64,000 nucleotides of DNA from an uncultured Winogradskyella sp. (GTDB taxonomy: Bacteria; Bacteroidota; Bacteroidia; Flavobacteriales; Flavobacteriaceae). The notes below the pieces were generated by a model. That model was not told the origin of the DNA and ran no database searches. It worked only from the letters and a program-made list of their open reading frames with translations. The stretch covers positions 186,001 through 250,000 of the forward strand of contig NZ_CANLYI010000006.1 of assembly GCF_947495255.1 (NCBI RefSeq), in the 5' to 3' direction. Shown here piece by piece: positions 1-64,000 of this stretch (positions within the stretch are counted from its first letter, which is position 1; each line of letters opens with the position of its first letter). The position numbers and the translations under genes are program-made.

Positions 1-605
1 TTAAAGTAATTATTACAATTACTGAAGGTATTCCTGTTGCAGATATGATTAAAGCTGCAGACTATATTAAAGATAAAGAATGTCGATTAATTGGCCCTAA
101 CTGTCCTGGTGTTATTACTCCTGGCGAAGCTAAAGTTGGTATTATGCCAGGTTTCGTATTCAAAAAAGGTAATGTTGGTATTGTTTCTAAGTCTGGTACT
201 TTAACGTATGAAGCTGCTGATCAAGTTGTAAAACAAGGTTTAGGTATTACAACTGCTATTGGTATTGGAGGAGATCCAATTATCGGAACTACTACAAAAG
301 AAGCTGTAGAGCTATTAATTAATGACCCAGAAACTGAAGCTGTTGTAATGATAGGTGAAATTGGAGGTCAGTTAGAAGCTGATGCTGCAAACTGGTATAA
401 GGAAAGTGGAAGTAAAAAACCAGTTATTGGTTTTATTGCTGGAGAAACTGCTCCTGCTGGTCGTACAATGGGACATGCTGGTGCTATTGTAGGTGGTAGT
501 GATGATACTGCACAAGCAAAAAAGAAGATTATGAGAGCATGTGGAATACATGTTGTTGATTCGCCTGCAGAAATTGGCAAAAAAGTAGCTGAAGTTTTAG
601 GTTAA
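1..605 (+). CDS. sucD: Succinyl-CoA synthetase alpha subunit (3' part)
   Basis: This is the C-terminal two thirds of the ADP/GDP-forming succinate-CoA ligase alpha subunit, the TCA-cycle enzyme that makes ATP or GTP from succinyl-CoA. The frame is open from the window start (position 3 onward reads [11 protein letters not shown]), so the first ATG at 45 is internal and the gene starts outside the window. Family motifs are visible: [24 protein letters not shown], and the phosphohistidine loop GHAGAI with the His codon at 474-476. The sequence ends with the usual short helix after DSPAEIG. The gene is followed by a strong terminator, so it is probably the last gene of its transcript. Identification is firm; only the N-terminus is missing. 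Confidence 0.97.
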
Positions 606-641
606 GCTTCTGTTAAAATATATACAAAAACTTTACGTTAT

Positions 642-676
642 AAATCCATTGGCTATATTTTTAGCTAATGGATTTT
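642..676 (+). terminator. Rho-independent terminator after sucD
   Basis: A 14-bp stem (left arm AAATCCATTGGCTA at 642-655, right arm TAGCTAATGGATTT ending near 675, one G-U pair) surrounds a short T-rich loop and runs into a T tract. It separates sucD from the peptidase gene. Confidence 0.85.
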
Positions 677-707
677 TTTTATTCAATTAATCAACTAAAA
701 TCAAAAA

Positions 708-3680
708 ATGAAAATCACTAAATCAGTCTTACTGCTACTATTAGTTGCAGTGGTTTTTGGGTGTAAAACCGAAAACGATTCCAAAAAACTCGGTTATTCA
801 ACCGAAACCAATCAAGATGCTAATGGCTTTAATTATGAAACCGTAGCAAACGACCCAACTGGCTTACGCCTTTATACTTTAGACAATGGTCTTAAAGTTT
901 ATTTGGGTAAGAATGAAGAAGAGCCTAAAATTCAAACTCTTATTGCTGTGCGTGCAGGTTCTACTTATGACCCTGCAGACAATACAGGTTTAGCGCATTA
1001 CTTGGAGCATATGGTTTTTAAAGGTACAGATAAATTTGGTACTCAAAATTATGAAGAAGAGTCTAAGTTAATTAAGCAAATATCTGATTTGTACGAAGAG
1101 CACAAAGCAGAGAAAGACCCAGAAAAGAAAAAAGCACTTTACAAGAAAATTGACGAGGTTTCATTAGAAGCATCTAAATTGTCTATTGCTAATGAATATG
1201 ATAAAATAACAAATTCATTAGGAGCAGAGGGTACAAATGCCTTTACATCTAATGAGCAAACAGTATACGTCAACAAAATCCCTTCTAACGAAGTAGATAA
1301 ATGGTTAAAAGTAGAAAGTGAGCGTTTCAGTAAATTAGTATTACGTTTATTTCATACAGAATTAGAAGCTGTTTATGAAGAATTCAATAGAGGTCAAGAT
1401 AACGATGGACGTAAGCAATACTTCGCTACTTTAGAAGGTCTGTTTCCAACACATCCATACGGAACACAATCAACAATTGGTATTTCAGAGCACTTAAAAA
1501 ATCCTTCAATGGAGGCTATTAATGCTTATTTTGATAAATACTATGTGCCAAATAACATGGCAGTAATCATGGTAGGTGATTTAGATTTTGATTCAACAAT
1601 TAAAAAAGTAAATGATGCTTTTGGAAGTTATGAGAAAAAAGAAGTTACTCATCCTACTTTTCCAGAGTTAGAGCCAATTACAGCTCCTGTTAAAAAAGAA
1701 GTATTAGGCCCAACTGCAGAATCAATTTACATTGCTTTTAGATCAAAAGGAAAAGGATCGGACCAAGAAGTTATTCTAAACCTTGTAGATTATATGTTAG
1801 CTAATTCTCAAGCTGGTTTAATAGATTTAAATCTTAACCAAAAGCAATTAGTACAAAGAGCATCGTCTTTTACAAATTTCAATAATGATTATGGATTTCA
1901 TTTACTCTATGGTTCGCCAAAAGCAGATCAAACTTTAGATGAAGTTAAAGGTTTGTTATTGACACAAGTCGATAAAATTAAGAAAGGTGAATTTGAGGAT
2001 TGGTTATTAGATGCAGTTATCAATGATATGCGTTTATCTCAAATTAAAGAGTACGAGAATGGTTCTGCTACAGCTTACGCATATTTAGATGCTTTTATTG
2101 GAGAGCAAGAATGGAAAAACCGTTTAGAAATATTAGATGAAATGAAAAAAATCACAAAACAAGAAGTTGTTGATTTTGCAAATACATTTTATGGCGATAA
2201 TTATGTAGAAGTACATAAACTACAAGGTGAAGACACATCAATTGTAAAAGTTGAAAATCCTGGGATTACACCTATTGAGTTAAATAGAGGTAAAGAATCT
2301 GATTTCTTAAAATCTATAAATGCAATAGTTTCTCCAGATTTAAAACCTCAGTTTATAGATTATAAAACCGCAATTAAAGAATCTAAAACAGATAATGGAC
2401 TTAAGCTTTCATATATAGAAAACCCAAACAATGATATTTTTGATTTGAATATCATTTTTGATATGGGACAAGACAATGATAGAATGGTGTCTCTTGCAGC
2501 TGGTTATTTAGATTATTTAGGGACTGATAAATATACGCCAGAGCAGTTAAAACAAGAGTTTTACAAAATAGGAGTGAGCTACAATGTGTTTTCATCTAGT
2601 GATAAGACTTATGTAGGTATTTCAGGTCTTAAAGAAAATTTAGATGCTGGTTTAGCATTGTTAGAACACTTATGGAATAATGCGGAAGCAAACCAAGAGT
2701 CTTACGATAAGTATGTTCAAAGTATTTTAAAAGGTAGAGAAGATGGTAAAACTCAAAAAGGAAACATTTTTTGGAATGGTTTAATGAGTTACGGACAATA
2801 TGGTGAGAATTCTAGATTAAGAAATATTTATTCTGAAGCAGAATTAAAAGCAATAAGTCCAACAGAATTAGTAAATAAGGTAAAGGAAATGCGTGCATAT
2901 AAGCAACGTATATTTTACTATGGTAATGCACAAGATGAAGCAAAAGCAGCTTTAAATAAGCATCATAAAATTCCTGAAACATTATTAGATTATCCTGAAA
3001 AAGTAGAGTACACTAATTTAGAAACTGGTGGAAATGTTTACTTTGTAGATTACGATATGGTACAAAGTGAGATTTTATTATTAGCTAAAGGCGAAGAATT
3101 TAGTCCGGAGAAAATGGCAGCTTCTCAGTTGTTTAATACATATTTTGGTAGAGGGTTATCTTCAATTGTTTTTCAAGAAATAAGGGAATCTAAATCTTTA
3201 GCTTATTCTGCATTCTCTAGCTATAACATGGCAAGTGAGCAAGGAAAGCCAGATTACACAATGGCTTATGTTGGTACACAAGCTAATAAATTAGAGCAAG
3301 CAGTTAGTGCAATGATGGAGTTAATGACAGATATGCCAGAAGCAGAAGATCAATTCAATCAAGCAAAAGAGGCTACTTTAAAGAAAATTGCAGCTAAGCG
3401 AATTACTAAGTCTAATATATTTTGGACGTATGAAGGGTTAAAAAAGCGTGGAATTGATAATGATAATCGTGAGGAAATTTACAATGCTATTAAAAACATG
3501 ACGATGGATGACCTTAAAGCATTCTTTAATAATAACATTAAAGGTGAAAACTATAATGTTATGGTTATAGGAAACAAAAAGGACATGGATTTTGACGCTT
3601 TAAGTAAATTAGGAACGATAAAAGAAATGGATATCGATTATCTTTTTAATTATAATCAACCAGAAGAGTTAAAGCAATAA
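708..3680 (+). CDS. M16 family zinc metallopeptidase, lipoprotein
   Basis: A 990-residue double-length M16 (pitrilysin/insulinase) peptidase. A lipoprotein signal peptide ends in VVFGC (Cys19), so the protein is probably tethered in the periplasm or at the outer membrane. The inverted zinc motif HYLEH is at residues 97-101, with the downstream acidic patch ELEAVYEE about 120 residues later giving the third zinc ligand. The second half (from about residue 530) has the same fold but no HxxEH, as in other M16 proteins where only one half is catalytic. Its substrate is unknown; relatives degrade small peptides. The gene stands alone between two terminators. Confidence 0.93.
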   Translation: MKITKSVLLLLLVAVVFGCKTENDSKKLGYSTETNQDANGFNYETVANDPTGLRLYTLDNGLKVYLGKNEEEPKIQTLIAVRAGSTYDPADNTGLAHYLEHMVFKGTDKFGTQNYEEESKLIKQISDLYEEHKAEKDPEKKKALYKKIDEVSLEASKLSIANEYDKITNSLGAEGTNAFTSNEQTVYVNKIPSNEVDKWLKVESERFSKLVLRLFHTELEAVYEEFNRGQDNDGRKQYFATLEGLFPTHPYGTQSTIGISEHLKNPSMEAINAYFDKYYVPNNMAVIMVGDLDFDSTIKKVNDAFGSYEKKEVTHPTFPELEPITAPVKKEVLGPTAESIYIAFRSKGKGSDQEVILNLVDYMLANSQAGLIDLNLNQKQLVQRASSFTNFNNDYGFHLLYGSPKADQTLDEVKGLLLTQVDKIKKGEFEDWLLDAVINDMRLSQIKEYENGSATAYAYLDAFIGEQEWKNRLEILDEMKKITKQEVVDFANTFYGDNYVEVHKLQGEDTSIVKVENPGITPIELNRGKESDFLKSINAIVSPDLKPQFIDYKTAIKESKTDNGLKLSYIENPNNDIFDLNIIFDMGQDNDRMVSLAAGYLDYLGTDKYTPEQLKQEFYKIGVSYNVFSSSDKTYVGISGLKENLDAGLALLEHLWNNAEANQESYDKYVQSILKGREDGKTQKGNIFWNGLMSYGQYGENSRLRNIYSEAELKAISPTELVNKVKEMRAYKQRIFYYGNAQDEAKAALNKHHKIPETLLDYPEKVEYTNLETGGNVYFVDYDMVQSEILLLAKGEEFSPEKMAASQLFNTYFGRGLSSIVFQEIRESKSLAYSAFSSYNMASEQGKPDYTMAYVGTQANKLEQAVSAMMELMTDMPEAEDQFNQAKEATLKKIAAKRITKSNIFWTYEGLKKRGIDNDNREEIYNAIKNMTMDDLKAFFNNNIKGENYNVMVIGNKKDMDFDALSKLGTIKEMDIDYLFNYNQPEELKQ

Positions 3681-3703
3681 GAATAAATCTTTAAACTTAA
3701 ATT

Positions 3704-3739
3704 AAACCTCATATTGATATAAAAATATGAGGTTTTTTT
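3704..3739 (+). terminator. Rho-independent terminator after the M16 gene
   Basis: Perfect 12-bp stem AAACCTCATATT (3704-3715) / AATATGAGGTTT (3724-3735) with an 8-nt loop, continuing into T residues to 3739. Confidence 0.85.
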
Positions 3740-3764
3740 ATGTCTTAGAATTTTTAATTTATAG

Positions 3765-3812
3765 TATATTTGAATTGAAGTGTTAAGTACAATCTTAAGT
3801 AAATTAGATTTG
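3765..3812 (+). promoter_or_regulatory. Candidate fabG promoter -7 boxes
   Basis: Two perfect matches to the Bacteroidota -7 consensus TAnnTTTG lie upstream of fabG: TATATTTG at 3765-3772 and TAGATTTG at 3805-3812. A -33 TTG is not obvious for either at ideal spacing, so which one is used cannot be told. The second would give a 5' leader of about 40 nt. Confidence 0.4.
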
Positions 3813-3861
3813 TGCTATACTTCTCTAATAAAGACAACACTAACTAAACGATTATATTAAT

Positions 3862-4608
3862 ATGAAACTTTTAGAAGGAAAAACAGCTATTATAACAGGT
3901 GCAAGTAGAGGTATAGGTAAAGGAATTGCAGAAGTCTTTGCAGATCATGGTGCTAATGTAGCCTTTACATACAGTTCTTCTGTTGAAGCAGCAAATGCTT
4001 TAGAAAAAGAATTAAACGCTAAAGGAATTAAAGCAAAAGGTTACCAAAGTAATGCCGCAAATTTTGATGAAGCTCAAAAACTAGCAGCTGATGTTTTAGA
4101 AGAATTTGGAGCTATTGATATTTTAATAAATAATGCAGGTATCACAAAAGACAACCTTTTAATGCGTATGCAAGAAGCTGATTTTGACAAAGTGATTGAA
4201 GTGAATTTGAAATCGGTTTTTAACATGACTAAAGCTGTACAGCGTACCATGTTAAAACAACGTAAAGGTTCCATTATAAACATGAGCTCTGTTGTTGGTG
4301 TAAAAGGAAACGCAGGACAAACAAACTACGCAGCTTCTAAAGCCGGAATCATTGGTTTTTCTAAGTCTGTAGCTTTAGAATTAGGTTCTCGTAATATTAG
4401 AAGTAACGTCATCGCACCTGGTTTTATAGAAACTGAAATGACGGCGAAATTAGATGAAGAGACTGTAAAAGGTTGGAGAGCTGGTATTCCTTTAAAAAGA
4501 GGAGGTACACCAGAAGATATCGCTAACGCTTGCGTGTTTTTAGCAAGTGATTTAAGTGCTTATATTACAGGACAAACTTTGAATGTAGATGGAGGAATGT
4601 TGACTTAA
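3862..4608 (+). CDS. fabG: 3-oxoacyl-[ACP] reductase
   Basis: A 248-residue classical short-chain dehydrogenase/reductase that reduces 3-oxoacyl-ACP with NADPH in type II fatty-acid elongation. Visible features: the glycine-rich cofactor loop TGASRGIG (12-19), NNAG (90-93), Asn115, and the catalytic Ser143, Tyr156 and Lys160 (NYAASK), with the standard 12 residues between Ser and Tyr. The C-terminus GQTLNVDGGM is typical of FabG. Length and motifs match FabG closely, although other SDR reductases share them. The gene stands alone with its own terminator, away from other fab genes, which is common in this group. The start ATG is preceded by an A/T-rich, non-SD leader. Confidence 0.9.
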   Translation: MKLLEGKTAIITGASRGIGKGIAEVFADHGANVAFTYSSSVEAANALEKELNAKGIKAKGYQSNAANFDEAQKLAADVLEEFGAIDILINNAGITKDNLLMRMQEADFDKVIEVNLKSVFNMTKAVQRTMLKQRKGSIINMSSVVGVKGNAGQTNYAASKAGIIGFSKSVALELGSRNIRSNVIAPGFIETEMTAKLDEETVKGWRAGIPLKRGGTPEDIANACVFLASDLSAYITGQTLNVDGGMLT

Positions 4609-4626
4609 GTTATAATTAAAATGCAT

Positions 4627-4666
4627 AAAACAAAAACAGCGCTATAATTAGCGCTGTTTTTGTTTT
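4627..4666. terminator. Bidirectional terminator between fabG and the LytTR regulator
   Basis: An 18-bp perfect stem (4627-4644 paired with 4649-4666, loop TAAT) with A-rich left and T-rich right flanks. It serves both convergent genes, since the hairpin is followed by T residues on either strand. Confidence 0.85.
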
Positions 4667-4692
4667 TTACAAATAAACATTTAAGTTTTAAT

Positions 4693-5433
4693 TTAAATAT
4701 TAAGACGACTATAAACCATAGATTTATAGCTTTCTCCAATCGGAATTCTTTCGTCTTTAATTACAATTCTATTTTTCTGAATGGATGTAATTTTATTAAC
4801 ATTAACAATGTATGAGCGATGGACTCTAATAAATGTATTTTCAGGTAATTTATCTTGAATTTCCTTAAAGCTCATTAAGGTTAATATAGGTTTGGATGCT
4901 TCAGAATGAATTTTTAAATAATCTTTTAATCCTTGAATATGCTTAATTGATTTAATGTCAATCTTTAAGTTTTCGTATTCAGATTTTACAAAAATAAAAT
5001 CATCTTCATGAGGTGCTGATGCAGTTGTTGTTTCTCCACCTGCAGAAGACACATTGAAAGAAGTATTAACCTCACTCAGCTTCATCATTTCTTTCACTCT
5101 GTTAACTGCTTTTAGAAAACGAGGAAATGGTATTGGTTTTACGAGATAATCCACAGCATTTAAATCAAATCCTTCTAATGCATATTCTGGATAAGCTGTT
5201 GTAAATATAAAATAAGGTACTTTTCCTTCTAATGATTTTATAAGTTCAATGCCTGAGATATTTGGCATTTCAATATCGGAGAATACTAAATCAATACAGT
5301 TACTATTTATAAAATCTAAAGCTTCAATGGCATTTGTAAATGTGCTTATAACTTCTACTGCGCTTAAGGCTTTACAATAAGATTCAATAACATCTATAGC
5401 TAATGGCTCGTCATCAATTATTATACATTTCAT
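4693..5433 (-). CDS. LytTR-family response regulator
   Basis: A 246-residue transcriptional regulator: an N-terminal receiver domain (about 1-120) with acidic pocket IIDDEP (5-10) and phosphoacceptor Asp53 in FSDIEMP, a linker of about 20 residues, and a C-terminal LytTR DNA-binding domain (about 140-246; motifs FIRVHRSYIVNV and IPIGESY). It overlaps the upstream kinase gene by 20 bp, so the two are translationally coupled partners. LytTR domains bind paired direct repeats about two helical turns apart; matching candidate boxes occur at the promoters of this operon and of neighbouring genes (8.0-8.2, 10.8, 21.6 and 22.2 kb). A paralogous pair lies at 16848-21620. Confidence 0.93.
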   Translation of the reverse strand: MKCIIIDDEPLAIDVIESYCKALSAVEVISTFTNAIEALDFINSNCIDLVFSDIEMPNISGIELIKSLEGKVPYFIFTTAYPEYALEGFDLNAVDYLVKPIPFPRFLKAVNRVKEMMKLSEVNTSFNVSSAGGETTTASAPHEDDFIFVKSEYENLKIDIKSIKHIQGLKDYLKIHSEASKPILTLMSFKEIQDKLPENTFIRVHRSYIVNVNKITSIQKNRIVIKDERIPIGESYKSMVYSRLNI

Positions 5434-6463
5434 TCTTATTTAGATTTATAGTTAAGTAAACTCTATAATGAGTTTTGTCTTGCTCAATAGTTAATTCGTG
5501 ATTATTACTATACAAATGGTTCAGTTGATTTTTTATGTTCTCTAAACCAACGCCCGAATTTTTATCATCGCGTTTATATAAGCCTACTATATTTTCTACA
5601 TTAAAAATGAGTTTATCGTTTTCCACAATAATTTTAATGTCAATATGTGTGTTTCCTTTATAGTCTGTGCCGTATTTAAAAGCATTTTCAATAAATGAAA
5701 TTAATAACAAAGGATAGATTTTTAGGTGTCTTGTCTCACCTTTTATGTTAAGTTTAACAGCTTCCGTGTTTTTTAGTCTTAACCGTTGTAAAGCGATGTA
5801 GTTTTGTATGTAATTCATCTCCTTTTCTAATGGTACTTGTTCATCACCAGCTTCATATAACATATAACGCATTAACTCAGAAAGTGTAATTACAGCTTCT
5901 GGTGCATTATCAGATTTACTTCTAACTAAGGAGTAAATACTATTAAGTGAGTTGAATAAAAAATGTGGGTTTAATTGATTTCTTAAAAATTGAAGTTTTA
6001 TTTCTTTCTGTTCGTTCTCAAGTTCTTTAGACTCGCGATCTCTTTTATAAAAATCAACCACTAAACTAAAAATTCCGCCTAAAAGAAATATTGATAACGA
6101 AAAAACAATAGGTATAGCATGTCTTATTCCAAATGGTCCACCTCGCATATTTGGAGGTCTGGGCATATTCCTAAATTCGTTAGCAACAGTGTTAGAGATT
6201 AGCTCTACACTTACATAATTGTAAAGAATTAGAAAAGCAATTGAAAGAATTATATATAAAAACAACTTTCGTTTCAATAAAAAATAAGGAACAAGAAGGA
6301 GGTAATTAACATAAAATAGAATAGGACGTATAGCTTGCCTAAAATATAAGTCTGCTGGTATTTCGCCTAAATCAATGTAAGCTGTAAATAAGGGGAATAT
6401 GCTTATACATAACCAAACGAAGATATGTATTAGAAGTTCTTTATGTGAGATGTTTTTTATCAA
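5414..6463 (-). CDS. LytS-type sensor histidine kinase
   Basis: A 349-residue membrane kinase of the His_kinase (PF06580) type. About four hydrophobic segments occupy residues 8-30, 43-62, 66-90 and 116-136, followed by a short coiled-coil linker and the phosphoacceptor block NQLNPHFLFNSLN with His167. The ATPase part carries the N-box FIENAFKYG and G-box GVGLENIKNQL. There is no extracellular sensor domain beyond short loops, so a membrane or intramembrane signal is likely. It lies in a minus-strand operon (Kelch, DUF4907, kinase, regulator), 20 bp after DUF4907 and overlapping the regulator. It probably phosphorylates the LytTR regulator at 4693-5433. Confidence 0.93.
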   Translation of the reverse strand: MIKNISHKELLIHIFVWLCISIFPLFTAYIDLGEIPADLYFRQAIRPILFYVNYLLLVPYFLLKRKLFLYIILSIAFLILYNYVSVELISNTVANEFRNMPRPPNMRGGPFGIRHAIPIVFSLSIFLLGGIFSLVVDFYKRDRESKELENEQKEIKLQFLRNQLNPHFLFNSLNSIYSLVRSKSDNAPEAVITLSELMRYMLYEAGDEQVPLEKEMNYIQNYIALQRLRLKNTEAVKLNIKGETRHLKIYPLLLISFIENAFKYGTDYKGNTHIDIKIIVENDKLIFNVENIVGLYKRDDKNSGVGLENIKNQLNHLYSNNHELTIEQDKTHYRVYLTINLNKNEMYNN

Positions 6464-6483
6464 AATTGAATAATTAATGCAAA

Positions 6484-6834
6484 CTAAATATGTTCAAAAT
6501 TAATGTTATTATCATTAAGGTCGTCCTTGCTTATTACGGGAAATACATTTTTAGAAAGCTTACTAACTACAAGATTACCAATTTTTTCAGCATCTTTCTT
6601 TGTTTTAAAACTTTGTTTACCATTAACTGAAGGAATATACTCTTGTCTAATAAACAAACTGTCGTTATTATAGATTTCATATATCCAAGAACTGTCTTGC
6701 TCTATTACTTGCAAAGTATAAGGCGAATTGTTTATTTCTGTAGTTTCGTTTCTAGTGTTTTTCAAATATAAAAACAGAATAGTTAGTGTTGAAATCACCA
6801 AAAATGCCAAGAAGTAAGTATATAATTTTTTCAT
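6484..6834 (-). CDS. DUF4907-like small membrane-anchored protein
   Basis: A 116-residue protein with one N-terminal hydrophobic anchor (about residues 5-23) and a soluble outside domain of about 85 residues (QVIEQDSSWIYEIYNND, FKTKKDAEKIGNLVVSKL). The layout and length fit the DUF4907 family of Bacteroidota; the assignment is from recall, not a search. No catalytic motif is seen. It sits between a Kelch lipoprotein and a LytS-type kinase on the same strand, only 20 bp before the kinase. This makes a role in signal presentation or regulation of the kinase a reasonable guess, but nothing in the sequence proves it. Confidence 0.7.
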   Translation of the reverse strand: MKKLYTYFLAFLVISTLTILFLYLKNTRNETTEINNSPYTLQVIEQDSSWIYEIYNNDSLFIRQEYIPSVNGKQSFKTKKDAEKIGNLVVSKLSKNVFPVISKDDLNDNNINFEHI

Positions 6835-6853
6835 AATGTTGTTTTAAAAAATA

Positions 6854-6935
6854 AGAGTCAGAAAAAATGAAGGATACCCAACATTATCCTGACTCTAAGG
6901 TTGGCTATTAACCAGTGTCTAAAAAGCTAATAGCC
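6854..6935 (-). terminator. Two hairpins between Kelch and DUF4907 genes
   Basis: Read on the minus strand, the first hairpin has arms at 6928-6935 and 6903-6910 (GGCTATTA/TAATAGCC, perfect). The second pairs AGAGTCAG with CTGACTCT (6889-6896 with 6854-6861), encloses an inner GATA/TATC stem, and is followed by TTATTTTTT. The second resembles a rho-independent terminator and could make expression of DUF4907 and the kinase lower than that of the Kelch gene, or the region could yield a processed small RNA. Confidence 0.5.
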
Positions 6936-6967
6936 CATTTCAATCAATCTAAACAATGCTTTATATT

Positions 6968-7975
6968 TTAATTGTCGTCGTCGTCTTGTTCTGCATTTGG
7001 GAAAAACTCCATGTTATCATCTAGATATAACGTTCCGTTTCTTCCTAATGCTACAAATGCTCTTGATCCATTACTAAATGAAATCGCATCTCTTCTTGCG
7101 TACAATTCAAACTCCGTTTTTTCTTCCCATTCTTCTGTACTTGGTGTGTATTCATAAACCGTATTTGTACTCCCTCCATATTCACCGCAAGCAACATATC
7201 CTTTTCCATCTATAGTGAAGGCAACAGCATTAGATCTATACACGTAATCATCATCATCTTCATCGATATCTTCAAGCTCTGTCCATGTTTCAGTATCTAA
7301 GTTAAATACCCAGAAATCTGTTTCGTAAACACCATTACTAATTCCTGTTCCCAAATACACATCACTACCAATAGTAAATGTTATACCATCTCTTCTTTTA
7401 TCACCTCCAAAACCAAAAACTTCAGTCCAAGTATCTGCAATAGGGTCGTATTTCCAGAAATCTTTTTTGTCGCTACCATCATAACCCGTCCCAACGTAAC
7501 CATAGTTGTCAGAACCAAAGCCTACAGTTCCGTATCTCGCTGAACCACCAAAATCTGCAATTTGTGTCCAACTATTTGTATTTGTATTGTATTTATAAAA
7601 ATCTGATAATTCTTCGTTAGAGTCACCGTTATAACCAGTTCCCATATAACCTTCATTATTAATTACAAATGATGAAGCAGAACTACGTTCTACACCAGGA
7701 AAATCTGATAATTGTTGCCAAGAGTTAGTGTCCATATTATAGCTCCAAAAATCATTGTAGTAATCATCACCATCATAACCAGTTCCCATGTAACCGATAT
7801 TATCGATAGTGAAGGCAGAAGAACTACTTCTTGCTTCTTCATTAAAGGTAGATTTCTTAACCCAGTTTCCTGAAGTGTCATCACTGTCATCATCACTATT
7901 ACAATTATAAAAAAGTGTTAGTATAGCACTTAAATAAAGTAATCTTATTGCTGCCTTGCTGTTAATTTTTTTCAT
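6968..7975 (-). CDS. Kelch-repeat lipoprotein
   Basis: A 335-residue surface or periplasmic lipoprotein: signal peptide with lipobox ending at Cys25 (LFYNC), an Asp-rich spacer, then about six Kelch-like blades with the recurring pattern YMGTGYDG...DFWSYNMDTNSW. The blades would fold as a beta-propeller used for ligand or protein binding; there is no galactose-oxidase catalytic set. An acidic tail (EQDDDDN) ends the protein. It is the first gene of the minus-strand operon that ends with a sensor kinase and a LytTR regulator, and its promoter carries three 21-bp-spaced candidate LytTR half-sites, suggesting autoregulation. The binding partner is unknown. Confidence 0.88.
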   Translation of the reverse strand: MKKINSKAAIRLLYLSAILTLFYNCNSDDDSDDTSGNWVKKSTFNEEARSSSSAFTIDNIGYMGTGYDGDDYYNDFWSYNMDTNSWQQLSDFPGVERSSASSFVINNEGYMGTGYNGDSNEELSDFYKYNTNTNSWTQIADFGGSARYGTVGFGSDNYGYVGTGYDGSDKKDFWKYDPIADTWTEVFGFGGDKRRDGITFTIGSDVYLGTGISNGVYETDFWVFNLDTETWTELEDIDEDDDDYVYRSNAVAFTIDGKGYVACGEYGGSTNTVYEYTPSTEEWEEKTEFELYARRDAISFSNGSRAFVALGRNGTLYLDDNMEFFPNAEQDDDDN

Positions 7976-8041
7976 TTCACTTATTATTTTATGTTTAAAC
8001 TAATTGGTTGCTAATTGCGCTTTTATTTTTCGCTTACAGTG

Positions 8042-8126
8042 CGAACTTACTACCTCAAACTTTTACGATAATTATAAAATAGACCTAGACTATTTTTTTG
8101 TAGACAAACACGGTAATTTAATCTAC
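8042..8126 (-). promoter_or_regulatory. Kelch-operon promoter with three 21-bp-spaced half-sites
   Basis: On the minus strand, GTAGA (8126-8122), GTCTA (8105-8101) and GTCTA (8084-8080) are spaced exactly 21 bp apart. TAAGTTCG (8049-8042), a 7-of-8 match to TAnnTTTG, follows 30 nt after the last half-site. The same arrangement occurs at four other promoters in the window. A 12-bp inverted repeat, AAAATAGACCTA at 8076-8087 and TAGGTCTATTTT at 8186-8197, brackets the divergent control region. Confidence 0.65.
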
Positions 8127-8164
8127 AAATCCATCAACTTATTTTTATAGTATAAAATGGCTTA

Positions 8165-8230
8165 TTTGTAGATAAATAAAGGTCATAGGTCTATTTTACT
8201 TTTTATTAAACAGATTGCTTAGTTGATTTG
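8165..8230 (+). promoter_or_regulatory. DUF4270-gene promoter with paired LytTR-type half-sites
   Basis: GTAGA (8168-8172) and GTCTA (8189-8193) are 21 bp apart, and the -7-like element TTGATTTG begins at 8223, 29 nt after the second half-site. The start codon at 8250 leaves a leader of roughly 15 nt. An extra pair, GTAGA at 8100-8104 and ATCTA at 8121-8125 with the same 21-bp step, is shared with the divergent Kelch promoter. Confidence 0.65.
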
Positions 8231-8249
8231 TACAAATAATAAAAAGCAA

Positions 8250-9548
8250 ATGTCTAAATCTTATCTAAAATTATTCTCTGCAATTGCTATTGCAATATTT
8301 GTAATTTCTTGTTCTACAGACTCGGACGAAGAAAGTACCTTGGCAGGAGAAGACTTTACAAATACAAATATTAGGGTCTTATCAATTGATACATTTTCCG
8401 TTAAATTTTCTACTATGAAGTTTGATTCTATTTCAACTTCAATAAGCAGTAGATTATTAATTGGCAAGTATGAAGATGATGATATGGGAATTGTAAGTTC
8501 TTCTTCATATATGCAATTAAATCCAGATTCATATTACATTGATAATGATGCGGTATTAGACAGCGTGGGTTTAGTACTTGGTTATGATACGTATTACTAT
8601 AATGATACTACACAAGTGTCAACGCTTAATATTCATAAGCTAATTGATAAAATGAGCAGTGATGATGATGTTTTTTATAATACATCTGAAACGGCTTATG
8701 AAACGACGCCTTTAATAAGTAAATCTTATATACCAACACCAAATAGAGATTCTCTATTTGTAACATTACCGTATACGTTTGGAGAAGAATTATTTAATGA
8801 TATTAGAGATAATAATATTACAGATGCTGAATCTTTATACCAGAAGTTAAAAGGAATAACAGTACAACCTGGTACTGATGATGATGGCTCAATAGTTGGT
8901 TTTTCAACGTCTAGTACGGATACCTATATTCGTTTTTATTATACCATACCAGATGAGCTAGAAACTGATGAGTATACTTACGATTTTTCAATAAACACCT
9001 TTTATAATCATTCAGAATCTGATGTTACAGGTTTACCGCTTGAAGTAATAACAGACCAAGAATATAACTTAGATTCTTCAGATAGTTATGGTATTAGCTA
9101 TAACCAAGCAGGTACAGGTTATGTGACTAAGATTGAATTTCCAACGATAAAAGATATTTATGATATAGGCAGAGAAGGTACCATTTTAGATGCTGTGCTT
9201 TACATAGAGCCTAATACAGTTTCGCATTCAGATCTTCAACCTTTAAGCGAATCATTATTACTTTATACAATAGATCAAAATAATGATTTGGCGAGTCAGA
9301 TTTCTAATAGCTCAGATGTTGTTTCAGGAACACTATCAACAGACAATTCCGAATTTAATCTCATCACTTATGAGGTTCCTGTAATTGATTTTATAGATCA
9401 AAAATTAAGTGAAAGTCCTGAGACTGAAGATGCCCTTATTTTAATTCCTAATGATTACAATTCAACAATAAATAAAATAATTTTTAATGACGCTGAAAGA
9501 TCTAGTTATAATACCAGATTAGTCATAACCTATGCGATATATGAATAA
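8250..9548 (+). CDS. DUF4270 family lipoprotein
   Basis: A 432-residue lipoprotein with a lipobox ending in VISC followed by Ser/Asp/Glu-rich residues, which fits surface or outer-membrane anchoring. The body (VDSVGLVLGYDTYY, TYIRFYYT, LDAVLYIEPN, NTRLVITYAIYE) matches the layout of DUF4270 proteins of Bacteroidota, whose function is not established. The ATG at 8250 is chosen over an upstream TTG at 8223 because it gives a proper signal peptide, and because the TTG falls inside the -7 box. It overlaps the following porin-like gene by 8 bp, indicating a two-gene operon under the LytTR-type box. Confidence 0.85.
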   Translation: MSKSYLKLFSAIAIAIFVISCSTDSDEESTLAGEDFTNTNIRVLSIDTFSVKFSTMKFDSISTSISSRLLIGKYEDDDMGIVSSSSYMQLNPDSYYIDNDAVLDSVGLVLGYDTYYYNDTTQVSTLNIHKLIDKMSSDDDVFYNTSETAYETTPLISKSYIPTPNRDSLFVTLPYTFGEELFNDIRDNNITDAESLYQKLKGITVQPGTDDDGSIVGFSTSSTDTYIRFYYTIPDELETDEYTYDFSINTFYNHSESDVTGLPLEVITDQEYNLDSSDSYGISYNQAGTGYVTKIEFPTIKDIYDIGREGTILDAVLYIEPNTVSHSDLQPLSESLLLYTIDQNNDLASQISNSSDVVSGTLSTDNSEFNLITYEVPVIDFIDQKLSESPETEDALILIPNDYNSTINKIIFNDAERSSYNTRLVITYAIYE

Positions 9549-10776
9549 ATCTAAATACACAATTATTTTTGCAATGGTAATAGGATTATTTGGCTATTCT
9601 CAGTCTAATAATTTAACCAGTTCTCCTTATTCACTTTTTGGCTTAGGTGTAGAAAGCAATTCAGGGACAGGACGAAATAGTGGACTAGGTAAAACAGGAA
9701 TCTCTTTAGATGCTAATTATGGTTTAAACCTTTATAATCCGGCTTCATTGGCGACTGTAAATGCAGATGAATTTATTCTAGATTTTGGAGGAACTGGTGA
9801 GTTTGTGAACTTAACAGGAAGTGATTTAAACGAACAAAAATCGACGTACAATTTTACCAATATGTCCTTTGGTTTTAACAGTGGCGGAAAATATGGAATG
9901 GCATTAACACTTAAGCCAGCCTCTAATGTTGGCTATGCGTTAACAGGTATACAGAGTAATATAGAAGGTAGCACTGAGCAGTTTACAACTAATATTGAAG
10001 GTTCTGGTGGATTAAATGAATTACGATTAGATTATGGAAGACCATTAACCAAGAATTTAAACGTGGGTCTAAAAGCATCTTATTTATTCGGAAAAATTGA
10101 AGAAACAGAATCTATTATTACCACAAACAGTTATTTAATTGTTGAAGAAATTAATTACTACAGAGGAGCGCAACTTGGATTAGGTTTACAATATAAATTT
10201 AAAGAAAAACACAATTTCGGATTCACATTAGATTTTCCAACGGTGTTATCAGGTACAAAAGATACTGAAGTAAGCAAATATTCAAATTCTGCATATTCGT
10301 TGTTAGAAGAAACTGAAGACGAAGATATTGATAACTTTTCTATGCCATTTAAATTAGGATTTGGTTATAGTACAAAAATTAAAAACCTAATGTTATCAGC
10401 TGATTATAATAAGAGTTTTTGGTCAGCGACAGATCAGTCTGATGCTATTGGAGAATACGTAGATCAAGACGTTTATAGTTTTGGAGCCTCATATTCTGCA
10501 GATCCAAAGAGTTATAAGTATTGGAAACGTGTAGATTTTAGAATGGGCTTAAACTATAATTCTGGTTATCTTAAAGTAGATGATACAAGAATTGATACTT
10601 TTGCGGCATCAGTTGGTATAGGATTACCAATTGGTAAAAAATCTTTATTAAATGTGTCGTATTCTCTAGGTAAAAAAGGGACTACAGATAGCATACTTAT
10701 TCAAGAGTATGTGAATACATTAAATATTAATATTTCGCTATCAGATTTATGGTTTCAACAGAGAAAGTATAATTAA
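9541..10776 (+). CDS. Outer-membrane beta-barrel protein (OmpP1/FadL-like)
   Basis: A 411-residue predicted outer-membrane protein. A Sec signal peptide (cleavage near GYSQS) is followed by SSPYSLFGLGV, GLNLYNPASLA and many alternating amphipathic strands. NPASL near the N-terminus is characteristic of the OmpP1/FadL/TodX-like barrels of Bacteroidota. The substrate is unknown; FadL relatives carry hydrophobic compounds. The ATG at 9541 is preferred to that at 9532 because it begins the signal peptide MNKSKYTIIF. It overlaps the DUF4270 stop by 8 bp, so the lipoprotein and barrel are co-translated and may form a complex. Confidence 0.8.
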   Translation: MNKSKYTIIFAMVIGLFGYSQSNNLTSSPYSLFGLGVESNSGTGRNSGLGKTGISLDANYGLNLYNPASLATVNADEFILDFGGTGEFVNLTGSDLNEQKSTYNFTNMSFGFNSGGKYGMALTLKPASNVGYALTGIQSNIEGSTEQFTTNIEGSGGLNELRLDYGRPLTKNLNVGLKASYLFGKIEETESIITTNSYLIVEEINYYRGAQLGLGLQYKFKEKHNFGFTLDFPTVLSGTKDTEVSKYSNSAYSLLEETEDEDIDNFSMPFKLGFGYSTKIKNLMLSADYNKSFWSATDQSDAIGEYVDQDVYSFGASYSADPKSYKYWKRVDFRMGLNYNSGYLKVDDTRIDTFAASVGIGLPIGKKSLLNVSYSLGKKGTTDSILIQEYVNTLNINISLSDLWFQQRKYN

Positions 10777-10820
10777 TGATTGCTAAAAATTGTAAAAATC
10801 TCTTCGGTAAAATAGGCGTT

Positions 10821-10886
10821 TTCGTCTAGACAATAAGGGTAAACATCTATTACAGTTTTATACATTATTATATAGTTTCATTTTTG
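10821..10886 (+). promoter_or_regulatory. tolC-macAB operon promoter with LytTR-type box
   Basis: GTCTA (10824-10828) and ATCTA (10845-10849) are 21 bp apart inside a 32-bp block (10821-10852) that matches the block at 22152-22183 at 23 of 32 positions without gaps. The -7-like element CATTTTTG starts at 10879, 29 nt after the second half-site. The start codon is at 10914. Confidence 0.65.
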
Positions 10887-10913
10887 AAGTGTTAATTAGA
10901 AAACACCTTAAAA

Positions 10914-12239
10914 ATGAAATTATTCTTATTTATAACAAGTTTAATCTTTGCGCAAATAGCTTTTGCTCAAGATACGTCGCCAAAACCAGATGTTTGGACT
11001 CTAGAAGATTGTATTACTTATGCTTTAGAAAATAATATTACTGTTAAAGATGCAACCTTAACTAAGGACATTGCAGAAGTAGATTATAATAAAGCTAAAT
11101 CTTCAAGATTACCAAATCTATATGCTAGTGCTTCACAGAATTTCTCAAACGGAAATACAATTGATCCTATTACTAGTGATTATGTTACGGATCAAATTCA
11201 TAGTACCAACGTTGGTATTAACAGTTCTGTAACCTTGTTTCAAGGGAGTCAAATCAGTAATCAAATCAAACAAAATAAATTATTATTTGAGCAAAGTATT
11301 TTTCAAGAAGAAGTAGAGAAAAATAATATTGTTTTAAACATATTAGAAGTTTACTTACAAACACTCTACAGTAAGGAAAGTATCATTATAGCTGAGAATA
11401 ATGTGTTAGCTTCAGAAAAGGAAGTTGAAAGAGCAAAGGCTCGGTTAGATGCTGGTACTATTGCATTGAGCGATTATACAGAAGCACAAAGCCAAGCTGC
11501 AACTAATAAATACAATGTCATTGCAGCTAAAAATGATTACCAACAATATATCATACAATTAAAACAATTATTAGAATTAACACCTTTTGAAACTATAGAA
11601 ATTGAAACCATTGATGAAAACATGGATTTGGTTAATCTAGAACTTAACAAGGTTGATGTTTATAACAAGGCGTTAGGCTTTTTACCAGAGATACAAGCGA
11701 GCAACCTAAATATTGCCGCTAATGAAAAAGATTTAGATATCACTAAAGGTGCCTATTTACCAACTTTATCTTTATTAGGAAGTTTAGGTTCTGGTTATAC
11801 AAGTATTAATGACAATACATTTTCTGATCAGTTTGATGTGAACTTTAATCAACAATTAGGCTTGTCTTTAAGTATCCCAATATTCAATAGAAACCAAACA
11901 AAAGCAGCCGTAAAAACAGCTACAATTAATATTGAAAAAGCTGAAATACAAAAACAATCTACAGAGAAGGAAGTCTATAAAAAGGTAGAAACAGCGTATC
12001 AAAATGCATTATCTGCACAAGAGCAAGTTTTAGCTTCTGAAGCTTCAAAAATAGCAGCAGAACAAAGTTATAATCTAGCACAGAAAAAATACGAATTAGG
12101 TGCTTTAAGTACAACAGATTTGGTGATAAGTCAAAATACTTATACCAATACGCAACAAAACTATTTACAAGCTAAATACTTAAATATTTTATATCATCAA
12201 TTATTACAATTTTATCAAGGAAACGACATTAAACTTTAA
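10914..12239 (+). CDS. TolC family outer-membrane efflux protein
   Basis: A 441-residue outer-membrane channel of the TolC/OEP family, the exit duct of tripartite efflux or export systems. It has a Sec signal peptide (cleavage after AFAQ) and two OEP repeats, each with long amphipathic helices (for example EVERAKARLDAGTIALSDYTEAQSQ and YNLAQKKYELGALSTTDLVISQ, quoted in part) and the short strand SIPIFNRN. It is first in an operon with a MacA-like adaptor 11 bp downstream and MacB-type ATPase and permease genes, so the assembled machine would be a MacAB-TolC exporter. The promoter carries a candidate LytTR box. Confidence 0.92.
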   Translation: MKLFLFITSLIFAQIAFAQDTSPKPDVWTLEDCITYALENNITVKDATLTKDIAEVDYNKAKSSRLPNLYASASQNFSNGNTIDPITSDYVTDQIHSTNVGINSSVTLFQGSQISNQIKQNKLLFEQSIFQEEVEKNNIVLNILEVYLQTLYSKESIIIAENNVLASEKEVERAKARLDAGTIALSDYTEAQSQAATNKYNVIAAKNDYQQYIIQLKQLLELTPFETIEIETIDENMDLVNLELNKVDVYNKALGFLPEIQASNLNIAANEKDLDITKGAYLPTLSLLGSLGSGYTSINDNTFSDQFDVNFNQQLGLSLSIPIFNRNQTKAAVKTATINIEKAEIQKQSTEKEVYKKVETAYQNALSAQEQVLASEASKIAAEQSYNLAQKKYELGALSTTDLVISQNTYTNTQQNYLQAKYLNILYHQLLQFYQGNDIKL

Positions 12240-12250
12240 TCAATTTAATC

Positions 12251-13453
12251 ATGAAAAATAAAAAGAACATTATAATAATCGGTATTGCATTAATTGTAGT
12301 TGCTATTGTAGCTTTTAGTTTTATAAAAGGCGAAGATGCTATAATTATAGAAGCCAAAACTGTTGCAGCTAAAAAAGCAAATGTGACCACAATGGTTACA
12401 GCAACCGGAACTATTGAGCCTATAAACCAAGTCGATGTTGGTACACAAGTATCTGGCGTTGTAGAAAAAATATATGTAGACTATAATAGTGAGGTCAAAG
12501 AAGGACAACTCATTGCAGAGTTAGATAAAACAAATTTAAAAGCTTCACTAACACAAGCACAAGCCGCTTATGATAATGCTATAAGCCAAAGAAATTACAC
12601 AAAGACCATTTATGATAGACAAAAAACACTCTTTGATAATCAGGTTATAAGTAAATCAGATTTTGATGATGCAGACTACAATTATCAAACAGCAAAGGGT
12701 ACCGTGACGCAACGTTATTCGGACCTGCAATCTGCAAGGACCAATTTAGGTTATGCCAATATTTATTCGCCAATTGATGGTGTTGTGCTTTCAAAAGATA
12801 TAGATGAAGGGCAAACTGTTGCAGCAAGTTATAGTACACCAACCTTATTTACAATTGCTCAAGATTTAAAAGAAATGCAAGTAGAAGCGGATGTAGATGA
12901 GGCAGATATTGGGCAAGTTAAAGATGGCCAAAGAGTAGAATTTACAGTAGATGCTTATGTAGGTGAAACTTTTAATGGTGTTGTTACTCAAGTTCGTTTA
13001 GACCCTACAGTAACTTCTAATGTAGTGACTTACACTGTGGTTATTAAAGCAGAAAATGAGGACTTAAAATTAAAACCAGGTTTAACAGCTACCATTTCAA
13101 TTTACACATTAGAATTAAATGATGTCTTAACCGCAGAAGCAAAAGCCATAAACTTTAGCCCAGAAACTGAGATGTTAGCAACCTATAATATGCATCATAA
13201 TTTATCTGATAACACTAGTGATATTCCTAAAAACGAAACGACACTTTGGGTTCTTGGAAACAATAAAAGTATAACACCAAAAATGGTAACATTAGGAGCT
13301 AGTGATGGTGTAAATGTTCAGATTTTAAGTGGAATTTCAGAAGGAGATGAATTAGTATATAGTTTAAAAGGTGTTTCTAAATCTGAAGCAAAATTAGATG
13401 GTACAAATGAAAGTCCATTTATGCCACAACGTCCAGGAGGAAAGAAAAAATAA
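12251..13453 (+). CDS. MacA-like periplasmic adaptor protein
   Basis: A 400-residue membrane-fusion protein joining an inner-membrane MacB-type pump to TolC. One N-terminal membrane anchor (about 6-26) is followed by the first half of a lipoyl domain (TGTIEPINQVDVGTQVSG), an alpha-hairpin (about 95-165) rich in Gln and Ala, the second lipoyl half (YANIYSPIDGVVLSKDIDEGQ), and a beta-barrel/membrane-proximal part. A Gly/Pro/Lys-rich tail ends the protein. It lies between tolC (11 bp) and the ATPase gene (6 bp). The family is clear; which compound or peptide the system exports cannot be read from the sequence. Confidence 0.92.
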   Translation: MKNKKNIIIIGIALIVVAIVAFSFIKGEDAIIIEAKTVAAKKANVTTMVTATGTIEPINQVDVGTQVSGVVEKIYVDYNSEVKEGQLIAELDKTNLKASLTQAQAAYDNAISQRNYTKTIYDRQKTLFDNQVISKSDFDDADYNYQTAKGTVTQRYSDLQSARTNLGYANIYSPIDGVVLSKDIDEGQTVAASYSTPTLFTIAQDLKEMQVEADVDEADIGQVKDGQRVEFTVDAYVGETFNGVVTQVRLDPTVTSNVVTYTVVIKAENEDLKLKPGLTATISIYTLELNDVLTAEAKAINFSPETEMLATYNMHHNLSDNTSDIPKNETTLWVLGNNKSITPKMVTLGASDGVNVQILSGISEGDELVYSLKGVSKSEAKLDGTNESPFMPQRPGGKKK

Positions 13454-13459
13454 GAAGCC

Positions 13460-14203
13460 ATGAGTAAAGAAATCATTAAAATAGAAGATTTAAAACGTGA
13501 GTTTACCATGGGAACCGAAACGGTTCATGCATTAAGAGGAATTTCATTTTCTATTAAAGAAGGTGAGTTTGTAACTATAATGGGATCGAGTGGATCTGGT
13601 AAAAGTACGATGTTAAATATTTTAGGTTGCTTAGATCAGCCAACTTCTGGGTTGTATAAAATTGACGGTGTGAGTGTAAAAGATTTAAACCGAAATCAAT
13701 TAGCGACTATTAGAAACGAAAAGATAGGATTCATTTTTCAATCTTATAATTTATTAGCAAGAACATCTGCTATAGAAAATGTAGAATTACCCTTATTATA
13801 TAACAGTAAAGTAACTTCTGAAGAGCGAAGGAAACGAGCAATCAAAGCCTTAGAGATGGTTGGTTTGGGTGACAGATTGCATCATACACCTTCGCAACTT
13901 TCAGGAGGACAACAACAACGTGTCGCTATCGCAAGATCATTAGTGAATAACCCGGTAATGATATTAGCAGATGAAGCAACAGGGAATTTAGATACACGTA
14001 CATCTTACGAGATTATGTCATTATTTCAAGAGTTAAACAAAAAGGGAATAACAATCACTTTTGTTACTCACGAGCCAGATATAGCAACATTTAGTAGTAG
14101 AACGGTTGTATTAAAAGATGGAGCTATTATGCAAGATTATCTAAACCATAATGTACAATCTGCTGCTGCAGAATTAGCAAAATTACCTAAACAAGACGAT
14201 TAA
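13460..14203 (+). CDS. MacB-type ABC transporter ATP-binding protein
   Basis: A 247-residue nucleotide-binding subunit of the MacB/LolD class. Walker A is GSSGSGKST (about 40-48), the Q-loop lies in FIFQSYNLL, the ABC signature is LSGGQQQR, Walker B is [13 protein letters not shown], and the switch His is in VTHEPD. It drives the permease encoded 2 bp downstream. In E. coli MacB the ATPase and permease are one polypeptide; here they are separate genes, as is usual in Bacteroidota. The gene is translationally close to both neighbours, in line with equal dosage of the pump parts. Confidence 0.95.
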
Positions 14204-14205
14204 TT

Positions 14206-15426
14206 ATGAGACTATTAAATTTATTAAAAATCGCAACAAAAGCCATTGTTCTTAATAAAACAAGAACGTTGTTAACCATGTTAGGTATCATCATTGGTGT
14301 GGCTTCAGTTATAGCAATGTTGGCTATTGGAGAAGGTTCTAAAGAAAGTATTCGTACTACGATTTCAGCAATGGGTTCTAATATGATCACTATAAGACCT
14401 GGAGCAGATGATAGAGGTCCTGCAAGAGGAAGTGGAGGTGATGTGCAAACATTAACTTTAGATGATTACGAGGTTATAAAAGAAGAAGCCACAACGTTAA
14501 GTTATATTACACCTGTAGTAAATGGAGGAGGACAGGTTATAAATGGCTCTAATAACTGGCCAACTACTATTTATGGTGTAAACCCTGATTACTTAAATAT
14601 AAAAGTGGTCGACCTACAAAGTGGAAGTATGTTTACAGATGCTGAAGTAAAATCAGCTTCAAAAGTGGCTTTAATAGGTCAAACGGTTGTAGATAATGTG
14701 TTTCCTGATGGTCAAGAGCCTGTAGGGCAAATGATTCGTTTTGATAATATTCCGTTTAAAGTGATTGGAGTTTTAGAAGAAAAAGGAGAGAATACCTTTG
14801 GGCAAGATCAAGATGATGTGGTTATTGCACCTTATACAACTGTGCAGAAACGTATTTTGGCTATCGATTATTTAAATCAAGTTATGGCATCTGCAGTTAG
14901 TGAAGATGATGCACCAGAAGCTGTAACGCAAGTCACAGAAATTTTACGTTCACAACATAAATTATTAGAAAGCGAAGACGATGATTTTACGGTTCGCTCT
15001 ATGGAAGAGTTGATTTCAACATTTAGTTCAACTAGTGAGATGCTGACTATTCTATTAGTAGCTGTTGCGAGTATTTCATTATTAATAGGTGGAATTGGAA
15101 TTATGAATATCATGTATGTTTCGGTAAAAGAACGTACTAAGGAAATAGGATTACGAATGGCAGTTGGTGGCAAAGGCTCAGATATCTTATTACAGTTTTT
15201 AATTGAAGCCATTTTAATTAGTATTACAGGTGGTTTACTAGGAGTATTATTAGGCTTAGGAGCTACTGTATTTATTGAAAAATTTCTTAATTGGCCTACT
15301 AGCGTTGCTTTGTATTCTATTGTAATTTCGTTTGCTGTTTGTGCAGTTACAGGTATCTTTTTTGGTTGGTATCCGGCAAGAAAAGCTTCTGCTTTAGATC
15401 CAATAACAGCTTTGCGTTATGAGTAA
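14206..15426 (+). CDS. MacB-type ABC transporter permease
   Basis: A 406-residue inner-membrane permease with the MacB layout: first membrane helix at about 20-42 (TRTLLTMLGIIIGVASV), a large periplasmic MacB_PCD domain (about 45-275), then three C-terminal FtsX helices (about 285-310, 330-355, 365-390) and the closing ALDPITALRYE typical of this family. It works with the ATPase 2 bp upstream and with the adaptor and TolC genes to push substrates across the envelope by mechanotransmission. Substrate identity is unknown. Confidence 0.95.
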   Translation: MRLLNLLKIATKAIVLNKTRTLLTMLGIIIGVASVIAMLAIGEGSKESIRTTISAMGSNMITIRPGADDRGPARGSGGDVQTLTLDDYEVIKEEATTLSYITPVVNGGGQVINGSNNWPTTIYGVNPDYLNIKVVDLQSGSMFTDAEVKSASKVALIGQTVVDNVFPDGQEPVGQMIRFDNIPFKVIGVLEEKGENTFGQDQDDVVIAPYTTVQKRILAIDYLNQVMASAVSEDDAPEAVTQVTEILRSQHKLLESEDDDFTVRSMEELISTFSSTSEMLTILLVAVASISLLIGGIGIMNIMYVSVKERTKEIGLRMAVGGKGSDILLQFLIEAILISITGGLLGVLLGLGATVFIEKFLNWPTSVALYSIVISFAVCAVTGIFFGWYPARKASALDPITALRYE

Positions 15427-15453
15427 ACTTTATAAATTATTAAACATAAAATT

Positions 15454-16743
15454 ATGAAAACGAATGCATTTAAAATAAGTGTTTTTAGTATTGTTTTAGT
15501 TTGTTTAGGTTGTATGGATACGACTAAAAAAGTAGTAGTAGTATCATTAGATACAGTTCAAAATACAGAAAGGAATTATGTACAAATAGCAACTGGTCAA
15601 AATTCATTATATGGTGAAGATGGACAAATGATTACTGCTTTGAAACTTAGTGATTCATTGTTTGGCCAAGATGCCAACTATTTAAAAGGCAAAAAAATGT
15701 CTTATCAAAAAAATGATAATGGCATCACAATAGATTTGAACACAGGCTTAATGTGGCAAGAAATCCCTACAACAGAAGGGTTTGATTGGCAAGGCGCAAA
15801 AGATTATGTAGAGAATTTAGAATTGGGAGGTTATGATGATTGGAGAATGCCAACAGCTAAAGAGTTATATTCAATTAGCGATTTTAGTGAAGGTTGGCCT
15901 TATTTAAATACTACTTATTTTTCTCTGGTAAATAATACGCATGTCGATAAAAGTGAACAATACTGGACAAGGAATAAATATGTTGGTCATACCGAAGAAG
16001 GTGGTTATACTGCTGCCTTTGGTGTTAATCATGCCACAGGACATATTAAAGCTTACGCAGCTGAGTCACCTAAAGATATGAAAGATAGAAAAGGTCCTCT
16101 TCCAAGTGGACAAGATAGACCAGAAGGAGATGAAGATGGACATAGACCACCTCCTCCAAGGAATAATGGAGATAGACCAAAGGGAAATCCGATGCTTAAA
16201 CATGTCCGAGCAGTACGTGGTAACGCTTATGGAATTAATGATTTTAAAGATAATGAAGATGAAACTATTACGGATAAAGCTACTGGGTTAATGTGGTCTA
16301 AAAATGATAGTGAAAAAGGTTTAGATTGGAAAAACGCACTATACTATGCAGAGCATTCAAAATTAGCTGGATATACGGATTGGCGTTTGCCAAATGTGAA
16401 AGAATTACAAGGTATTGTGGATTACGATTTTGCTCTAGGTGCAAAAGATTCTAAATTAGATAGAGCTGCTATTAATCCAATCTTTAATTCAAGTGAGATT
16501 ACTAACGAAAATGGAGATAAGGATTATCCGTATTATTGGTCTAGTACTTCTGCAAGATTTCAAAAAGGAAAACCATATTACTATGCGTGGTATGTCGCTT
16601 TTGGCCGTGCAGTAAATAATGAAGGTTTAGATTTTCATGGTGCAGGAGCCGTTCGTTTCGATACCAAACATGAAAACGGACCAGCAAGTGAAGGTGGAGA
16701 GCGTTATTATAACTATGTGCGTTTGGTAAGGAATATTGAATAA
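15454..16743 (+). CDS. Lipoprotein with two Lcl (DUF1566-like) domains
   Basis: A 429-residue lipoprotein: lipobox CLGC near residue 20, then two copies of the Lcl C-terminal/DUF1566 fold. Each copy is marked by TGLMWxxx, a W-x-x-A-x-x-Y helix, GYDDWRMPTAKEL or GYTDWRLPNVKEL, and YWTR/YWSS. A Pro/Asp/Arg-rich flexible linker (about 205-245) separates the copies. Lcl domains come from collagen-like surface adhesins and are thought to bind extracellular ligands; no enzyme activity is implied. It sits 27 bp after the MacB permease gene and upstream of a sensor kinase. Export or sensing partnership with these neighbours is inferred from context only. Confidence 0.82.
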   Translation: MKTNAFKISVFSIVLVCLGCMDTTKKVVVVSLDTVQNTERNYVQIATGQNSLYGEDGQMITALKLSDSLFGQDANYLKGKKMSYQKNDNGITIDLNTGLMWQEIPTTEGFDWQGAKDYVENLELGGYDDWRMPTAKELYSISDFSEGWPYLNTTYFSLVNNTHVDKSEQYWTRNKYVGHTEEGGYTAAFGVNHATGHIKAYAAESPKDMKDRKGPLPSGQDRPEGDEDGHRPPPPRNNGDRPKGNPMLKHVRAVRGNAYGINDFKDNEDETITDKATGLMWSKNDSEKGLDWKNALYYAEHSKLAGYTDWRLPNVKELQGIVDYDFALGAKDSKLDRAAINPIFNSSEITNENGDKDYPYYWSSTSARFQKGKPYYYAWYVAFGRAVNNEGLDFHGAGAVRFDTKHENGPASEGGERYYNYVRLVRNIE

Positions 16744-16847
16744 TTAAATTTATAAATGTTGACGATAAATTTAGATTTAGGATTGTTACTTTTGAGAGTA
16801 ATAATAGCATCTAAATCCAATAATTGGGATTAATCAAAATTAATACA

Positions 16848-17882
16848 ATGCATAAAAATATAAAAATAACAATCTTTTCTCATCTTCTCGTATGGTTAGT
16901 ACTGTTTAGTATGCCTTACTTGCTGTCTTACGGTCAAGAACAAGAAATAGCTAGAGTTATTGCTCACTTTTGGATTCCTTTGGTGTTTTCTGCAATTATC
17001 TTTTATCTTAATTACTTTATTGTAATAGATCGTTTTTTATTCACAAAAAAGATGGTTCTATTTGTTGTAATTAACTTAGTACTTATTTCTAGTTTCATAT
17101 TTTTAAAAGAGTATATAGAGGATACTTTTTATAGTGATTTGGCAAGAAAGCGAACTGAAGTCAACAAAGTCGGTCCTCCTTTTAAAATGTTTGTGTACAT
17201 TCAAATACTATCTTACATGGCACCTTTGTTGTTTTCTATTGCTGTAAAGAGCACAAAACGCTGGGTAAAGACTGAAGCAGAAAGAAAAGAAGCTATTAAT
17301 ATTAAACTAAAGTCAGAGCTTCAGCATTTGCATTACCAATTGCAGCCACATTTCTTTTTTAATTCGTTAAATAATATTTATGCTTTAGTAGATATATCTC
17401 CAGATCGTGCAAAATCTTCAATCCATAGCTTGAGTAAGTTAATGCGCTATATGTTGTATGAGACCAATGAAGAGTCAGTTTCGTTATCTAAGGAAATCGA
17501 TTTTATGAAAAAGTATATAGAGTTAATGAAGCTTCGTGTTTCAGATAAAACAAAGGTTAATTATAGTTTTCCGTCTGAAGAAACAGGAATTAATATAGCA
17601 CCTTTATTATTTGTATCATTAATAGAAAATGCCTTTAAGCACGGTGTTTCAGCAAGTAAAGAAAGTGAAATTGATATAAAAATGACGGTTCATGAGCAAA
17701 ATGTTTTATTCACAATTGAAAATGCTAACTTCCCTAAAAAGACAGATGACAAAAGTGGATCGGGAATTGGGCTTCCAAATATTGAAAAACGTTTAGAATT
17801 GCTATATCCAAATAAAAGCAGTTTTAAGACATTTGTAAAAAACAACCATTATATAGCACAATTAGAAATTGAAACCAACTAA
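16848..17882 (+). CDS. LytS-type sensor histidine kinase (second copy)
   Basis: A 344-residue kinase paralogous to that at 5414-6463. Four hydrophobic segments (about 8-28, 41-60, 68-87, 115-133) precede the phosphoacceptor block YQLQPHFFFNSLN with His168, then N-box LIENAFKHG and G-box GSGIGLPNIEKRL. The ATG at 16848 is used; an upstream TTG at 16824 only adds eight non-conserved residues. It is 105 bp after the Lcl gene and 33 bp before the YHYH gene, and a LytTR regulator follows three genes later, so the pair is split by three exported proteins. This is a likely partner of the regulator at 20892-21620. Confidence 0.92.
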   Translation: MHKNIKITIFSHLLVWLVLFSMPYLLSYGQEQEIARVIAHFWIPLVFSAIIFYLNYFIVIDRFLFTKKMVLFVVINLVLISSFIFLKEYIEDTFYSDLARKRTEVNKVGPPFKMFVYIQILSYMAPLLFSIAVKSTKRWVKTEAERKEAINIKLKSELQHLHYQLQPHFFFNSLNNIYALVDISPDRAKSSIHSLSKLMRYMLYETNEESVSLSKEIDFMKKYIELMKLRVSDKTKVNYSFPSEETGINIAPLLFVSLIENAFKHGVSASKESEIDIKMTVHEQNVLFTIENANFPKKTDDKSGSGIGLPNIEKRLELLYPNKSSFKTFVKNNHYIAQLEIETN

Positions 17883-17914
17883 ATAATTAATACAATAAAC
17901 AGAAAATTGAGTTA

Positions 17915-19240
17915 ATGAAAAATGCTATAATAATTGTCTTTTTTTTGATATTAAATGGCAATCTTTTTGCACATGGAGGTGGACATGGTTTGCCTTTAAA
18001 GCAATGGGAAATAGTCTCTGTAAATGAAATAATTAATGCTGATTTTATTAAATATGAAAACAATGAAGTTTGGCTTATGGATGTCAACCATAGAATTAAA
18101 ATTTTTAAAATTTCAGATTTTAACGCAGCTGACCAAAAGTTTATTAAAACTAAAAGTGAATTCATATATTCTTTAAATAGTAATAATGCTATTGAAGCTG
18201 ATGTACTGTCGTTTTCAAATTTTAGTTGGGTGCTTATTGGTTTAGGTATTTTTCTTTTGTCATTTTCTATTTTTAAACTTACAAAACAACGAAAAGAGGT
18301 ATACTTAACACATGGAGCACTTGGTTTAGGTGTTCTTTTAATTGTATCATGTAAAAATACAAGTACTAATAAAACGAGTGATATAGTAGTACCTCCCAGT
18401 GATGTTGCTATGATGCAGACGTTTTTTGAAAAATTTGACGGTGTTACAACGTATAGAGACGAAAACTATCTTTATGTGTCATCAAATGGTTTACCAAATC
18501 ATGATATGATGGTTGGTATAACAAACTGGCAACAACAAGTGCCTATTAATCAAAATTACACAGGTGATAATAGTTGGGCTATACCTACACACCCAAAAAT
18601 GGCAGAAAATCCGTTATCTACAAAAACCAATTTGCTAAAAGGGGCTATTGCTGTTGCTGTAAATGGAATTCCTATTTTTAACCCTTTAAATAATAGAGGA
18701 GAAGATGCTAATGCTATTGGAGAATTAGACAATTGGGGCGGACATTGTGGACGTGCAGACGATTATCATTACCATTTACCACCATTACACTTGCAAGATC
18801 AAGTTGGCGAAGGAAATCCAGTTGCTTACGCTGTTGATGGTTTTCCTGTCTATGGAGAAACAACAGATATATTAGATGAGTATTTAGGAAAAACAAACTC
18901 AGATGGCTCATACCAGTATCATGCAATTAAAGAATACCCTTATTTAATTGCAGGCATGAGAGGTGAAGTTATTATTGACCTAAAAACAAAAGCGCCAGAA
19001 AATCAAGTATATCCTCAACCTAGAACACAAGAATTAAGACCTGCGTTAAGACCTTTACGAGGTGCTGAAATTATTGATTTTAAATCTTTAGGAGAAAACT
19101 CATATGGCTTAACCTATAGTTTAGATTCAAAAGAATATATCATAAATTATAGTTGGGATAGCGAAGATACTTACACCTATCAATTTATTAATTCCGATGG
19201 TACATTAACAGTTGAAACCTATAAACCAAGAAAAAAATGA
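17915..19240 (+). CDS. YHYH domain protein with membrane-anchored N-terminal part
   Basis: A 441-residue protein. A signal peptide with an AHGGGHG mature end is followed by a domain of about 80 residues, two hydrophobic segments (about 107-127 and 132-146), and a large C-terminal YHYH domain (about 160-430) containing GHCGRADDYHYHLPP and YAVDGFPVYG. The second hydrophobic segment ends in LIVSCKN, which looks exactly like a lipobox, as if an N-terminal unit had been joined to a YHYH lipoprotein. The His-rich YHYH signature suggests metal binding, but its function is not established. It overlaps the following PEBP gene by 4 bp. Confidence 0.82.
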   Translation: MKNAIIIVFFLILNGNLFAHGGGHGLPLKQWEIVSVNEIINADFIKYENNEVWLMDVNHRIKIFKISDFNAADQKFIKTKSEFIYSLNSNNAIEADVLSFSNFSWVLIGLGIFLLSFSIFKLTKQRKEVYLTHGALGLGVLLIVSCKNTSTNKTSDIVVPPSDVAMMQTFFEKFDGVTTYRDENYLYVSSNGLPNHDMMVGITNWQQQVPINQNYTGDNSWAIPTHPKMAENPLSTKTNLLKGAIAVAVNGIPIFNPLNNRGEDANAIGELDNWGGHCGRADDYHYHLPPLHLQDQVGEGNPVAYAVDGFPVYGETTDILDEYLGKTNSDGSYQYHAIKEYPYLIAGMRGEVIIDLKTKAPENQVYPQPRTQELRPALRPLRGAEIIDFKSLGENSYGLTYSLDSKEYIINYSWDSEDTYTYQFINSDGTLTVETYKPRKK

Positions 19241-19836
19241 AGCATTCAAAATTTATAGTTCTTATGCTTTTTACTGGTTTGATGTCTTGTAAAAACAATA
19301 ATAGAGAGATTACAAAAGTGAATCATGATGATTTTAAAACCATCCATTCCAACTTTAAGATAAAGAGTATTGCTATAGAGAATGGTGTTTTATTAGATGC
19401 TTATAAATGTGAGGAAAAAGTGAATGATGTAGAAAACTCCATACCGCTTTCGTGGGAAAATGTCCCAGAAGGCACTAAATCTCTAGTGGTTGTAATGTAT
19501 CATTATCCTAAAAAAGATGATAAAACAGAAATCAATTCCTATTTACTATTATGGGATATAGATCCCGAAACAACAGAAATACCATACAAAATGGCGTCTA
19601 AAGGTAATTGGTTTATGGGCGGAAATAAAGACGGAACAGCTATATCGTATACGTCTCCATGTTCTCGTGGTAAAGGTAAGCATGAATATACCATAGGACT
19701 TTATGCCTTATCAGAAACACCTGCTGCGTTACCCCAAAAGCACAGTTTAAATGTAGATTACAATGTGTTTATGGATGCATTAGATAGTGTAAAAATTATA
19801 GATAGGACCACTTTAACATTTATAGATTCTAATTAA
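19237..19836 (+). CDS. PEBP (YbhB/YbcL-like) family lipoprotein
   Basis: A 199-residue lipoprotein (lipobox LMSC, Cys18) with a phosphatidylethanolamine-binding-protein fold: IPLSWENVPEGTKSLVVVMY, LLWDIDP, and the ligand loop YTSPCSRGKGKHEYTIGLYAL. Bacterial YbhB/YbcL relatives usually have DHD and a GxxxYxGPxPP-H-x-Y loop; here the second loop is changed to SPCSRGKGKHEY, keeping the H-x-Y pair. The gene starts inside the end of the YHYH gene, so the two are co-translated. A ligand-binding role outside the cytoplasm is likely; the ligand is unknown. Confidence 0.82.
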   Translation: MKHSKFIVLMLFTGLMSCKNNNREITKVNHDDFKTIHSNFKIKSIAIENGVLLDAYKCEEKVNDVENSIPLSWENVPEGTKSLVVVMYHYPKKDDKTEINSYLLLWDIDPETTEIPYKMASKGNWFMGGNKDGTAISYTSPCSRGKGKHEYTIGLYALSETPAALPQKHSLNVDYNVFMDALDSVKIIDRTTLTFIDSN

Positions 19837-19849
19837 AAATAATTGTAAA

Positions 19850-20857
19850 ATGATACTTTTAAAGAAGACTGCATTATTGATTTTTTTAGCTTGCTTTATA
19901 ATAACAGCTTGTAAAAACAGTAAAAATACGACAACTAATAATACAGAAGTTTATACAGGAACAGCTTCTGTTTCTCAAGGACCAGCAACTGTGTTAACTC
20001 AAAATATATTTGAATGTGATAGAGGTAGAGAAGCGCCAATTGGTGTATCTACAGCAACAGATGGCAGTAAATGGACAGTTCCTGCTGAGGTTAACTTTGC
20101 TGATGATAGTTTTCCTATTGCATCTGATTTGTTTAACCCGTGTACAAAAGTAGAATACGCTTCGGCAGATGAAGCATTACTAGCTTTAGATGGAACAGAT
20201 ATTATTGAGGTTGATAGCGATGGTGAAATAGTTACGGCTTATGTATTTGCCGACAACTATTTTGAAATGTATATTAATGGAATTCCTGTTGGTAAGGACA
20301 ATGTGCCTTTTACGCAGTTTAATTCTAATATAGTTCGATTTAAGGTAAACACGCCTTTTACAATCGCCATGAAATTGGTGGATTGGGAAGAAAATAGTGG
20401 CTTAGGATCTGAAGCTAATAGAGGACAAGCATTTCATCCAGGAGATGGAGGCATGGTAGCTGTATTTAAAAATGCTAAAGGAGAGACAATTGCAAGTACA
20501 GATGCTAATTGGAAAGCTCAAACTTTTTATACAGCACCTATAAGAGATTTGTCTTGTGCTAGCGAAGAAGGAACTTTACGATTAACTAAAACGTGCAGTA
20601 CAGAGGATTCTAATGACGGAACATTATATTACGCATTGCACTGGAAAACGCCAACAAATTGGCAATCTGCAGATTTTAATGATAGCGAATGGCCTAACGC
20701 AAACGAGTTTTCAAACAATACGATAGGTGTAGATAATAAACCTTCTTACACCAATTTTACAGATATTTTTGATGATAACGAAGTGGATGCTCAATTTATA
20801 TGGTCTACAAATGTAATTTTAGATAATGAGGTGATTGTGAGATACACTGTAAACTAA
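19850..20857 (+). CDS. Lipoprotein of unknown function
   Basis: A 335-residue lipoprotein (lipobox IITAC, then a Asn/Thr-rich spacer). The body has the look of an all-beta binding protein: AYVFADNYFEMYINGIPVGKD and the later W-Q-S-A-D-F-N-D-S-E-W segment resemble galactose-binding-like beta-sandwich modules. Cys pairs at CDRG, CTK, LSCA and KTCS may form disulphides. I do not recognise a named family with certainty. It lies 13 bp after the PEBP gene and 34 bp before the LytTR regulator, in the operon of exported proteins that separates kinase from regulator. Confidence 0.7.
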   Translation: MILLKKTALLIFLACFIITACKNSKNTTTNNTEVYTGTASVSQGPATVLTQNIFECDRGREAPIGVSTATDGSKWTVPAEVNFADDSFPIASDLFNPCTKVEYASADEALLALDGTDIIEVDSDGEIVTAYVFADNYFEMYINGIPVGKDNVPFTQFNSNIVRFKVNTPFTIAMKLVDWEENSGLGSEANRGQAFHPGDGGMVAVFKNAKGETIASTDANWKAQTFYTAPIRDLSCASEEGTLRLTKTCSTEDSNDGTLYYALHWKTPTNWQSADFNDSEWPNANEFSNNTIGVDNKPSYTNFTDIFDDNEVDAQFIWSTNVILDNEVIVRYTVN

Positions 20858-20891
20858 TATAAACCTATTTTTAATAAAACAAATTTAGCTT

Positions 20892-21620
20892 ATGAGTAAC
20901 TTAAAAATATCTTGTGTCATTGTAGACGATGAGCCTATGGCTTTAAACTTAGTAGAAAGTTATGTTGAAAAAACACCTTTTTTATCTTTAAAAAAGAAGT
21001 GTAGTAGTGCTATTGAAGCAATGGAGTTTATAAAAAACGAACCTGTAGATTTACTGTTTTTAGATATACAGATGCCAGATTTAACTGGTATTGAGTTCTC
21101 AAAAATGTTACCTAAAGAAACACGAGTAATTTTCACAACCGCTTTTGATCAATACGCACTAGAAGGTTTTAAAGTAGAAGCTATAGATTATTTATTAAAG
21201 CCTTTTGACTATGCAGAATTTTTAGCTGCAGCAAATAAAGCAAACACTTGGTTTGAGTTGGTGAAAGGGAAAAAAGGCAGTATTCTTTCTGATGAAAAAG
21301 AATTTCTATTTGTTAAATCTGAATACAAACAATTACGAATAAAACTTGCTGACGTATTGTATTTTGAAGGTCTAAAGGATTACATCAAAATTTGGCTAAA
21401 GGCTAATCCAAAACCAATTCTAACTTTAATGAGTTTAAAATCTCTAGAAGAAGAGTTGCCAGATACTCAATTTATGCGTGTGCATCGTTCGTTTATTGTG
21501 TCTTTAAATAATATTGATGTTATTGAGCGAAGTCAAATAATAATCAACGAACAACGTATTACTGTTTCTGAGCAATACAAGCCAAAATTCTTAGAGTTTA
21601 TTAATAATAATTCTCTTTAA
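20892..21620 (+). CDS. LytTR-family response regulator (second copy)
   Basis: A 242-residue regulator closely similar in layout to that at 4693-5433. The receiver has acidic pocket VDDEP (11-15) and phosphoacceptor Asp58 in LFLDIQMPD, with the conserved Lys in LLKPF; the LytTR domain (about 135-242) has FMRVHRSFIVSL and ITVSEQYK. It closes the long plus-strand operon that starts with tolC, so the MacAB-TolC exporter, exported proteins, kinase and regulator can share one transcript. Candidate operators with 21-bp periodicity lie at the operon promoter (10.8 kb) and directly downstream (21.64-21.69 and 22.15-22.18 kb). Confidence 0.93.
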   Translation: MSNLKISCVIVDDEPMALNLVESYVEKTPFLSLKKKCSSAIEAMEFIKNEPVDLLFLDIQMPDLTGIEFSKMLPKETRVIFTTAFDQYALEGFKVEAIDYLLKPFDYAEFLAAANKANTWFELVKGKKGSILSDEKEFLFVKSEYKQLRIKLADVLYFEGLKDYIKIWLKANPKPILTLMSLKSLEEELPDTQFMRVHRSFIVSLNNIDVIERSQIIINEQRITVSEQYKPKFLEFINNNSL

Positions 21621-21637
21621 CTCAACGTGTTTTTTAT

Positions 21638-21724
21638 TTTGTCTATAGATTCATTGTATTAAGATAGACATATTCCTCATTGGTCTATTCTCTTTCCTTA
21701 ATCTAAAGGGGAGAACTACTTTCG
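21638..21724 (+). promoter_or_regulatory. Promoter with three-part LytTR-type box before the EF-hand gene
   Basis: GTCTA (21641-21645), a weaker AGATA (21662-21666) and GTCTA (21683-21687) follow each other at 21-bp steps. The -7-like element TACTTTCG (7 of 8 to TAnnTTTG) begins at 21717, 29 nt after the last half-site. This is the same geometry as at the tolC, DUF4270 and DUF6515 promoters. Confidence 0.65.
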
Positions 21725-21751
21725 CCGTAATATTTAAAATTATATAATATT

Positions 21752-22051
21752 ATGAAAAAAATCTTACTATCATTAGCCGTTGTTATAACTATGTTTAGCT
21801 GTAATAGCGTAAAAAATGTAAATACATCTAATATCTCAGATGCAGCAACATTATTGAGTTCATTAAGTTCTAACTCAACAGTTCAGCAAATCACAAGTCT
21901 TTTTAGTTTGTTAGACACTAATAAGGATGAAGCTATCAGTTCTAAAGAAGCAATTGGTTCTGTAGCAGATAATTTTAATATTTTAGATACTGACAGTAAT
22001 TCTAGCTTAAACTTAACCGAATTAACAGGTTTGTTAGGTTTATTAAAATAA
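21752..22051 (+). CDS. Small EF-hand lipoprotein
   Basis: A 99-residue lipoprotein: signal peptide with lipobox MFSC, a Ser/Asn-rich linker, then two EF-hand-like loops, DTNKDEAISSKE (about 55-66) and DTDSNSSLNLTE (about 81-92), whose acidic residues at loop positions 1, 3, 5 and 12 fit calcium binding. The Cys-anchor places it outside the cytoplasm. It is the first and only gene behind a promoter with the three-part LytTR-type box and ends in its own terminator, so it looks like a monocistronic target of the neighbouring signalling system. Specific role unknown. Confidence 0.8.
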   Translation: MKKILLSLAVVITMFSCNSVKNVNTSNISDAATLLSSLSSNSTVQQITSLFSLLDTNKDEAISSKEAIGSVADNFNILDTDSNSSLNLTELTGLLGLLK

Positions 22052-22073
22052 GATATTAGCCCTTAATTAATAG

Positions 22074-22104
22074 AAGGCATACATTAAATTGTATGCTTTT
22101 TTTT
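22074..22104 (+). terminator. Rho-independent terminator after the EF-hand gene
   Basis: Stem GCATACA (22077-22083) / TGTATGC (22090-22096), extendable by three A-T/G-T pairs, loop TTAAAT, followed by eight T residues. Confidence 0.85.
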
Positions 22105-22151
22105 ATGTTTAATTCTTAATTATAATTAACAATATCTATAAAATTATCTTA

Positions 22152-22217
22152 TTCGTAGATACAATTAAGGCAAACGTCTAGTTGCTTTTTTTTCAAGAAT
22201 TAATGCAGCTACCTTTA
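22152..22217 (+). promoter_or_regulatory. DUF6515-gene promoter with LytTR-type box
   Basis: GTAGA (22155-22159) and GTCTA (22176-22180) are 21 bp apart within a 32-bp block that matches the tolC-promoter block at 23 of 32 positions. The -7-like TACCTTTA (7 of 8) begins at 22210, 29 nt after the second half-site. Confidence 0.65.
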
Positions 22218-22282
22218 AACTATCGCTATTAAAAACAGTCTTAATAGTAAGAGAGAAGTTTAATCCTTAAAAAATTAAAAAC

Positions 22283-22894
22283 ATGAAAAAATTTATAAAA
22301 GCCTTCATTTTGCCAGCATTATTTATAATGGCAATTTCAACAACAGTTACTGCGCAAACAAAAAGAAGTACAGCAACTAAGAAAGCAGAAAAGACTACGA
22401 CAACAACAAAAAGAACGACTACAAAAACTAAAAGTACAAGTAGAAGAGTGCCAAGTACTAAAGTAACTTATAAAAAACCGACACGAAAAGTGGTTTCAGT
22501 AAGAAATGTACCGAATAGAAAAGTTATTAAGCATAAAGGACAAACCTATTACTATGCTAATAACAAGTATTACACACAATCTAGAGGTCGTTATATTGTT
22601 ATTGCACCAAAGGTTGGCTTCAGAATAAAAGTATTACCTACACATTATAAGAGAGTAAGACATAATGCACACAATTATTATAACGTAGATGGTACATTTT
22701 ATGTTCAAATTGATAATGAATATGAAGTAGTAGATCCAGAAGTAGGTACAGTTGTATATGAGTTACCAGATGATTACGAAAAAGTAACTATAGATGGACA
22801 AACTTATTATGAATACGCAAATATTTTATACGAAAAAGTACAAGTAGATGGTACAAGAGCTTATGAAGTGGTTGGTATTATAGACATGGAATAA
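22283..22894 (+). CDS. DUF6515-like secreted basic protein
   Basis: A 203-residue exported protein. The signal peptide cleaves after VTAQ and is followed by a 50-residue Lys/Thr/Arg-rich low-complexity segment, then three related modules of about 40 residues built around a Tyr cluster (GQTYYYANNKYY, HNYYNVDGTFY, GQTYYEYANILYE), each preceded by a LP-x-x-Y turn (VLPTHYKRV, ELPDDYEKV). This matches the DUF6515 pattern as I recall it. The basic stretch suggests contact with an anionic partner such as LPS or polysaccharide, which is inference. The promoter carries the LytTR-type box, making it a likely target of the neighbouring regulators. Confidence 0.75.
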   Translation: MKKFIKAFILPALFIMAISTTVTAQTKRSTATKKAEKTTTTTKRTTTKTKSTSRRVPSTKVTYKKPTRKVVSVRNVPNRKVIKHKGQTYYYANNKYYTQSRGRYIVIAPKVGFRIKVLPTHYKRVRHNAHNYYNVDGTFYVQIDNEYEVVDPEVGTVVYELPDDYEKVTIDGQTYYEYANILYEKVQVDGTRAYEVVGIIDME

Positions 22895-22897
22895 ATA

Positions 22898-22969
22898 AGA
22901 GAATTAGATTAGATTGATTGGTTGATTAGTTGAAAAGGAGGATGGTTTTTTAAATCATTCTCTTTTTTT
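22898..22969 (+). terminator. Probable terminator after the DUF6515 gene
   Basis: AGAGAAT (22898-22904) pairs perfectly with ATTCTCT (22957-22963), with further GATT/AATC pairing inside, and is followed by a run of seven T residues. The enclosed loop is unusually long (about 45 nt). Confidence 0.6.
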
Positions 22970-23024
22970 GTTTTTAGGAACTGTTTTTTATAATTGCATT
23001 ATAATTAGTTCTTCTATTTATTCG

Positions 23025-23032
23025 TAATTTTG
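23025..23032 (+). promoter_or_regulatory. Candidate -7 box for the VWA-prohibitin operon
   Basis: TAATTTTG is a perfect match to TAnnTTTG, 75 bp before the start codon. No well-spaced -33 TTG was seen. Confidence 0.4.
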
Positions 23033-23106
23033 AATCTTTAGGAAACACAAATTAAGAATAGTTTTTTATTAATGAATCCTTAACTACTGTACCCAGAATA
23101 GAATTA

Positions 23107-25140
23107 ATGCAAAACATAACAATATTATTTATAGCCATTGCTGCAGTTACAGCGCTTTTATTAGCGCTGTTTCAGTATTTATATAAATCGAATTTAAAAT
23201 CTAATTTAAAATATTTATTATTAGCATTAAGAACAATTTCAATTTTTGGGATTTTAGTATTACTCATTAATCCTAAGTTTGAATCTTTTACTTATTTTGA
23301 TGAAAAGCCAACACTAGTCGTTGCTGTTGATAATTCAGAGTCTATTTCATATTTAAAACAAGACGAAAAAGCTAGGGAAGTTGTTAAAGCCTTGTCGAAT
23401 AATTCAGAATTGAATAACCGTTTTGATATTCATACTTACAGTTTCGGAAAATCGGTTTCTACCTTAGATAGCTTAAATTTTAACGAGCGTCAATCTAACT
23501 TAGCATTGGCTTTAAAGCAATTAGGAGAAGTATATGCAAACCAAACGGCTCCAATTGTAGTATTGAGTGACGGAAACCAAACGTATGGCTCAGATTATAG
23601 TTATGTTTCTAAAGGTATTAAACAATCTGTTTATCCTGTTATTCTAGGCGATTCAACAGTATATTCAGACTTAAGTATAAAGCAATTAAACGTTAATCGT
23701 TATGTGTACTTAAAAAACAAGTTTCCGGTTGAGGTCATCGCTAATTACAGTGGTAAGGATGCTATTAATACTGAACTAAAAATATGGTCTGGTAATGCTG
23801 TGGTATTTAGAAAATCATTGCAATTTAATGCTTCAAAAACATCCGAAATTATATCAACAGCTTTAATAGCAAACAGTGTTGGTGTAAAAACATATAGAGT
23901 TGAATTGGTGGCTTTAGAAAACGAAAAAAATAAAGTTAATAATACTAAGAATTTTGGGGTAGAAGTGATAGACCAAAAAACAAATATTGCTTTGGTTTAC
24001 GACAGAATGCATCCAGATTTGGGAGCATTAAAGAAGTCGATTGAAAGTAATGAGCAACGAAGCGTTTCAATTTTTAAACCAAAAGAATTATTAAATAAAA
24101 TTAATGATTTTCAATTAGTTATATTATATCAGCCAAACAATAGATTTAATTCAATTTTAAAAGAAATTAAAGAACAAAAAATCAATACATTCATTATTTC
24201 AGGTGAAACTACCAACTGGAATATCTTAAATGAAAGTCAAGATTATTATAAGCAAAAAATAACCAATCAAACTGAAAACTATCAACCAAGTTTAAATAAA
24301 AACTATGGAACTTTTATTGTGGAAAATATTGATTTTAATAATTTTCCACCTTTAAAATCTGAATTTGGTACACTACAAATTTCTGTTCCTCATGATATAT
24401 TATTGTATAAATCGGTCAACGGAATTACAATAGAAGATGCTTTATTGGCAACCTTTGAAGCTAATGGTACAAAACATGCAATTCTAAATGGTGAGGATAT
24501 TTGGAAATGGAGAGCACAATCATTCATAAACACCAATAGCTTTAATAATTTTGACGAATTCATTAATAAACTCGTTCAATATTTAAGTTCAAATAAAAAA
24601 CGAAAACGCATCAATATTGATTATAAGTCGTTTTATAATGGTAATGACGATGTTATTATTTCTGCGCAATACTTCAACAAAAATTTCGAATTTGATAATT
24701 CGGCTTCATTAAGTATCATCTTAAAAAACAAAGATGATGAAAGCGTTAGGGAAGTGCCTCTTTTATTAAATAATGGTAATTATACAGTAGACTTAAGTGG
24801 CATAAATGCAGGTTTATATGATTTTACAATAAAGCATAATGTAGAGTCTGTAGCTGCGTCTGGAAGTTTTCAAATTTTAGAGTATAATGTTGAACAACAA
24901 TTTTTAAACGCTGATATCACAAAGTTAGAAGCATTGGCTTCCAATAGTAAAGGCGAAGCATATTTTGTTAATCAGGCGAGTGCTCTAATAGATAATCTTC
25001 TTAATGATAAGCGTTATACAACCATTCAGAAAAGCACTAAAAATATCGTACCTTTGATAGATTGGAAATATCTGCTCGGTTTAATTGTTTTAAGCCTTTT
25101 TATTGAGTGGTTTATTAGAAAATATAACGGATTAATTTAA
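23107..25140 (+). CDS. Membrane-bound VWA-domain protein
   Basis: A 677-residue membrane protein with two N-terminal helices (about 5-25 and 37-57), a von Willebrand factor A domain beginning at VVAVDNSESI (MIDAS motif DxSxS at about 75-79), further beta-rich domains, and a single C-terminal helix (about 650-668, LLGLIVLSLFIEWF) placing most of the chain in the periplasm. The layout resembles the BatA/BatB-type and other uncharacterised VWA proteins of Bacteroidota, but no MoxR ATPase is nearby. A prohibitin-like gene follows after 10 bp, so the two are probably an operon. Function unknown beyond likely metal-dependent protein contacts. Confidence 0.85.
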   Translation: MQNITILFIAIAAVTALLLALFQYLYKSNLKSNLKYLLLALRTISIFGILVLLINPKFESFTYFDEKPTLVVAVDNSESISYLKQDEKAREVVKALSNNSELNNRFDIHTYSFGKSVSTLDSLNFNERQSNLALALKQLGEVYANQTAPIVVLSDGNQTYGSDYSYVSKGIKQSVYPVILGDSTVYSDLSIKQLNVNRYVYLKNKFPVEVIANYSGKDAINTELKIWSGNAVVFRKSLQFNASKTSEIISTALIANSVGVKTYRVELVALENEKNKVNNTKNFGVEVIDQKTNIALVYDRMHPDLGALKKSIESNEQRSVSIFKPKELLNKINDFQLVILYQPNNRFNSILKEIKEQKINTFIISGETTNWNILNESQDYYKQKITNQTENYQPSLNKNYGTFIVENIDFNNFPPLKSEFGTLQISVPHDILLYKSVNGITIEDALLATFEANGTKHAILNGEDIWKWRAQSFINTNSFNNFDEFINKLVQYLSSNKKRKRINIDYKSFYNGNDDVIISAQYFNKNFEFDNSASLSIILKNKDDESVREVPLLLNNGNYTVDLSGINAGLYDFTIKHNVESVAASGSFQILEYNVEQQFLNADITKLEALASNSKGEAYFVNQASALIDNLLNDKRYTTIQKSTKNIVPLIDWKYLLGLIVLSLFIEWFIRKYNGLI

Positions 25141-25150
25141 AGAAAAACAA

Positions 25151-25963
25151 ATGGAAAAATTACCAAAGATTGGATTACCGATTTTAATAGGAGTAATAAT
25201 AGTGGTTATTTTAGTCGCTAAATCGTTAGTAACTATAGGACCTGGGCAAGGTGGTGTTTTGTTTGAACCACTTGGAAATGGTATAAACACAGAACGTACT
25301 TATGGTGAAGGATTTCATATTGTAGCACCATGGAATGATATGATTGTTCAAAAAGTGCGTCAGCAATCTATCTCAGAAAACATGAATGTACTTTCTGTAA
25401 ATGGTTTAGATATTACAGTAAGTGGAACGATTTGGTTTGAGCCAGAATTTAAAAACTTAGGTAAATTAATTCAGACTAAAGGTGAGGATTATATTAACGA
25501 ATTATTAAATCCGGCAATTAACGCAGCAGCAAAAAGTGTTGTTGGTCGTTACACGCCAGAGCAACTATATTCTAGTAAAAGAGATATTATTGAGCTAGAA
25601 ATTTTAGAAGAAGTAAGAAATGAGCTAGAAGGTCAATTTGTAAACGTAAAACGTGTTCTGGTAGAAAATGTAAAATTACCAACGACTATTAAAGATGCTA
25701 TTGAACGTAAATTGAAGCAAGAACAAGAGTCTTTAGAATATGAGTTTAGACTTGAAAGCGCAAGAAAAGAAGCTGAAAAAGTAATTATAGAAGCTAAAGG
25801 TAAAGCAGAATCAAATAGAATTCTAAGTGCATCATTAACAGATAAGATTCTTCAAGATAAAGGTATTGAAGCTACAGTGAAATTATCTGAATCGCCAAAC
25901 AGTAAAGTAATTGTTATTGGCTCTGGAGATTCTGGAATGCCTATAATTTTAGGAAATCAATAA
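25151..25963 (+). CDS. Prohibitin family (SPFH) protein
   Basis: A 270-residue prohibitin-like membrane scaffold protein: one N-terminal helix (about 9-28), an SPFH/Band-7 domain (about 28-195) with VLFEPLGNG, GEGFHIVAPWNDMIVQ and VKLPTTIKDAIERK, and a coiled-coil tail (about 190-230) rich in Glu/Ala. SPFH proteins form ring- or cage-like membrane assemblies that organise lipids or bind membrane proteases. Here the partner may be the VWA protein encoded 10 bp upstream. Length and motif order are typical of bacterial prohibitin homologues. Confidence 0.93.
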   Translation: MEKLPKIGLPILIGVIIVVILVAKSLVTIGPGQGGVLFEPLGNGINTERTYGEGFHIVAPWNDMIVQKVRQQSISENMNVLSVNGLDITVSGTIWFEPEFKNLGKLIQTKGEDYINELLNPAINAAAKSVVGRYTPEQLYSSKRDIIELEILEEVRNELEGQFVNVKRVLVENVKLPTTIKDAIERKLKQEQESLEYEFRLESARKEAEKVIIEAKGKAESNRILSASLTDKILQDKGIEATVKLSESPNSKVIVIGSGDSGMPIILGNQ

Positions 25964-26044
25964 TTTACAAGTTGAATTATTAATATTTTGCTAAAAATGT
26001 ATTTTTTTTTAATCATTAATTAGGATTTAAAAGTTTTATTTAGC

Positions 26045-26052
26045 AATCTTTG
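26045..26052 (+). promoter_or_regulatory. Candidate -7 box for the his leader transcript
   Basis: AATCTTTG matches TAnnTTTG at 7 of 8 positions and lies 17 nt before the ATG of the his leader peptide. Its position fits a transcript start just ahead of the leader ORF. The -33 element is unclear. Confidence 0.4.
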
Positions 26053-26069
26053 TAATAAGAAATAAAAAC

Positions 26070-26123
26070 ATGACATTTATTCAATTCCATCATCATTTTC
26101 ATTTAATCGTTCAAACGAGATGA
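26070..26123 (+). CDS. hisL: Histidine-operon leader peptide
   Basis: A 17-codon ORF reading MTFIQFHHHFHLIVQTR, with four His codons within five residues (26088-26096 and 26100-26102), located 106 bp before hisG. Short His-rich ORFs just before hisG are the control elements of his attenuators. The downstream end of the ORF carries TCAAACG (26111-26117), which is complementary to the first arm of the following terminator. A ribosome held at the His codons would leave this segment free, while one that reaches the TGA at 26121-26123 would cover it. It is too short for ordinary gene finders. Confidence 0.85.
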   Translation: MTFIQFHHHFHLIVQTR

Positions 26124-26190
26124 AAGTGTATTGAGTAAATTCAAAATATATTTAAAAACCCGTTTGAGAATTTCAAGCGGGTTTTTTATT
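26111..26190 (+). promoter_or_regulatory. his operon transcription attenuator (antiterminator/terminator)
   Basis: The terminator stem is CCCGTTTGA (26159-26167) with TCAAGCGGG (26173-26181), 9 bp with one G-U pair, loop GAATT, followed by six T residues and ATT. The competing antiterminator pairs TCAAACG (26111-26117, inside the leader ORF) with CGTTTGA (26161-26167), which destroys the terminator. The geometry is that of classical amino-acid attenuation: low charged tRNA-His stalls the ribosome on the His codons and lets RNA polymerase enter hisG. Confidence 0.85.
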
Positions 26191-26229
26191 TTCTAAACTC
26201 AGGGATTCTTAGATATTATCAAATTAGAA

Positions 26230-27087
26230 ATGAATAAATTAAAAATTGCAGTACAAAAATCAGGACGTCTTAATGAAGACTCCATGAAAATTTTAAAAGA
26301 AATAGGTATTTCTATAGATAATGGAAAAGACCAACTAAAAGCTTCGGCTCGTAATTTTCCTTTAGAAGTATTTTATCTAAGAAATGGTGATATCCCTCAA
26401 TATCTTAAAGATGGTGTGGTAGACGCAGCAATTATTGGCGAAAACGTATTAATAGAAAAAGGAAACGAACTTACAATTGTAGAGCGTTTAGGGTTTTCTA
26501 AATGTAAAGTTTCTATAGCTGTACCAAAGTCTTCAAAAGCTAAGAGTTTAAAGGATTTAGAAGGTAAACGCATTGCGACCTCATATCCAAACACCGTAAA
26601 CCAGTTTTTAGATAAAGCAGGCATTCAAGCTAATTTGCATATCATTAATGGTTCTGTAGAAATAGCACCAAATATCGGTCTCGCAGACGGAATTTGTGAT
26701 ATCGTTTCTAGTGGAAGTACATTATTTAAAAATGGACTTAAAGAAATTGAAACGCTATTAACCTCTGAAGCCGTTTTAGCGACATCACCTGTAATCTCTG
26801 AGGAAAACCAAGCCTTAATCAACACGTTGCAGTTCCGATTAAAATCGGTTTTAAAAGGTAGAGAAAGCAAGTATATCTTACTAAATGCACCAAACGATAA
26901 GCTTGATGCGATTATTAAAATACTTCCTGGTATGAATAGTCCAACCATTATGCCATTAGCTAAAGAAGGTTGGAGTTCTATTCACTCGGTATTAAATAAA
27001 AATGATTTTTGGAACATCATTGATGCCTTAAAGGCTAATGGCGCAGAAGGTATTTTGGTTAGTCCTATTGAAAACTTAGTGTTGTAA
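26230..27087 (+). CDS. hisG: ATP phosphoribosyltransferase, long form
   Basis: A 285-residue HisG that joins ATP and PRPP in the first and committed step of histidine synthesis. The catalytic part begins KLKIAVQKSGRLNEDS and contains the PRPP loop region ADGICDIVSSGSTLFKNGL; the C-terminal about 75 residues (LPGMNSPTIMPLAKEGWSSIHSV) form the ACT-like regulatory domain found in the long, self-sufficient form. A separate HisZ is therefore not needed, and the enzyme is expected to be inhibited by histidine. It is the first structural gene after the attenuator and is 1 bp from hisD. Confidence 0.97.
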   Translation: MNKLKIAVQKSGRLNEDSMKILKEIGISIDNGKDQLKASARNFPLEVFYLRNGDIPQYLKDGVVDAAIIGENVLIEKGNELTIVERLGFSKCKVSIAVPKSSKAKSLKDLEGKRIATSYPNTVNQFLDKAGIQANLHIINGSVEIAPNIGLADGICDIVSSGSTLFKNGLKEIETLLTSEAVLATSPVISEENQALINTLQFRLKSVLKGRESKYILLNAPNDKLDAIIKILPGMNSPTIMPLAKEGWSSIHSVLNKNDFWNIIDALKANGAEGILVSPIENLVL

Positions 27088-27088
27088 T

Positions 27089-28378
27089 ATGAAATTAATA
27101 GAGAATCCAAATAAATCAGATTGGTCAGCGCTTTTAAAAAGGCCAACACAGACTATAGGTGACATTGAAGCTACCGTTAATGCGGTTTTTAATGATGTTG
27201 CCAAAAATGGAGATAAGGCTATTGAAAAGTATACTACTAAATTTGATGGTGTTTCACTTCATAGTAATGTGGTTACCCAAGAGGAAATCAATAAAGCAGT
27301 TGCTTTAGTAGATGAAAATCTAAAATCGGCTATTCAGCTTGCAAAATCAAATATTGAAAAGTTTCATAGTGCTCAAAAAACAGATAGAGTTTTTGTTGAA
27401 ACGATGTCTGGAGTAAGCTGTTGGCAAGAAAAACGTCCGATTCAAAAAGTTGGACTCTATATTCCTGGAGGAACAGCACCTTTATTTTCAACTGTTTTAA
27501 TGTTGGCTGTACCTGCACAAATAGCAGGTTGTAAAGAAATTGTTTTGTGTTCGCCACCAAATAAAGAAGGAAATATTGCCAACGAAATTTTATACGCAGC
27601 GCAACTTTGTGGTGTCACTAAGATTATAAAAGTAGGAGGTATTCAAGCTATTGCAGGTTTAACTTTTGGTACAGCATCTATTCCTCAGGTTTATAAAATA
27701 TTTGGTCCTGGTAATCAATTTGTAACAGTCGCTAAACAATTGGCAACACAACATGGAGTGGCTATAGATATGCCAGCTGGTCCAAGTGAACTTTTGGTAA
27801 TGGCAGACGATTCTGCAAATGCTGCATATGTGGCTTCAGATTTATTAAGTCAAGCCGAACATGGAGCAGATAGTCAAGTGATATTAGTAACCACTTCAAA
27901 CGATTTTGCAAAACAGGTGAGTGAAGAAGTTGAAAATCAATTAGAGCAATTGCCAAGAATAGAAATGGCAACAGTATCTATTTCTAATTCAAAATTAATT
28001 GTTGTTAAGGATTTTGAAACAGCACTAGAATTAATTGACACTTATGGTCCAGAACATTTTATCGTTGCGACTGAAAATGATGATTTCTTCATAGAAAACA
28101 TTAGTAATGCTGGTTCTGTATTTATTGGGAATTACACACCAGAAAGTGCTGGTGATTATGCTTCTGGCACCAATCACACCTTACCAACTAATGGATTTTC
28201 TAAAGCCTACTCTGGCGTTAATTTAGATAGTTTTCAAAAGAGCATGACGTTTCAGAAAATATCTAAAGAAGGCATTCAAAATATAGGTGATGCTATAGAA
28301 TTAATGGCAGAAGCAGAAGGCTTACAAGCACATAAGAATGCTGTAACTTTAAGGCTTAATGATTTAAAAACAAATTAA
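27089..28378 (+). CDS. hisD: Histidinol dehydrogenase
   Basis: A 429-residue HisD, which oxidises L-histidinol to L-histidine in two NAD-dependent steps at a zinc site. Characteristic stretches are present: RPIQKVGLYIPGGTAPLFSTV, KIFGPGNQFVTVAKQL, DMPAGPSELLVMAD, AEHGADSQ with a zinc-binding His, and TYGPEHFIVAT. The length equals the usual 430 residues. It starts 1 bp after hisG and is followed by a 44-bp dispersed repeat before hisC. Confidence 0.97.
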   Translation: MKLIENPNKSDWSALLKRPTQTIGDIEATVNAVFNDVAKNGDKAIEKYTTKFDGVSLHSNVVTQEEINKAVALVDENLKSAIQLAKSNIEKFHSAQKTDRVFVETMSGVSCWQEKRPIQKVGLYIPGGTAPLFSTVLMLAVPAQIAGCKEIVLCSPPNKEGNIANEILYAAQLCGVTKIIKVGGIQAIAGLTFGTASIPQVYKIFGPGNQFVTVAKQLATQHGVAIDMPAGPSELLVMADDSANAAYVASDLLSQAEHGADSQVILVTTSNDFAKQVSEEVENQLEQLPRIEMATVSISNSKLIVVKDFETALELIDTYGPEHFIVATENDDFFIENISNAGSVFIGNYTPESAGDYASGTNHTLPTNGFSKAYSGVNLDSFQKSMTFQKISKEGIQNIGDAIELMAEAEGLQAHKNAVTLRLNDLKTN

Positions 28379-28383
28379 CTAGT

Positions 28384-28427
28384 GTCACTTCGAGTGATTT
28401 TGAGGAACGAAAAATTGTATCGAGAAG
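28384..28427 (+). repeat. 44-bp dispersed repeat, copy 1 (hisD-hisC junction)
   Basis: It begins GTCACTTCGAGTGATTTT and ends AATTGTATCGAGAAG. Copies 2 (29484-29527) and 3 (30701-30744) have exactly the same length and orientation. An inner stem ATTTT/AAAAT is present, and equivalent but different stems occur in the other copies. The repeat fills the gap between hisD and hisC. Confidence 0.9.
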
Positions 28428-28432
28428 AAATA

Positions 28433-29476
28433 ATGAAAAATTTCAATCTAAATAATCTATTAAGAGATAACATTAAGACTATCAAACCCTATTCTTCAGC
28501 AAGAGATGAATACAAGGATATTACAGATGGTATGCTTTTTATTGATGCTAATGAAAACCCTTTTAATACTAATGTTAATCGTTATCCAGATCCTCAACAA
28601 GTAAAACTAAAAAGTCAATTAGCGGATTTAAAAGGAATTTCAGAAAACAACATTCTTTTAGGTAATGGAAGTGACGAAGTTTTAGATTTAATATTTAGAG
28701 CGTTCTGCGAACCAAATAAAGATAAAATTATCACATTGCCGCCAACATATGGTATGTATGCTGTTTTGGCTAATATTAATGCCGTTGAAAACTTGGAAGT
28801 TCCATTAACTGAAGATTTTCAACCAAATTTTGATGAAATTTCAAGAACAGCACATTCACACACCAAACTCTTATTTGTATGTTCACCTAACAATCCAACA
28901 GCCAATAGTTTTGATGCTAATGTTATCGAGGAATTGATTGAGGAATTTCAAGGCATTGTAGTCATAGATGAAGCTTATATTGATTTTTCAAAAGAAGAAA
29001 GCTGGTTGAGCAGATTGAATGAATTTCCTAATTTAATAATTACACAAACCTTGTCTAAAGCTTATGGTTTAGCCGGAATTAGACTAGGTATTTGTTATGC
29101 TTCAGAAGACATTATCTCAGTTTTAAATAAAATAAAGCCACCATATAACATCAATCAATTGACACAAGATAAAGCCTCAGAACGATTGAGTAATATTGAA
29201 GAGATTCAAAATGAGGTTGACATTATTTTGAATGAACGTGAAAAATTAGCTACTGAATTAGAATTAATTCCACTTGTAGAGATAGTTTATGCATCAGATG
29301 CTAACTTTTTGTTAGTCAAGGTTGATGAAGCTAATAAACGTTACAAGCAGCTTATTGAAAAAGGTATTGTTGTAAGAAACAGAACTACACAACCATTGTG
29401 CGAGAATTGTTTACGATTTACAGTAGGAACAACGGTTGAAAATGAAAAATTAATTAAGACATTAAAAGCAATATAA
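28433..29476 (+). CDS. hisC: Histidinol-phosphate aminotransferase
   Basis: A 347-residue class II PLP-dependent aminotransferase that converts imidazole acetol phosphate and glutamate to histidinol phosphate. Motifs: FIDANENPFNT near the N-terminus, GNGSDEVLDLI, CSPNNPTAN, VIDEAYIDFS, and the PLP-lysine segment TLSKAYGLAGIRLG. The ATG at 28433 is used; a longer reading from 28382 would translate the 44-bp repeat and adds no conserved sequence. Neighbours on both sides are separated from it by copies of that repeat. Confidence 0.96.
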   Translation: MKNFNLNNLLRDNIKTIKPYSSARDEYKDITDGMLFIDANENPFNTNVNRYPDPQQVKLKSQLADLKGISENNILLGNGSDEVLDLIFRAFCEPNKDKIITLPPTYGMYAVLANINAVENLEVPLTEDFQPNFDEISRTAHSHTKLLFVCSPNNPTANSFDANVIEELIEEFQGIVVIDEAYIDFSKEESWLSRLNEFPNLIITQTLSKAYGLAGIRLGICYASEDIISVLNKIKPPYNINQLTQDKASERLSNIEEIQNEVDIILNEREKLATELELIPLVEIVYASDANFLLVKVDEANKRYKQLIEKGIVVRNRTTQPLCENCLRFTVGTTVENEKLIKTLKAI

Positions 29477-29483
29477 TAATCAC

Positions 29484-29527
29484 GTCAGTTCGAGTGATTT
29501 TCCATTAAAGAAAATTGTATCGAGAAC
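29484..29527 (+). repeat. 44-bp dispersed repeat, copy 2 (hisC-hisB junction)
   Basis: Same ends as copy 1 (GTCAGTTCGAGTGATTTT ... AATTGTATCGAGAAC) with a diverged centre. The inner stem is ATTTTC/GAAAAT, a compensated version of the stem in copy 1. Confidence 0.88.
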
Positions 29528-29561
29528 ATATTAACTCAAATTGACAATAGTAAATAAAGTT

Positions 29562-30695
29562 ATGAAACCAGTATTATTCATAGATAGAGACGGAACACTA
29601 ATTAAAGAACCTGCAGACGAGCAAATAGATGCGTTTGAAAAACTAGAGTTCTATCCAAAAGTATTTCAATTTTTAAGTAAAATCGCTAAAGAATTGAATT
29701 TTGAAATTGTAATGATTACTAATCAAGATGGTCTGGGTACAGAGGTTTATCCTGAAGACACTTTTTGGCCAGTTCATAATTTTGTTTTAAAAGCATTTGA
29801 AGCCGAAGGTGTTGTTTTTAAAGAACAATTTATAGATAGAACTTTTGCAAAAGACAATGCACCAACCAGAAAGCCAAATACAGGATTATTAACCAAGTAT
29901 TTTTCTGAGGATTACGATTTAGCGAATTCATTTGTAATCGGTGATCGTTTAACAGATGTTGAATTAGCGAAAAACTTAGGTGCAAAAGGGATTTTTATAA
30001 ACGATAATACCAACTTAGGGACTGATGAAGTAACGGTTAGTAATAACGAGCTAGAAGGATTCATCGCATTAGAAACAAACGATTGGGAAGAAATTTATAA
30101 ATTCTTAAAAACTACTGAACGCGTTGGTTATATTGAAAGAAACACCAACGAAACCAAGATTAAGATTGATGTTAATTTAGATGGAACAGGAAAAAGTAAC
30201 ATTGATACTGGTATTGCTTTTTTTGACCATATGTTAGACCAAATTGCGCGTCATGGTCAATTAGATTTAAACATTAAAGTGGATGGCGATTTAGAAGTAG
30301 ACGAACACCATACTATAGAAGATACAGCAATCGCTTTAGGTGAAGTATTTGCCACCACATTAGGAAATAAACTAGGTATAGAACGTTATGGTTTCTGTTT
30401 GCCAATGGACGATTGTTTAGCGCAAGTTGCTATTGATTTTGGTGGAAGAAATTGGTTAGTTTGGGATGCGGATTTTAAACGTGAAATGATTGGAAAAATG
30501 CCAACAGAAATGTTTTATCATTTCTTTAAATCTTTTACCGATGGTGCAAAGTGCAACTTAAATATTAAAGTTGAAGGCGATAACGAGCATCATAAAATTG
30601 AAGCGATTTTTAAAGCGTTTGCAAAAGCAATTAAAATGGCAGTGAAACAAGATGTTGAGAAAATGATTTTACCTAGTACAAAAGGAATGTTATAA
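29562..30695 (+). CDS. hisB: Bifunctional histidinol-phosphatase / imidazoleglycerol-phosphate dehydratase
   Basis: A 377-residue fusion carrying two steps of the pathway. The N-terminal HAD-type phosphatase (about 1-165) has the nucleophile motif DRDGTL, TNQDGLG and GDRLTDVE. The C-terminal dehydratase (about 185-377) has [28 protein letters not shown] and [19 protein letters not shown]. The stretch corresponding to the Cys/His zinc site of E. coli HisB-N (here [14 protein letters not shown]) lacks cysteine, so zinc binding there seems lost. The ATG at 29562 is chosen over a TTG at 29541 because the conserved [10 protein letters not shown] follows it directly. Confidence 0.96.
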
Positions 30696-30700
30696 AATTC

Positions 30701-30744
30701 GTCACTTCGAGTGATTTCGAGGGACGAGAAATTGTATCGAGAAG
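30701..30744 (+). repeat. 44-bp dispersed repeat, copy 3 (hisB-hisH junction)
   Basis: Same ends as copies 1 and 2 (GTCACTTCGAGTGATTTC ... AATTGTATCGAGAAG). The inner stem is ATTTC/GAAAT. It starts 5 bp after the hisB stop and ends 7 bp before hisH. Confidence 0.9.
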
Positions 30745-30751
30745 CATATAT

Positions 30752-31333
30752 ATGAAATTATCAATAGTAAATTACGGAGCAGGAAATATTAAAAGCATTC
30801 AATTTGCATTTAAACGATTAGGTGTTGATGCTATTCTAACAGATAATCCAGATGAAATAATTGCTTCAGACAAAGTAATATTTCCTGGAGTTGGTGAAGC
30901 TAGTTCCGCTATGATAATGCTTAAAGAAAGTGGATTAGACCTATTAATTCCCAAACTGACACAACCCGTATTAGGCATTTGTTTAGGTATGCAATTAATG
31001 TGTAATCATACCGAAGAAGGCGACACTAAAGGTTTAGGTATTTTTGATGCTGATGTCAAACGATTTTCAAATAAAGTGAAAGTTCCGCAAATGGGGTGGA
31101 ATACGATTTCAAACTTAAAATCTGATTTGTTTAAAGGTATTAAAGAAAACGATTTCATGTATTTAGTTCATAGTTATTATGCTGAAAATTGTGAAGCGTC
31201 TATTGCAACTACAGATTACGAATTAGAATACGCATCAGCACTAGAAAATGAAAATTTTTATGGTGTACAGTTTCATCCTGAAAAGAGTGGAATTATAGGC
31301 TCAAAAATTTTAGAAAATTTTTTAAGTCTCTAA
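30752..31333 (+). CDS. hisH: Imidazole glycerol phosphate synthase, glutaminase subunit
   Basis: A 193-residue class I glutamine amidotransferase that hands ammonia to HisF. Motifs: NYGAGNIKS at the N-terminus, PGVGEASSAM (oxyanion strand region), the nucleophile elbow LGICLGMQLM, and the His-Glu pair in GVQFHPEKSG. Length is typical. Its partner HisF is encoded two genes downstream; the usual close run hisH-hisA-hisF is broken here by a small GIY-YIG gene bracketed by palindromes. Confidence 0.96.
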   Translation: MKLSIVNYGAGNIKSIQFAFKRLGVDAILTDNPDEIIASDKVIFPGVGEASSAMIMLKESGLDLLIPKLTQPVLGICLGMQLMCNHTEEGDTKGLGIFDADVKRFSNKVKVPQMGWNTISNLKSDLFKGIKENDFMYLVHSYYAENCEASIATTDYELEYASALENENFYGVQFHPEKSGIIGSKILENFLSL

Positions 31334-31337
31334 TTTC

Positions 31338-31358
31338 ATTCTGAACTTGTTTCAGAAT
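31338..31358. repeat. Palindrome upstream of the GIY-YIG gene
   Basis: ATTCTGAA (31338-31345), loop CTTGT, TTCAGAAT (31351-31358): a perfect 8-bp inverted repeat with a 5-nt loop. It shares the core CTGAA-N5-TTCAG with the palindrome on the other side of the GIY-YIG gene. It starts 4 bp after the hisH stop codon. Confidence 0.85.
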
Positions 31359-31367
31359 CTTTTGAAT

Positions 31368-31649
31368 ATGAAAAAATATTATTGTTATATCCTGTCAAAT
31401 AAAAATAGAACAGTTTTGTATGTTGGTTATACTGATAATTTAAAGAGAAGAGTTTTACAGCATAAACAAGGAAGTGGAGCTTTATTTACCAAGAAATACA
31501 ATATAGTTGATTTAATATTTTATGAAGGGTATGATAATTCTAAAGAAGCTAGAAATAGAGAAAGGCAACTTAAAAATTGGCATAAAGAATGGAAGTGGAA
31601 TTTGATTAGAGAATCTAATCCAAAATTAGAAACGATAGAAATAAACTAA
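31368..31649 (+). CDS. Small GIY-YIG (URI-type) endonuclease domain protein
   Basis: A 93-residue protein that consists of one GIY-YIG domain. YYCYILSNKN and VLYVGYTDNLKRRVLQHK give the two short motifs and conserved Arg, and EARNRERQLKNWHKEWK carries the catalytic Glu. The ATG at 31368 is chosen because the alternative TTG at 31347 lies inside the flanking palindrome. Stand-alone proteins of this type are common and often multicopy in Bacteroidota, usually without known function; a DNA-nicking or cutting activity is expected from the fold. It has no link to histidine synthesis and interrupts the his operon between two palindromes with the same core. Confidence 0.88.
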   Translation: MKKYYCYILSNKNRTVLYVGYTDNLKRRVLQHKQGSGALFTKKYNIVDLIFYEGYDNSKEARNRERQLKNWHKEWKWNLIRESNPKLETIEIN

Positions 31650-31652
31650 TAG

Positions 31653-31673
31653 ACCCTGAAATAAATTCAGGGT
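31653..31673. repeat. Palindrome downstream of the GIY-YIG gene
   Basis: ACCCTGAA (31653-31660), loop ATAAA, TTCAGGGT (31666-31673): a perfect 8-bp inverted repeat with a 5-nt loop, beginning 4 bp after the GIY-YIG stop codon. Spacing and core CTGAA-N5-TTCAG equal those of the upstream palindrome; the outer three pairs differ but remain paired. Confidence 0.85.
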
Positions 31674-31691
31674 TGATTAACAGGTTAATCA

Positions 31692-32435
31692 ATGAGAATT
31701 ATACCAGCCATAGATATTATAGACGGAAAATGTGTTCGACTTACAAAAGGCGATTACAACACTAAAAAAATATACAACGAAAGCCCTTTAGAAGTCGCCA
31801 AAGAATTTGAAGCTTCAGGAATTGAATATTTACATGTTGTAGATTTAGATGGTGCAAAGGCAAGTCATATTGTAAATTATAAAGTATTAGAGCAGATTGC
31901 ATCTCAAACCAATCTTAAGATAGATTTTGGTGGAGGATTAAAAACAGACGAGGATTTAAAAATAGCTTTTGAGTCTGGAGCCAATCAAATTACAGGAGGA
32001 AGTATTGCTGTTAAAAATCCAGAAATTTTCGAAAACTGGATTTCTAAATATGGAGCAGAACGCATTATTTTAGGCGCAGATTGTAATAATGAAAAAATTG
32101 CGATTAGCGGCTGGCAAGAAGAAAGTAGTTTAGAAGTGATTCCTTTTATTAAGGACTATCAGTCTAAAGGAATTCAATATGTAATATGTACAGATATTTC
32201 AAAAGATGGTATGTTAGAAGGCCCTTCTTTTGAATTGTATCAGCGAATTTTAAAAGAATGTCATTCAAAGCAAAGCGAAGATTCTATAAAGCTCATAGCC
32301 TCTGGTGGAATTTCAAAATTTGATGAATTACCACAATTATTAGAAATGGGTTGTGAAGGTGTAATTATTGGTAAAGCCATATATGAGAATAGAATCTCAT
32401 TAAAAGAATTAGAACAATTTATTATTAATAACTAG
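31692..32435 (+). CDS. hisA: ProFAR isomerase
   Basis: A 247-residue (beta-alpha)8 barrel that isomerises ProFAR to PRFAR. It begins [22 protein letters not shown] with the catalytic Asp, has LHVVDLDGA and DFGGGLKT, the second catalytic Asp in [14 protein letters not shown], and the phosphate loop IASGGISK. Between helix ILKE and strand SIKLIASGG lie about nine extra residues (CHSKQSEDS) compared with my recollection of relatives; their DNA resembles a dispersed repeat. It precedes hisF by 2 bp. Confidence 0.96.
32260..32286 (+). repeat. Repeat-like segment inside hisA
   Basis: The stretch begins GTCATTCAAAGCAAAGCGAA and ends GATTCTA. It resembles intergenic elements of flavobacteria of the form GTCATTC-x-AGCGAAG-x-GAATCT and codes in frame for CHSKQSED within HisA. 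No second copy of this exact form is in the window apart from a diverged relative at 57787-57818 (opposite strand), so the assignment is tentative. Confidence 0.4.
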
Positions 32436-32437
32436 AT

Positions 32438-33193
32438 ATGCTCACAAAACGAATAGTACCATGCTTAGATATTAAAAATGGTCGCACTGTAAAAGGAGTT
32501 AATTTTGTTGATTTAAGAGATGCAGGTGATCCTGTAGTATTAGCTAAACAATATGCCGATTTAGGAGCAGATGAATTGGTGTTTTTAGATATCGCAGCAA
32601 CATTAGAAAACCGAAGAACTATGCACGATATGGTTTTAAAAGTTGCTGAACAAGTTAATATTCCATTTACGGTAGGTGGTGGAATCTCGTCTATAGAAGA
32701 TGTTGATGACTTACTACATTGTGGAGCAGATAAGGTCTCTATTAATTCTTCGGCAGTAAAACGACCAGAATTAATTAATGAGTTATCTCAAAAATTTGGA
32801 CGTCAATGTGTCGTTGTAGCAATTGATGCAAAGGAGGTTGAAGGTGAATGGCTAGTGCATTTAGCAGGAGGAACAATTCCAACTGAAATAAAACTATTCG
32901 ATTGGGCAAAAGAAGTAGAACAACGTGGTGCAGGCGAAATTCTATTCACGTCAATGAATCATGATGGTACAAAAGCAGGCTTTGCAAATGAAGCTTTAGC
33001 TAAATTATCAGATTTAGTAAATATTCCAATTATAGCATCAGGAGGTGCTGGTACAATTCAGCATTTTGTTGATACATTTATAGAAGGAAAAGCAGATGCC
33101 GCATTAGCAGCTAGTGTTTTTCATTTTGGAGAAATCCCAATTTTAGAGTTAAAAAAAGAATTAAAAAATAAAGGAATCCCAGTAAGGATATAA
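32438..33193 (+). CDS. hisF: Imidazole glycerol phosphate synthase, cyclase subunit
   Basis: A 251-residue (beta-alpha)8 barrel that, with HisH, turns PRFAR and ammonia into imidazole glycerol phosphate and AICAR. Family motifs: [17 protein letters not shown] with the catalytic Asp, [26 protein letters not shown], the catalytic Asp region [11 protein letters not shown], and [10 protein letters not shown]. Length is standard. It is separated from hisA by 2 bp and from hisIE by 6 bp. Confidence 0.97.
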
Positions 33194-33199
33194 AATATT

Positions 33200-33799
33200 A
33201 TGAACGTAGATTTTAATAAAAACCCAGACGGACTTGTACCAGCAATAATTCAAGATGATTCAACTAACAAGATTTTAATGTTGGGCTATATGAATGCTGA
33301 TGCATTAAAAAAAACCATTGAAACTAAATTAGTAACCTTTTTTAGTAGAACGAAACAAAGACTTTGGACTAAAGGGGAAGAGAGCGGTAATGTTTTAAAA
33401 CTAGTTGATATTAAACTAGATTGTGATAGCGACTCTTTATTAATAAAGGTAAATCCAAAAGGACCAACATGCCACAAAGGTACTGATACCTGTTGGAATG
33501 AAACAAATACTGAAACGTATGGTTTTATTTCTAACCTAGAAGACACTATTGAATCTAGAATAAAAGCAGGGAATTCGGAAAAATCTTATGTAGCTTCTTT
33601 ATTTGAAAAAGGAATTAATAAAATTGCTCAAAAAGTAGGAGAGGAAGCGGTTGAAGTGGTCATTGAGGCTAAAGATGATAATGATGATTTGTTTTTAGAA
33701 GAAAGTGCAGATTTACTTTTTCATTATTTAATGTTATTACAAGCAAAAGGTTTCAAATTAAATGATGTTGTTGAAGTATTGAAAAAAAGAAATGGCTAA
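33200..33799 (+). CDS. hisIE: Bifunctional phosphoribosyl-AMP cyclohydrolase / phosphoribosyl-ATP pyrophosphatase
   Basis: A 199-residue fusion of HisI (about 1-108) and HisE (about 112-199), performing steps two and three of the pathway. HisI motifs: LMLGYMNADALKKT, FFSRTKQRLWTKGE, the metal-binding LDCDSDSLL and GPTCHKGTDTCW. HisE motifs: SYVASLFEKGINKIAQKVGEEAVE and the acidic EESADLLFHYLMLL. It is the last gene of the his operon; no strong terminator follows, only an AT-rich stretch before the next gene. Confidence 0.97.
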   Translation: MNVDFNKNPDGLVPAIIQDDSTNKILMLGYMNADALKKTIETKLVTFFSRTKQRLWTKGEESGNVLKLVDIKLDCDSDSLLIKVNPKGPTCHKGTDTCWNETNTETYGFISNLEDTIESRIKAGNSEKSYVASLFEKGINKIAQKVGEEAVEVVIEAKDDNDDLFLEESADLLFHYLMLLQAKGFKLNDVVEVLKKRNG

Positions 33800-33913
33800 A
33801 TCTGAATAAAATGTAATAATTTTAGAATTTTAATAGTTTTTCAATATAAAAATTATTAAAAATGTATTTTGTATCCCTAAGCAACATAAAATTAACATTT
33901 TCCCTAAAATTAT

Positions 33914-36900
33914 ATGAAGTCCTCTAAACTTTTTTTTTCTTTATTTTTTATTTTTTCAATAGTCTCAATTTCTAAAGCACAACAGAAATGTGGTTTTGAT
34001 GGAATTAGAGAACAACAACTTCAAGATTCAAATTTCGCAGGTATAGCTCAACAAGCAGAGTTGAAATTGCAAAAAGCCATTAGGGAAAGAGATTTGTTTA
34101 AAATGAATGGCACAGTATTGACAATTCCTATTGTAGTGCACGTATTGCATTTAGGGGAAACTGTTGGTGCAGGAACTAATATTTCTGACGCACAAATTCA
34201 GAGTAGTATTGATAATCTTAATGACTATTACAGAGGGCAGATTGCAACTAGTCCAATAGATTTTGAAATAGAATTTACCCTTGCCCAAAGAGATCCTAAT
34301 TGTAATGCTACAACTGGTATTAATAGAATAAATGCTTCTGGTTTACCAGGATATTTAGATTATGGTGTTAATGTAGCAAATACAAACGGAGCTGATTATA
34401 GTGATATTGTAGCATTGAGTAGCTGGCCACAGACGGATTACTTGAATGTATGGATAGTAACAGAATTAGATGGTAATGATGGAGGATATGGATATCAAGG
34501 GTATGCCTATTTTTATAATGAAACATTTAGTACACACGGGTCTGTAATGATGTCTTCAGTTTTTGGTTATGATCCAGGTAACACAAATGGTTGGGGACTT
34601 AATTCTAATGGCGACAATAGTACTGTAGTCCATGAGGTTGGACATTTTTTTCATTTGTATCATACGTTTCAGGGTGATGGCACAGGGAGTACTTGTCCTT
34701 TAGATTCAATTGTTGGCACTGATAGTGATGGTTGTGCAGATACAGTGCCACACAAAAGAGAAACTAGCACATGTCCTACAAATAATAGTTGCACAGGTAG
34801 TCCTTGGATAGATAATAATACCATTAATAATATAATGAGTTATTATAGTTGTTCAGATAGACTTACCAATGACCAAAAAACGAGAGTTCGTGCAGCAATG
34901 GAAGGTACGTCTATTGCTAGTTCTAAGGGTGCTGAGCCATTAGATTTGAGTTACGAAGCTCCTTCTGTGGTTTGTAGTGTAAATCCAGCGGCAGATTTAA
35001 CTGCAAATTATGCAGGAATTACTAATGTTGAATTAAATGGAATAAGTTTTACTTCTTCAACAGCTGCAAACGATGGAGGAAACATAGATGAAAGTGGTAA
35101 TTGTTCTAATTATTTTGAAATTGATACTTCTGTTTCAAATACCCTAAATGTTGAACTAGGGCCAAATCTTAATCAATTAGGTGTATGGATTGATTGGAAT
35201 GACGATGGTGATTTCGATGATGATTCAGAAGAGCAATATCCAGTAACTCAAGGGATTTCTGGCTATAGTAATATTGCGATAAATCTTACTTATCCAACTT
35301 TAATTCCATATAATGACTATGTAAGAATTAGGATTGTCAACGATTTAGATACTGGGTATGGTCTTAATCCAATAGATTCTGCATGTTACCAAAGTTTAGC
35401 ATATGGCCAATCAGAGGATTATTCTATCTATATAGAGCCCAGCGTATTGCCAACAACTTATACATACAATAATGCATGGTCACCAAGTAACCCAATTGGA
35501 ACTTCAACTTCAAGCGATACAATTATAATTGAAACTGGTACTGCTAATATTTCTGCCAATACAGATTGTAATAGTTTAACAGTAAATCCTGGAGCAGCAT
35601 TAACAATTGATTCTGGTATAACACTTACTTCTAACACAGTCGACTTAAATTCTACGTCGCAATTGTTTTCTAGTCTAGTTTCAGATGGCACAATTACAGG
35701 TCTAGTTAATTATAATAGACATGTTTCTTTAGTTGGTTTGGAAGTGGGAGGAACAAATGACTTAATTTCAGCACCAATTCCAGGTCAGCTTTTTCCAGCA
35801 TTCGCAGCGTTAAATAGTTCCAATTTACCTGAATCTGGTTCAATAAGAGCTTTTGCGCCATATAATACTTCGGCTGGAGCTTATCAAAATTATGATTTAG
35901 TTACTAATGCGCTCACTACTATTGATTCTGGTGTGGGTTATAGAACAGCTACAACAGATGCAGGTACATTAACCTTTTCTGGTACACCTATTATTAATGA
36001 TGTCTTAGACCTGCCAATTAGTGATGCAGCAACAGGTTATGCGTGGAATCTTATTGGGAACCCATATCCTTCTTATATAGATTTTAATGAGTTTTTTACA
36101 GCTAATGCGGCCGAATTTGCAACGGGTAGTGCTTTTCAAGCTGTGTATGGTTATGATGGTAATGCTGATGATGGTTGGACTGTTTGGAATTTAGCCACAA
36201 TTGCAGACGGAACAATTACTGAGCTATTAGCTCCTGGTCAAGCATTTTTTGTAAAATCAAAATCAGGTGGTGGCTTAGTAGATTTTACAACAAGCATGAG
36301 ACGTGTTGGTAACTCTGATGATTTCATTGCCGGAAGAAATGAAGAGTCTAATGTTGCATTGTGCAAATTAAATTTAGAGAGTAGTTCTAAATCCGTTTCA
36401 ACACAAATTTACTTTATTGAAGGAACCACTAGAGGTTTAGACTCGGGTTATGATGCTGGTTCTTATAAAGGTAGTGCAGGTGATTTTTCTATATTTTCAA
36501 ATTTAGTAGACAATAATTCAGGTTTAGATATGGCTATCCAGTCTTTACCTTATAATGACTTAAATAATGTTATTATTCCTATTGGCATAAATGCACAAGC
36601 TAATGAGCAATTAACTATTTCTATGGATAATGTAACTAGTTTGCCATCAGGTGTTAATGTATATTTAAATGATACAGCAGAAAATACTTTTACTTTATTA
36701 AATACATCAAACTATGTGTTTATAGCAACAGAAGTGCTTTTAGGAACAGGTCGCTTCTATATTCAATATTCAACAGAGGCTTTGTCTATTAAAGGTAATG
36801 ATTTAAGTAGTTTACAAATCTATGCATCTACTACACCTAAAAAAATTGTTGTTAATGGATTATTAGCAAATGAAACTATAGCTCATATATATGATATTCA

Positions 36901-37042
36901 AGGTCGAATGATTTTAAGTAAAGAATTAAACCCATTGCAAGTTATAAATCATATTAATGTGTCTTCATTTTCTACAGGAATTTATATGATAAGATTAATA
37001 GATGGGAACCTAATTAAAACGCAGAAACTGATTATTAAATAA
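33914..37042 (+). CDS. Secreted M43-type metalloprotease with GEVED domain and T9SS tail
   Basis: A 1042-residue secreted protein. Signal peptide (cleavage near SKAQQ), then a pappalysin-type M43 metalloprotease domain (about 60-335) with zinc motif HEVGHFFHLYH (240-250) and Met-turn INNIMSYY. The family motif is HExxHxxGxxH, so the glycine is replaced by His247. Next comes a GEVED domain (about 395-515, WIDWNDDGDFDDDSEE and AYGQSEDYSIYIE), a beta-rich module of about 430 residues, and a C-terminal type A T9SS sorting signal (about 960-1042, HIYDIQGRMILSKEL ... TQKLIIK). It is exported through the type IX system. The beta module and tail are homologous to nearly all of the next gene's product. 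Confidence 0.9.
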   Translation: MKSSKLFFSLFFIFSIVSISKAQQKCGFDGIREQQLQDSNFAGIAQQAELKLQKAIRERDLFKMNGTVLTIPIVVHVLHLGETVGAGTNISDAQIQSSIDNLNDYYRGQIATSPIDFEIEFTLAQRDPNCNATTGINRINASGLPGYLDYGVNVANTNGADYSDIVALSSWPQTDYLNVWIVTELDGNDGGYGYQGYAYFYNETFSTHGSVMMSSVFGYDPGNTNGWGLNSNGDNSTVVHEVGHFFHLYHTFQGDGTGSTCPLDSIVGTDSDGCADTVPHKRETSTCPTNNSCTGSPWIDNNTINNIMSYYSCSDRLTNDQKTRVRAAMEGTSIASSKGAEPLDLSYEAPSVVCSVNPAADLTANYAGITNVELNGISFTSSTAANDGGNIDESGNCSNYFEIDTSVSNTLNVELGPNLNQLGVWIDWNDDGDFDDDSEEQYPVTQGISGYSNIAINLTYPTLIPYNDYVRIRIVNDLDTGYGLNPIDSACYQSLAYGQSEDYSIYIEPSVLPTTYTYNNAWSPSNPIGTSTSSDTIIIETGTANISANTDCNSLTVNPGAALTIDSGITLTSNTVDLNSTSQLFSSLVSDGTITGLVNYNRHVSLVGLEVGGTNDLISAPIPGQLFPAFAALNSSNLPESGSIRAFAPYNTSAGAYQNYDLVTNALTTIDSGVGYRTATTDAGTLTFSGTPIINDVLDLPISDAATGYAWNLIGNPYPSYIDFNEFFTANAAEFATGSAFQAVYGYDGNADDGWTVWNLATIADGTITELLAPGQAFFVKSKSGGGLVDFTTSMRRVGNSDDFIAGRNEESNVALCKLNLESSSKSVSTQIYFIEGTTRGLDSGYDAGSYKGSAGDFSIFSNLVDNNSGLDMAIQSLPYNDLNNVIIPIGINAQANEQLTISMDNVTSLPSGVNVYLNDTAENTFTLLNTSNYVFIATEVLLGTGRFYIQYSTEALSIKGNDLSSLQIYASTTPKKIVVNGLLANETIAHIYDIQGRMILSKELNPLQVINHINVSSFSTGIYMIRLIDGNLIKTQKLIIK

Positions 37043-37064
37043 TGAGTTGGTATATTTTAATTCT

Positions 37065-37101
37065 AAAGCAATCTTAAAGTCTAATTAAGATTGCTTTTTA
37101 T
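37065..37101 (+). terminator. Rho-independent terminator after the M43 gene
   Basis: Perfect 13-bp stem AAAGCAATCTTAA (37065-37077) / TTAAGATTGCTTT (37085-37097), followed by T residues. Confidence 0.85.
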
Positions 37102-37440
37102 TTTTAAATGATGATATAATATGCTAACATCAAGGTAATTAAATTTATTTTTCATCAAAACATATCTTTAATTAGGTTTTTCTAGGTTGAATTGTTGAAG
37201 TTTATGTTAAAAAAAATAAACAGAGTAGTGCTAAGTTCTAAATATTAGCATTTTACAGCAATTTTGCTTAAAAAATAAAAACGTAGTTTATCGATTAAAT
37301 ATGCTTTTTGACGATAAAAAAATGATTTCATCGATTTTTTGAATTTTTTTATCGATTTATTTGGTATTTCAACGAATGATTTTAGTGTTTTCCTAAGTTT
37401 GTTAAACATAAATTTAACATAAATCAAAAACCCTAATCTT
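37102..37440 (+). promoter_or_regulatory. AT-rich leader/control region with ATCGATT repeats
   Basis: About 340 bp without a convincing gene between the two T9SS cargo genes. ATCGATT occurs three times on the plus strand (37290-37296, 37330-37336, 37351-37357) within 70 bp, each inside a T-rich context. The motif ATCGAT is palindromic, so these could be binding sites for a dimeric regulator or an RNA element of the following gene's leader. No clear -7 box was settled on. Confidence 0.35.
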
Positions 37441-39096
37441 ATGAAATTTTTAAAAACTACTCTATTATTACTATTTGCGTTATTTGCATCTAATGCTTTA
37501 AAAGCACAAGAAAGTTATACTTATAACGGTACTTGGTCTCCAAGCAGCCCAGTAGGCGTTTCAACCTCAATCGATGAAATTGAAATTGAATCTGGTGTTG
37601 TGAATATCGATGCTAATACCATTTGTGCAAGTTTTACTGTAAACGAAGGTGCTACTGTATTTCTTCGTTCTGGTTATACACTAACTGCAGGTGTTGTAGA
37701 ATTGTATTCTACATCTACACAATTTGCTAGTTTAATTTCTTACGGAACAATTGTTGGTGTTGTTAATTACTATAGACACACATCGCAAATAGCACCAATT
37801 GGTACAAACGATTTAATTGCTTCACCACTTTCTGGACAGTTATTTCCTGCATTTGCAACTGCAAATTCTAACTTGCCTGCTCAATCAACACTTAGAGCTT
37901 TTGCTCCTTTTAATGCTATAACTGGTACTTATGAGAACTATGACGTCGTTGGTAACGCAACAACTGAAATTTTATCTGGACAAGGATTTAGAACTGCTAC
38001 AATGGATGGTAGTGAGTTGGTTTTTACAGGTGATGTAAGATCAGACGATGTTCTAGATATACCAATCTATGATAATGTTGCCGCTAATGGATGGAATCTT
38101 GTAGGAAACCCTTACCCATCATACATTGATTTTGAATTATTCTTTGAAATTAACGAAGATCAATTAGATTCAGGTTCTGCTCATGCTGTTTATGGTTATG
38201 ATGGAGATACATCTGATGGTTGGGTAGTATGGAATCAAGCAGTTATTGATTCACCAGAAATTCCTGAGGTTATTACTCCAGGTCAAGCATTTTTTGTGAA
38301 GGCTAAACCAGGCGGAGGATTAATTGATTTTACAAGAGCTATGCGTTGTATAGGAGATTCAGATGATTTTATTGCTGGTCGTTCAGAGACTACTTCTCCT
38401 CACCATGGACATATTAAATTAAACTCTAGTGCAAATGGTGCTAGTTTTGAAACTGATTTTTATTTTAATGACAATGCAACTTGTGGTTTTGATCCTGGAT
38501 ATGATTCTAGTATTTATGGACAAACGCCTCCAGAATTTTCAATATACTCTAATTTAATTGAGGAGAATACAGGTGCTGCACTTGCTATCCAAGCAATGGA
38601 TCCTGCTTCTATGAATGATGTTGTTGTGCCTTTAGGAGTTCACGCAACTCAAGGTCAAGAAGTAACATTCAGTATTACTGAGACTGATATGCCAGATAAC
38701 ATCGATGTGTATTTAGAAGATGCTGCTACCAATTCTTCAATGTTATTAAATTCTAATAATTATGTATTTACTGCTGGTTCTGATATTTCTGGTGTTGGTC
38801 GTTTTTACTTAAGATTCACTAATCAGGCACTTAGTGTTTTAAATTCAAAATTAGATGAAATAAGTATTATTTCTAACAACAGTAACGATACTATAGAGAT
38901 TAAAGGTCAGTTAAATAATGACACAAAAGCAGAATTGTTTGATACTAACGGACGTCTTATATTAGAAAGCGCTCTAAATACAAATAGTACAACTCAAATC
39001 TTGGATGTGAAATATTTAATACCTGGTGTATATATTATTTCTCTAAATGGAGATAATGCAAATGAAAAACGTGTAGAAAAATTAATAATTAAATAG
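37441..39096 (+). CDS. T9SS-sorted surface protein, paralogue of the M43 protein's C-terminal half
   Basis: A 551-residue secreted protein: signal peptide (cleavage near LKAQE), a beta-rich body starting YTYNGTWSPSSPVGVST, and a type A T9SS sorting tail ending RVEKLIIK. The body is clearly homologous to about residues 515-960 of the upstream protease (shared NDLIASPLSGQLFPAFA, GWNLVGNPYPSYIDF, PGQAFFVKAKPGGGLIDFT, GDSDDFIAGR, allowing a few changes). It lacks any protease domain. Likely a cell-surface or secreted structural/binding protein; the tandem arrangement points to duplication with gain or loss of the enzymatic part. Confidence 0.85.
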   Translation: MKFLKTTLLLLFALFASNALKAQESYTYNGTWSPSSPVGVSTSIDEIEIESGVVNIDANTICASFTVNEGATVFLRSGYTLTAGVVELYSTSTQFASLISYGTIVGVVNYYRHTSQIAPIGTNDLIASPLSGQLFPAFATANSNLPAQSTLRAFAPFNAITGTYENYDVVGNATTEILSGQGFRTATMDGSELVFTGDVRSDDVLDIPIYDNVAANGWNLVGNPYPSYIDFELFFEINEDQLDSGSAHAVYGYDGDTSDGWVVWNQAVIDSPEIPEVITPGQAFFVKAKPGGGLIDFTRAMRCIGDSDDFIAGRSETTSPHHGHIKLNSSANGASFETDFYFNDNATCGFDPGYDSSIYGQTPPEFSIYSNLIEENTGAALAIQAMDPASMNDVVVPLGVHATQGQEVTFSITETDMPDNIDVYLEDAATNSSMLLNSNNYVFTAGSDISGVGRFYLRFTNQALSVLNSKLDEISIISNNSNDTIEIKGQLNNDTKAELFDTNGRLILESALNTNSTTQILDVKYLIPGVYIISLNGDNANEKRVEKLIIK

Positions 39097-39116
39097 CCTC
39101 TAATTACTGCACTAAT

Positions 39117-39156
39117 AAAAACTATCATAATCTCACGGTTATGGTAGTTTTTTATT
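39117..39156 (+). terminator. Rho-independent terminator after the T9SS gene
   Basis: Stem AAAAACTATCATAA (39117-39130) / TTATGGTAGTTTTT (39139-39152) with one G-U pair, loop TCTCACGG, then T residues. Confidence 0.85.
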
Positions 39157-39211
39157 TAATAATATTAAGTAATATTTTTGCTATCTTCTATAAAATAGCG
39201 TTCTTGTCAAC

Positions 39212-39997
39212 ATGTTCGACAAACGTTACTATTACCTTATAAAACTACAATATTTAGGCTATCGTTTTCATGGTTGGCAAAAACAACCAGATGTAAAAAC
39301 AGTGCATCTTATGATAGATCGTACACTTAAATATATTCTCCAAGATATAAGATTTAAAACTTTAGGTGCTGGTAGAACTGATGCCATGGTATCTGCAAAC
39401 GAAGCTGCCTTAGAGTTATTTATATATAATGAACCTATTGAAGATTTTGACGAATTTTTAGATCTGTTCAATCATAATTTACCGCAAGATATTAGAGCCT
39501 TGTCTATAAAAGAAGTAGATAAGAAATTTAATATTATAAAAGATTCTAAATTAAAGGAATATCATTATGTGTTTTCAGAAGGTCAAAAAAATCATCCCTT
39601 TTGCGCACCAATTCTTACTACTATTTTAGAACCATTGAATGTTGAACTAATGAAACAAGGAGCAAAATTGTTTGAAGGTTCACATAATTTTAAAACTTAT
39701 TGTTACAGAGCTACAGATAAAGGCGAATATTTTAGAACCATTGTAGCTTCAGAAATAGTAGACAATACTATTTACACAGCAAACTTCTTTCCTGAAGAGT
39801 CTTATGTATTTAAAGTTGTTGGTAAGGGATTTATGCGAAACCAAATACGCTTAATGTTTGGTTGTTTAATTAAACTAGGTAGAGGAGAAATAACATTAGA
39901 TTATATAGAAGAGACTCTGAAAATTGAAAGTACTGAAGTGATGGATTATATCGCACCCGCTTCAGGCTTAATACTTCATTCTTTAGATTTTGAATAA
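39212..39997 (+). CDS. truA: tRNA pseudouridine synthase A-type
   Basis: A 261-residue TruA-family pseudouridine synthase, acting on uridines of the tRNA anticodon arm. It begins YYYLIKLQYLGYRFHGWQKQP. The catalytic Asp lies in GAGRTDAMVSANEAALE, where the usual GRTDAGVHA loop is altered after the Asp, as in the divergent TruA-like proteins seen in Bacteroidota. The C-terminal FKVVGKGFMRNQIRLM is the conserved second half signature. Length is typical of TruA. It is monocistronic with a strong terminator directly after the stop. Given the altered loop, a second TruA copy elsewhere in the genome is possible. Confidence 0.88.
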   Translation: MFDKRYYYLIKLQYLGYRFHGWQKQPDVKTVHLMIDRTLKYILQDIRFKTLGAGRTDAMVSANEAALELFIYNEPIEDFDEFLDLFNHNLPQDIRALSIKEVDKKFNIIKDSKLKEYHYVFSEGQKNHPFCAPILTTILEPLNVELMKQGAKLFEGSHNFKTYCYRATDKGEYFRTIVASEIVDNTIYTANFFPEESYVFKVVGKGFMRNQIRLMFGCLIKLGRGEITLDYIEETLKIESTEVMDYIAPASGLILHSLDFE

Positions 39998-39998
39998 A

Positions 39999-40030
39999 AA
40001 AAAGGTATTAGAACAAACTAATACCTTTTT
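39999..40030 (+). terminator. Rho-independent terminator after truA
   Basis: Perfect 13-bp stem AAAAAGGTATTAG (39999-40011) / CTAATACCTTTTT (40018-40030), loop AACAAA, two bases after the stop codon. Confidence 0.9.
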
Positions 40031-40201
40031 AAATTTTGGTTGGTTAAAATATCTTCTTATTCAAAATACAATAAAAAAGATTTCAATAAATATACTATTT
40101 TGAAGTTGATTCAATAATACTAATATTATAATCAACAATTAAATAATGCATTATATCATCTTAATAATTAGTAAATATTTGAATGAGAAAAATGCTACAA
40201 A

Positions 40202-40423
40202 TTAATCTGCAACATGAAGTTTTGGCTCTTTGTTAACGAATTTTCCGTCAACAGACTCGCCTAAAATGATCACTTCTTTAGATCGTTCGTACATTTTTAT
40301 AGCACGATGCATCTGTAATTTAGTTCCACTGTAAAGTTTTACACCTGATCTTGAGCCCTTGTTTCTGATTTCAATATAGTAACCGTCCTTTAGTTTGGTT
40401 GGTCTTGTTGCTGGTCTACCCAT
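40202..40423 (-). CDS. Small conserved flavobacterial protein with GRPATRPTKL N-terminus
   Basis: A 73-residue soluble basic protein. The N-terminus MGRPATRPTKLKDGYYIEIR contains a GRP motif like an AT-hook, followed by a compact domain (GSRSGVKLYSGTKLQMHRAIKMYERSKEVIILGES). I recall similar uncharacterised proteins throughout Flavobacteriaceae; no function is known to me. The ATG at 40423 is used, because the upstream extension to 40498 is hydrophobic and not in keeping with the conserved start. The basic character and AT-hook-like start allow a DNA- or RNA-binding guess only. Confidence 0.72.
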   Translation of the reverse strand: MGRPATRPTKLKDGYYIEIRNKGSRSGVKLYSGTKLQMHRAIKMYERSKEVIILGESVDGKFVNKEPKLHVAD

Positions 40424-40799
40424 AAATATAATATCTGTTTTTAAAAGTAGTGCATAATAGGAAAAATTAAAACAACTCACAAGTTTATTCAATAACATTT
40501 ATTCATGAGATATACACTAGTCTAACATCTCATTATATATCGCTACAAAAGTTTGTGATAATTAATAATTATTGGATTCCTAAATATGATATAAAACAAA
40601 ATGCAAATACAAAATAGTAGACTCTTTTAATTACGAAATATATAATGTGAATGAATTTTGCTTTTTTTGAAAAGAGCTAAGACTATTAGTAAAAGAGCAA
40701 AACGAATCTCTTTAACATTACCACCTTTGTATTGTAGATGTTTAGAGAATATCATTTGCATATTTAATGATTTATAATTTAAAAAAAATAGATATTACT
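40424..40799. other. AT-rich divergent intergenic region
   Basis: About 375 bp between the small basic protein (minus) and an MscS-type channel (plus). A possible -7 box, CACCTTTG (40722-40729), lies before the channel gene. No ORF, RNA gene or repeat is supported here. Confidence 0.5.
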
Positions 40800-41702
40800 A
40801 TGAAAGAACAATTTAATACTGCCTTTGGCAATCTTGTAGACAAATTAATAGGATGGTTTAATGCCATTATAGAAAGTATACCAAATTTAATATTGGCCGT
40901 TTTAGTCATGGTTTCAACATACTTTGCTGCAAAATACATTAGCAGATTAGTAGTTAGGTTAATTGATAAAAAAATAGAACAAGCTTCAATTAAAAACGCT
41001 ATAAGTAGAGTAAGTGCTGTAGTTGTTGTGGCTTTAGGTTTATTTATTGCTTTGGGTGTTTTAAACTTGGGTAAAGCACTAACCTCATTATTAGCAGGTG
41101 CTGGTGTTGTTGGTTTAGCAATTGGTTTAGCGTTACAAGGAACTTTAGCAAACACTTTTGCAGGACTTATATTATCCTTTAGAAAGAAAATACAAATTGG
41201 TCATTGGGTAGAAACTACAGGGTTTTCGGGAGAGGTGATGGATATTAACCTTAAAGATTTCACGTTAAAAGAAGCTGATAATAATATTGTCATTATTCCC
41301 AATAAAACAATTCTAGATAATCCTTTAAAAAACTATTCCTTAACTACAAGAATGCGTGTTTTTATTGAATGTGGAGTAGGCTATGAGTCCGATTTAGAAA
41401 AAGTAGAACAATTAACAAAAGATGTGATTGCTAATACATTCGACCAAGTAAAAACTGCAGATGATGTAGAGTTTTATTATACAGAATTTGGCGGAAGCTC
41501 TATCAACTATTTATGTCGCTTTTGGATTGATGCAGATAGTATGCTCGAAAAGTTAAGAGCAAAAACTAAAGCGATTATTGAGATTAAGAAAGCTTATGAC
41601 AAAGAAGATATTAATATTCCGTTCCCAATTAGAACTTTACAATTCGATAATAAGTTAAATGTTAAAGCGCCAGATTTAAAAGAAGCTTTTGCAAGTAATT
41701 AA
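40800..41702 (+). CDS. mscS: MscS-family mechanosensitive ion channel
   Basis: A 300-residue small-conductance mechanosensitive channel that opens on membrane tension to release solutes during hypo-osmotic shock. It has three membrane helices (about 25-50, 65-88, 92-120); the pore-lining third helix is Gly/Ala-rich (GAGVVGLAIGLALQGTLANTFAG, quoted in overlapping parts), followed by the cytoplasmic beta domain (RIGHW-type IQIGHWVETTGFSGEV, IIPNKTILDNPLKNYS) and the C-terminal cage. The ATG at 40800 is preferred to one at 40767 because it begins the conserved region and fits the family length. Stands alone. Confidence 0.92.
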   Translation: MKEQFNTAFGNLVDKLIGWFNAIIESIPNLILAVLVMVSTYFAAKYISRLVVRLIDKKIEQASIKNAISRVSAVVVVALGLFIALGVLNLGKALTSLLAGAGVVGLAIGLALQGTLANTFAGLILSFRKKIQIGHWVETTGFSGEVMDINLKDFTLKEADNNIVIIPNKTILDNPLKNYSLTTRMRVFIECGVGYESDLEKVEQLTKDVIANTFDQVKTADDVEFYYTEFGGSSINYLCRFWIDADSMLEKLRAKTKAIIEIKKAYDKEDINIPFPIRTLQFDNKLNVKAPDLKEAFASN

Positions 41703-41782
41703 AAAAGCTAGTAATAATAAATGCGAAAGTATTCGAGTTAATATGCATCGCAAAAGAATAAAACCAAACAACATATCATAGT

Positions 41783-41790
41783 GATATTTG
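41783..41790 (+). promoter_or_regulatory. Candidate -7 box for the small acidic lipoprotein
   Basis: GATATTTG matches TAnnTTTG at 7 of 8 positions, 32 nt before the start codon. Confidence 0.35.
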
Positions 41791-41821
41791 TATATATTAA
41801 TTATTTAAAACAAAAAAAAGC

Positions 41822-42007
41822 ATGAAAAAATTAAGTTATTTATTTATAGCCTTATTTAGTTTAAGTTTAATGACAACAAGTTGTAGAGAACAAAAATTTA
41901 CAGGTGAAAAAGTTGAAGAAGCTGTTGAAGATACAGGCGACGCAATTGAAGATGCGGCAGATGATGTTTCTGATGAAGTTGAAGATGTCGTTGACGACAA
42001 TAAATAA
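41822..42007 (+). CDS. Small acidic lipoprotein
   Basis: A 61-residue lipoprotein: signal peptide with lipobox TTSC (Cys21), then a 40-residue tail that is almost wholly Glu, Asp, Val and Ala (KVEEAVEDTGDAIEDAADD and so on), likely a short amphipathic, strongly acidic helix. Such tails occur in small stress-inducible lipoproteins of Bacteroidota; no defined function. It has its own candidate promoter and a terminator directly downstream, so it is transcribed alone. Confidence 0.8.
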   Translation: MKKLSYLFIALFSLSLMTTSCREQKFTGEKVEEAVEDTGDAIEDAADDVSDEVEDVVDDNK

Positions 42008-42024
42008 TACTAAATAGTAAAATT

Positions 42025-42054
42025 AAAAAGCCATCGTTACGATGGCTTTTTATA
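42025..42054 (+). terminator. Rho-independent terminator after the acidic lipoprotein
   Basis: Perfect 12-bp stem AAAAAGCCATCG (42025-42036) / CGATGGCTTTTT (42040-42051), loop TTA. Confidence 0.88.
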
Positions 42055-42091
42055 TTTTTATAAAAATAAGACCATATTAGAAATAACACCT

Positions 42092-42769
42092 ATGAGTAAT
42101 TCCATCCCAAAAGAAATATTAACCTTTTTTAAAAAGCTTGAAAAAAATAATAATCGCGATTGGTTTAATGAGCATAAGCCAGATTTCAAGACTATTGAAG
42201 CTAAAGTTAAGGCGTGTTATAATTATTTGGGTGAATTAATGAATACTCATGATCAAATTGAAAAAATAAAGATTTTTAGAATCTATAGAGATGTCCGTTT
42301 CTCTAAAAATAAGTTACCCTATAAAACACATTTTGGTGGTTCTTTTGCAAGAAAAAAGCCAGAACTAAGAGGTGGTTACTATATGCATATTCAACCCAAT
42401 AATGAATCTTTTATAGCTACAGGTTTTTGGGACCCTAGTAAAGAAGATATTTTACGAATAAGAAAAGAATTTGAAATGGATGATAGTGAAATACGCAACA
42501 TTTTAAACGATAAAACCTTTAAAGACACTTGGGGAAATTTTACAGGAGACGAACTAAAAACAGCACCAAAAGGATTTGATAAAGAACATCCTGCTATAGA
42601 CTTAATAAGAAGAAAGCAATTTATCTTTGTAAAGAAGTTTACCGATAAGGAAGTCCTTGCAGATAACTTTTTAGACGAAGTTAATCAAGCTTTCAAAAAT
42701 GTAAGACCATTTTTTGATTATATGAGTGATGTGCTTACAACTAACCTTAATGGAGAATCGCTATTGTAA
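42092..42769 (+). CDS. DUF2461 family protein
   Basis: A 225-residue cytoplasmic protein of the DUF2461/TIGR02453 family. Family hallmarks are FFKKLEKNNNRDWFNEHK near the N-terminus, IFRIYRDVRFSKNKLPYKTHFG, and GGYYMHIQPN. Members are widespread in bacteria and fungi; their biochemical role is not established. The gene is convergent with the next one, only 4 bp apart, with no hairpin in between. Confidence 0.92.
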   Translation: MSNSIPKEILTFFKKLEKNNNRDWFNEHKPDFKTIEAKVKACYNYLGELMNTHDQIEKIKIFRIYRDVRFSKNKLPYKTHFGGSFARKKPELRGGYYMHIQPNNESFIATGFWDPSKEDILRIRKEFEMDDSEIRNILNDKTFKDTWGNFTGDELKTAPKGFDKEHPAIDLIRRKQFIFVKKFTDKEVLADNFLDEVNQAFKNVRPFFDYMSDVLTTNLNGESLL

Positions 42770-42773
42770 AATT

Positions 42774-43187
42774 TTAGATTTCCTGTAATTCTGGCTGATT
42801 AAAAAGTTGGATACTATGTATTAAGCGCTCTTTTATAATATTAGTTATTCGCTTATTTAATGCCGAAGAGTTTTTAATGTAAATTTCGTATTCTTCAACC
42901 GTAAACTGGCCAATAACCATTCCTTTTAAAGCGTTTCTAAATTTTATATCTTTCTGTATAGCATTAGAGATATACTTTAATTGCTCATCTAAAATTAAAC
43001 TTAGAAATACATTTTTGTGTTTTCTAATATAGTTTTTAAAGACTGCAATAAATAAATCGTGTTGAAGCTTAATAATAGGTCTCAATGTTTTATTCTGAAA
43101 TGCTTCCTCAGCACTTGTGCCTTCATGTACTTTGGCAGATAGAATTTCTGGTCTAATTGATAGTAGGTCATTAAATCTTGAGGACAT
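42774..43187 (-). CDS. Conserved flavobacterial protein of unknown function
   Basis: A 137-residue soluble, mainly helical protein (FQNKTLRPIIKLQHDLFIAVF, quoted in part; ALKGMVIGQFTVEEYEIY; SALNKRITNIIKERL). I recall close relatives in Flavobacteriaceae that are often labelled glyoxalase by transfer of annotation, but no glyoxalase metal-binding pattern is visible, so I do not adopt that name. Tail-to-tail with the DUF2461 gene; divergent from the thioesterase gene. No function proposed. Confidence 0.7.
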   Translation of the reverse strand: MSSRFNDLLSIRPEILSAKVHEGTSAEEAFQNKTLRPIIKLQHDLFIAVFKNYIRKHKNVFLSLILDEQLKYISNAIQKDIKFRNALKGMVIGQFTVEEYEIYIKNSSALNKRITNIIKERLIHSIQLFNQPELQEI

Positions 43188-43345
43188 AATATGGTAATTA
43201 AGGATTAATTCGGTATTAAAATTAATGAATTACATACCGTTTCAACTTAAATGCACCATTATCTTGTTAACGCTGTTATTAACATTGTGCATTTTAATAT
43301 TTAAAAATCCTATTCTGTTCAACTTATAAAATGGTAATGATATCT

Positions 43346-43353
43346 TACCTTTA
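43346..43353 (+). promoter_or_regulatory. Candidate -7 box for the thioesterase gene
   Basis: TACCTTTA matches TAnnTTTG at 7 of 8 positions, 39 nt before the start codon, in the 205-bp divergent region. Confidence 0.4.
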
Positions 43354-43392
43354 TCATAGAAAACAACACTACTAAAAACATTATAAAAACAT

Positions 43393-43785
43393 ATGAGATT
43401 TCACACTAGAAAATGGGTAAAACCCGAAGATTTAAATCCTAATGGTTCATTATTTGGAGGACAACTTTTAGCTTGGATAGATGAAGAAGCGGCTTTATAC
43501 ACAATTATACAATTCGAAAATTCAAAAATTGTAACAAAGTTTATATCCGAAATTAATTTTATGAGCTCAGCTGTGCAAGGCGATATTGTAGAACTTGGTA
43601 TTGACGTTGTTAAATTCGGAAAATCTTCCGTAACACTTAAATGTGAAGCTAGAAACAAAATGACAAGAGAAACAATTTTAACTGTAGATAATATTGTAAT
43701 GGTTAACTTAGGAGAAGATGGAAAACCTAAACCTCATGGAAAAACAGAAATAGAATTTGTAAAAGATAGGCTTGCTGACGATTAG
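43393..43785 (+). CDS. Acyl-CoA thioesterase (hotdog fold)
   Basis: A 130-residue single-hotdog acyl-CoA hydrolase of the BFIT/YciA type, releasing free fatty acid and CoA. Key stretches: LNPNGSLFGGQLLAWIDEEAALY with the catalytic acidic/Asn site, FISEINFMSSAVQGDIVELG, and VTLKCEARN. Length is normal for the single-domain form, which works as an oligomer. It overlaps the convergent MscM-type gene by 4 bp. Preferred chain length cannot be read from the sequence. Confidence 0.9.
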   Translation: MRFHTRKWVKPEDLNPNGSLFGGQLLAWIDEEAALYTIIQFENSKIVTKFISEINFMSSAVQGDIVELGIDVVKFGKSSVTLKCEARNKMTRETILTVDNIVMVNLGEDGKPKPHGKTEIEFVKDRLADD

Positions 43786-45020
43786 GACTTTTTCCCTAAA
43801 TCTAATTCATAAATTTCTAAATCAAAATATTTTACGGCTGCTAAAACGTGGTCAAAAATATCGCCAATTATAAACTCATAGTTTACCCAACGTTGATCTT
43901 TGCTAAAGGCATAGATTTCCATAGGTATTCCTTGAGCTGTTGGCTCTAATTGTCTAACCATTAATGTCATATCTTTATTTATGGCAGAGTGGCTTTCAAT
44001 ATAGGTTTGCAGATATTTTCTAAAAACACCAAAATTAGTAAGATTGACACCATTAATTAAAACCGATTTGTCAGCACCATGTGCTTCATTGAACTTACTT
44101 AATTCAACGTCTTTACGCTCAAGATAATCGGTCACTAACTGAATCTTTTTCAGTTTTTCAATATCTTCAGCATTCAAAAATTTAATTGTAGAGACTTTTA
44201 TAATAACCGATCGTTTAATACGTCGACCTCCAGAAGCCATCATGCCTCTCCAGTTTTTAAAAGAATCCGATATTAAGGCATAAGTTGGTATAGTGGTTAT
44301 GGTTTTATCCCAGTTCTGTACTTTTACAGTTGCTAAGTTAATTTCAGTAACATCACCATCTGCGCCATATTTCTCAAAAGTAATCCAGTCACCGATGCGT
44401 ACCATGTCATTAATAGAGACTTGAATACTTGCAACAAAACCAAGAATCGTGTCTTTAAAAATTAAGATGATAACTGCAGAAGCTGCTCCTAAAGTCGTAG
44501 CGAATTTTAAAAATGAAACACCTGTTACAATAGCTAAAATAGAAAATAGTCCCAGTAACCAAGCAAAAATCATAAAGACCTGTACGTAACTATCAATAGG
44601 TTTATCTTTATATCTTGCCAGAGTCTTTAAGTAATCTTTAACTGAACTTAATAAACTTCTAATAATTTGAAGTGTTAAGAGAATAGTAATAACCTTTAGT
44701 GTTTTTTCTATAATATTCTGAGCAACTTCAAAATCTGAAAAAACCTGAGGTACAAATTCTATAAGAATCAATAACGGAATAATATGTGCAACATTTCGTG
44801 GTAGTTTGTTGGCGATTAAAATGTTATCAAAATTAGTTTTTGTTCGTTTGGCAACACTAGATGAAAAACGCCAAAGCACACGCTTAGTAATATAATCAAC
44901 TATAAAAGCAATTACAATCAGAGCTAAAAGAAGACCAAGCATATTAAGGTACTTGGCTGTATTTTCAGACAAACCTTTGTCTATTAAAAAATTGTATAAA
45001 AGGTGTTTTATATTAAGCAC
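43782..45020 (-). CDS. MscM/YbdG-type mechanosensitive ion channel
   Basis: A 412-residue mechanosensitive channel of the larger YbdG-like group: about five membrane helices (about 22-45, 75-95, 105-130, 148-170, 173-200), a pore/MscS core with AASAVIILIFKDTILGFVASIQ (quoted in part) and NDMVRIGDWITFEKYGADGDV, and a C-terminal domain with a family-specific insertion (HGADKSVLINGVNLTNFGVFRKYL, quoted in part). It differs from the small MscS protein encoded 2 kb away. Its start overlaps the end of the DUF3817 gene by 8 bp, so the two are coupled. Confidence 0.9.
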   Translation of the reverse strand: MLNIKHLLYNFLIDKGLSENTAKYLNMLGLLLALIVIAFIVDYITKRVLWRFSSSVAKRTKTNFDNILIANKLPRNVAHIIPLLILIEFVPQVFSDFEVAQNIIEKTLKVITILLTLQIIRSLLSSVKDYLKTLARYKDKPIDSYVQVFMIFAWLLGLFSILAIVTGVSFLKFATTLGAASAVIILIFKDTILGFVASIQVSINDMVRIGDWITFEKYGADGDVTEINLATVKVQNWDKTITTIPTYALISDSFKNWRGMMASGGRRIKRSVIIKVSTIKFLNAEDIEKLKKIQLVTDYLERKDVELSKFNEAHGADKSVLINGVNLTNFGVFRKYLQTYIESHSAINKDMTLMVRQLEPTAQGIPMEIYAFSKDQRWVNYEFIIGDIFDHVLAAVKYFDLEIYELDLGKKS

Positions 45021-45312
45021 GACTAGATTTTGTTAAGTATTTTTTATCAATATAAAATGTGCCAAAGGGTAAAACGGAAGCAATTAAAACAATCCAAAGC
45101 GTACGTGTTGTCCATTTCATTTCAGAACTAATTAAAACAGCAATAACCACATATATCATAAATAAAATACCATGTGGCATTCCTAATAATTTAACGTATT
45201 GCGGATCGTCATAAAACCATTTTAAAGGGGAAGCAATAAACAATAATAACAGGTATGAAACACCTTCTAATACAGCTACAATTCTAAAAAAGGGTAATAG
45301 TTTTAACATCAT
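45013..45312 (-). CDS. DUF3817 family membrane protein
   Basis: A 99-residue integral membrane protein with three helices (about 9-28, 44-62, 68-85). FRIVAVLEGVSYLLLL, GMPHGILFMIYV and LPFGTFYIDKKYL are the recognisable DUF3817 positions. Function unknown. It precedes and overlaps an MscM-type channel gene by 8 bp. The start could be the second codon (Met2). Confidence 0.88.
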   Translation of the reverse strand: MMLKLLPFFRIVAVLEGVSYLLLLFIASPLKWFYDDPQYVKLLGMPHGILFMIYVVIAVLISSEMKWTTRTLWIVLIASVLPFGTFYIDKKYLTKSSRA

Positions 45313-45383
45313 TCTAATTTTGCTGCAAAAGTACTGTAGAATTAAGGAATAAGTATAGACTTTAACAGCTTTTAAGATTTTTT

Positions 45384-45412
45384 TTGAAACTATAATTCTT
45401 TAAGTATCTTTA
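45384..45412 (+). promoter_or_regulatory. Promoter of the zinc metalloprotease gene
   Basis: -33 TTG (45384-45386), 18-nt spacer, -7 TATCTTTA (45405-45412, 7 of 8 to TAnnTTTG). The start codon is 32 nt after the -7 box. Confidence 0.5.
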
Positions 45413-45444
45413 ACCAGATGTTTCACTAAAATACCAACCAATTC

Positions 45445-47916
45445 ATGAAAAAAATCCTAACCCTCACATTGTGCGCATTCATTGTTCTTTCTTGTTCAAC
45501 AGCACAATCGGTAAGTAAGAAAAAAAGAAATTCTAAATCTACTGAAGTTGCTGCTGTAACTCCAAAAAAGAAAAAAGGAAAAATAAAGGATTATAGTCAA
45601 GTAATTACCAAAGAAGCAATTACAGATAAAGGTTTGTTTGATGTGCATATGGTAGGTGAGAAGTACTATTTTGAAATTCCGATGGCGCATCTAAATACAG
45701 ATATGCTTTTGGTAAGTCGTTTTGCTAAATTACCTTCAAATTTAGGTGGTGGATATGTAAATGCAGGTACTAAAACAAATACCAGATTAATTAATTGGGA
45801 ACGTTTTAAAGATAAAATTTTAATTAAAGAGAAATCGTCCAGCGCAGTAGCTTCAGATAGTTTACCTATTAATGTTTCTGTAAAAGCTAATAATTATGAG
45901 CCTACGTTATATGCTTTTGATATTGCTGCATTTTCAAAAGATTCATCTTCAGTTGTTATTGATGTAAGTAGTTTTTATGGTTCAGATGTGAAGTCAATTA
46001 GTGGAATGTCTTCAAGATTACGTTCAGCTTACAAGGTGAAAAATTTAGATAAGTCTAGGAGTTTTATAAACTCTGTTAAAAGTTTTCCAGAGAATATAGA
46101 AGTGATTCAAGATTTTACATATAATGCGGCAAAGCCTCCTATTAATACAGGTGATGAAACGATAAGTGTACAAATGAATCAGTCAATGATTTTGTTACCA
46201 AAAGTACCAATGCAACCAAGACTTTTTGATGAACGTGTAGGTTGGTTTACCTTAAGTAAATACGATTATAGCAGTGAAGAATTAAAAGCAGACAGAAAAA
46301 CATACCTAAGACGTTGGAAGCTTGTTCCTAAAGACATTGAAGCATACAATAGAGGTGAATTAGTCGAGCCAATTAAGCCAATTGTCTATTATTTAGATCC
46401 AGCAACACCAATGAAATTTAGGTCGTATATGAAAGCAGGGATTGAGCTTTGGCAAAAAGCTTTTGAAGCAGCCGGATTTAAAAACGCAATCATTGCTAAA
46501 GATCCACCAACCAAAGAAGAGGATCCAGATTTTAGTCCAGAAGATATAAGATATTCTGTTGTAAGATATGTTGCTAGTACTACCAGAAATGCAATAGGAC
46601 CAAGTGTTACGGACCCTAGAAGTGGTGAAATTATTGAAAGTGATATTATTTGGTACCATAACCATTTACGTTCTTACAGAAACAGATATTTATTAGAAAC
46701 AGGAGCAGCCAATCCTTTAGCAAGAACTTTAAATACACCAGATGAAGAAATTGGTGAGATGATGAAAATGGTAATAGCTCATGAGGTTGGTCATACACTC
46801 GGACTTCCTCATAATATGAGTGCAAGTTATGCTTTCGATGTAGAAAGTTACAGAGATGGCGATTTTACACAGAAAAATGGCATTGCAACGACTATTATGG
46901 ATTATGCACGTTACAATTATATAGCGCAACCAGGTGATCAAAACATTAGGTTTGTGAGACAATTAGGACCATACGATGATTATGCTATTAATTACGGTTA
47001 CAGATATATTGATACTGCAAATTCTGCAGATGAAGAGAAAGTAATATTGAATAGGTGGATTCTTGAAAAAGCAGGAAATCCTATTTATAAATTCGGAAAA
47101 CAAAGCAGTCGTTTTGATCCTACAGCACAAACAGAAGATATTGGAAACAACAGTATTAAAGCAAGTACTTACGGACTTAAAAACTTAAAAATAGTAGCTA
47201 AGAATTTACCGAATTGGACTAGTGACCAAACCGATAACTACGAAGATTTAGAAGAACTTTACGGAGAACTGTTAAGTGTTTGGAGTCGTTACGTTGGTCA
47301 TGTAGTAACTCATGTTGGAGGCGTTGTGGAAGACACTAAAAACCCATCACAAGGAGGTGTGGTTTATAACCCAGTTTCTAAAGCTTATCAGAAATCTGCG
47401 ATAGATTGGTTACATAAAAACGCCTTTGAAACACCAACGTTTTTAATAGACAAGTCTATTCTGCAAAATATAAATTATGCTGGATATACAGATAAGATAA
47501 GACGTTACCAAGCTAGACATTTAAATAATTTACTGAATTTTGAGCGTTTAGGAAGATTAATTGATCATAGTGCATTGGATGCAAAAAGTTATTCAGCATT
47601 AGACATGTTAAGAGATTTACGTAAAGGAATTTGGGCAGAAGCAAATACAGGTAAAAATGTTTCAGTTTTTAGACGTAACTTGCAACGTGTTTATTTAGAT
47701 GCTATGTTCAATTTAATGACAGAAGATTTAGACCCAAATAGAAGTCGTCAATATTTTAATGTTAACCAATCTGATGTTAGAGCATTGGTTAGAGGTGAGT
47801 TAAATGTAGTTAAGCGTATGCTTACTTCAGCATCAAGAACAGAGATAAATACAGAAACACAATACCATTATAGAGATGGTATAGAGCGAATTAATACAAT
47901 TTTAGACCCAAAATAA
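45445..47916 (+). CDS. Large zinc-dependent metalloprotease lipoprotein (DUF5117/DUF5118 type)
   Basis: An 823-residue lipoprotein (lipobox VLSC) with a basic spacer, an N-terminal beta-rich part (about 60-340) matching the DUF5117/DUF5118 layout, and a metzincin-like protease domain with HEVGHTLGLPH (from His446), fitting HExxHxxGxxH, and a Met-turn in TIMDYARYNY. A helical C-terminal region follows. It probably cleaves extracytoplasmic substrates at the outer membrane. A DUF4251-like gene follows after 1 bp, so both are expressed together. Similar proteins are widespread in Bacteroidota with unknown substrates. Confidence 0.9.
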   Translation: MKKILTLTLCAFIVLSCSTAQSVSKKKRNSKSTEVAAVTPKKKKGKIKDYSQVITKEAITDKGLFDVHMVGEKYYFEIPMAHLNTDMLLVSRFAKLPSNLGGGYVNAGTKTNTRLINWERFKDKILIKEKSSSAVASDSLPINVSVKANNYEPTLYAFDIAAFSKDSSSVVIDVSSFYGSDVKSISGMSSRLRSAYKVKNLDKSRSFINSVKSFPENIEVIQDFTYNAAKPPINTGDETISVQMNQSMILLPKVPMQPRLFDERVGWFTLSKYDYSSEELKADRKTYLRRWKLVPKDIEAYNRGELVEPIKPIVYYLDPATPMKFRSYMKAGIELWQKAFEAAGFKNAIIAKDPPTKEEDPDFSPEDIRYSVVRYVASTTRNAIGPSVTDPRSGEIIESDIIWYHNHLRSYRNRYLLETGAANPLARTLNTPDEEIGEMMKMVIAHEVGHTLGLPHNMSASYAFDVESYRDGDFTQKNGIATTIMDYARYNYIAQPGDQNIRFVRQLGPYDDYAINYGYRYIDTANSADEEKVILNRWILEKAGNPIYKFGKQSSRFDPTAQTEDIGNNSIKASTYGLKNLKIVAKNLPNWTSDQTDNYEDLEELYGELLSVWSRYVGHVVTHVGGVVEDTKNPSQGGVVYNPVSKAYQKSAIDWLHKNAFETPTFLIDKSILQNINYAGYTDKIRRYQARHLNNLLNFERLGRLIDHSALDAKSYSALDMLRDLRKGIWAEANTGKNVSVFRRNLQRVYLDAMFNLMTEDLDPNRSRQYFNVNQSDVRALVRGELNVVKRMLTSASRTEINTETQYHYRDGIERINTILDPK

Positions 47917-47917
47917 C

Positions 47918-48394
47918 ATGAAAAAATTAATCTTATTAGCTTTCATTTTTAGTCTTTCAGCAACAACTTATGTAAGCGCGCAAACCAAGCAATCGCAAAA
48001 AGAAGTCTTTGCTCCAATCTACCAAAATTCAAAATCTATAGTAAAATCGGAATCATTTCTATATGTAGGAAACATGGTTTTAGAAGATAGAACGCGTGAG
48101 AAATTAAGTGATGATTCAAATCAATTAGTTATTTCTGATTCTAAAATGTCTGGAGAACTAGTTTCAATTAAATCTAAAAATAAAACAATTAATGTTTCTG
48201 GTGATATTAGCGACTATAACGTTAATTTTAATGACGACAAACAAGAGATTTCTATCAGTTTTAGTGTAAAGTCAGCAAGCGAAACGGTATCAGTTAATAT
48301 TGAAGTTAAACCAAGCGGAAATGCTTTTTTAACAGCATCTTCTGGTAATGATACTTTAATTTATTGGACAGGAAAAATAAAAAACAAGGACTAA
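47918..48394 (+). CDS. DUF4251-like exported protein
   Basis: A 158-residue exported protein: signal peptide (cleavage near VSAQ), then a beta-rich domain with VGNMVLEDRTREKL and a C-terminal part (ISDYNVNFNDDKQEISISFS, SSGNDTLIYWTGKI) that resembles the end of DUF4251 domains. Function unknown. It starts 1 bp after the large metalloprotease gene and may act as its partner or inhibitor, which is inference from adjacency only. Confidence 0.7.
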   Translation: MKKLILLAFIFSLSATTYVSAQTKQSQKEVFAPIYQNSKSIVKSESFLYVGNMVLEDRTREKLSDDSNQLVISDSKMSGELVSIKSKNKTINVSGDISDYNVNFNDDKQEISISFSVKSASETVSVNIEVKPSGNAFLTASSGNDTLIYWTGKIKNKD

Positions 48395-48477
48395 ATAACG
48401 TCTCAATTTAGATTTTAAACGTAAATAAGGTGTTATATAATTTTATAACACCCAATCGTTTAACCTAAATCTAAATT

Positions 48478-49179
48478 ATGAACCTACTCAAATCAATGCT
48501 ATTTTTAGCATTTTTCAGCATTTCTTTATTTTCATTTTCACAAAAAACAACCATTCAAGAATCAAAATTTACCCTTGGACTTTTTAGTGGATATAATAGA
48601 GGGTTAGGATTTAACCTTAATTTTACAGCACTAAAACCCATAGAATCTTTACCGTTACATTTTCGGTTTGGTTTAGGTTATACCAGTTTAGACCCAGGGA
48701 ATTCAGCCGATGCAAGGCGTATATTTATCAATAATGCCACAAATGGTGTGCCTGAAGAAAAAGGGAAATCTTTCGATTATAGATTAGATTTTATGTGGAA
48801 GCATGACATACTTAACCTTGAAGAGTCTTACATCGTATTTGGTCCACGTTACTCAAGTTTCACTGCAAATTTTAATTACATAGGTGGTAATGAGGATTTT
48901 GATGTTACGTCTAAACAATTTGGATTAGGAATAGGAGCAGAAACTCAGTTTAAAATTTCAGATAAATTTAATCTAGCTGCGGCAATTGGTTTAGATTATT
49001 TTTTCAACAATACCTTAAAAGGTCATGACACATCGTACAGTCCTGATGATGATAATGTAAATCCAAGAGATGATAATCAAAACAACAATACTCAATTTAC
49101 ATATACTGATGCAAATAAGGCCATAAAACAGCCAAGTCTTATGCCTAGAGTACTTTTAGGTGTTGTTTATAAGCTTTAA
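48478..49179 (+). CDS. Outer-membrane beta-barrel protein
   Basis: A 233-residue predicted small outer-membrane barrel: signal peptide (cleavage near FSFSQK), then alternating strands (FTLGLFSGYNRGLGFNLNF, FRFGLGYTSLD, FGLGIGAETQFKIS, LAAAIGLDYFF) and a C-terminal strand ending in LLGVVYKL. The pattern fits 8-10-stranded OmpA/OprF-like barrels. A long Asp/Asn-rich loop (about 190-215) probably faces outside. Function unknown. It is separated from the DUF4251-like gene by 83 bp and may share its transcript. Confidence 0.78.
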   Translation: MNLLKSMLFLAFFSISLFSFSQKTTIQESKFTLGLFSGYNRGLGFNLNFTALKPIESLPLHFRFGLGYTSLDPGNSADARRIFINNATNGVPEEKGKSFDYRLDFMWKHDILNLEESYIVFGPRYSSFTANFNYIGGNEDFDVTSKQFGLGIGAETQFKISDKFNLAAAIGLDYFFNNTLKGHDTSYSPDDDNVNPRDDNQNNNTQFTYTDANKAIKQPSLMPRVLLGVVYKL

Positions 49180-49204
49180 ATTAAAATATTTGGCATATAT
49201 TTTG

Positions 49205-49360
49205 TATATTTGTCATCGGTTTATTGAAAATATACTACACAAATAACTTTATCCTTTAAGTTATTTACTAGAATTTAATACTATTCATTGTTAAGTTAAT
49301 TAACTTGTTTGCATTACAATATTTTCAAAGGCACGCATAATTTAATTTTTAAAACTACGA
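49205..49360 (+). promoter_or_regulatory. Promoter and long structured leader of the cold-shock-domain gene
   Basis: A perfect -7 box TATATTTG (49205-49212) lies about 150 bp before the start codon, implying a leader of about 140 nt. The leader contains a perfect 9-bp hairpin AAATAACTT (49241-49249) / AAGTTATTT (49258-49266) and a 14-bp palindrome AAGTTAATTAACTT (49293-49306). Long structured leaders are typical of cold-shock mRNAs. Confidence 0.5.
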
Positions 49361-49822
49361 ATGGCTAAATCACAACAAACTTTTAGTAAAAGTGAAAAAG
49401 AAAAAAAACGATTAAAAAAACGAGAAGATAAGCGCAAGAAAATGGAAGCGCGTAAACTCGAAAGAGACGAAAACGGAACAGGTGGAATTCCTCTTGCTTA
49501 TGTTGATCATAATGGAAATCTAACTGATACTCCTCCAGATCCTTCAATGAAAGTGAAGGTTAAGGCTGAGAATATCGTTATCGGAATTCCTCAAAAAGAT
49601 GATTCTGATATAGAAGAATTCGATCCAATTAGAAACGGAAAAGTTTCTTTTTATGATAGTTCTAAAGGTTTCGGATTTATTATTGATATGGATACCAACG
49701 AGAAGCATTTTACACACGTTAGTGGAATTATTGATGATATCGCAGAAAATGATAAAGTAACTTTTGAACTTGAAAAAGGTCAAAGAGGCATGAATGCAGT
49801 AAGAGTTAAACAAGCAAAATAA
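49361..49822 (+). CDS. Cold-shock-domain protein with basic N-terminal extension
   Basis: A 153-residue protein. The first 40 residues are extremely Lys/Arg/Glu-rich (KSEKEKKRLKKREDKRKK, quoted in part) and probably helical. A middle segment contains GGIPLAYVDHNGN and TPPDPS, and the C-terminal about 63 residues form a cold-shock domain (GKVSFYDSSKGFGFI with RNP1, then KHFTHVSGI as RNP2). It should bind single-stranded RNA or DNA, with the charged tail adding RNA or ribosome contact. The gene is monocistronic with a long leader and a strong terminator. Confidence 0.9.
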   Translation: MAKSQQTFSKSEKEKKRLKKREDKRKKMEARKLERDENGTGGIPLAYVDHNGNLTDTPPDPSMKVKVKAENIVIGIPQKDDSDIEEFDPIRNGKVSFYDSSKGFGFIIDMDTNEKHFTHVSGIIDDIAENDKVTFELEKGQRGMNAVRVKQAK

Positions 49823-49842
49823 ACACATTCCGTTTATAAATA

Positions 49843-49876
49843 TAAAAAGCCACTATCTTAATGATAGTGGCTTTTT
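49843..49876 (+). terminator. Rho-independent terminator after the cold-shock-domain gene
   Basis: Perfect 14-bp stem AAAAAGCCACTATC (49843-49856) / GATAGTGGCTTTTT (49862-49875), loop TTAAT. Confidence 0.9.
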
Positions 49877-49930
49877 TCTGTTCTTTATATATACTAGAAA
49901 TTAATAATTAACGTTATAAATTAGGGTTAA

Positions 49931-49997
49931 GAATTGGTTTCTTTAGTAGGTTTAAGCCAATTCATAAAAAGTACAAGTTATAAACTTGTGCTTTTTT
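49931..49997 (+). promoter_or_regulatory. Two-hairpin leader with terminator before the GyrI-like gene
   Basis: GAATTGG (49931-49937) pairs with CCAATTC (49957-49963). Directly after it, AAAAAGTACAAGTT (49966-49979) pairs with AACTTGTGCTTTTT (49983-49996, one G-U pair), and this is followed by T residues: a complete intrinsic terminator that ends about 33 bp before the next start codon and is not needed by the upstream gene, which has its own terminator. It is either a small RNA ending here or an attenuator for the GyrI-like gene. Confidence 0.5.
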
Positions 49998-50029
49998 TAT
50001 ACCTTTAGACCTCTAAGTCAAAATATTAA

Positions 50030-50491
50030 ATGAAACCAAAACTAATTACCATATCAGACAAGAAACTTATAGGCCTAAAAAGCAGTATGCACCATGGTGA
50101 ATTTGGCAATATTGTAGCATTATGGAAACGCTTTATGCCACGTAAAAAAGAAATTTTAGGTTGCTTAAATTCTGAACTCATTGCAGTTCAGGCTTATGAT
50201 GATTTTAATGCCATTGAAAAACCCTTTGATATTTGGGCATGTGTTGAAGTTTCTAGCTTAGAACATATTCCTGAAGGAATGACTTCGCTTACAATTCCTG
50301 AAAGTGACTATGCTGTTTTTGTTCATAAAGGCATGGATGCTGCAGGAACTTATCAAAAAATTATGACGGAATGGTTACCAACATCAGGCTATGATATTGA
50401 TAATAGGCTACATTTTCAAGTGATGGGAGCAAAGTATATTAACGGAAGTCAGGAATCTGAAGAGGATTTTTATGTGCCAGTAAAAAACTAG
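50030..50491 (+). CDS. GyrI-like small-molecule-binding protein
   Basis: A 153-residue protein of the GyrI-like/AraC effector-binding fold (two SHS2 modules). It starts KPKLITISDKKLIGLKSSMH and has the typical middle WACVEVSSLEHIPEGMTSLTIPE, then YAVFVHKGM and the C-terminal IDNRLHFQVMG, with acidic residues (Glu in the second module) that usually line the ligand pocket. No DNA-binding domain is attached. Such stand-alone proteins bind or hydrolyse small toxic ligands. It is preceded by a terminator-like hairpin that may control it. Confidence 0.85.
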   Translation: MKPKLITISDKKLIGLKSSMHHGEFGNIVALWKRFMPRKKEILGCLNSELIAVQAYDDFNAIEKPFDIWACVEVSSLEHIPEGMTSLTIPESDYAVFVHKGMDAAGTYQKIMTEWLPTSGYDIDNRLHFQVMGAKYINGSQESEEDFYVPVKN

Positions 50492-50547
50492 ATAGAGTTA
50501 ATTAATTGAATTATTTCAAATTGTCCAATAATCAAATGAAAGATATT

Positions 50548-52791
50548 TTATAAAAACCCAACTCTAAAATCACAACCACTCTTATAATTACTACAACCAT
50601 AAGCTGTTTTACCTTTTAGGATTTGTCCTGTTTTACATTTAGGGCAAGAATCTCCTGCTTTAATAGATTCTTTTTTGGCCGTTTGTTTAGGTTCAAATTT
50701 TAGTTTAAAATTATCATCAAACCTTAATAAGCCTTCCGAAGTTTGTCCTTCAATTTTAAAACCTTTTAAATTTACAGTTGACCCTTTAGTCAATAAACGA
50801 ATGTATTGTTTATCTGATATCTTTTTATCACCAAAATTAAATGGTAAAGTAAAATCACAAGATTTACCATAAAGGCCGCAGCCATAAGCCGATTTTCCTT
50901 TTAATAATGAGCCAGAATTACATTTTGGACAAGCACTACCTACTAAGGATTCAGTCTTTGCTTTGGCCTTAGTTTTAGATTTTTGTTTTCCCGCAGGTTT
51001 ATTATTTACAGCAGAAATTCTAGTTTGTACTTTTTCGCTTCGAACTTCGTAAACTAAAGCATCAACCATACGTTTCATACCTTTTATAAAGGCAGCAGCG
51101 CTAAATTCTCCTTTTTCAATATCTTTTAATTGCTTTTCCCAAGTTCCTGTGAGCTCAGCAGATTTTAAAAGTTCGTTTTGTATGGTATCAATGAGTTGAA
51201 TTCCCGTAATTGTCGGAATTAATTGCTTCTTGTTACGTTTTACATATTTACGTCTAAAAAGCGTTTCTATAATATTAGCACGTGTAGATGGACGACCTAT
51301 ACCATTCTCCTTCATTAAATCTCTTAGCTCATCATCATCTACTTGTTTTCCTGCGGTTTCCATGGCACGTAGAAGTGAAGCTTCCGTAAATTGATTTGGT
51401 GGTTTGGTTTGTTTCTCTAGGAACGAAGGTTCATGAGGTCCTTTTTCGCCTTTTACAAAAGTGGGTAACAATTTGTCTTTTGACGTATTAGTAGTTGATG
51501 AAGTATCTTGTTTCTCAAAAACCACACGCCAACCTTTAGATAATATCTCTTTACCAGTGGTTTTAAAATTTACATCTGCAGCTTTTCCTATAACTGTAGT
51601 ATTAGATACTTTACAATCATCATAGAAAACTGCAATAAATCGTTTTACAATAATGTCATAAACTTGTTGTTCATTATATTGTAGATGCGTTTGCATTCCG
51701 GTTGGAATTATAGCATGGTGGTCTGTTACTTTTTTGTCATTAAAAACACGAGCAGACTTCTTAATCTTTTTACTTAAAACAGGAGCTGTAAGACTCGCAT
51801 AATCAGTTAATTTAGATAAAATACCTTTTACTTTTGGATATACATCATTTGGTAAAAATGTAGTATCAACTCTAGGATAGGTAACGGCTTTTTTCTCATA
51901 TAATTTTTGAGCTATTTTAAGCGTTTCATCTGCCGAAAATCCAAACTTAGTATTACAATAAACTTGCAAACCAGTTAAATCAAAAAGCTTAGGAGCATAT
52001 TCAGTACCTTTCTTTTTGGTAATAGAAACTATTTCAAACTCATCTTCCTTTACTTTGTTAGCTAATATTTCACCATCTTCCATTTTAAGAAAGCGACCTT
52101 CCTCATAACTAAAAAGTGTATCTCTATAAAGTGTTTGTAATTCCCAATATGGTTGTGGCACAAAGTTTTCAATCTCCTTAAAACGATTTACAAGCATTGC
52201 GAGCGTTGGTGTTTGCACACGACCTACAGAAAGTACTTGTTTGTAACCACCATGTTTTACAGTATATAATCGTGTAGCATTAATACCCAAAAGCCAATCA
52301 CCAATTGAGCGCGAAAAGCCAGCATAATAAAGGTTGTCATAGTTTTCAGAGGGTTTTAAGTTTTTAAAACCTTCTTTAATAGCTTCAGTTGTTAAGGAAG
52401 AAATCCATAAGCGCTGAACTTTCCCTTTATATTGTGCTTCGTTAATAACCCAACGTTGTATTAATTCTCCTTCTTGGCCAGCATCACCACAGTTTATAAC
52501 GATATCAGCACGATCAAATAAACTTTTTACAATTTTAAATTGCTTTTTAATGCCATCATTATTAGCCACTTTAACCTGAAATTTTTCAGGAAGCATGGGT
52601 AAGTTGTTTAAATCCCAACTTTTCCAATATGGTTTATAATCTGCTGGTTCAAATAAAGTACAAAGATGACCAAAAGTATAAGTTACTGCATAGCCATTGC
52701 CTTCAAAGTAACCATCTCGTTTGGTGGTAGCTCCTAATACAGAGGCAATTTCTCTTGCAACACTTGGTTTTTCGGCAATACAGACTTTCAA
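50548..52791 (-). CDS. topB: DNA topoisomerase III
   Basis: A 747-residue type IA topoisomerase that relaxes and decatenates DNA by passing single strands. The N-terminal Toprim domain has Glu7 (CIAEKPSVA) and the acidic NCGDAGQEGEL (100-110). The active-site Tyr305 is in AVTYPRVDTTFLP. GRVQTPTLAML and GIGRPSTRANIIETL are family signatures. The C-terminus has two topoisomerase C4 zinc modules (CPKCNSGSLLKGKSAYGC and CPKCKTGQILKGKTAYGC, each with a later Cys). It is typical of the TopB copies in Bacteroidota, some of which are plasmid- or element-borne, but no mobile genes are adjacent here. Confidence 0.95.
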   Translation of the reverse strand: MKVCIAEKPSVAREIASVLGATTKRDGYFEGNGYAVTYTFGHLCTLFEPADYKPYWKSWDLNNLPMLPEKFQVKVANNDGIKKQFKIVKSLFDRADIVINCGDAGQEGELIQRWVINEAQYKGKVQRLWISSLTTEAIKEGFKNLKPSENYDNLYYAGFSRSIGDWLLGINATRLYTVKHGGYKQVLSVGRVQTPTLAMLVNRFKEIENFVPQPYWELQTLYRDTLFSYEEGRFLKMEDGEILANKVKEDEFEIVSITKKKGTEYAPKLFDLTGLQVYCNTKFGFSADETLKIAQKLYEKKAVTYPRVDTTFLPNDVYPKVKGILSKLTDYASLTAPVLSKKIKKSARVFNDKKVTDHHAIIPTGMQTHLQYNEQQVYDIIVKRFIAVFYDDCKVSNTTVIGKAADVNFKTTGKEILSKGWRVVFEKQDTSSTTNTSKDKLLPTFVKGEKGPHEPSFLEKQTKPPNQFTEASLLRAMETAGKQVDDDELRDLMKENGIGRPSTRANIIETLFRRKYVKRNKKQLIPTITGIQLIDTIQNELLKSAELTGTWEKQLKDIEKGEFSAAAFIKGMKRMVDALVYEVRSEKVQTRISAVNNKPAGKQKSKTKAKAKTESLVGSACPKCNSGSLLKGKSAYGCGLYGKSCDFTLPFNFGDKKISDKQYIRLLTKGSTVNLKGFKIEGQTSEGLLRFDDNFKLKFEPKQTAKKESIKAGDSCPKCKTGQILKGKTAYGCSNYKSGCDFRVGFL

Positions 52792-52850
52792 ATGGAGTAA
52801 AATTTAATGACTGCGAAAATACAGAATTTTATAAAGGTGAAGCTAAAATA

Positions 52851-53786
52851 TTAAAGTTCTAAAACTAATTTTTGACCAATTTTTAAAGGAGAGGATTGTT
52901 TAATAGCATTCGTTTTGCAAAGTCTAGAGACAGACAAGTGATTACGCCTAGAAATGCCGTAAAGTGTATCACCTTTTTTAACGACATAAAATTTAGGTTG
53001 ATGAGTTAGGCTTAAAAGTGCAGCTTCGTCTTCAGATTTAATAACTTTGATTTCACTCATTTGTTTTGAGCTATGAAATCTAGCATGTGTCCATTTTTGT
53101 GTTACCCAAACTTGTTGAGATCTAATCTTGTTTTCAGGAGAAAACTCGAATAAATATTCCGGATGAATTGGTTGGCCTTTATAACTTAATTCTAAATGCA
53201 AGTGGCTTCCTCTAGAGTTTCCTGTATTACCACCTTTACCTAAATATTCACCTTTTCTTATAGTATCATTTGCTTTGGCATTAATTTGAGATAAATGTGC
53301 ATAAGTAGATTCTAAACCGTTGTAATGTCTTATAACTACAACATTTCCAAATCCGTTAGAGTATTTCGCAATTCTAACCACACCATCTAATATAGAAACC
53401 ACGGAATCACCAGTAACCAAATCAATATCAATTCCGTTATGCGGACGTCCTCTTCGCCAACCGTAGCGAGATGTTACAACCTTAGTATGTGGTACAGGCG
53501 ATGCATAAGTACTGTCAGTAAATTCTAATTCTAAAGGAAATTGCTGAACGGTTTCTCTATAAGGATTGTGATTGGTTGTATCCCAAAATTCTCCTTTAAT
53601 ATCCACAGCAATAGAAGCTTTTTCAGGCTTCGTTATTAAAGGTATTTCTACTTCATTAATAAGATTACTTTTTTTTAGCTTAGTTGGTTGTAATTCAATT
53701 TTAATAGAAGTAGGAATAGTGTCTTTCTGAGCGAAAGTAAAACCAATAGTGCAAGCAAAAATAACACAGAAAAAGATGTATTTCAT
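52851..53786 (-). CDS. M23 peptidoglycan endopeptidase with LysM domain
   Basis: A 311-residue exported cell-wall enzyme: signal peptide (cleavage near TFAQK), a linker, an M23 (LytM) zinc peptidase domain (about 105-215) with the ligands HNGIDID and HLHLELSYKG, and a C-terminal LysM domain (about 262-311, FYVVKKGDTLYGISRRN ... LKIGQKLVLEL) that binds glycan strands. Both metal motifs are intact, so it is likely an active DD-endopeptidase or septal hydrolase. It is 59 bp downstream of topB on the same strand orientation, with no clear terminator between. Confidence 0.92.
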   Translation of the reverse strand: MKYIFFCVIFACTIGFTFAQKDTIPTSIKIELQPTKLKKSNLINEVEIPLITKPEKASIAVDIKGEFWDTTNHNPYRETVQQFPLELEFTDSTYASPVPHTKVVTSRYGWRRGRPHNGIDIDLVTGDSVVSILDGVVRIAKYSNGFGNVVVIRHYNGLESTYAHLSQINAKANDTIRKGEYLGKGGNTGNSRGSHLHLELSYKGQPIHPEYLFEFSPENKIRSQQVWVTQKWTHARFHSSKQMSEIKVIKSEDEAALLSLTHQPKFYVVKKGDTLYGISRRNHLSVSRLCKTNAIKQSSPLKIGQKLVLEL

Positions 53787-53952
53787 AGAGGGATATATAG
53801 TCTAACAAACTTTAAAAACGTAAATATATAATAAATATTATTTCTAGCTTAAATTTTAAAAGCATGGAACTTTTTGTGTGAAAAAATATTGTTTTCTTCA
53901 ATTTATGTAAGTATCTATGGGTTTGATACTTTTTTTGTGAACGAAAGTGTTG

Positions 53953-53960
53953 TAAATTTG
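53953..53960 (+). promoter_or_regulatory. -7 box for the SF2 helicase gene
   Basis: TAAATTTG is a perfect match to TAnnTTTG, 31 nt before the start codon. A TTTG at 53934-53937 is a possible -33 element but with a short spacer (15 nt). Confidence 0.5.
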
Positions 53961-53991
53961 CAGATTCAAATTATAACCCGAAATTAAATTT

Positions 53992-55545
53992 ATGTCTCAA
54001 ATAAATCAAGCTGTTCAAGAAAAAAAGACCGATAAAGAATTATATGACTACCAACAAGGTGCTATAAATCAAATATTCGAAAAATTTGATTCTGAACGCG
54101 AAGATTATCACTTGTTATACCAATTACCAACAGGTGGTGGAAAAACGGTTATCTTCTCTGAAATGGTTCGTCAATACCTTAAAAATCATAAAAAGAAGGT
54201 ATTAATAATGACACACAGAGTTGAACTTTGTAACCAAACAGCTAAAATGTTGGATGGTTTTGGAGTAACGAACAAGGTGGTTAATAGTAAAGCAAATTTA
54301 GATGATCAAGCCGAATATTCTTGTTTTGTTGCTATGGTTGAAACGCTGAATAATAGACTAAATGATAACATGTTAGATATTTCTGATGTTGGTTTGGTAA
54401 TTATTGATGAGGCACATTATAATTCATTTACAAAGCTTTTTAAGTTTTTTGAAAAATCCTTTATTCTTGGTGTTACAGCAACGCCTTTAAGCTCTAATAA
54501 GGAGTTACCAATGAAGGATAACTACGACGAACTTATTACTGGTGAAACGATTGAGAATCTTATAGAAAATGAGTTTTTGGCAAGGGCAGAAACTTATGCT
54601 TACGATATGGGATTAACCTCTCTAGAAGTTGGTTCTAATGGAGATTATACAGTAAAATCATCTGAAGATTTATACTCGAGTCCTGCAATGCTTCAAAAAT
54701 TAGTAGATGCTTATAAAAAACATTCGCTAGGGAAGAAGACCTTGATATTTAATAATGGTATTAACACCTCTATTAATGTGTATTATGCTTTTAAGGAAGC
54801 AGATTTACCAGTAATGCACTTAGATAATACGGCAACAAAAAAGCAACGTAAGCAGATTTTAAAATGGTTTCATGAAACTCCAGATGCTATTTTAACTTCA
54901 GTTAGTATTTTAACCACTGGTTTTGATGAGCCAACTATTGATACTATTATCTTAAACAGAGCTACAAAATCATTGACACTTTATTACCAAATGATTGGTC
55001 GTGGTTCTCGTATATTGAATAACAAATCGAAATTTACAACTATAGATTTAGGAAACAACCTTTATAGATTTGGTCCTTGGGGAGCAGATTTAGATTGGCA
55101 ATTAATTTTTAAGTCGCCTAATTGGTTTGCAGATCGTATTAAGGATGATGAAGTTATTGAATCTACTTTTAAGCACGATTTATCCGATGAAGTAAAAGAA
55201 GAATTTTCTAAATCTGAAGATACTTATTTCGATATTAAACAAACTTATAAAGATGCTGTTGCTAAAGGTGAATCGTCTAAAGTTGTTTTAGAACGCTCAA
55301 TTGAGCATCATGCTAAAATTTGTATTGAAAATAGTGAAGATGTTTATGATGCATTGGCTCTAGCAAAACTTTTAAAAGATGATATTAATCAACGTATTGA
55401 AGTTTATGCGAAGTGCATCAGTAGAAGTACTTATAATTTCTTAAAATGGTTGAAAGACGATTATCAGAAAAAATTAAATTCTTACTTAAGAACTAATTTT
55501 GATGAAAAGTTTGAAGAAATTCACGGATTTCCACCTGAAGATTAA
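53992..55545 (+). CDS. DEAD/DEAH-box SF2 helicase (RadD/SSL2-like)
   Basis: A 517-residue superfamily 2 helicase of the UvrB/SSL2/RadD-like group. The Q-like start YDYQQGAINQIFEKF is followed by Walker A QLPTGGGKT (44-52), motif Ia MTHRVEL, motif II DEAH (139-142), motif III GVTATPL, motif V region TTGFDEP and motif VI QMIGRGSR. The C-terminal about 130 residues are helical and carry no recognised nuclease or zinc module. No restriction or defence partner genes lie nearby, so a housekeeping DNA/RNA repair role is more likely. The substrate is unknown. Confidence 0.9.
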   Translation: MSQINQAVQEKKTDKELYDYQQGAINQIFEKFDSEREDYHLLYQLPTGGGKTVIFSEMVRQYLKNHKKKVLIMTHRVELCNQTAKMLDGFGVTNKVVNSKANLDDQAEYSCFVAMVETLNNRLNDNMLDISDVGLVIIDEAHYNSFTKLFKFFEKSFILGVTATPLSSNKELPMKDNYDELITGETIENLIENEFLARAETYAYDMGLTSLEVGSNGDYTVKSSEDLYSSPAMLQKLVDAYKKHSLGKKTLIFNNGINTSINVYYAFKEADLPVMHLDNTATKKQRKQILKWFHETPDAILTSVSILTTGFDEPTIDTIILNRATKSLTLYYQMIGRGSRILNNKSKFTTIDLGNNLYRFGPWGADLDWQLIFKSPNWFADRIKDDEVIESTFKHDLSDEVKEEFSKSEDTYFDIKQTYKDAVAKGESSKVVLERSIEHHAKICIENSEDVYDALALAKLLKDDINQRIEVYAKCISRSTYNFLKWLKDDYQKKLNSYLRTNFDEKFEEIHGFPPED

Positions 55546-55592
55546 GCGATTGTAATTAAAATAATAAATAGTTTTTATCTCAATATTTAACG

Positions 55593-55600
55593 TAATTTCG
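55593..55600 (+). promoter_or_regulatory. Candidate -7 box for the J/KTSC gene
   Basis: TAATTTCG matches TAnnTTTG at 7 of 8 positions, 23 nt before the start codon. Confidence 0.4.
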
Positions 55601-55623
55601 CGCCTTCAAAATAAAACACTAAA

Positions 55624-56073
55624 ATGAAACGTATTAATCAGTACAAAAAGTTATTCTCAGTAGAGGAAGCTATAGATTTAAAAACTTTAAAGAAAACTTA
55701 CAGAAACCTTGTAAAAGAATGGCATCCAGATAAATTTCAGGATGGAGATGCTGGACAAGAAGAAGCAGAATTAAAGAGTGTAGAAATAATTGATGGTTAT
55801 CATTTTTTAGTAAGTATTGCACCAGAAACTAAAGCTGCTAACTTAGAAGAATATACTGCAACGATAACAGATTCAACTATTTTAGACTTTCAGCATAAAG
55901 GTTTATTGTTAGAAATTACATTTCAAGACGGCTCAACTTATGAGTATTTTGGTGTGCCAAAAGGTGTATTTATTAAGTTCTTAAACTCTGATAAGCAAAT
56001 GCGTTTTGCAAGACGTAGTATTTTCAATTCTTACACTTATAGAAAATCTAAGAAAGAACTTCAAGAAGCATAG
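55624..56073 (+). CDS. J-domain and KTSC-domain fusion protein
   Basis: A 149-residue protein with two parts. The first about 70 residues read as a J domain: helix II KTLKKTYRNLVKEW, the invariant HPD (34-36) and a shorter helix III, so it can in principle stimulate a DnaK-type Hsp70. The rest (about 78-145) is a KTSC domain (STILDFQHKGLLLEITFQDG, YEYFGVPKGVFIKFLNS), a short fold found with lysyl-tRNA synthetases, proteases and phage proteins and of unknown function, perhaps nucleic acid binding. It lies between an SF2 helicase and an SDR gene on the same strand, 27 bp before the latter. Confidence 0.85.
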   Translation: MKRINQYKKLFSVEEAIDLKTLKKTYRNLVKEWHPDKFQDGDAGQEEAELKSVEIIDGYHFLVSIAPETKAANLEEYTATITDSTILDFQHKGLLLEITFQDGSTYEYFGVPKGVFIKFLNSDKQMRFARRSIFNSYTYRKSKKELQEA

Positions 56074-56100
56074 CATATAATAGTTAATGTCCCAATAGTT

Positions 56101-57651
56101 ATGAGCGACGAAAATTCAAATCAACCTGAAGACATCTCTATAAACGAGATTGAAAAGTGTATTTCTATATTAGAACGTTTAGTTACTGATACAGACCAGA
56201 TATTTGAAATTCCGAAACCACAACGAACGGCTTTAATTAAAGCATCCGGACAATTATCGCGTCCAAGTAGAGAAGAATTTTCTCGTCGTAAAAAAGATGC
56301 TAAAAAAGCAGAGAAACGTAAAAAAGCTGCAAGAGATAAAAATGCAAGAAAAGTAACAGGAATAAGAAGCGCAAGAGAAGCACATATTTTTGTTGCGCCA
56401 AAATTGTTGCCAGAAGCAGAGTTAAAAGCGAAAGAACAATTAGAGCTTGAGTCTCCTAGAAACTGCTACGTTTGTAAAACTTTATTTACCAAACTGCATC
56501 ATTTTTATGATACCATGTGCGAAGAATGTGGTGACTTTAACTATGCTAAACGTTTTCAAACAGCAGATGTTAAAGGACAAGTTGCTGTAATCACTGGTTC
56601 TCGATTAAAAATCGGCTACCATATTACATTAATGTTACTTAGAGGTGGAGCCACAGTTATTGCAACCACACGTTTTCCTGTAGATTCTGCTTTGCGTTTT
56701 TCTAAAGAAGAAGACTTTACAGAATGGGGACACAGACTTAAAATTCATGGTCTCGATTTAAGACATATCCCAAGTGTAGAAATCTTCTGTAACTTTATAG
56801 AACAACGTTACGAAAAGCTTGATATATTGATTAATAATGCTGCACAAACGGTAAGACGACCGGCAGGATTCTATAGTCACTTAATGCCAAATGAAGAGCG
56901 ATCAATAGAAGAATTACCAAAATTTGCGCGCGATTTACTTAACGATCATACCGAATGTCTACATGAGTTAAAACAATTAACTCCTAGTGCATCACCAAAT
57001 AAAAATATGCCTGTAACATGGCATGGACCAGAACCAGGAATTGGTTTACGTTCGTCTGCTAAATTATCTCAGATTCCTTATAGTTTTGATAATACTTTGG
57101 TGTCTCAAGAGGTTTTTCCAGAAGGAAAGCTTGATGCCGATTTACAACAAGTAGATTTAAGAAAAACCAACAGTTGGCGTTTAAAATTAGGTGAGATTGA
57201 AACTACTGAAATGATTGAAGTTCAGCTTGTGAATTCTGTAGCACCTTTTGTACTATGTAATCGTTTGTCTGAAGTTATGAAAAAAGATCATACTGGCCAG
57301 AAACACATTATTAATGTCTCTGCGATGGAAGGGAAGTTCCATTCGTTTTTTAAAGAAGATCGTCATCCACATACCAATATGGCAAAAGCAGCTCTTAATA
57401 TGTTAACGCATACAGCTGCTGGTAGTTTAGCTAAAGAAGGAATTTACATGAATGCCGTAGATACAGGTTGGGTAACGGACGAAGATCCTGCGGAATTAGC
57501 AAAACGTAAACAAGAGTTGCATGATTTTCAGCCACCTTTAGATATCGTTGATGGTGCAGCTAGAGTTATGGACCCTTTATTTGATGGCATCAATACAGGA
57601 AAGCATTGGTCTGGTAAATTCTTAAAGGATTATCGTCCTATTAGCTGGTAG
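56101..57651 (+). CDS. SDR family protein with N-terminal zinc-ribbon-like extension
   Basis: A 516-residue protein. Residues 1-115 form a charged, Lys-rich helical region. Cys122, Cys125, Cys140 and Cys143 (CYVC ... CEEC) form a probable C4 zinc site. The SDR Rossmann domain then starts at [12 protein letters not shown] (cofactor loop 165-172) and contains [11 protein letters not shown], a long insertion (about 265-385), [13 protein letters not shown] and INVSAMEG (Ser407). At the place of the catalytic YxxxK the sequence is TNMAK (425-429), so Tyr is replaced by Thr while Lys429 stays. It may bind NAD(P) without classical SDR chemistry, or use a different residue. Function unknown. Confidence 0.82.
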
Positions 57652-57890
57652 ATGAAATAGAACTTGAGTTCTAATATTTTAGATGCCATTTCATATTTTA
57701 TACGAGATGTGTGGCTGAGCATTGGCGAGCATAAAATGTATTTTAGCTAAAGGTAGCTTGCGCAGTAAGTCGAAACCTTAAATAATGAAGTTCCTCTTCG
57801 TTCCTAATTCGGAATGTCAAAAACTTTGAATAAGGAGAAATTCAAATCTTATTCCATCTAAATCTGCCAAATTTTAATTTTCAATATAAA
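57652..57890. other. Intergenic region with a degenerate repeat
   Basis: About 240 bp without a gene. On the minus strand 57818-57787 reads GACATTCCGAATTAGGAACG and then AAGAGGAACTTC, resembling flavobacterial GTCATTCCGAAT-type dispersed elements. The stretch 57707-57775 is more GC-rich than its surroundings but does not fold as a tRNA or any RNA I recognise. It may be a decayed gene or element. Confidence 0.4.
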
Positions 57891-57923
57891 TTGATATAAT
57901 ATCCAAAGTACAAATTACCTTTG
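57891..57923 (+). promoter_or_regulatory. Promoter of the DEAD-box helicase gene
   Basis: -33 TTG (57891-57893), 22-nt spacer, perfect -7 box TACCTTTG (57916-57923), 17 nt before the start codon. Confidence 0.6.
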
Positions 57924-57940
57924 CAGCACAATTAAATATT

Positions 57941-59059
57941 ATGACGACATTTTCACAATTAGGAATACATAAGAATTACATAAAAGGATTAAAAGAACTC
58001 AATATAGTTAATCCAACAGAAATCCAAGAAACTGCGATTCCGATTTTACTAAAATCTAAAACAGATTTAATAGGCTTGGCTCAAACTGGTACAGGTAAAA
58101 CAGCAGCATTTGGCTTACCTGTTTTACATGCCATTGACACTAATAATTCTGATGTACAAGCGTTGATTATTGCGCCGACAAGAGAATTAGTGCAACAAAT
58201 TCAAAAACAACTCTTTAAATTCACAAAGTATATCGATAAGAAGATTTTTTCTGAAGGTGTTTATGGCGGTGAAAAAATAGACATACAAATTAAAAATCTT
58301 GCAAGAACAACGCATATTATTGTAGCAACACCTGGTCGCTTACTTGATTTAATTGAACGTGGTTCCGTTGATATTTCTAACGTTAAAATCTTAGTTTTAG
58401 ATGAAGCGGACGAAATGTTAAGTATGGGTTTTAAAGAAGATTTAACCAAAATACTGAAATACAATACCAAGAAAAGAAATACTTGGTTGTTTTCTGCGAC
58501 CATGCCAGAAGAGATTAAAAGAATCGTAAAAACGTATATGTCTCCTGATGCAGTTAAAATAGAGGTGAATAAAAATGCCTTAGTTAACGAGAATATTTCG
58601 CATCATTTTGTGCAAACAACTATAAAAGATAAACTGAATTTAATTACAAAAATTTTAGATAGTCGCAAAGATGAACGAGGTATCATTTTTTGTAAAACAA
58701 AAGCTGGTACACAAGCGTTAACACATCAATTACAACAAGAAGGTTTCGCAGTTGGTGCTTTAGAAGGTGATATGCAACAAAGAGATCGTGATAAAGTGAT
58801 GCGTGCTTTTAAGAATGAAAGTCTACAAGTACTAATTTCTACAGATGTTTCTGCAAGAGGTATTGATGTTAATGATTTAGCATTTATATTACATCACCAA
58901 TTACCAGAGCACTTAGATTATTATACGCATAGAAGCGGAAGAACGGCTAGAGCTGGTAAAACCGGACAATCAATTGCGTTGATAATTCCTGGTGAAATGC
59001 AGAAGGTGTTAGATATTCAAAAAGCTTTAGGGATTACGTTTAGAGAGATATCGATGTAA
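57941..59059 (+). CDS. DEAD-box RNA helicase
   Basis: A 372-residue ATP-dependent RNA helicase of the DeaD/RhlE group. All core motifs are present: Q motif (NPTEIQETAIP), Walker A AQTGTGKT (47-54), PTRELVQQ, TPGRLLDL, DEAD in LVLDEADEML, SAT, RGIDV, and motif VI HRSGRTARAG. It ends shortly after the helicase core, without the RNA-binding tails of DeaD or RhlE, so it is a minimal form. Likely acts in ribosome assembly or mRNA turnover, especially at low temperature. It is monocistronic with a clear promoter. Confidence 0.93.
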   Translation: MTTFSQLGIHKNYIKGLKELNIVNPTEIQETAIPILLKSKTDLIGLAQTGTGKTAAFGLPVLHAIDTNNSDVQALIIAPTRELVQQIQKQLFKFTKYIDKKIFSEGVYGGEKIDIQIKNLARTTHIIVATPGRLLDLIERGSVDISNVKILVLDEADEMLSMGFKEDLTKILKYNTKKRNTWLFSATMPEEIKRIVKTYMSPDAVKIEVNKNALVNENISHHFVQTTIKDKLNLITKILDSRKDERGIIFCKTKAGTQALTHQLQQEGFAVGALEGDMQQRDRDKVMRAFKNESLQVLISTDVSARGIDVNDLAFILHHQLPEHLDYYTHRSGRTARAGKTGQSIALIIPGEMQKVLDIQKALGITFREISM

Positions 59060-59086
59060 TTAGCATCATAAATTTATTTACATTTC

Positions 59087-59193
59087 GTCACTTCGAGTAA
59101 AATTCTATTTTTGGGGAATTTAGTATGGAGAAGCTTCAAGTACATAAAGATTTTCGATACAAATTTACTCTGGTAAATTCACTCGAATTGACG
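59087..59193. repeat. 107-bp double-arm inverted repeat, upstream of lpxD-like gene
   Basis: The left arm begins GTCACTTCGAGTAAAATTC and ends GGAGAAG. The right arm, read on the other strand, begins CGTCAATTCGAGTGAATTTA and contains TTTGTATCGA, so the two arms are inverted copies of the 44-bp his-operon repeat. Within the right arm AATTTAC and GTAAATT form an inner stem. The element has the same length and orientation as that at 60312-60418. Confidence 0.85.
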
Positions 59194-59285
59194 TTATAAT
59201 TCAATACTTCAAATCTCAAAATAGATGACTTTCATATTTTAGTATTATCTTGTGTGTCTAATAAACTACAAACACTATTATAACA

Positions 59286-60275
59286 ATGATATCATTCACA
59301 ATTGAAGACATAAATGCCTTTATAAACGGCGAAGTTGTAGGTTCTACAACACATAAAATTACAGGATTAGAGCAAATTCAAAAAGCAACAGAAAATCAGG
59401 CCACCTTTATTGGTAACCGAAAATTTGCAGCACTTTGGAAAGATTCTAAAGCAAGTTTGGCCATTGTAAATGATAACTTAGATATAGAACCTGGTGAAAA
59501 CCGTGTATTAATTAAAGTAAAGAATGCCGACTTAACTATGGCTCAATTACTAGAGTCATTTACACCTTCAACACCACATTTTGAAACAGAAATTCATCCT
59601 GCGGCTATTATAGATAAATCTGCTAAAATAGGTAATGGAAGTAGAGTAGGTGCTGGTTCTTACATTGGTAAAGATGTTGTTTTAGGTGAAAATGTTACCA
59701 TTTATCCTAATGTCACTATTTTAGATGAAACTACTATTGGTGATTACACAACAGTTTGGTCTGGTACAGTAATTAGAGAACGTTCTGTTATTGGTAGTCA
59801 TTGTATTTTCCATAATAATGTGAGTATTGGCGCAGATGGTTTTGGGTATCGTCCTAGTGATGATGGTAGAGGCTTAGTAAAAATTCCACATATTGGAAAT
59901 GTAGTGATTGGTAATGGTGTAGAAATAGGAGCCAACTCTTGTGTAGATCGTGGTAAATTTAGTTCTACGATTTTAGGCGATGGTTGTAAAATTGATAATC
60001 TGGTTCAGATTGCCCATAACTGTGTCCTTGGACGTTCTTGTATTATGGCAGGAAGCTCAGGGCTTGCAGGTTCTGTAACTTTAGGAGATGGTGTAATTAT
60101 AGGAGGATCTGCTTCTATAAAAGATCATACAACTATCCATTCTGGTGCAACAGTTGGAGCTGGTTCTGGAGTTATGAATGATGTTGCTGCTGGAAAAACC
60201 GTATTGGGTTATCCTGCAGTAGATTCTAGAGAAATGTTGAAACAATGGGTTGCGCTTAGAAAACTAGCGAGATAA
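59286..60275 (+). CDS. lpxD: LpxD-type UDP-3-O-(3-hydroxyacyl)glucosamine N-acyltransferase
   Basis: A 329-residue left-handed beta-helix acyltransferase of the LpxD family, which adds the second hydroxy fatty acid in lipid A synthesis. An N-terminal uridine-binding domain (about 1-100) is followed by hexapeptide repeats ([20 protein letters not shown] and onward), the catalytic His244 in [22 protein letters not shown], and a C-terminal helix. It is a stand-alone gene, not joined to lpxC/fabZ or lpxA, so it may be a second LpxD paralogue with another acyl preference. Two 107-bp repeats flank it. Confidence 0.88.
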
Positions 60276-60311
60276 TCTATAACACTTATATTAATAGAAA
60301 ACACTTTATTC

Positions 60312-60418
60312 GTCACTTCGAGTGAAATTCCTTTTTATGGAATTTTGTATCGAGAAGCTATAAGTATAGTAAAGACTCTCGATACAAATTTACTACGGTA
60401 AATTCACTCGAAATGACG
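60312..60418. repeat. 107-bp double-arm inverted repeat, downstream of lpxD-like gene
   Basis: The left arm begins GTCACTTCGAGTGAAATTCC and ends TTTTGTATCGAGAAG, with inner stem AAATTCC/GGAATTT. The right arm reads, on the other strand, CGTCATTTCGAGTGAATTTA ... TTTGTATCGAGAG with inner stem AATTTAC/GTAAATT. It is a direct repeat of the element at 59087-59193. Confidence 0.88.
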
Positions 60419-60451
60419 TTAATACTTCAAATTTAAACTAAGGTTCTATTA

Positions 60452-60715
60452 TTAAGCAGACTTCTGTTCTACATTCTGTTTTAAATGCAACAAACCTGCA
60501 ACCATGCCATCCAATTCATGTTCTAAGAAGTTGGCATTACGTTTACTAAAACCTTTTATAGTATTAGCATAGAGTTCTACACCAGCATGTTTAATACAAA
60601 CGCTATACGTATCGTTTTCTGCATCTAATTTTACTGAAGTTCTGTAATCACTAGAAATTAATAACCAGTAGCACAAGCTATTAATCTGATTAAACAAAGA
60701 GAATTTTGTTTCCAT
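60452..60715 (-). CDS. Small hypothetical protein
   Basis: An 87-residue soluble protein starting METKFSLFNQINSLCYWLLI, with a beta-rich middle (SVKLDAENDTYSVCIKHAG) and a helical end (LEHELDGMVAGLLHLKQNVE). I do not recognise a family. The codon use and a clean ATG make it a plausible gene, and it stands alone between a repeat element and the cold-shock genes. No function proposed. Confidence 0.65.
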   Translation of the reverse strand: METKFSLFNQINSLCYWLLISSDYRTSVKLDAENDTYSVCIKHAGVELYANTIKGFSKRNANFLEHELDGMVAGLLHLKQNVEQKSA

Positions 60716-60870
60716 AATATTTAGATTTATAGACTGAGGGTAATCTAAGGTAAAGGTATTATCAAATTGATTTCAGCTCTAATTTGTATGTTGAAACGAC
60801 ATGTTTTATCGACCACAAGGTTATAACTGACTTAAAATCGGATAATTAACAGGTGTTTAAATTTTGGCAT

Positions 60871-60878
60871 CATTGTTG
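60871..60878 (+). promoter_or_regulatory. -7 region of the first cold-shock gene
   Basis: CATTGTTG aligns with the perfect -7 box of the second copy (61198-61205): the 18-bp contexts begin GGCA and end AATAC in both, at the same distance of 38 nt from the start codon. It matches TAnnTTTG at 6 of 8 positions, so this copy may be weaker. Confidence 0.45.
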
Positions 60879-60916
60879 AATACTTACTAGTAATTATTAA
60901 AATAAAATATAATACA

Positions 60917-61108
60917 ATGATTAAAGGAACAGTAAAATTCTTCAACGATGCTAAAGGCTTCGGATTTATAACAGAAGAAGGTTCAAACAAAGAACATTTT
61001 GTACACATCTCAGGATTGGTAGACGAAATTCGTGAAGGCGATAGCGTTGAATTTGATCTTACAGAAGGCAAAAAAGGATTAAACGCAGTAAACGTAAAAG
61101 TTATCTAA
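60917..61108 (+). CDS. cspA: Cold-shock protein, first tandem copy
   Basis: A 63-residue single cold-shock domain that binds single-stranded RNA/DNA and acts as an RNA chaperone. RNP1 is KGFGFI and RNP2 is HFVHIS; the protein begins KGTVKFFNDAKG. It differs from the next gene's product at 7 of 63 positions, and upstream and downstream DNA is also duplicated, so the pair arose by tandem duplication of a whole transcription unit. It has its own terminator. Confidence 0.95.
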   Translation: MIKGTVKFFNDAKGFGFITEEGSNKEHFVHISGLVDEIREGDSVEFDLTEGKKGLNAVNVKVI

Positions 61109-61137
61109 TATATATTACTTAACCTAGAATTATGGAG

Positions 61138-61163
61138 CCCATCACATTGTGATGGGTTTTTTT
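61138..61163 (+). terminator. Terminator of the first cold-shock gene
   Basis: Perfect stem CCCATCAC (61138-61145) / GTGATGGG (61149-61156), loop ATT, then seven T residues. The stem is the same as in the second copy, minus two outer base pairs. Confidence 0.9.
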
Positions 61164-61197
61164 AATGATAATATGATAGATATTAGATTTCTGGCAC

Positions 61198-61205
61198 TAT
61201 CTTTG
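61198..61205 (+). promoter_or_regulatory. -7 box of the second cold-shock gene
   Basis: TATCTTTG is a perfect match to TAnnTTTG, 38 nt before the start codon. Transcription would start about 30 nt before the ATG, giving a short leader rich in A and T shared with the first copy. Confidence 0.6.
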
Positions 61206-61243
61206 AATACTATTAAGTAATTATTAAAATTAAATATAATACA

Positions 61244-61435
61244 ATGAGTAAAGGAACAGTAAAATTTTTCAACGATGCCAAAGGATTTGGTTTTATCACT
61301 GAAGAAGGAGTTGACAAAGATCACTTCGTTCACATTTCTGGATTAATTGACGAAATTCGTGAAGGCGATGAAGTTGAATTTGATCTTGAAGAAGGAAAAA
61401 AAGGATTAAACGCAGTTAACGTAAAAGTTATCTAA
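61244..61435 (+). CDS. cspA: Cold-shock protein, second tandem copy
   Basis: A 63-residue cold-shock domain protein, 56 of 63 residues identical to the copy just upstream. The changes are mostly to more acidic residues (for example Asn24 to Asp, Ser43 to Glu, Thr49 to Glu). RNP1 and RNP2 are intact. It has an independent promoter with a perfect -7 box and its own terminator, so the two copies can be expressed at different levels. Confidence 0.95.
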   Translation: MSKGTVKFFNDAKGFGFITEEGVDKDHFVHISGLIDEIREGDEVEFDLEEGKKGLNAVNVKVI

Positions 61436-61460
61436 TATATATCTTAACCTAGAATATAGA

Positions 61461-61488
61461 AGCCCATCACATTGTGATGGGCTTTTTT
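61461..61488 (+). terminator. Terminator of the second cold-shock gene
   Basis: Perfect stem AGCCCATCAC (61461-61470) / GTGATGGGCT (61474-61483), loop ATT, continuing into T residues. Confidence 0.9.
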
Positions 61489-61577
61489 AGTAATAATTAA
61501 TTTAAATGTATTTTACACCTAACTGTTTACTTATTAGTAAGTTATAAAAGTATCTAGAAAGTTTGTATTTTAATGCC

Positions 61578-62297
61578 ATGAAACTATTTAATAAATTAAG
61601 GTTTAAGATGGTAGAAGGGAAGCGTCTCAAAAATTACTTAGTCTATGCAATTGGAGAAATAATATTAGTTGTTTTAGGTATTCTCATAGCGTTATACCTT
61701 AATAATTGGAGCGGTCAGAACCAAATAAAAGAAACCAATATAGCTTTGCAAAAAAAGGTGTTAATTCAGTTAGAAAAGGATATTTTTAAAATAGATAATT
61801 TTAGAAAAGAATTAGATACGCTTGATAATGTCTATTTAAGTTACTTAAAGCGTGGTTATGATAAAACTAAGACCGTAGGTAAAAATGTATTTTCTTTAAT
61901 TTTATTTGAGGTTACGGAATTAGGCTTAGATAAAAATAACCAAAGTCTCATTAGTAATTCGCAATTAGATAATTCTAAGGCTTCGCAAAAACTTACGGAT
62001 TTAAATGCTATTTATAAGTTATACTTTAAAAACATAGATGACATAGAACAAGTGATTTACGCAAAATTATCTGATAATTTAGAATTTCTAGAACAGACAC
62101 AACCTTGGTATACAGAACTAATTACAGATTTTCATTGTAAGACGGACTGTGCAAAGTTTTTAGGAACTGATGATAATTTTAAAGCAAGAATTGCATCATT
62201 AAGACTTTTATATATTAAAGCCTATGGTGATTTAGTTAGAGGATTTCATTCTGAATTACGCAGAGAGAAAGTAAGTTTAGAAACATTGTTAGAGTAG
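61578..62297 (+). CDS. DUF6090 family membrane protein
   Basis: A 239-residue protein with the DUF6090 hallmark N-terminus: a short basic stretch, then KNYLVYAIGEIILVVLGILI and ALYLNNWS, i.e. one membrane helix (about 26-47) followed directly by a long helical extracytoplasmic part (LQKKVLIQLEKDIFKIDNF, quoted in part) with two Cys (HCKTDC) that may pair. Such genes are numerous in Flavobacteriaceae, with unknown function. The ATG at 61578 is chosen over a TTG at 61563. Confidence 0.82.
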   Translation: MKLFNKLRFKMVEGKRLKNYLVYAIGEIILVVLGILIALYLNNWSGQNQIKETNIALQKKVLIQLEKDIFKIDNFRKELDTLDNVYLSYLKRGYDKTKTVGKNVFSLILFEVTELGLDKNNQSLISNSQLDNSKASQKLTDLNAIYKLYFKNIDDIEQVIYAKLSDNLEFLEQTQPWYTELITDFHCKTDCAKFLGTDDNFKARIASLRLLYIKAYGDLVRGFHSELRREKVSLETLLE

Positions 62298-62601
62298 TTT
62301 TTTTAAATAATAGAGAAGTACTCGATATATTCTATTTTACATAATATAAATTATAGGACAAATTATAAAAATTAGCGTAATAGCGCTTTTGGGCGATATT
62401 TGATATAATCATAGTTCTAGTGACACACAGTGTTCTATAACGTTAATGATTATTTACAAGCTAATTACGTGAGTAAAAATAAAATTCTATGCATTTGTTA
62501 TATGTAGAATTCCAAATAGTTTTTTTTAGGTTTCTATATCTTTTGTCTTGAAATACTAATAATTTAAGATGTCTTGTAGACATTTATTTTTCTCAATAAT
62601 T
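62298..62601. other. Intergenic region without supported gene
   Basis: About 300 bp of AT-rich DNA between convergent genes. A weak hairpin, ATGTCT (62569-62574) / AGACAT (62578-62583) followed by TTATTTTT, could end transcription from the plus strand. Nothing else is supported. Confidence 0.4.
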
Positions 62602-63465
62602 TTATTCGAAATCATCGCATATAAGATTTACTATTCGTTTATTATCAATTTTGTTTTGAACGTGTTTAGATTGTTCTAATAGTACTGTTTTCTTTAATGA
62701 AGGAAATATTCTGTTAGCACGTTTAATCATTTTTGCGCCAGGAAACATTAAGTCATTTTTAGCTGTTATTAATGTTATTGGTGTTTTTATTGAATTGGCT
62801 TCTCTCCTATTTATTACTGGAACTGGAGTAAAGTCCATTGTAAAATGTAAAAATACTTTTGAAAGAAATTGGAGTGCAAAGTCGTCTTTCTCTGTAAATA
62901 ACTGATTCAAAAAACGTTCTACATATTTTATTTTTTTCGATTTCATATAGCGTTTCATTGGTATAAACACTTTAAATAATGCTTTTAAAGGGTTACCGTT
63001 TGCAATGTATGCAGGTGCTGTTAAAAACACTTCCTTTATATTGTTATCTTTAAATTCCAGAGTCTTTAGAATGACCAAACCACCAAACGAAAAACCTGCA
63101 AGCGTTGCATTTTTCAACTCTAAATTATCAATGACTTCATGTAGCCACTTGCCATAATCATCATTTTTCATTGATAACCGTGTTTCTACACTTTTATTGG
63201 GTTGCGCCAATACATCAACTGCAAAAATCTGAAAGTGTGATTCTAAACCTGAATAGGTTTCTAAAGCTATTGGTGCACATCCATTTGAACCATGAACTAC
63301 TAATATTGGTGGTTTTGATGAATCTCCAGTAACAATTACATTGGTTTTACCAAAAGCCGTTTCAATCTCATGATACCGATAGTTGATATTTAGATCCTTT
63401 AATTTTTGATTATAAAGATTTAAAATTTCAGCTTTTCCTGTTTCAGATTTATATAGTGATTCCAT
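62602..63465 (-). CDS. Alpha/beta hydrolase
   Basis: A 287-residue alpha/beta-hydrolase-fold enzyme. The oxyanion segment is LVVHGSNG (56-63), the nucleophile elbow GFSFGG has Ser126, and the likely acid and His are in ITAKNDLMFPG and SKHVQNK near the C-terminus. No signal peptide is present. The substrate cannot be predicted. A second hydrolase of the same fold lies 49 bp upstream on the same strand, so the two may form an operon or be old paralogues. Confidence 0.88.
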   Translation of the reverse strand: MESLYKSETGKAEILNLYNQKLKDLNINYRYHEIETAFGKTNVIVTGDSSKPPILVVHGSNGCAPIALETYSGLESHFQIFAVDVLAQPNKSVETRLSMKNDDYGKWLHEVIDNLELKNATLAGFSFGGLVILKTLEFKDNNIKEVFLTAPAYIANGNPLKALFKVFIPMKRYMKSKKIKYVERFLNQLFTEKDDFALQFLSKVFLHFTMDFTPVPVINRREANSIKTPITLITAKNDLMFPGAKMIKRANRIFPSLKKTVLLEQSKHVQNKIDNKRIVNLICDDFE

Positions 63466-63514
63466 TTTTAGTCAATAAAGTATTTAGTGATTTTTTTGAT
63501 TGAATTATGTGTCT

Positions 63515-64000
63515 TTAAGAATCCTTTTTCATAAATTCCTTAATTTCAGTAATTGTTTCTTTTGCTTTTTCTTCTTGTAAAAAATGACCACAATTAAATT
63601 CTTTTATTACTGCATTGGGTAATCTTTCTTTCCATTTTTGTAAGTACTCAGTTGTAATGAATTCATCTTTTGTACCCCAAAGTATTAACCAAGGTTTTGA
63701 TTCCAGTTTATCTAATAGATTCCATTGTAATTGATACCAATTAGAAGATCCAACTAAGGATTTACCAATATTTAGCAATGATTGTCTAGAAGCTTTGTCT
63801 GGGAAAGGGTATATGTATTGTTTATGAACTTTTTTTGACAATTTTTTCTTGTCATAAATTCCTTTTTTAAAAAGGAACTTTGGGGAAAAATTCAATTTTA
63901 AGTACAAAAACCTTCCGATTTTACTATTGACTATTTTATCTATTTTTTGAGACTTAAAATTGTTCTTTGTTTCCCATAACCAACTATTAAAAAGAATGAT
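63515..64000 (-). CDS. Alpha/beta hydrolase (haloalkane dehalogenase-like), 5' end outside window
   Basis: The reading frame is open from 63515 to the window end at 64000 (162 codons visible), so this is the C-terminal part of a longer gene; the TTG at 63907 is not a real start. The end shows the acid and His positions of the fold, KPWLILWGTKDEFITTEYL and FNCGHFLQEEKAKETI, in a form like haloalkane dehalogenase-type hydrolases (LWG-x-x-D, GHF-x-QEE). The nucleophile lies outside the window. Same strand as, and 49 bp before, the hydrolase at 62602-63465. Confidence 0.82.
   Translation of the reverse strand: MILFNSWLWETKNNFKSQKIDKIVNSKIGRFLYLKLNFSPKFLFKKGIYDKKKLSKKVHKQYIYPFPDKASRQSLLNIGKSLVGSSNWYQLQWNLLDKLESKPWLILWGTKDEFITTEYLQKWKERLPNAVIKEFNCGHFLQEEKAKETITEIKEFMKKDS

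Follow-up and report, generated by a model that had tools for sequence, protein, structure and literature searches.

Genes and promoter arrays in the window

The stretch analysed here (the window, 64,000 nucleotides at full length) comes from the genome of a marine flavobacterium, an uncultured Winogradskyella sp. It houses two pairs of a LytS-type histidine kinase and a LytTR response regulator, HKa with RR2a and HKb with RRb, among genes for an exporter and for proteins of the cell envelope. The relevant genes are as follows.

4693..5433, minus strand: RR2a, a response regulator with receiver and LytTR domains, encoded at the end of the Kelch operon (Pfam)
5414..6463, minus strand: HKa, LytS-type histidine kinase (Pfam, PF06580)
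6484..7975, minus strand: DUF4907 gene (6484-6834) and Kelch-repeat gene (6968-7975), forming a putative Kelch operon with RR2a and HKa (Pfam)
8250..10776, plus strand: DUF4270 gene (8250-9548) and a gene at 9532-10776 without Pfam match, judged by eye to encode an outer-membrane protein
10914..15426, plus strand: TolC, MacA/HlyD, ABC ATPase and MacB-like permease (Pfam)
15454..20857, plus strand: Lcl_C, HKb (16824-17882), YHYH, PBP and one gene without assignment
20892..21620, plus strand: RRb, receiver plus LytTR response regulator (Pfam)
21752..22051, plus strand: EF-hand protein, predicted target gene (Pfam, weak: one model barely over the cut-off)
22283..22894, plus strand: DUF6515 protein, predicted target gene (Pfam)

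RRb and RR2a both score over the cut-off for PF00072 and PF04397, and both carry the FhRhHRS motif of the LytTR domain (PMC4227749), as FMRVHRS in RRb and FIRVHRS in RR2a, the common form being F-x-R-V-H-R-S. Their LytTR regions are only about 45% identical. RRb is 83-95% identical across the 80 loci compared, and all the genes of the 15454..20857 stretch except HKb are variable in relatives. A phmmer comparison of RRb with the PDB gave, among the best 60 of 131 sequences, matches mainly to the receiver part, which are therefore uninformative on DNA contacts. LytTR response regulators are numerous in the family: relatives of RR2a at E<=1e-30 occur in 100 of 120 family genomes, and as many as 21 of the candidates scored fall in a single genome.

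The same three-part DNA site lies at five promoters of the window, and its readers are probably the organism's own LytTR-type regulators. It consists of three half-sites at -42, -21 and 0, hence on one face of the DNA given their 21-bp spacing, followed after 29 nt (30 at the Kelch promoter) by a TAnnTTTG-like box.

8147..8193, plus strand: DUF4270 promoter array; half-sites 8147 (degenerate, ATAGTATAAAA), 8168 (GTAGA) and 8189 (GTCTA); 31.4 bits
8223..8230, plus strand: DUF4270 promoter -7 box TTGATTTG, 29 nt past the last half-site; ATG at 8250; equal spacing in relatives
8080..8126, minus strand: Kelch operon promoter array; half-sites 8126 (GTAGA), 8105 (GTCTA) and 8084 (GTCTA); 26.3 bits by the genome profile
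8042..8049, minus strand: Kelch promoter -7 box TAAGTTCG, 30 nt past the last half-site; ATG at 7975
10803..10849, plus strand: tolC-macAB operon promoter array; half-sites 10803 (degenerate, TTCGGTAAAATA; consensus of relatives ATCGATAAAATA), 10824 (GTCTA) and 10845 (ATCTA); 51.6 bits
10879..10886, plus strand: tolC-macAB promoter -7 box CATTTTTG, 29 nt past the last half-site; ATG at 10914
21641..21687, plus strand: EF-hand gene promoter array; half-sites 21641 (GTCTA), 21662 (AGATA, weak) and 21683 (GTCTA); 34.7 bits
21717..21724, plus strand: EF-hand promoter -7 box TACTTTCG, 29 nt past the last half-site; ATG at 21752
22134..22180, plus strand: DUF6515 promoter array; half-sites 22134 (ATCTA), 22155 (GTAGA) and 22176 (GTCTA); 57.9 bits
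22210..22217, plus strand: DUF6515 promoter -7 box TACCTTTA, 29 nt past the last half-site; ATG at 22283

The initial annotation had described paired half-sites at all five promoters, and reading of the sequence bears out every half-site coordinate, the box distances of 29 nt in the four plus-strand cases and 30 nt at the Kelch promoter, and the likeness of the 32-bp blocks at 10821 and 22152 at 23 of 32 positions. It had seen a triple array only before the Kelch operon and the EF-hand gene, and here it falls short, as a third repeat is present at the other promoters too (22134, 10803 and 8147). In aligned upstream regions of related loci the half-site consensus is roughly TTC-RTCKATAAA. Each of the five boxes has one mismatch to TAnnTTTG, the -7 consensus of flavobacterial sigma-A promoters (PMC9723704), and many relatives carry the consensus form at these predicted promoters. 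The 30-nt gap of the Kelch type recurs in two related loci, L063 and L283, the latter that of a 77% RR2a relative. A few bases downstream of the last half-site comes a T-tract, at the place expected of a -33 element; TTTG occupies that position in only 1 of 106 sites.

Conservation and genome-wide ranking of the array

Half-site spacing was counted in the upstream regions of related loci. A spacing of 21 occurs before TolC in 46 of 61 regions and before DUF6515 in 37 of 58; a spacing of 42 is found in 44/61, 27/58 and, for the EF-hand gene, 22/40. Every other spacing from 8 to 60 is seen in at most 9 of the 61 TolC regions, and before the operon-internal genes a spacing of 21 is absent (MacA 0/67, ABC 0/69, MacB 0/69). 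Half-sites at -42, -21 and 0 are present in both the TolC and the DUF6515 sets, while the middle half-site of the EF-hand set is poorly conserved. A -7-like box follows the half-site pairs at 29 nt in 43/48 (TolC), 31/37 (DUF6515) and 8/8 (EF-hand) cases. Anchored alignments were picked by half-site and box scores, so that their information content is too high at those columns; the spacing histogram is free of such bias. Spacing counts across whole loci were dominated by coding sequence and were dropped.

An 87-bp matrix recovered 180 sites in 77 of the 80 related loci (five control matrices gave 0, 0, 0, 0 and 1), none of them within a same-strand ORF of more than 400 nt. Such a site stands upstream of TolC in all 61 loci whose TolC gene has 200 bp of upstream sequence, upstream of DUF6515 in 49/55 loci and of the EF-hand gene in 31/37. 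The comparison of orthologous promoters that the initial annotation had proposed thus finds the operator conserved.

Its pair pattern, taken alone, fared worse in a genome-wide scan: it is not enriched, with 85 matches as opposed to 228 for the reversed pattern, and being rarer than its control it is by itself meaningless. Nor did the pair combined with a -7 box, at up to 3 mismatches, serve as a detector, since 479 matches against 894 in the control do not split signal from background. Both counts are what would be expected if the array were a chance product of AT-rich sequence, picked out post hoc. Against this, a profile built from loci of other species and searched over the 4.21-Mb genome places the five promoters at ranks 1-5 (E 3.8e-15 to 3e-5), with the DUF6515 array the top match of all, and the control matrices of the 87-bp search gave 0-1 matches. 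In our view the spacing histogram, the 87-bp matrix and the genome-wide ranking already refute chance, to which we give next to no credence. Only the profile separates signal from background, where short patterns do not; the above-chance signal lies in conservation, as measured by the spacing counts, and in the profile ranking. The pair pattern does cluster: 6 of its 85 matches fall within 14.2 kb, where its observed rate would give 0.29 (Poisson P 6e-7). Taking the control rate instead gives P 1.5e-4, and both values are post hoc.

A further profile match in the window, at 46354-46393 (18.9 bits), sits in an ORF (45445-47916) and was rejected as an operator, as was a match in genome G131 (locus L265), also within a long ORF and with similar letters; on these grounds both are read as coding similarity. 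L284 and L285, a further two LytTR loci in the same genome, have no three-half-site array of at least 9 bits, and three further own-genome matches (C8:237680, C11:49396 and C9:2981; L172-L174) have no 87-bp matrix match of at least 2 bits.

Two regulators and the distribution of the operator

Among 41 genomes of the genus, operator sites at E<=1e-5 occur in 12 of 12 with RRb and in 0 of 29 without it. Part of this co-occurrence follows from the layout itself, in which the operator belongs to the regulator's own operon. At RR2a loci, sites were found in 16 of 17, one at only 2.2 bits (G049); the RR2a locus of G077 has none, and neither of these two shows a clear operator. Three genomes of the genus have RR2a alone: G145 has arrays, in G136 the match and RR2a lie on different contigs, and G129 has no match at E<=1e-3. 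Family counts refer to pre-selected candidates scored per genome. As a test of targets that have a promoter of their own, the best orthologue of DUF6515 was found to carry a site (E<=1e-3) in 11/11 RRb genomes of the genus and in only 4/8 of the family, G011, G014, G117 and G119 having none; in G117 the best match is 49 kb away from RRb. A partial site of 18 bits precedes a 66% DUF6515 in G076, a genome with no RRb detected at E<=1e-90. Neither regulator is present in 101 family genomes; 5 of them give a profile match at E<=1e-3, and at E<=0.01 the number is 23.

G080, a genome in which neither regulator was found, has a good site before a TolC-like fragment, as might be expected if another DNA-binding protein read the array and the adjoining LytTR genes were incidental. 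On sequence grounds this seems very unlikely: within the genus the sites track RRb, they also stand at RR2a operons in genomes lacking RRb, and direct repeats two turns apart upstream of a promoter are those of known LytTR operators (PMC11347149, PMC6193735).

A second matrix was made from 15 sites in eight RRb-lacking genomes; it leans to the RRb type, as these sites had been found with the RRb-type matrix. At 12 bits this RR2a-only matrix recognises 61 TolC operators, against 3-11 matches for all-locus controls; at 16 bits it recognises 59, against 1-2. In the window it ranks the five promoters first, at 23.6-35.7 bits, the next match having 8.9. The Kelch array scores 23.6 bits with it and less than 9 bits with the RRb-type 87-bp matrix. 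Since a matrix derived from RR2a sites finds both the TolC operators and the window's five, one operator grammar appears to serve both systems.

The two systems could be insulated, RRb acting on tolC, the EF-hand gene and DUF6515 and RR2a on Kelch and DUF4270, their likeness an ancestral specificity kept by paralogues and discrimination resting on flanking bases or expression level. Consistent with this, 8 of 10 family genomes with RR2a and without RRb have a site near RR2a, where Kelch/DUF4270 or HKa start; conversely G002 and G120 (the latter 83% complete) have RRb without detected RR2a, and in both a site stands some 6 kb upstream of RRb, the place of TolC in the core layout. The last half-site also differs: the TolC consensus has AAAC-GTCTATT, the Kelch consensus TTt-ATCTATT. 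Insulation sits less easily with the finding that the RR2a-only matrix picks up almost every RRb-type operator, the converse holding too, and with the co-occurrence of the systems: 11 of the 12 genus genomes that have RRb also have RR2a, which lies on another contig in 6 of the 11 and 0.94 Mb away in one. We give it a little under an even chance.

The single regulon of the initial annotation is accordingly upheld in its shared operator and unproven as one regulon: single-regulator genomes keep the operator near that regulator's own genes, so that the minimum is two systems with one operator grammar. It is tempting to go further, and to see two LytTR systems of divergent LytTR regions, patchily distributed and co-inherited though apart, as two inputs, through a single operator code, to one envelope circuit of MacAB-TolC, the EF-hand and DUF6515 proteins, Kelch/DUF4270 and both sensors. 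This reading is tentative, plausible but not quite probable, and cross-regulation between the RRb and RR2a systems is its prediction.

Known LytTR operators and a proposed mechanism

Nikolskaya and Galperin reportedly described a common LytTR consensus sequence in 2002. RcoM1 of Paraburkholderia xenovorans is a one-component haem CO sensor with another half-site sequence, and its promoter is of the proteobacterial sigma-70 type. HdrRM and BrsRM, LytTR Regulatory Systems of Streptococcus mutans, have two repeats and a membrane inhibitor in place of a kinase, and their LytTR proteins are not known to have a receiver domain, whereas RRb and RR2a have receivers and LytS-type kinases. YpdAB of E. 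coli likewise joins a LytS-type kinase to a LytTR response regulator, but has two sites, A and B, and a target and promoter type different from those here. The LytTR regulator AgrA of S. aureus belongs to a quorum-sensing system.

LytTR operators are described as direct repeats, each about 9 bp long and separated by 10-13 bp, which makes 19-22 bp start to start (PMC11347149), and elsewhere as mostly repeats with 11-13 nt between and no common consensus among them (PMC4847170). The present arrays follow this rule, at 21 bp start to start with other spacings rare. AgrA binds as a dimer to two direct repeats upstream of P2/P3 (PMC4227749); HdrRM and BrsRM have 9-bp direct repeats that are separated by 12 bp and adjoin -35 on its upstream side; both systems show positive autoregulation and are called auto- and coregulatory (PMC6193735). 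Triple-repeat operators are already known: upstream of -35 the activator RcoM1 has three direct repeats of the form TTCNNGCA, separated by 12-13 bp, and CoxC of Afipia carboxidovorans has three, at 18-21 bp, all of them needed (PMC11347149). The predicted operator described here is a variant common to two systems; it shares the evenly spaced triple direct repeats about two turns apart, with the middle one weak at the EF-hand gene, and lacks the half-sites TTCNNGCA / TTNNNGCN of RcoM1 and CoxC, its consensus TTC-RTCKATAAA having no GC at those positions.

CoxC, which works with a membrane MHYT sensor, is a repressor despite its similar array (PMC11347149), and the present regulators might block their promoters in the same way. 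This is unlikely: the array of CoxC overlaps -35, but in the present promoters the last half-site stops short of where -33 is expected, and TTTG is missing at that position in 105 of 106 sites, as expected of an activated promoter. Activation is much the stronger candidate: the arrays very probably constitute a LytTR operator of three direct half-sites, activating and read by both HK/LytTR systems. A LytS-type kinase (HKb or HKa) would phosphorylate its LytTR partner (RRb or RR2a), which would occupy the three half-sites cooperatively and contact RNA polymerase, compensating a poor -33 element. Each system would probably auto-activate its own operon, and the exporter would be turned on with it, as would the secreted and the lipoprotein-like proteins. 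The earlier proposal is supported as to a shared LytTR-type operator of rigid geometry at all five promoters, and as to what this would join: a MacAB-TolC-type exporter, the two HK/LytTR pairs, and proteins that are secreted or resemble lipoproteins.

In the literature searched, represented in part by excerpts, no described operator for a LytTR response regulator of this family was found; searches for LytTR with MacB and TolC, and for LytTR with Flavobacteri and regulon, found none, and a search for DUF6515 found nothing related. The excerpted F. columnare paper only counts LytTR regulators. An operator with a known distance to the -7 box would permit direct regulon prediction, and could provide Bacteroidota genetics with a candidate activator-dependent promoter. 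It supplies a predicted regulator for a conserved exporter and for the functionally uncharacterised DUF6515 and DUF4270 proteins, and makes it testable whether two sensors that are inherited together use the same output code.

Array structure and the operons of the window

The array shared by five promoters of the window, in which three half-sites 21 bp apart are followed 29-30 nt on by a TAnnTTTG-like -7 box, is, as judged from sequence, probably a variant of the triple-repeat operators known for LytTR regulators. The source genome comprises 4.21 Mb in 47 contigs, and the window corresponds to C6:186001-250000. Two putative operons, assigned with Pfam, each encode a LytS-type kinase and a LytTR response regulator: HKa with RR2a, and HKb with RRb, whose closest named relatives come from Winogradskyella species. 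The DUF4270 gene diverges from Kelch, so that two arrays stand back to back, while EF-hand and DUF6515 genes sit after RRb.

Putative operons and paired arrays in the window
7975 to 4693, minus strand: putative operon Kelch-DUF4907-HKa-RR2a (Pfam)
8080-8193: two back-to-back arrays, of Kelch and DUF4270
10914-21620, plus strand: putative operon TolC-MacA-ABC-MacB-Lcl-HKb-YHYH-PBP-unassigned-RRb (Pfam)

Variable genes at 15454-16743 and 17915-20857 interrupt the otherwise compact core operon. Such genes (Lcl_C, DoxX-like, YHYH, PBP-like and one unassigned), in the window and in the relatives' loci L061-L140, flank HKb on its MacB side or on its RRb side; six relatives' loci bear an extra array before HKb.

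All coordinates in the initial annotation, which had paired the half-sites and proposed one LytTR regulon, were borne out by reading the sequence, and the observation is extended here by a third half-site at every promoter, not only at Kelch and EF-hand, and by the leading rank of the five promoters in the genome. The interpretation holds in part: the array is conserved, specific in the genome-wide ranking and associated with the regulators, but the short pattern first offered for it, GT[AC][GT]A-N16-[GA]TCTA, is not enriched genome-wide (85 matches, against 228 for the same pattern read backwards). Six of the 85 fall inside the reported 14.2 kb, where 0.29 are expected, an unusual but post hoc clustering, and two of the six overlap on opposite strands. 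The short pattern was insufficient, and the test had to use other species.

Conservation and specificity among relatives

A search with RRb gave 80 loci (the best 80 of 229, at 83-95% identity), mainly from Flavobacteriaceae, plus one locus each from Cyclobacterium and Brumimicrobium. Among them, TolC-MacA-ABC-MacB-HKb-RRb is a recurrent core, often with EF-hand and DUF6515 genes after it. Measured from start to start within the 200 bp upstream of each gene, the two half-site classes lie 21 apart in 46 of 61 TolC, 37 of 58 DUF6515 and 8 of 40 EF-hand regions, and 42 apart in 44, 27 and 22 of them, respectively; any other distance from 8 to 60 occurs in at most 9, 8 and 2. The peak at 42 reveals the third half-site. 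Upstream of operon-internal genes, distance 21 was found at none of 67 MacA, 69 ABC and 69 MacB genes, at 4 of 78 HKb and at 1 of 80 RRb genes. A -7-like box begins 29 nt past the half-site pair in 43/48 TolC, 31/37 DUF6515 and 8/8 EF-hand cases; the array described in the window, with its 21-bp spacing and its box at 29 nt, is conserved upstream of orthologues.

The TolC consensus, whose anchors were picked using the half-site and box columns, reads ATCGATAAAATA...TTTT, GTATAGTCAATT...CAAAC, GTCTATT... and CACCTTTG, with little information 5' of about -50. The T-tract 11-13 nt past the half-site start, which we take to be where a -33 element would be expected, reads TTTG in 0/47, 0/36 and 1/23 sites of three sets.

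An 87-bp matrix trained on 102 sites from relatives gave 180 matches of at least 10 bits, spread over 77 of the 80 loci and never within same-strand ORFs longer than 400 nt; one reversed and four permuted control matrices gave 0, 0, 0, 0 and 1. A site is present in 61/61 loci with a TolC upstream region, 49/55 with DUF6515 and 31/37 with EF-hand. By label, the matches fall to TolC (61), DUF6515 (49), EF-hand (34), HKb (6), DUF4270 (4), MacA (3) and Kelch (2), with 21 unlabelled, 13 of which stand before an ORF; by eye, these ORFs encode DoxX-like, TlpA-like and further EF-hand proteins. The three loci without a match are L129, which begins inside MacA, L139, which begins inside MacB, and L115, with a partial HKb match only. 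Within the window this matrix has four matches of at least 9 bits, the four plus-strand promoters, and the Kelch promoter falls below 9 bits.

Profile R1 was built from alignment A1 of 76 sites of L061-L140, including, among others, four DUF4270 or Kelch sites from RRb-bearing loci of other genomes; a first look scored 150 of 10,040 candidates. Across the genome, R1 places the five promoters first to fifth (E = 3.8e-15, 3.7e-13, 7.0e-8, 1.3e-5 and 3.0e-5). The match ranked sixth, C8:21247-21315 minus (L171; E = 4.2e-4), combines three half-sites with a correctly placed TTACTTTG and is a possible sixth operator; it precedes a 771-aa ORF that by eye resembles a secreted trypsin-like protease.

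Association of the array with two regulators

Among 41 genomes of the genus, RRb (called at E<=1e-90) is present in 12, and R1 matches at E<=1e-5 occur in 12/12 of these and in 0/29 others (Fisher 1.3e-10); with the cut-off relaxed to E<=1e-3, matches appear in 4 of the 29. Three genus genomes have RR2a without RRb: G145 carries a pair of Kelch/DUF4270 arrays, G129 has no R1 match, and G136 has one on a contig other than that of RR2a. Of 120 family genomes, for which match E-values are rough, 9 have RRb, 18 (the window's own included) have RR2a relatives (54-63%) and 8 have both (Fisher 4e-7). All 9 RRb genomes have an R1 match at E<=1e-4, in G117 49 kb away from RRb. Of the ten genomes with RR2a only, 3 have R1 matches at 1e-4, 7 have them at 1e-3, and 8 have one close to RR2a at 0.01; the 101 with neither regulator have matches in 3, 5 and 23 at 1e-4, 1e-3 and 0.01.

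This co-occurrence is partly built in, because the putative operator and RRb belong to one operon. A mixed answer comes from DUF6515, a gene with a promoter of its own. Within the genus, close orthologues (>=70%) are present in 11 of the genomes with RRb, all 11 with a site, and in 0 of the 29 without it. In the family, the best DUF6515 has a site in 4 of 8 RRb genomes (G000, the window's own, G001, G029 and G063) and none in G011, G014, G117 and G119; genomes that lack RRb contain 11 DUF6515 relatives, mostly distant, of which the one in G076 alone has a match at E<=1e-3, and this match is partial.

The two systems share one operator grammar. A matrix whose training set contained no Kelch or DUF4270 site detected 29 sites of at least 2 bits in 16 of the 17 RR2a loci L205-L221 (reversed matrix 0; permuted 1, 0, 0, 0, 0), and 11 of the 17 have a site pair between Kelch and DUF4270. 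The converse matrix, built on 15 sites in eight genomes that lack RRb, recovered at 12 bits 61 TolC, 46 DUF6515 and 33 EF-hand putative operators with 13 other matches (controls 11, 9, 3 and 7); its top five matches in the window are the five promoters, at 35.7 to 23.6 bits, the next scoring 8.9. RRb and RR2a are 45% identical in the LytTR region and have KSEY, GLKDY and FxRVHRS stretches in common; identity to two further LytTR proteins encoded in the genome is lower, at 36-39%. Within the genus, 11 of the 12 genomes with RRb also have RR2a (Fisher 1.3e-6); the two lie on different contigs in 6 of these 11, where adjacency across contig ends is possible, 0.94 Mb apart in one, and within about 16 kb in 4. 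Their co-occurrence is the strongest hint, though not proof, that the two systems may be functionally coupled.

Proposed mode of action and distribution

Three half-sites at 21 bp would set three LytTR domains on the same face of the DNA. RcoM1 and CoxC are described as binding three repeats at similar intervals (PMC11347149), which the window's arrays resemble; LytTR Regulatory Systems as auto-activating from repeats directly upstream of -35 (PMC6193735); and YpdB as binding sequentially and cooperatively (PMC4847170). Because the -33 element is poor and the distance to the -7 box rigid, it is likeliest that a regulator at the putative array would activate by contacting polymerase, with positive feedback. 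In an unrelated experiment on Flavobacterium johnsoniae coevolved with B. thailandensis, all five lines carried a single mutation within the LytTR/histidine-kinase gene pair FJOH_RS09515/09520, whose locus numbers adjoin (PMC10197871, Table 2); the accompanying text takes up the LytTR changes in two of the lines.

Some loci are unusual. In L281 (G016:C180), a three-half-site array with 21-bp spacing lies at 2535-2610 between a further LytTR regulator (LytTR region at 52% to RRb) and the next gene; by eye, TAATTTTG stands 24 rather than 34 nt past the last half-site start, about one helical turn closer. At 8318-8896 of L282 (G080:C1:1553000-1569000), a good array (R1 E = 2.2e-7) stands before a stretch resembling part of TolC only; neither RRb nor RR2a was found in the G080 genome, and the array is possibly a remnant of the system. 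In Aureibaculum loci L099 and L101, the EF-hand/DUF6515 pair occurs twice near RRb, with an array at both EF-hand copies. RRb is 88% identical in Cyclobacterium qasimii (L097) and Brumimicrobium glaciale (L113), as against its presence in only 12 of 41 genomes of its own genus, and this patchy distribution suggests that operon and putative operator may have spread together horizontally.
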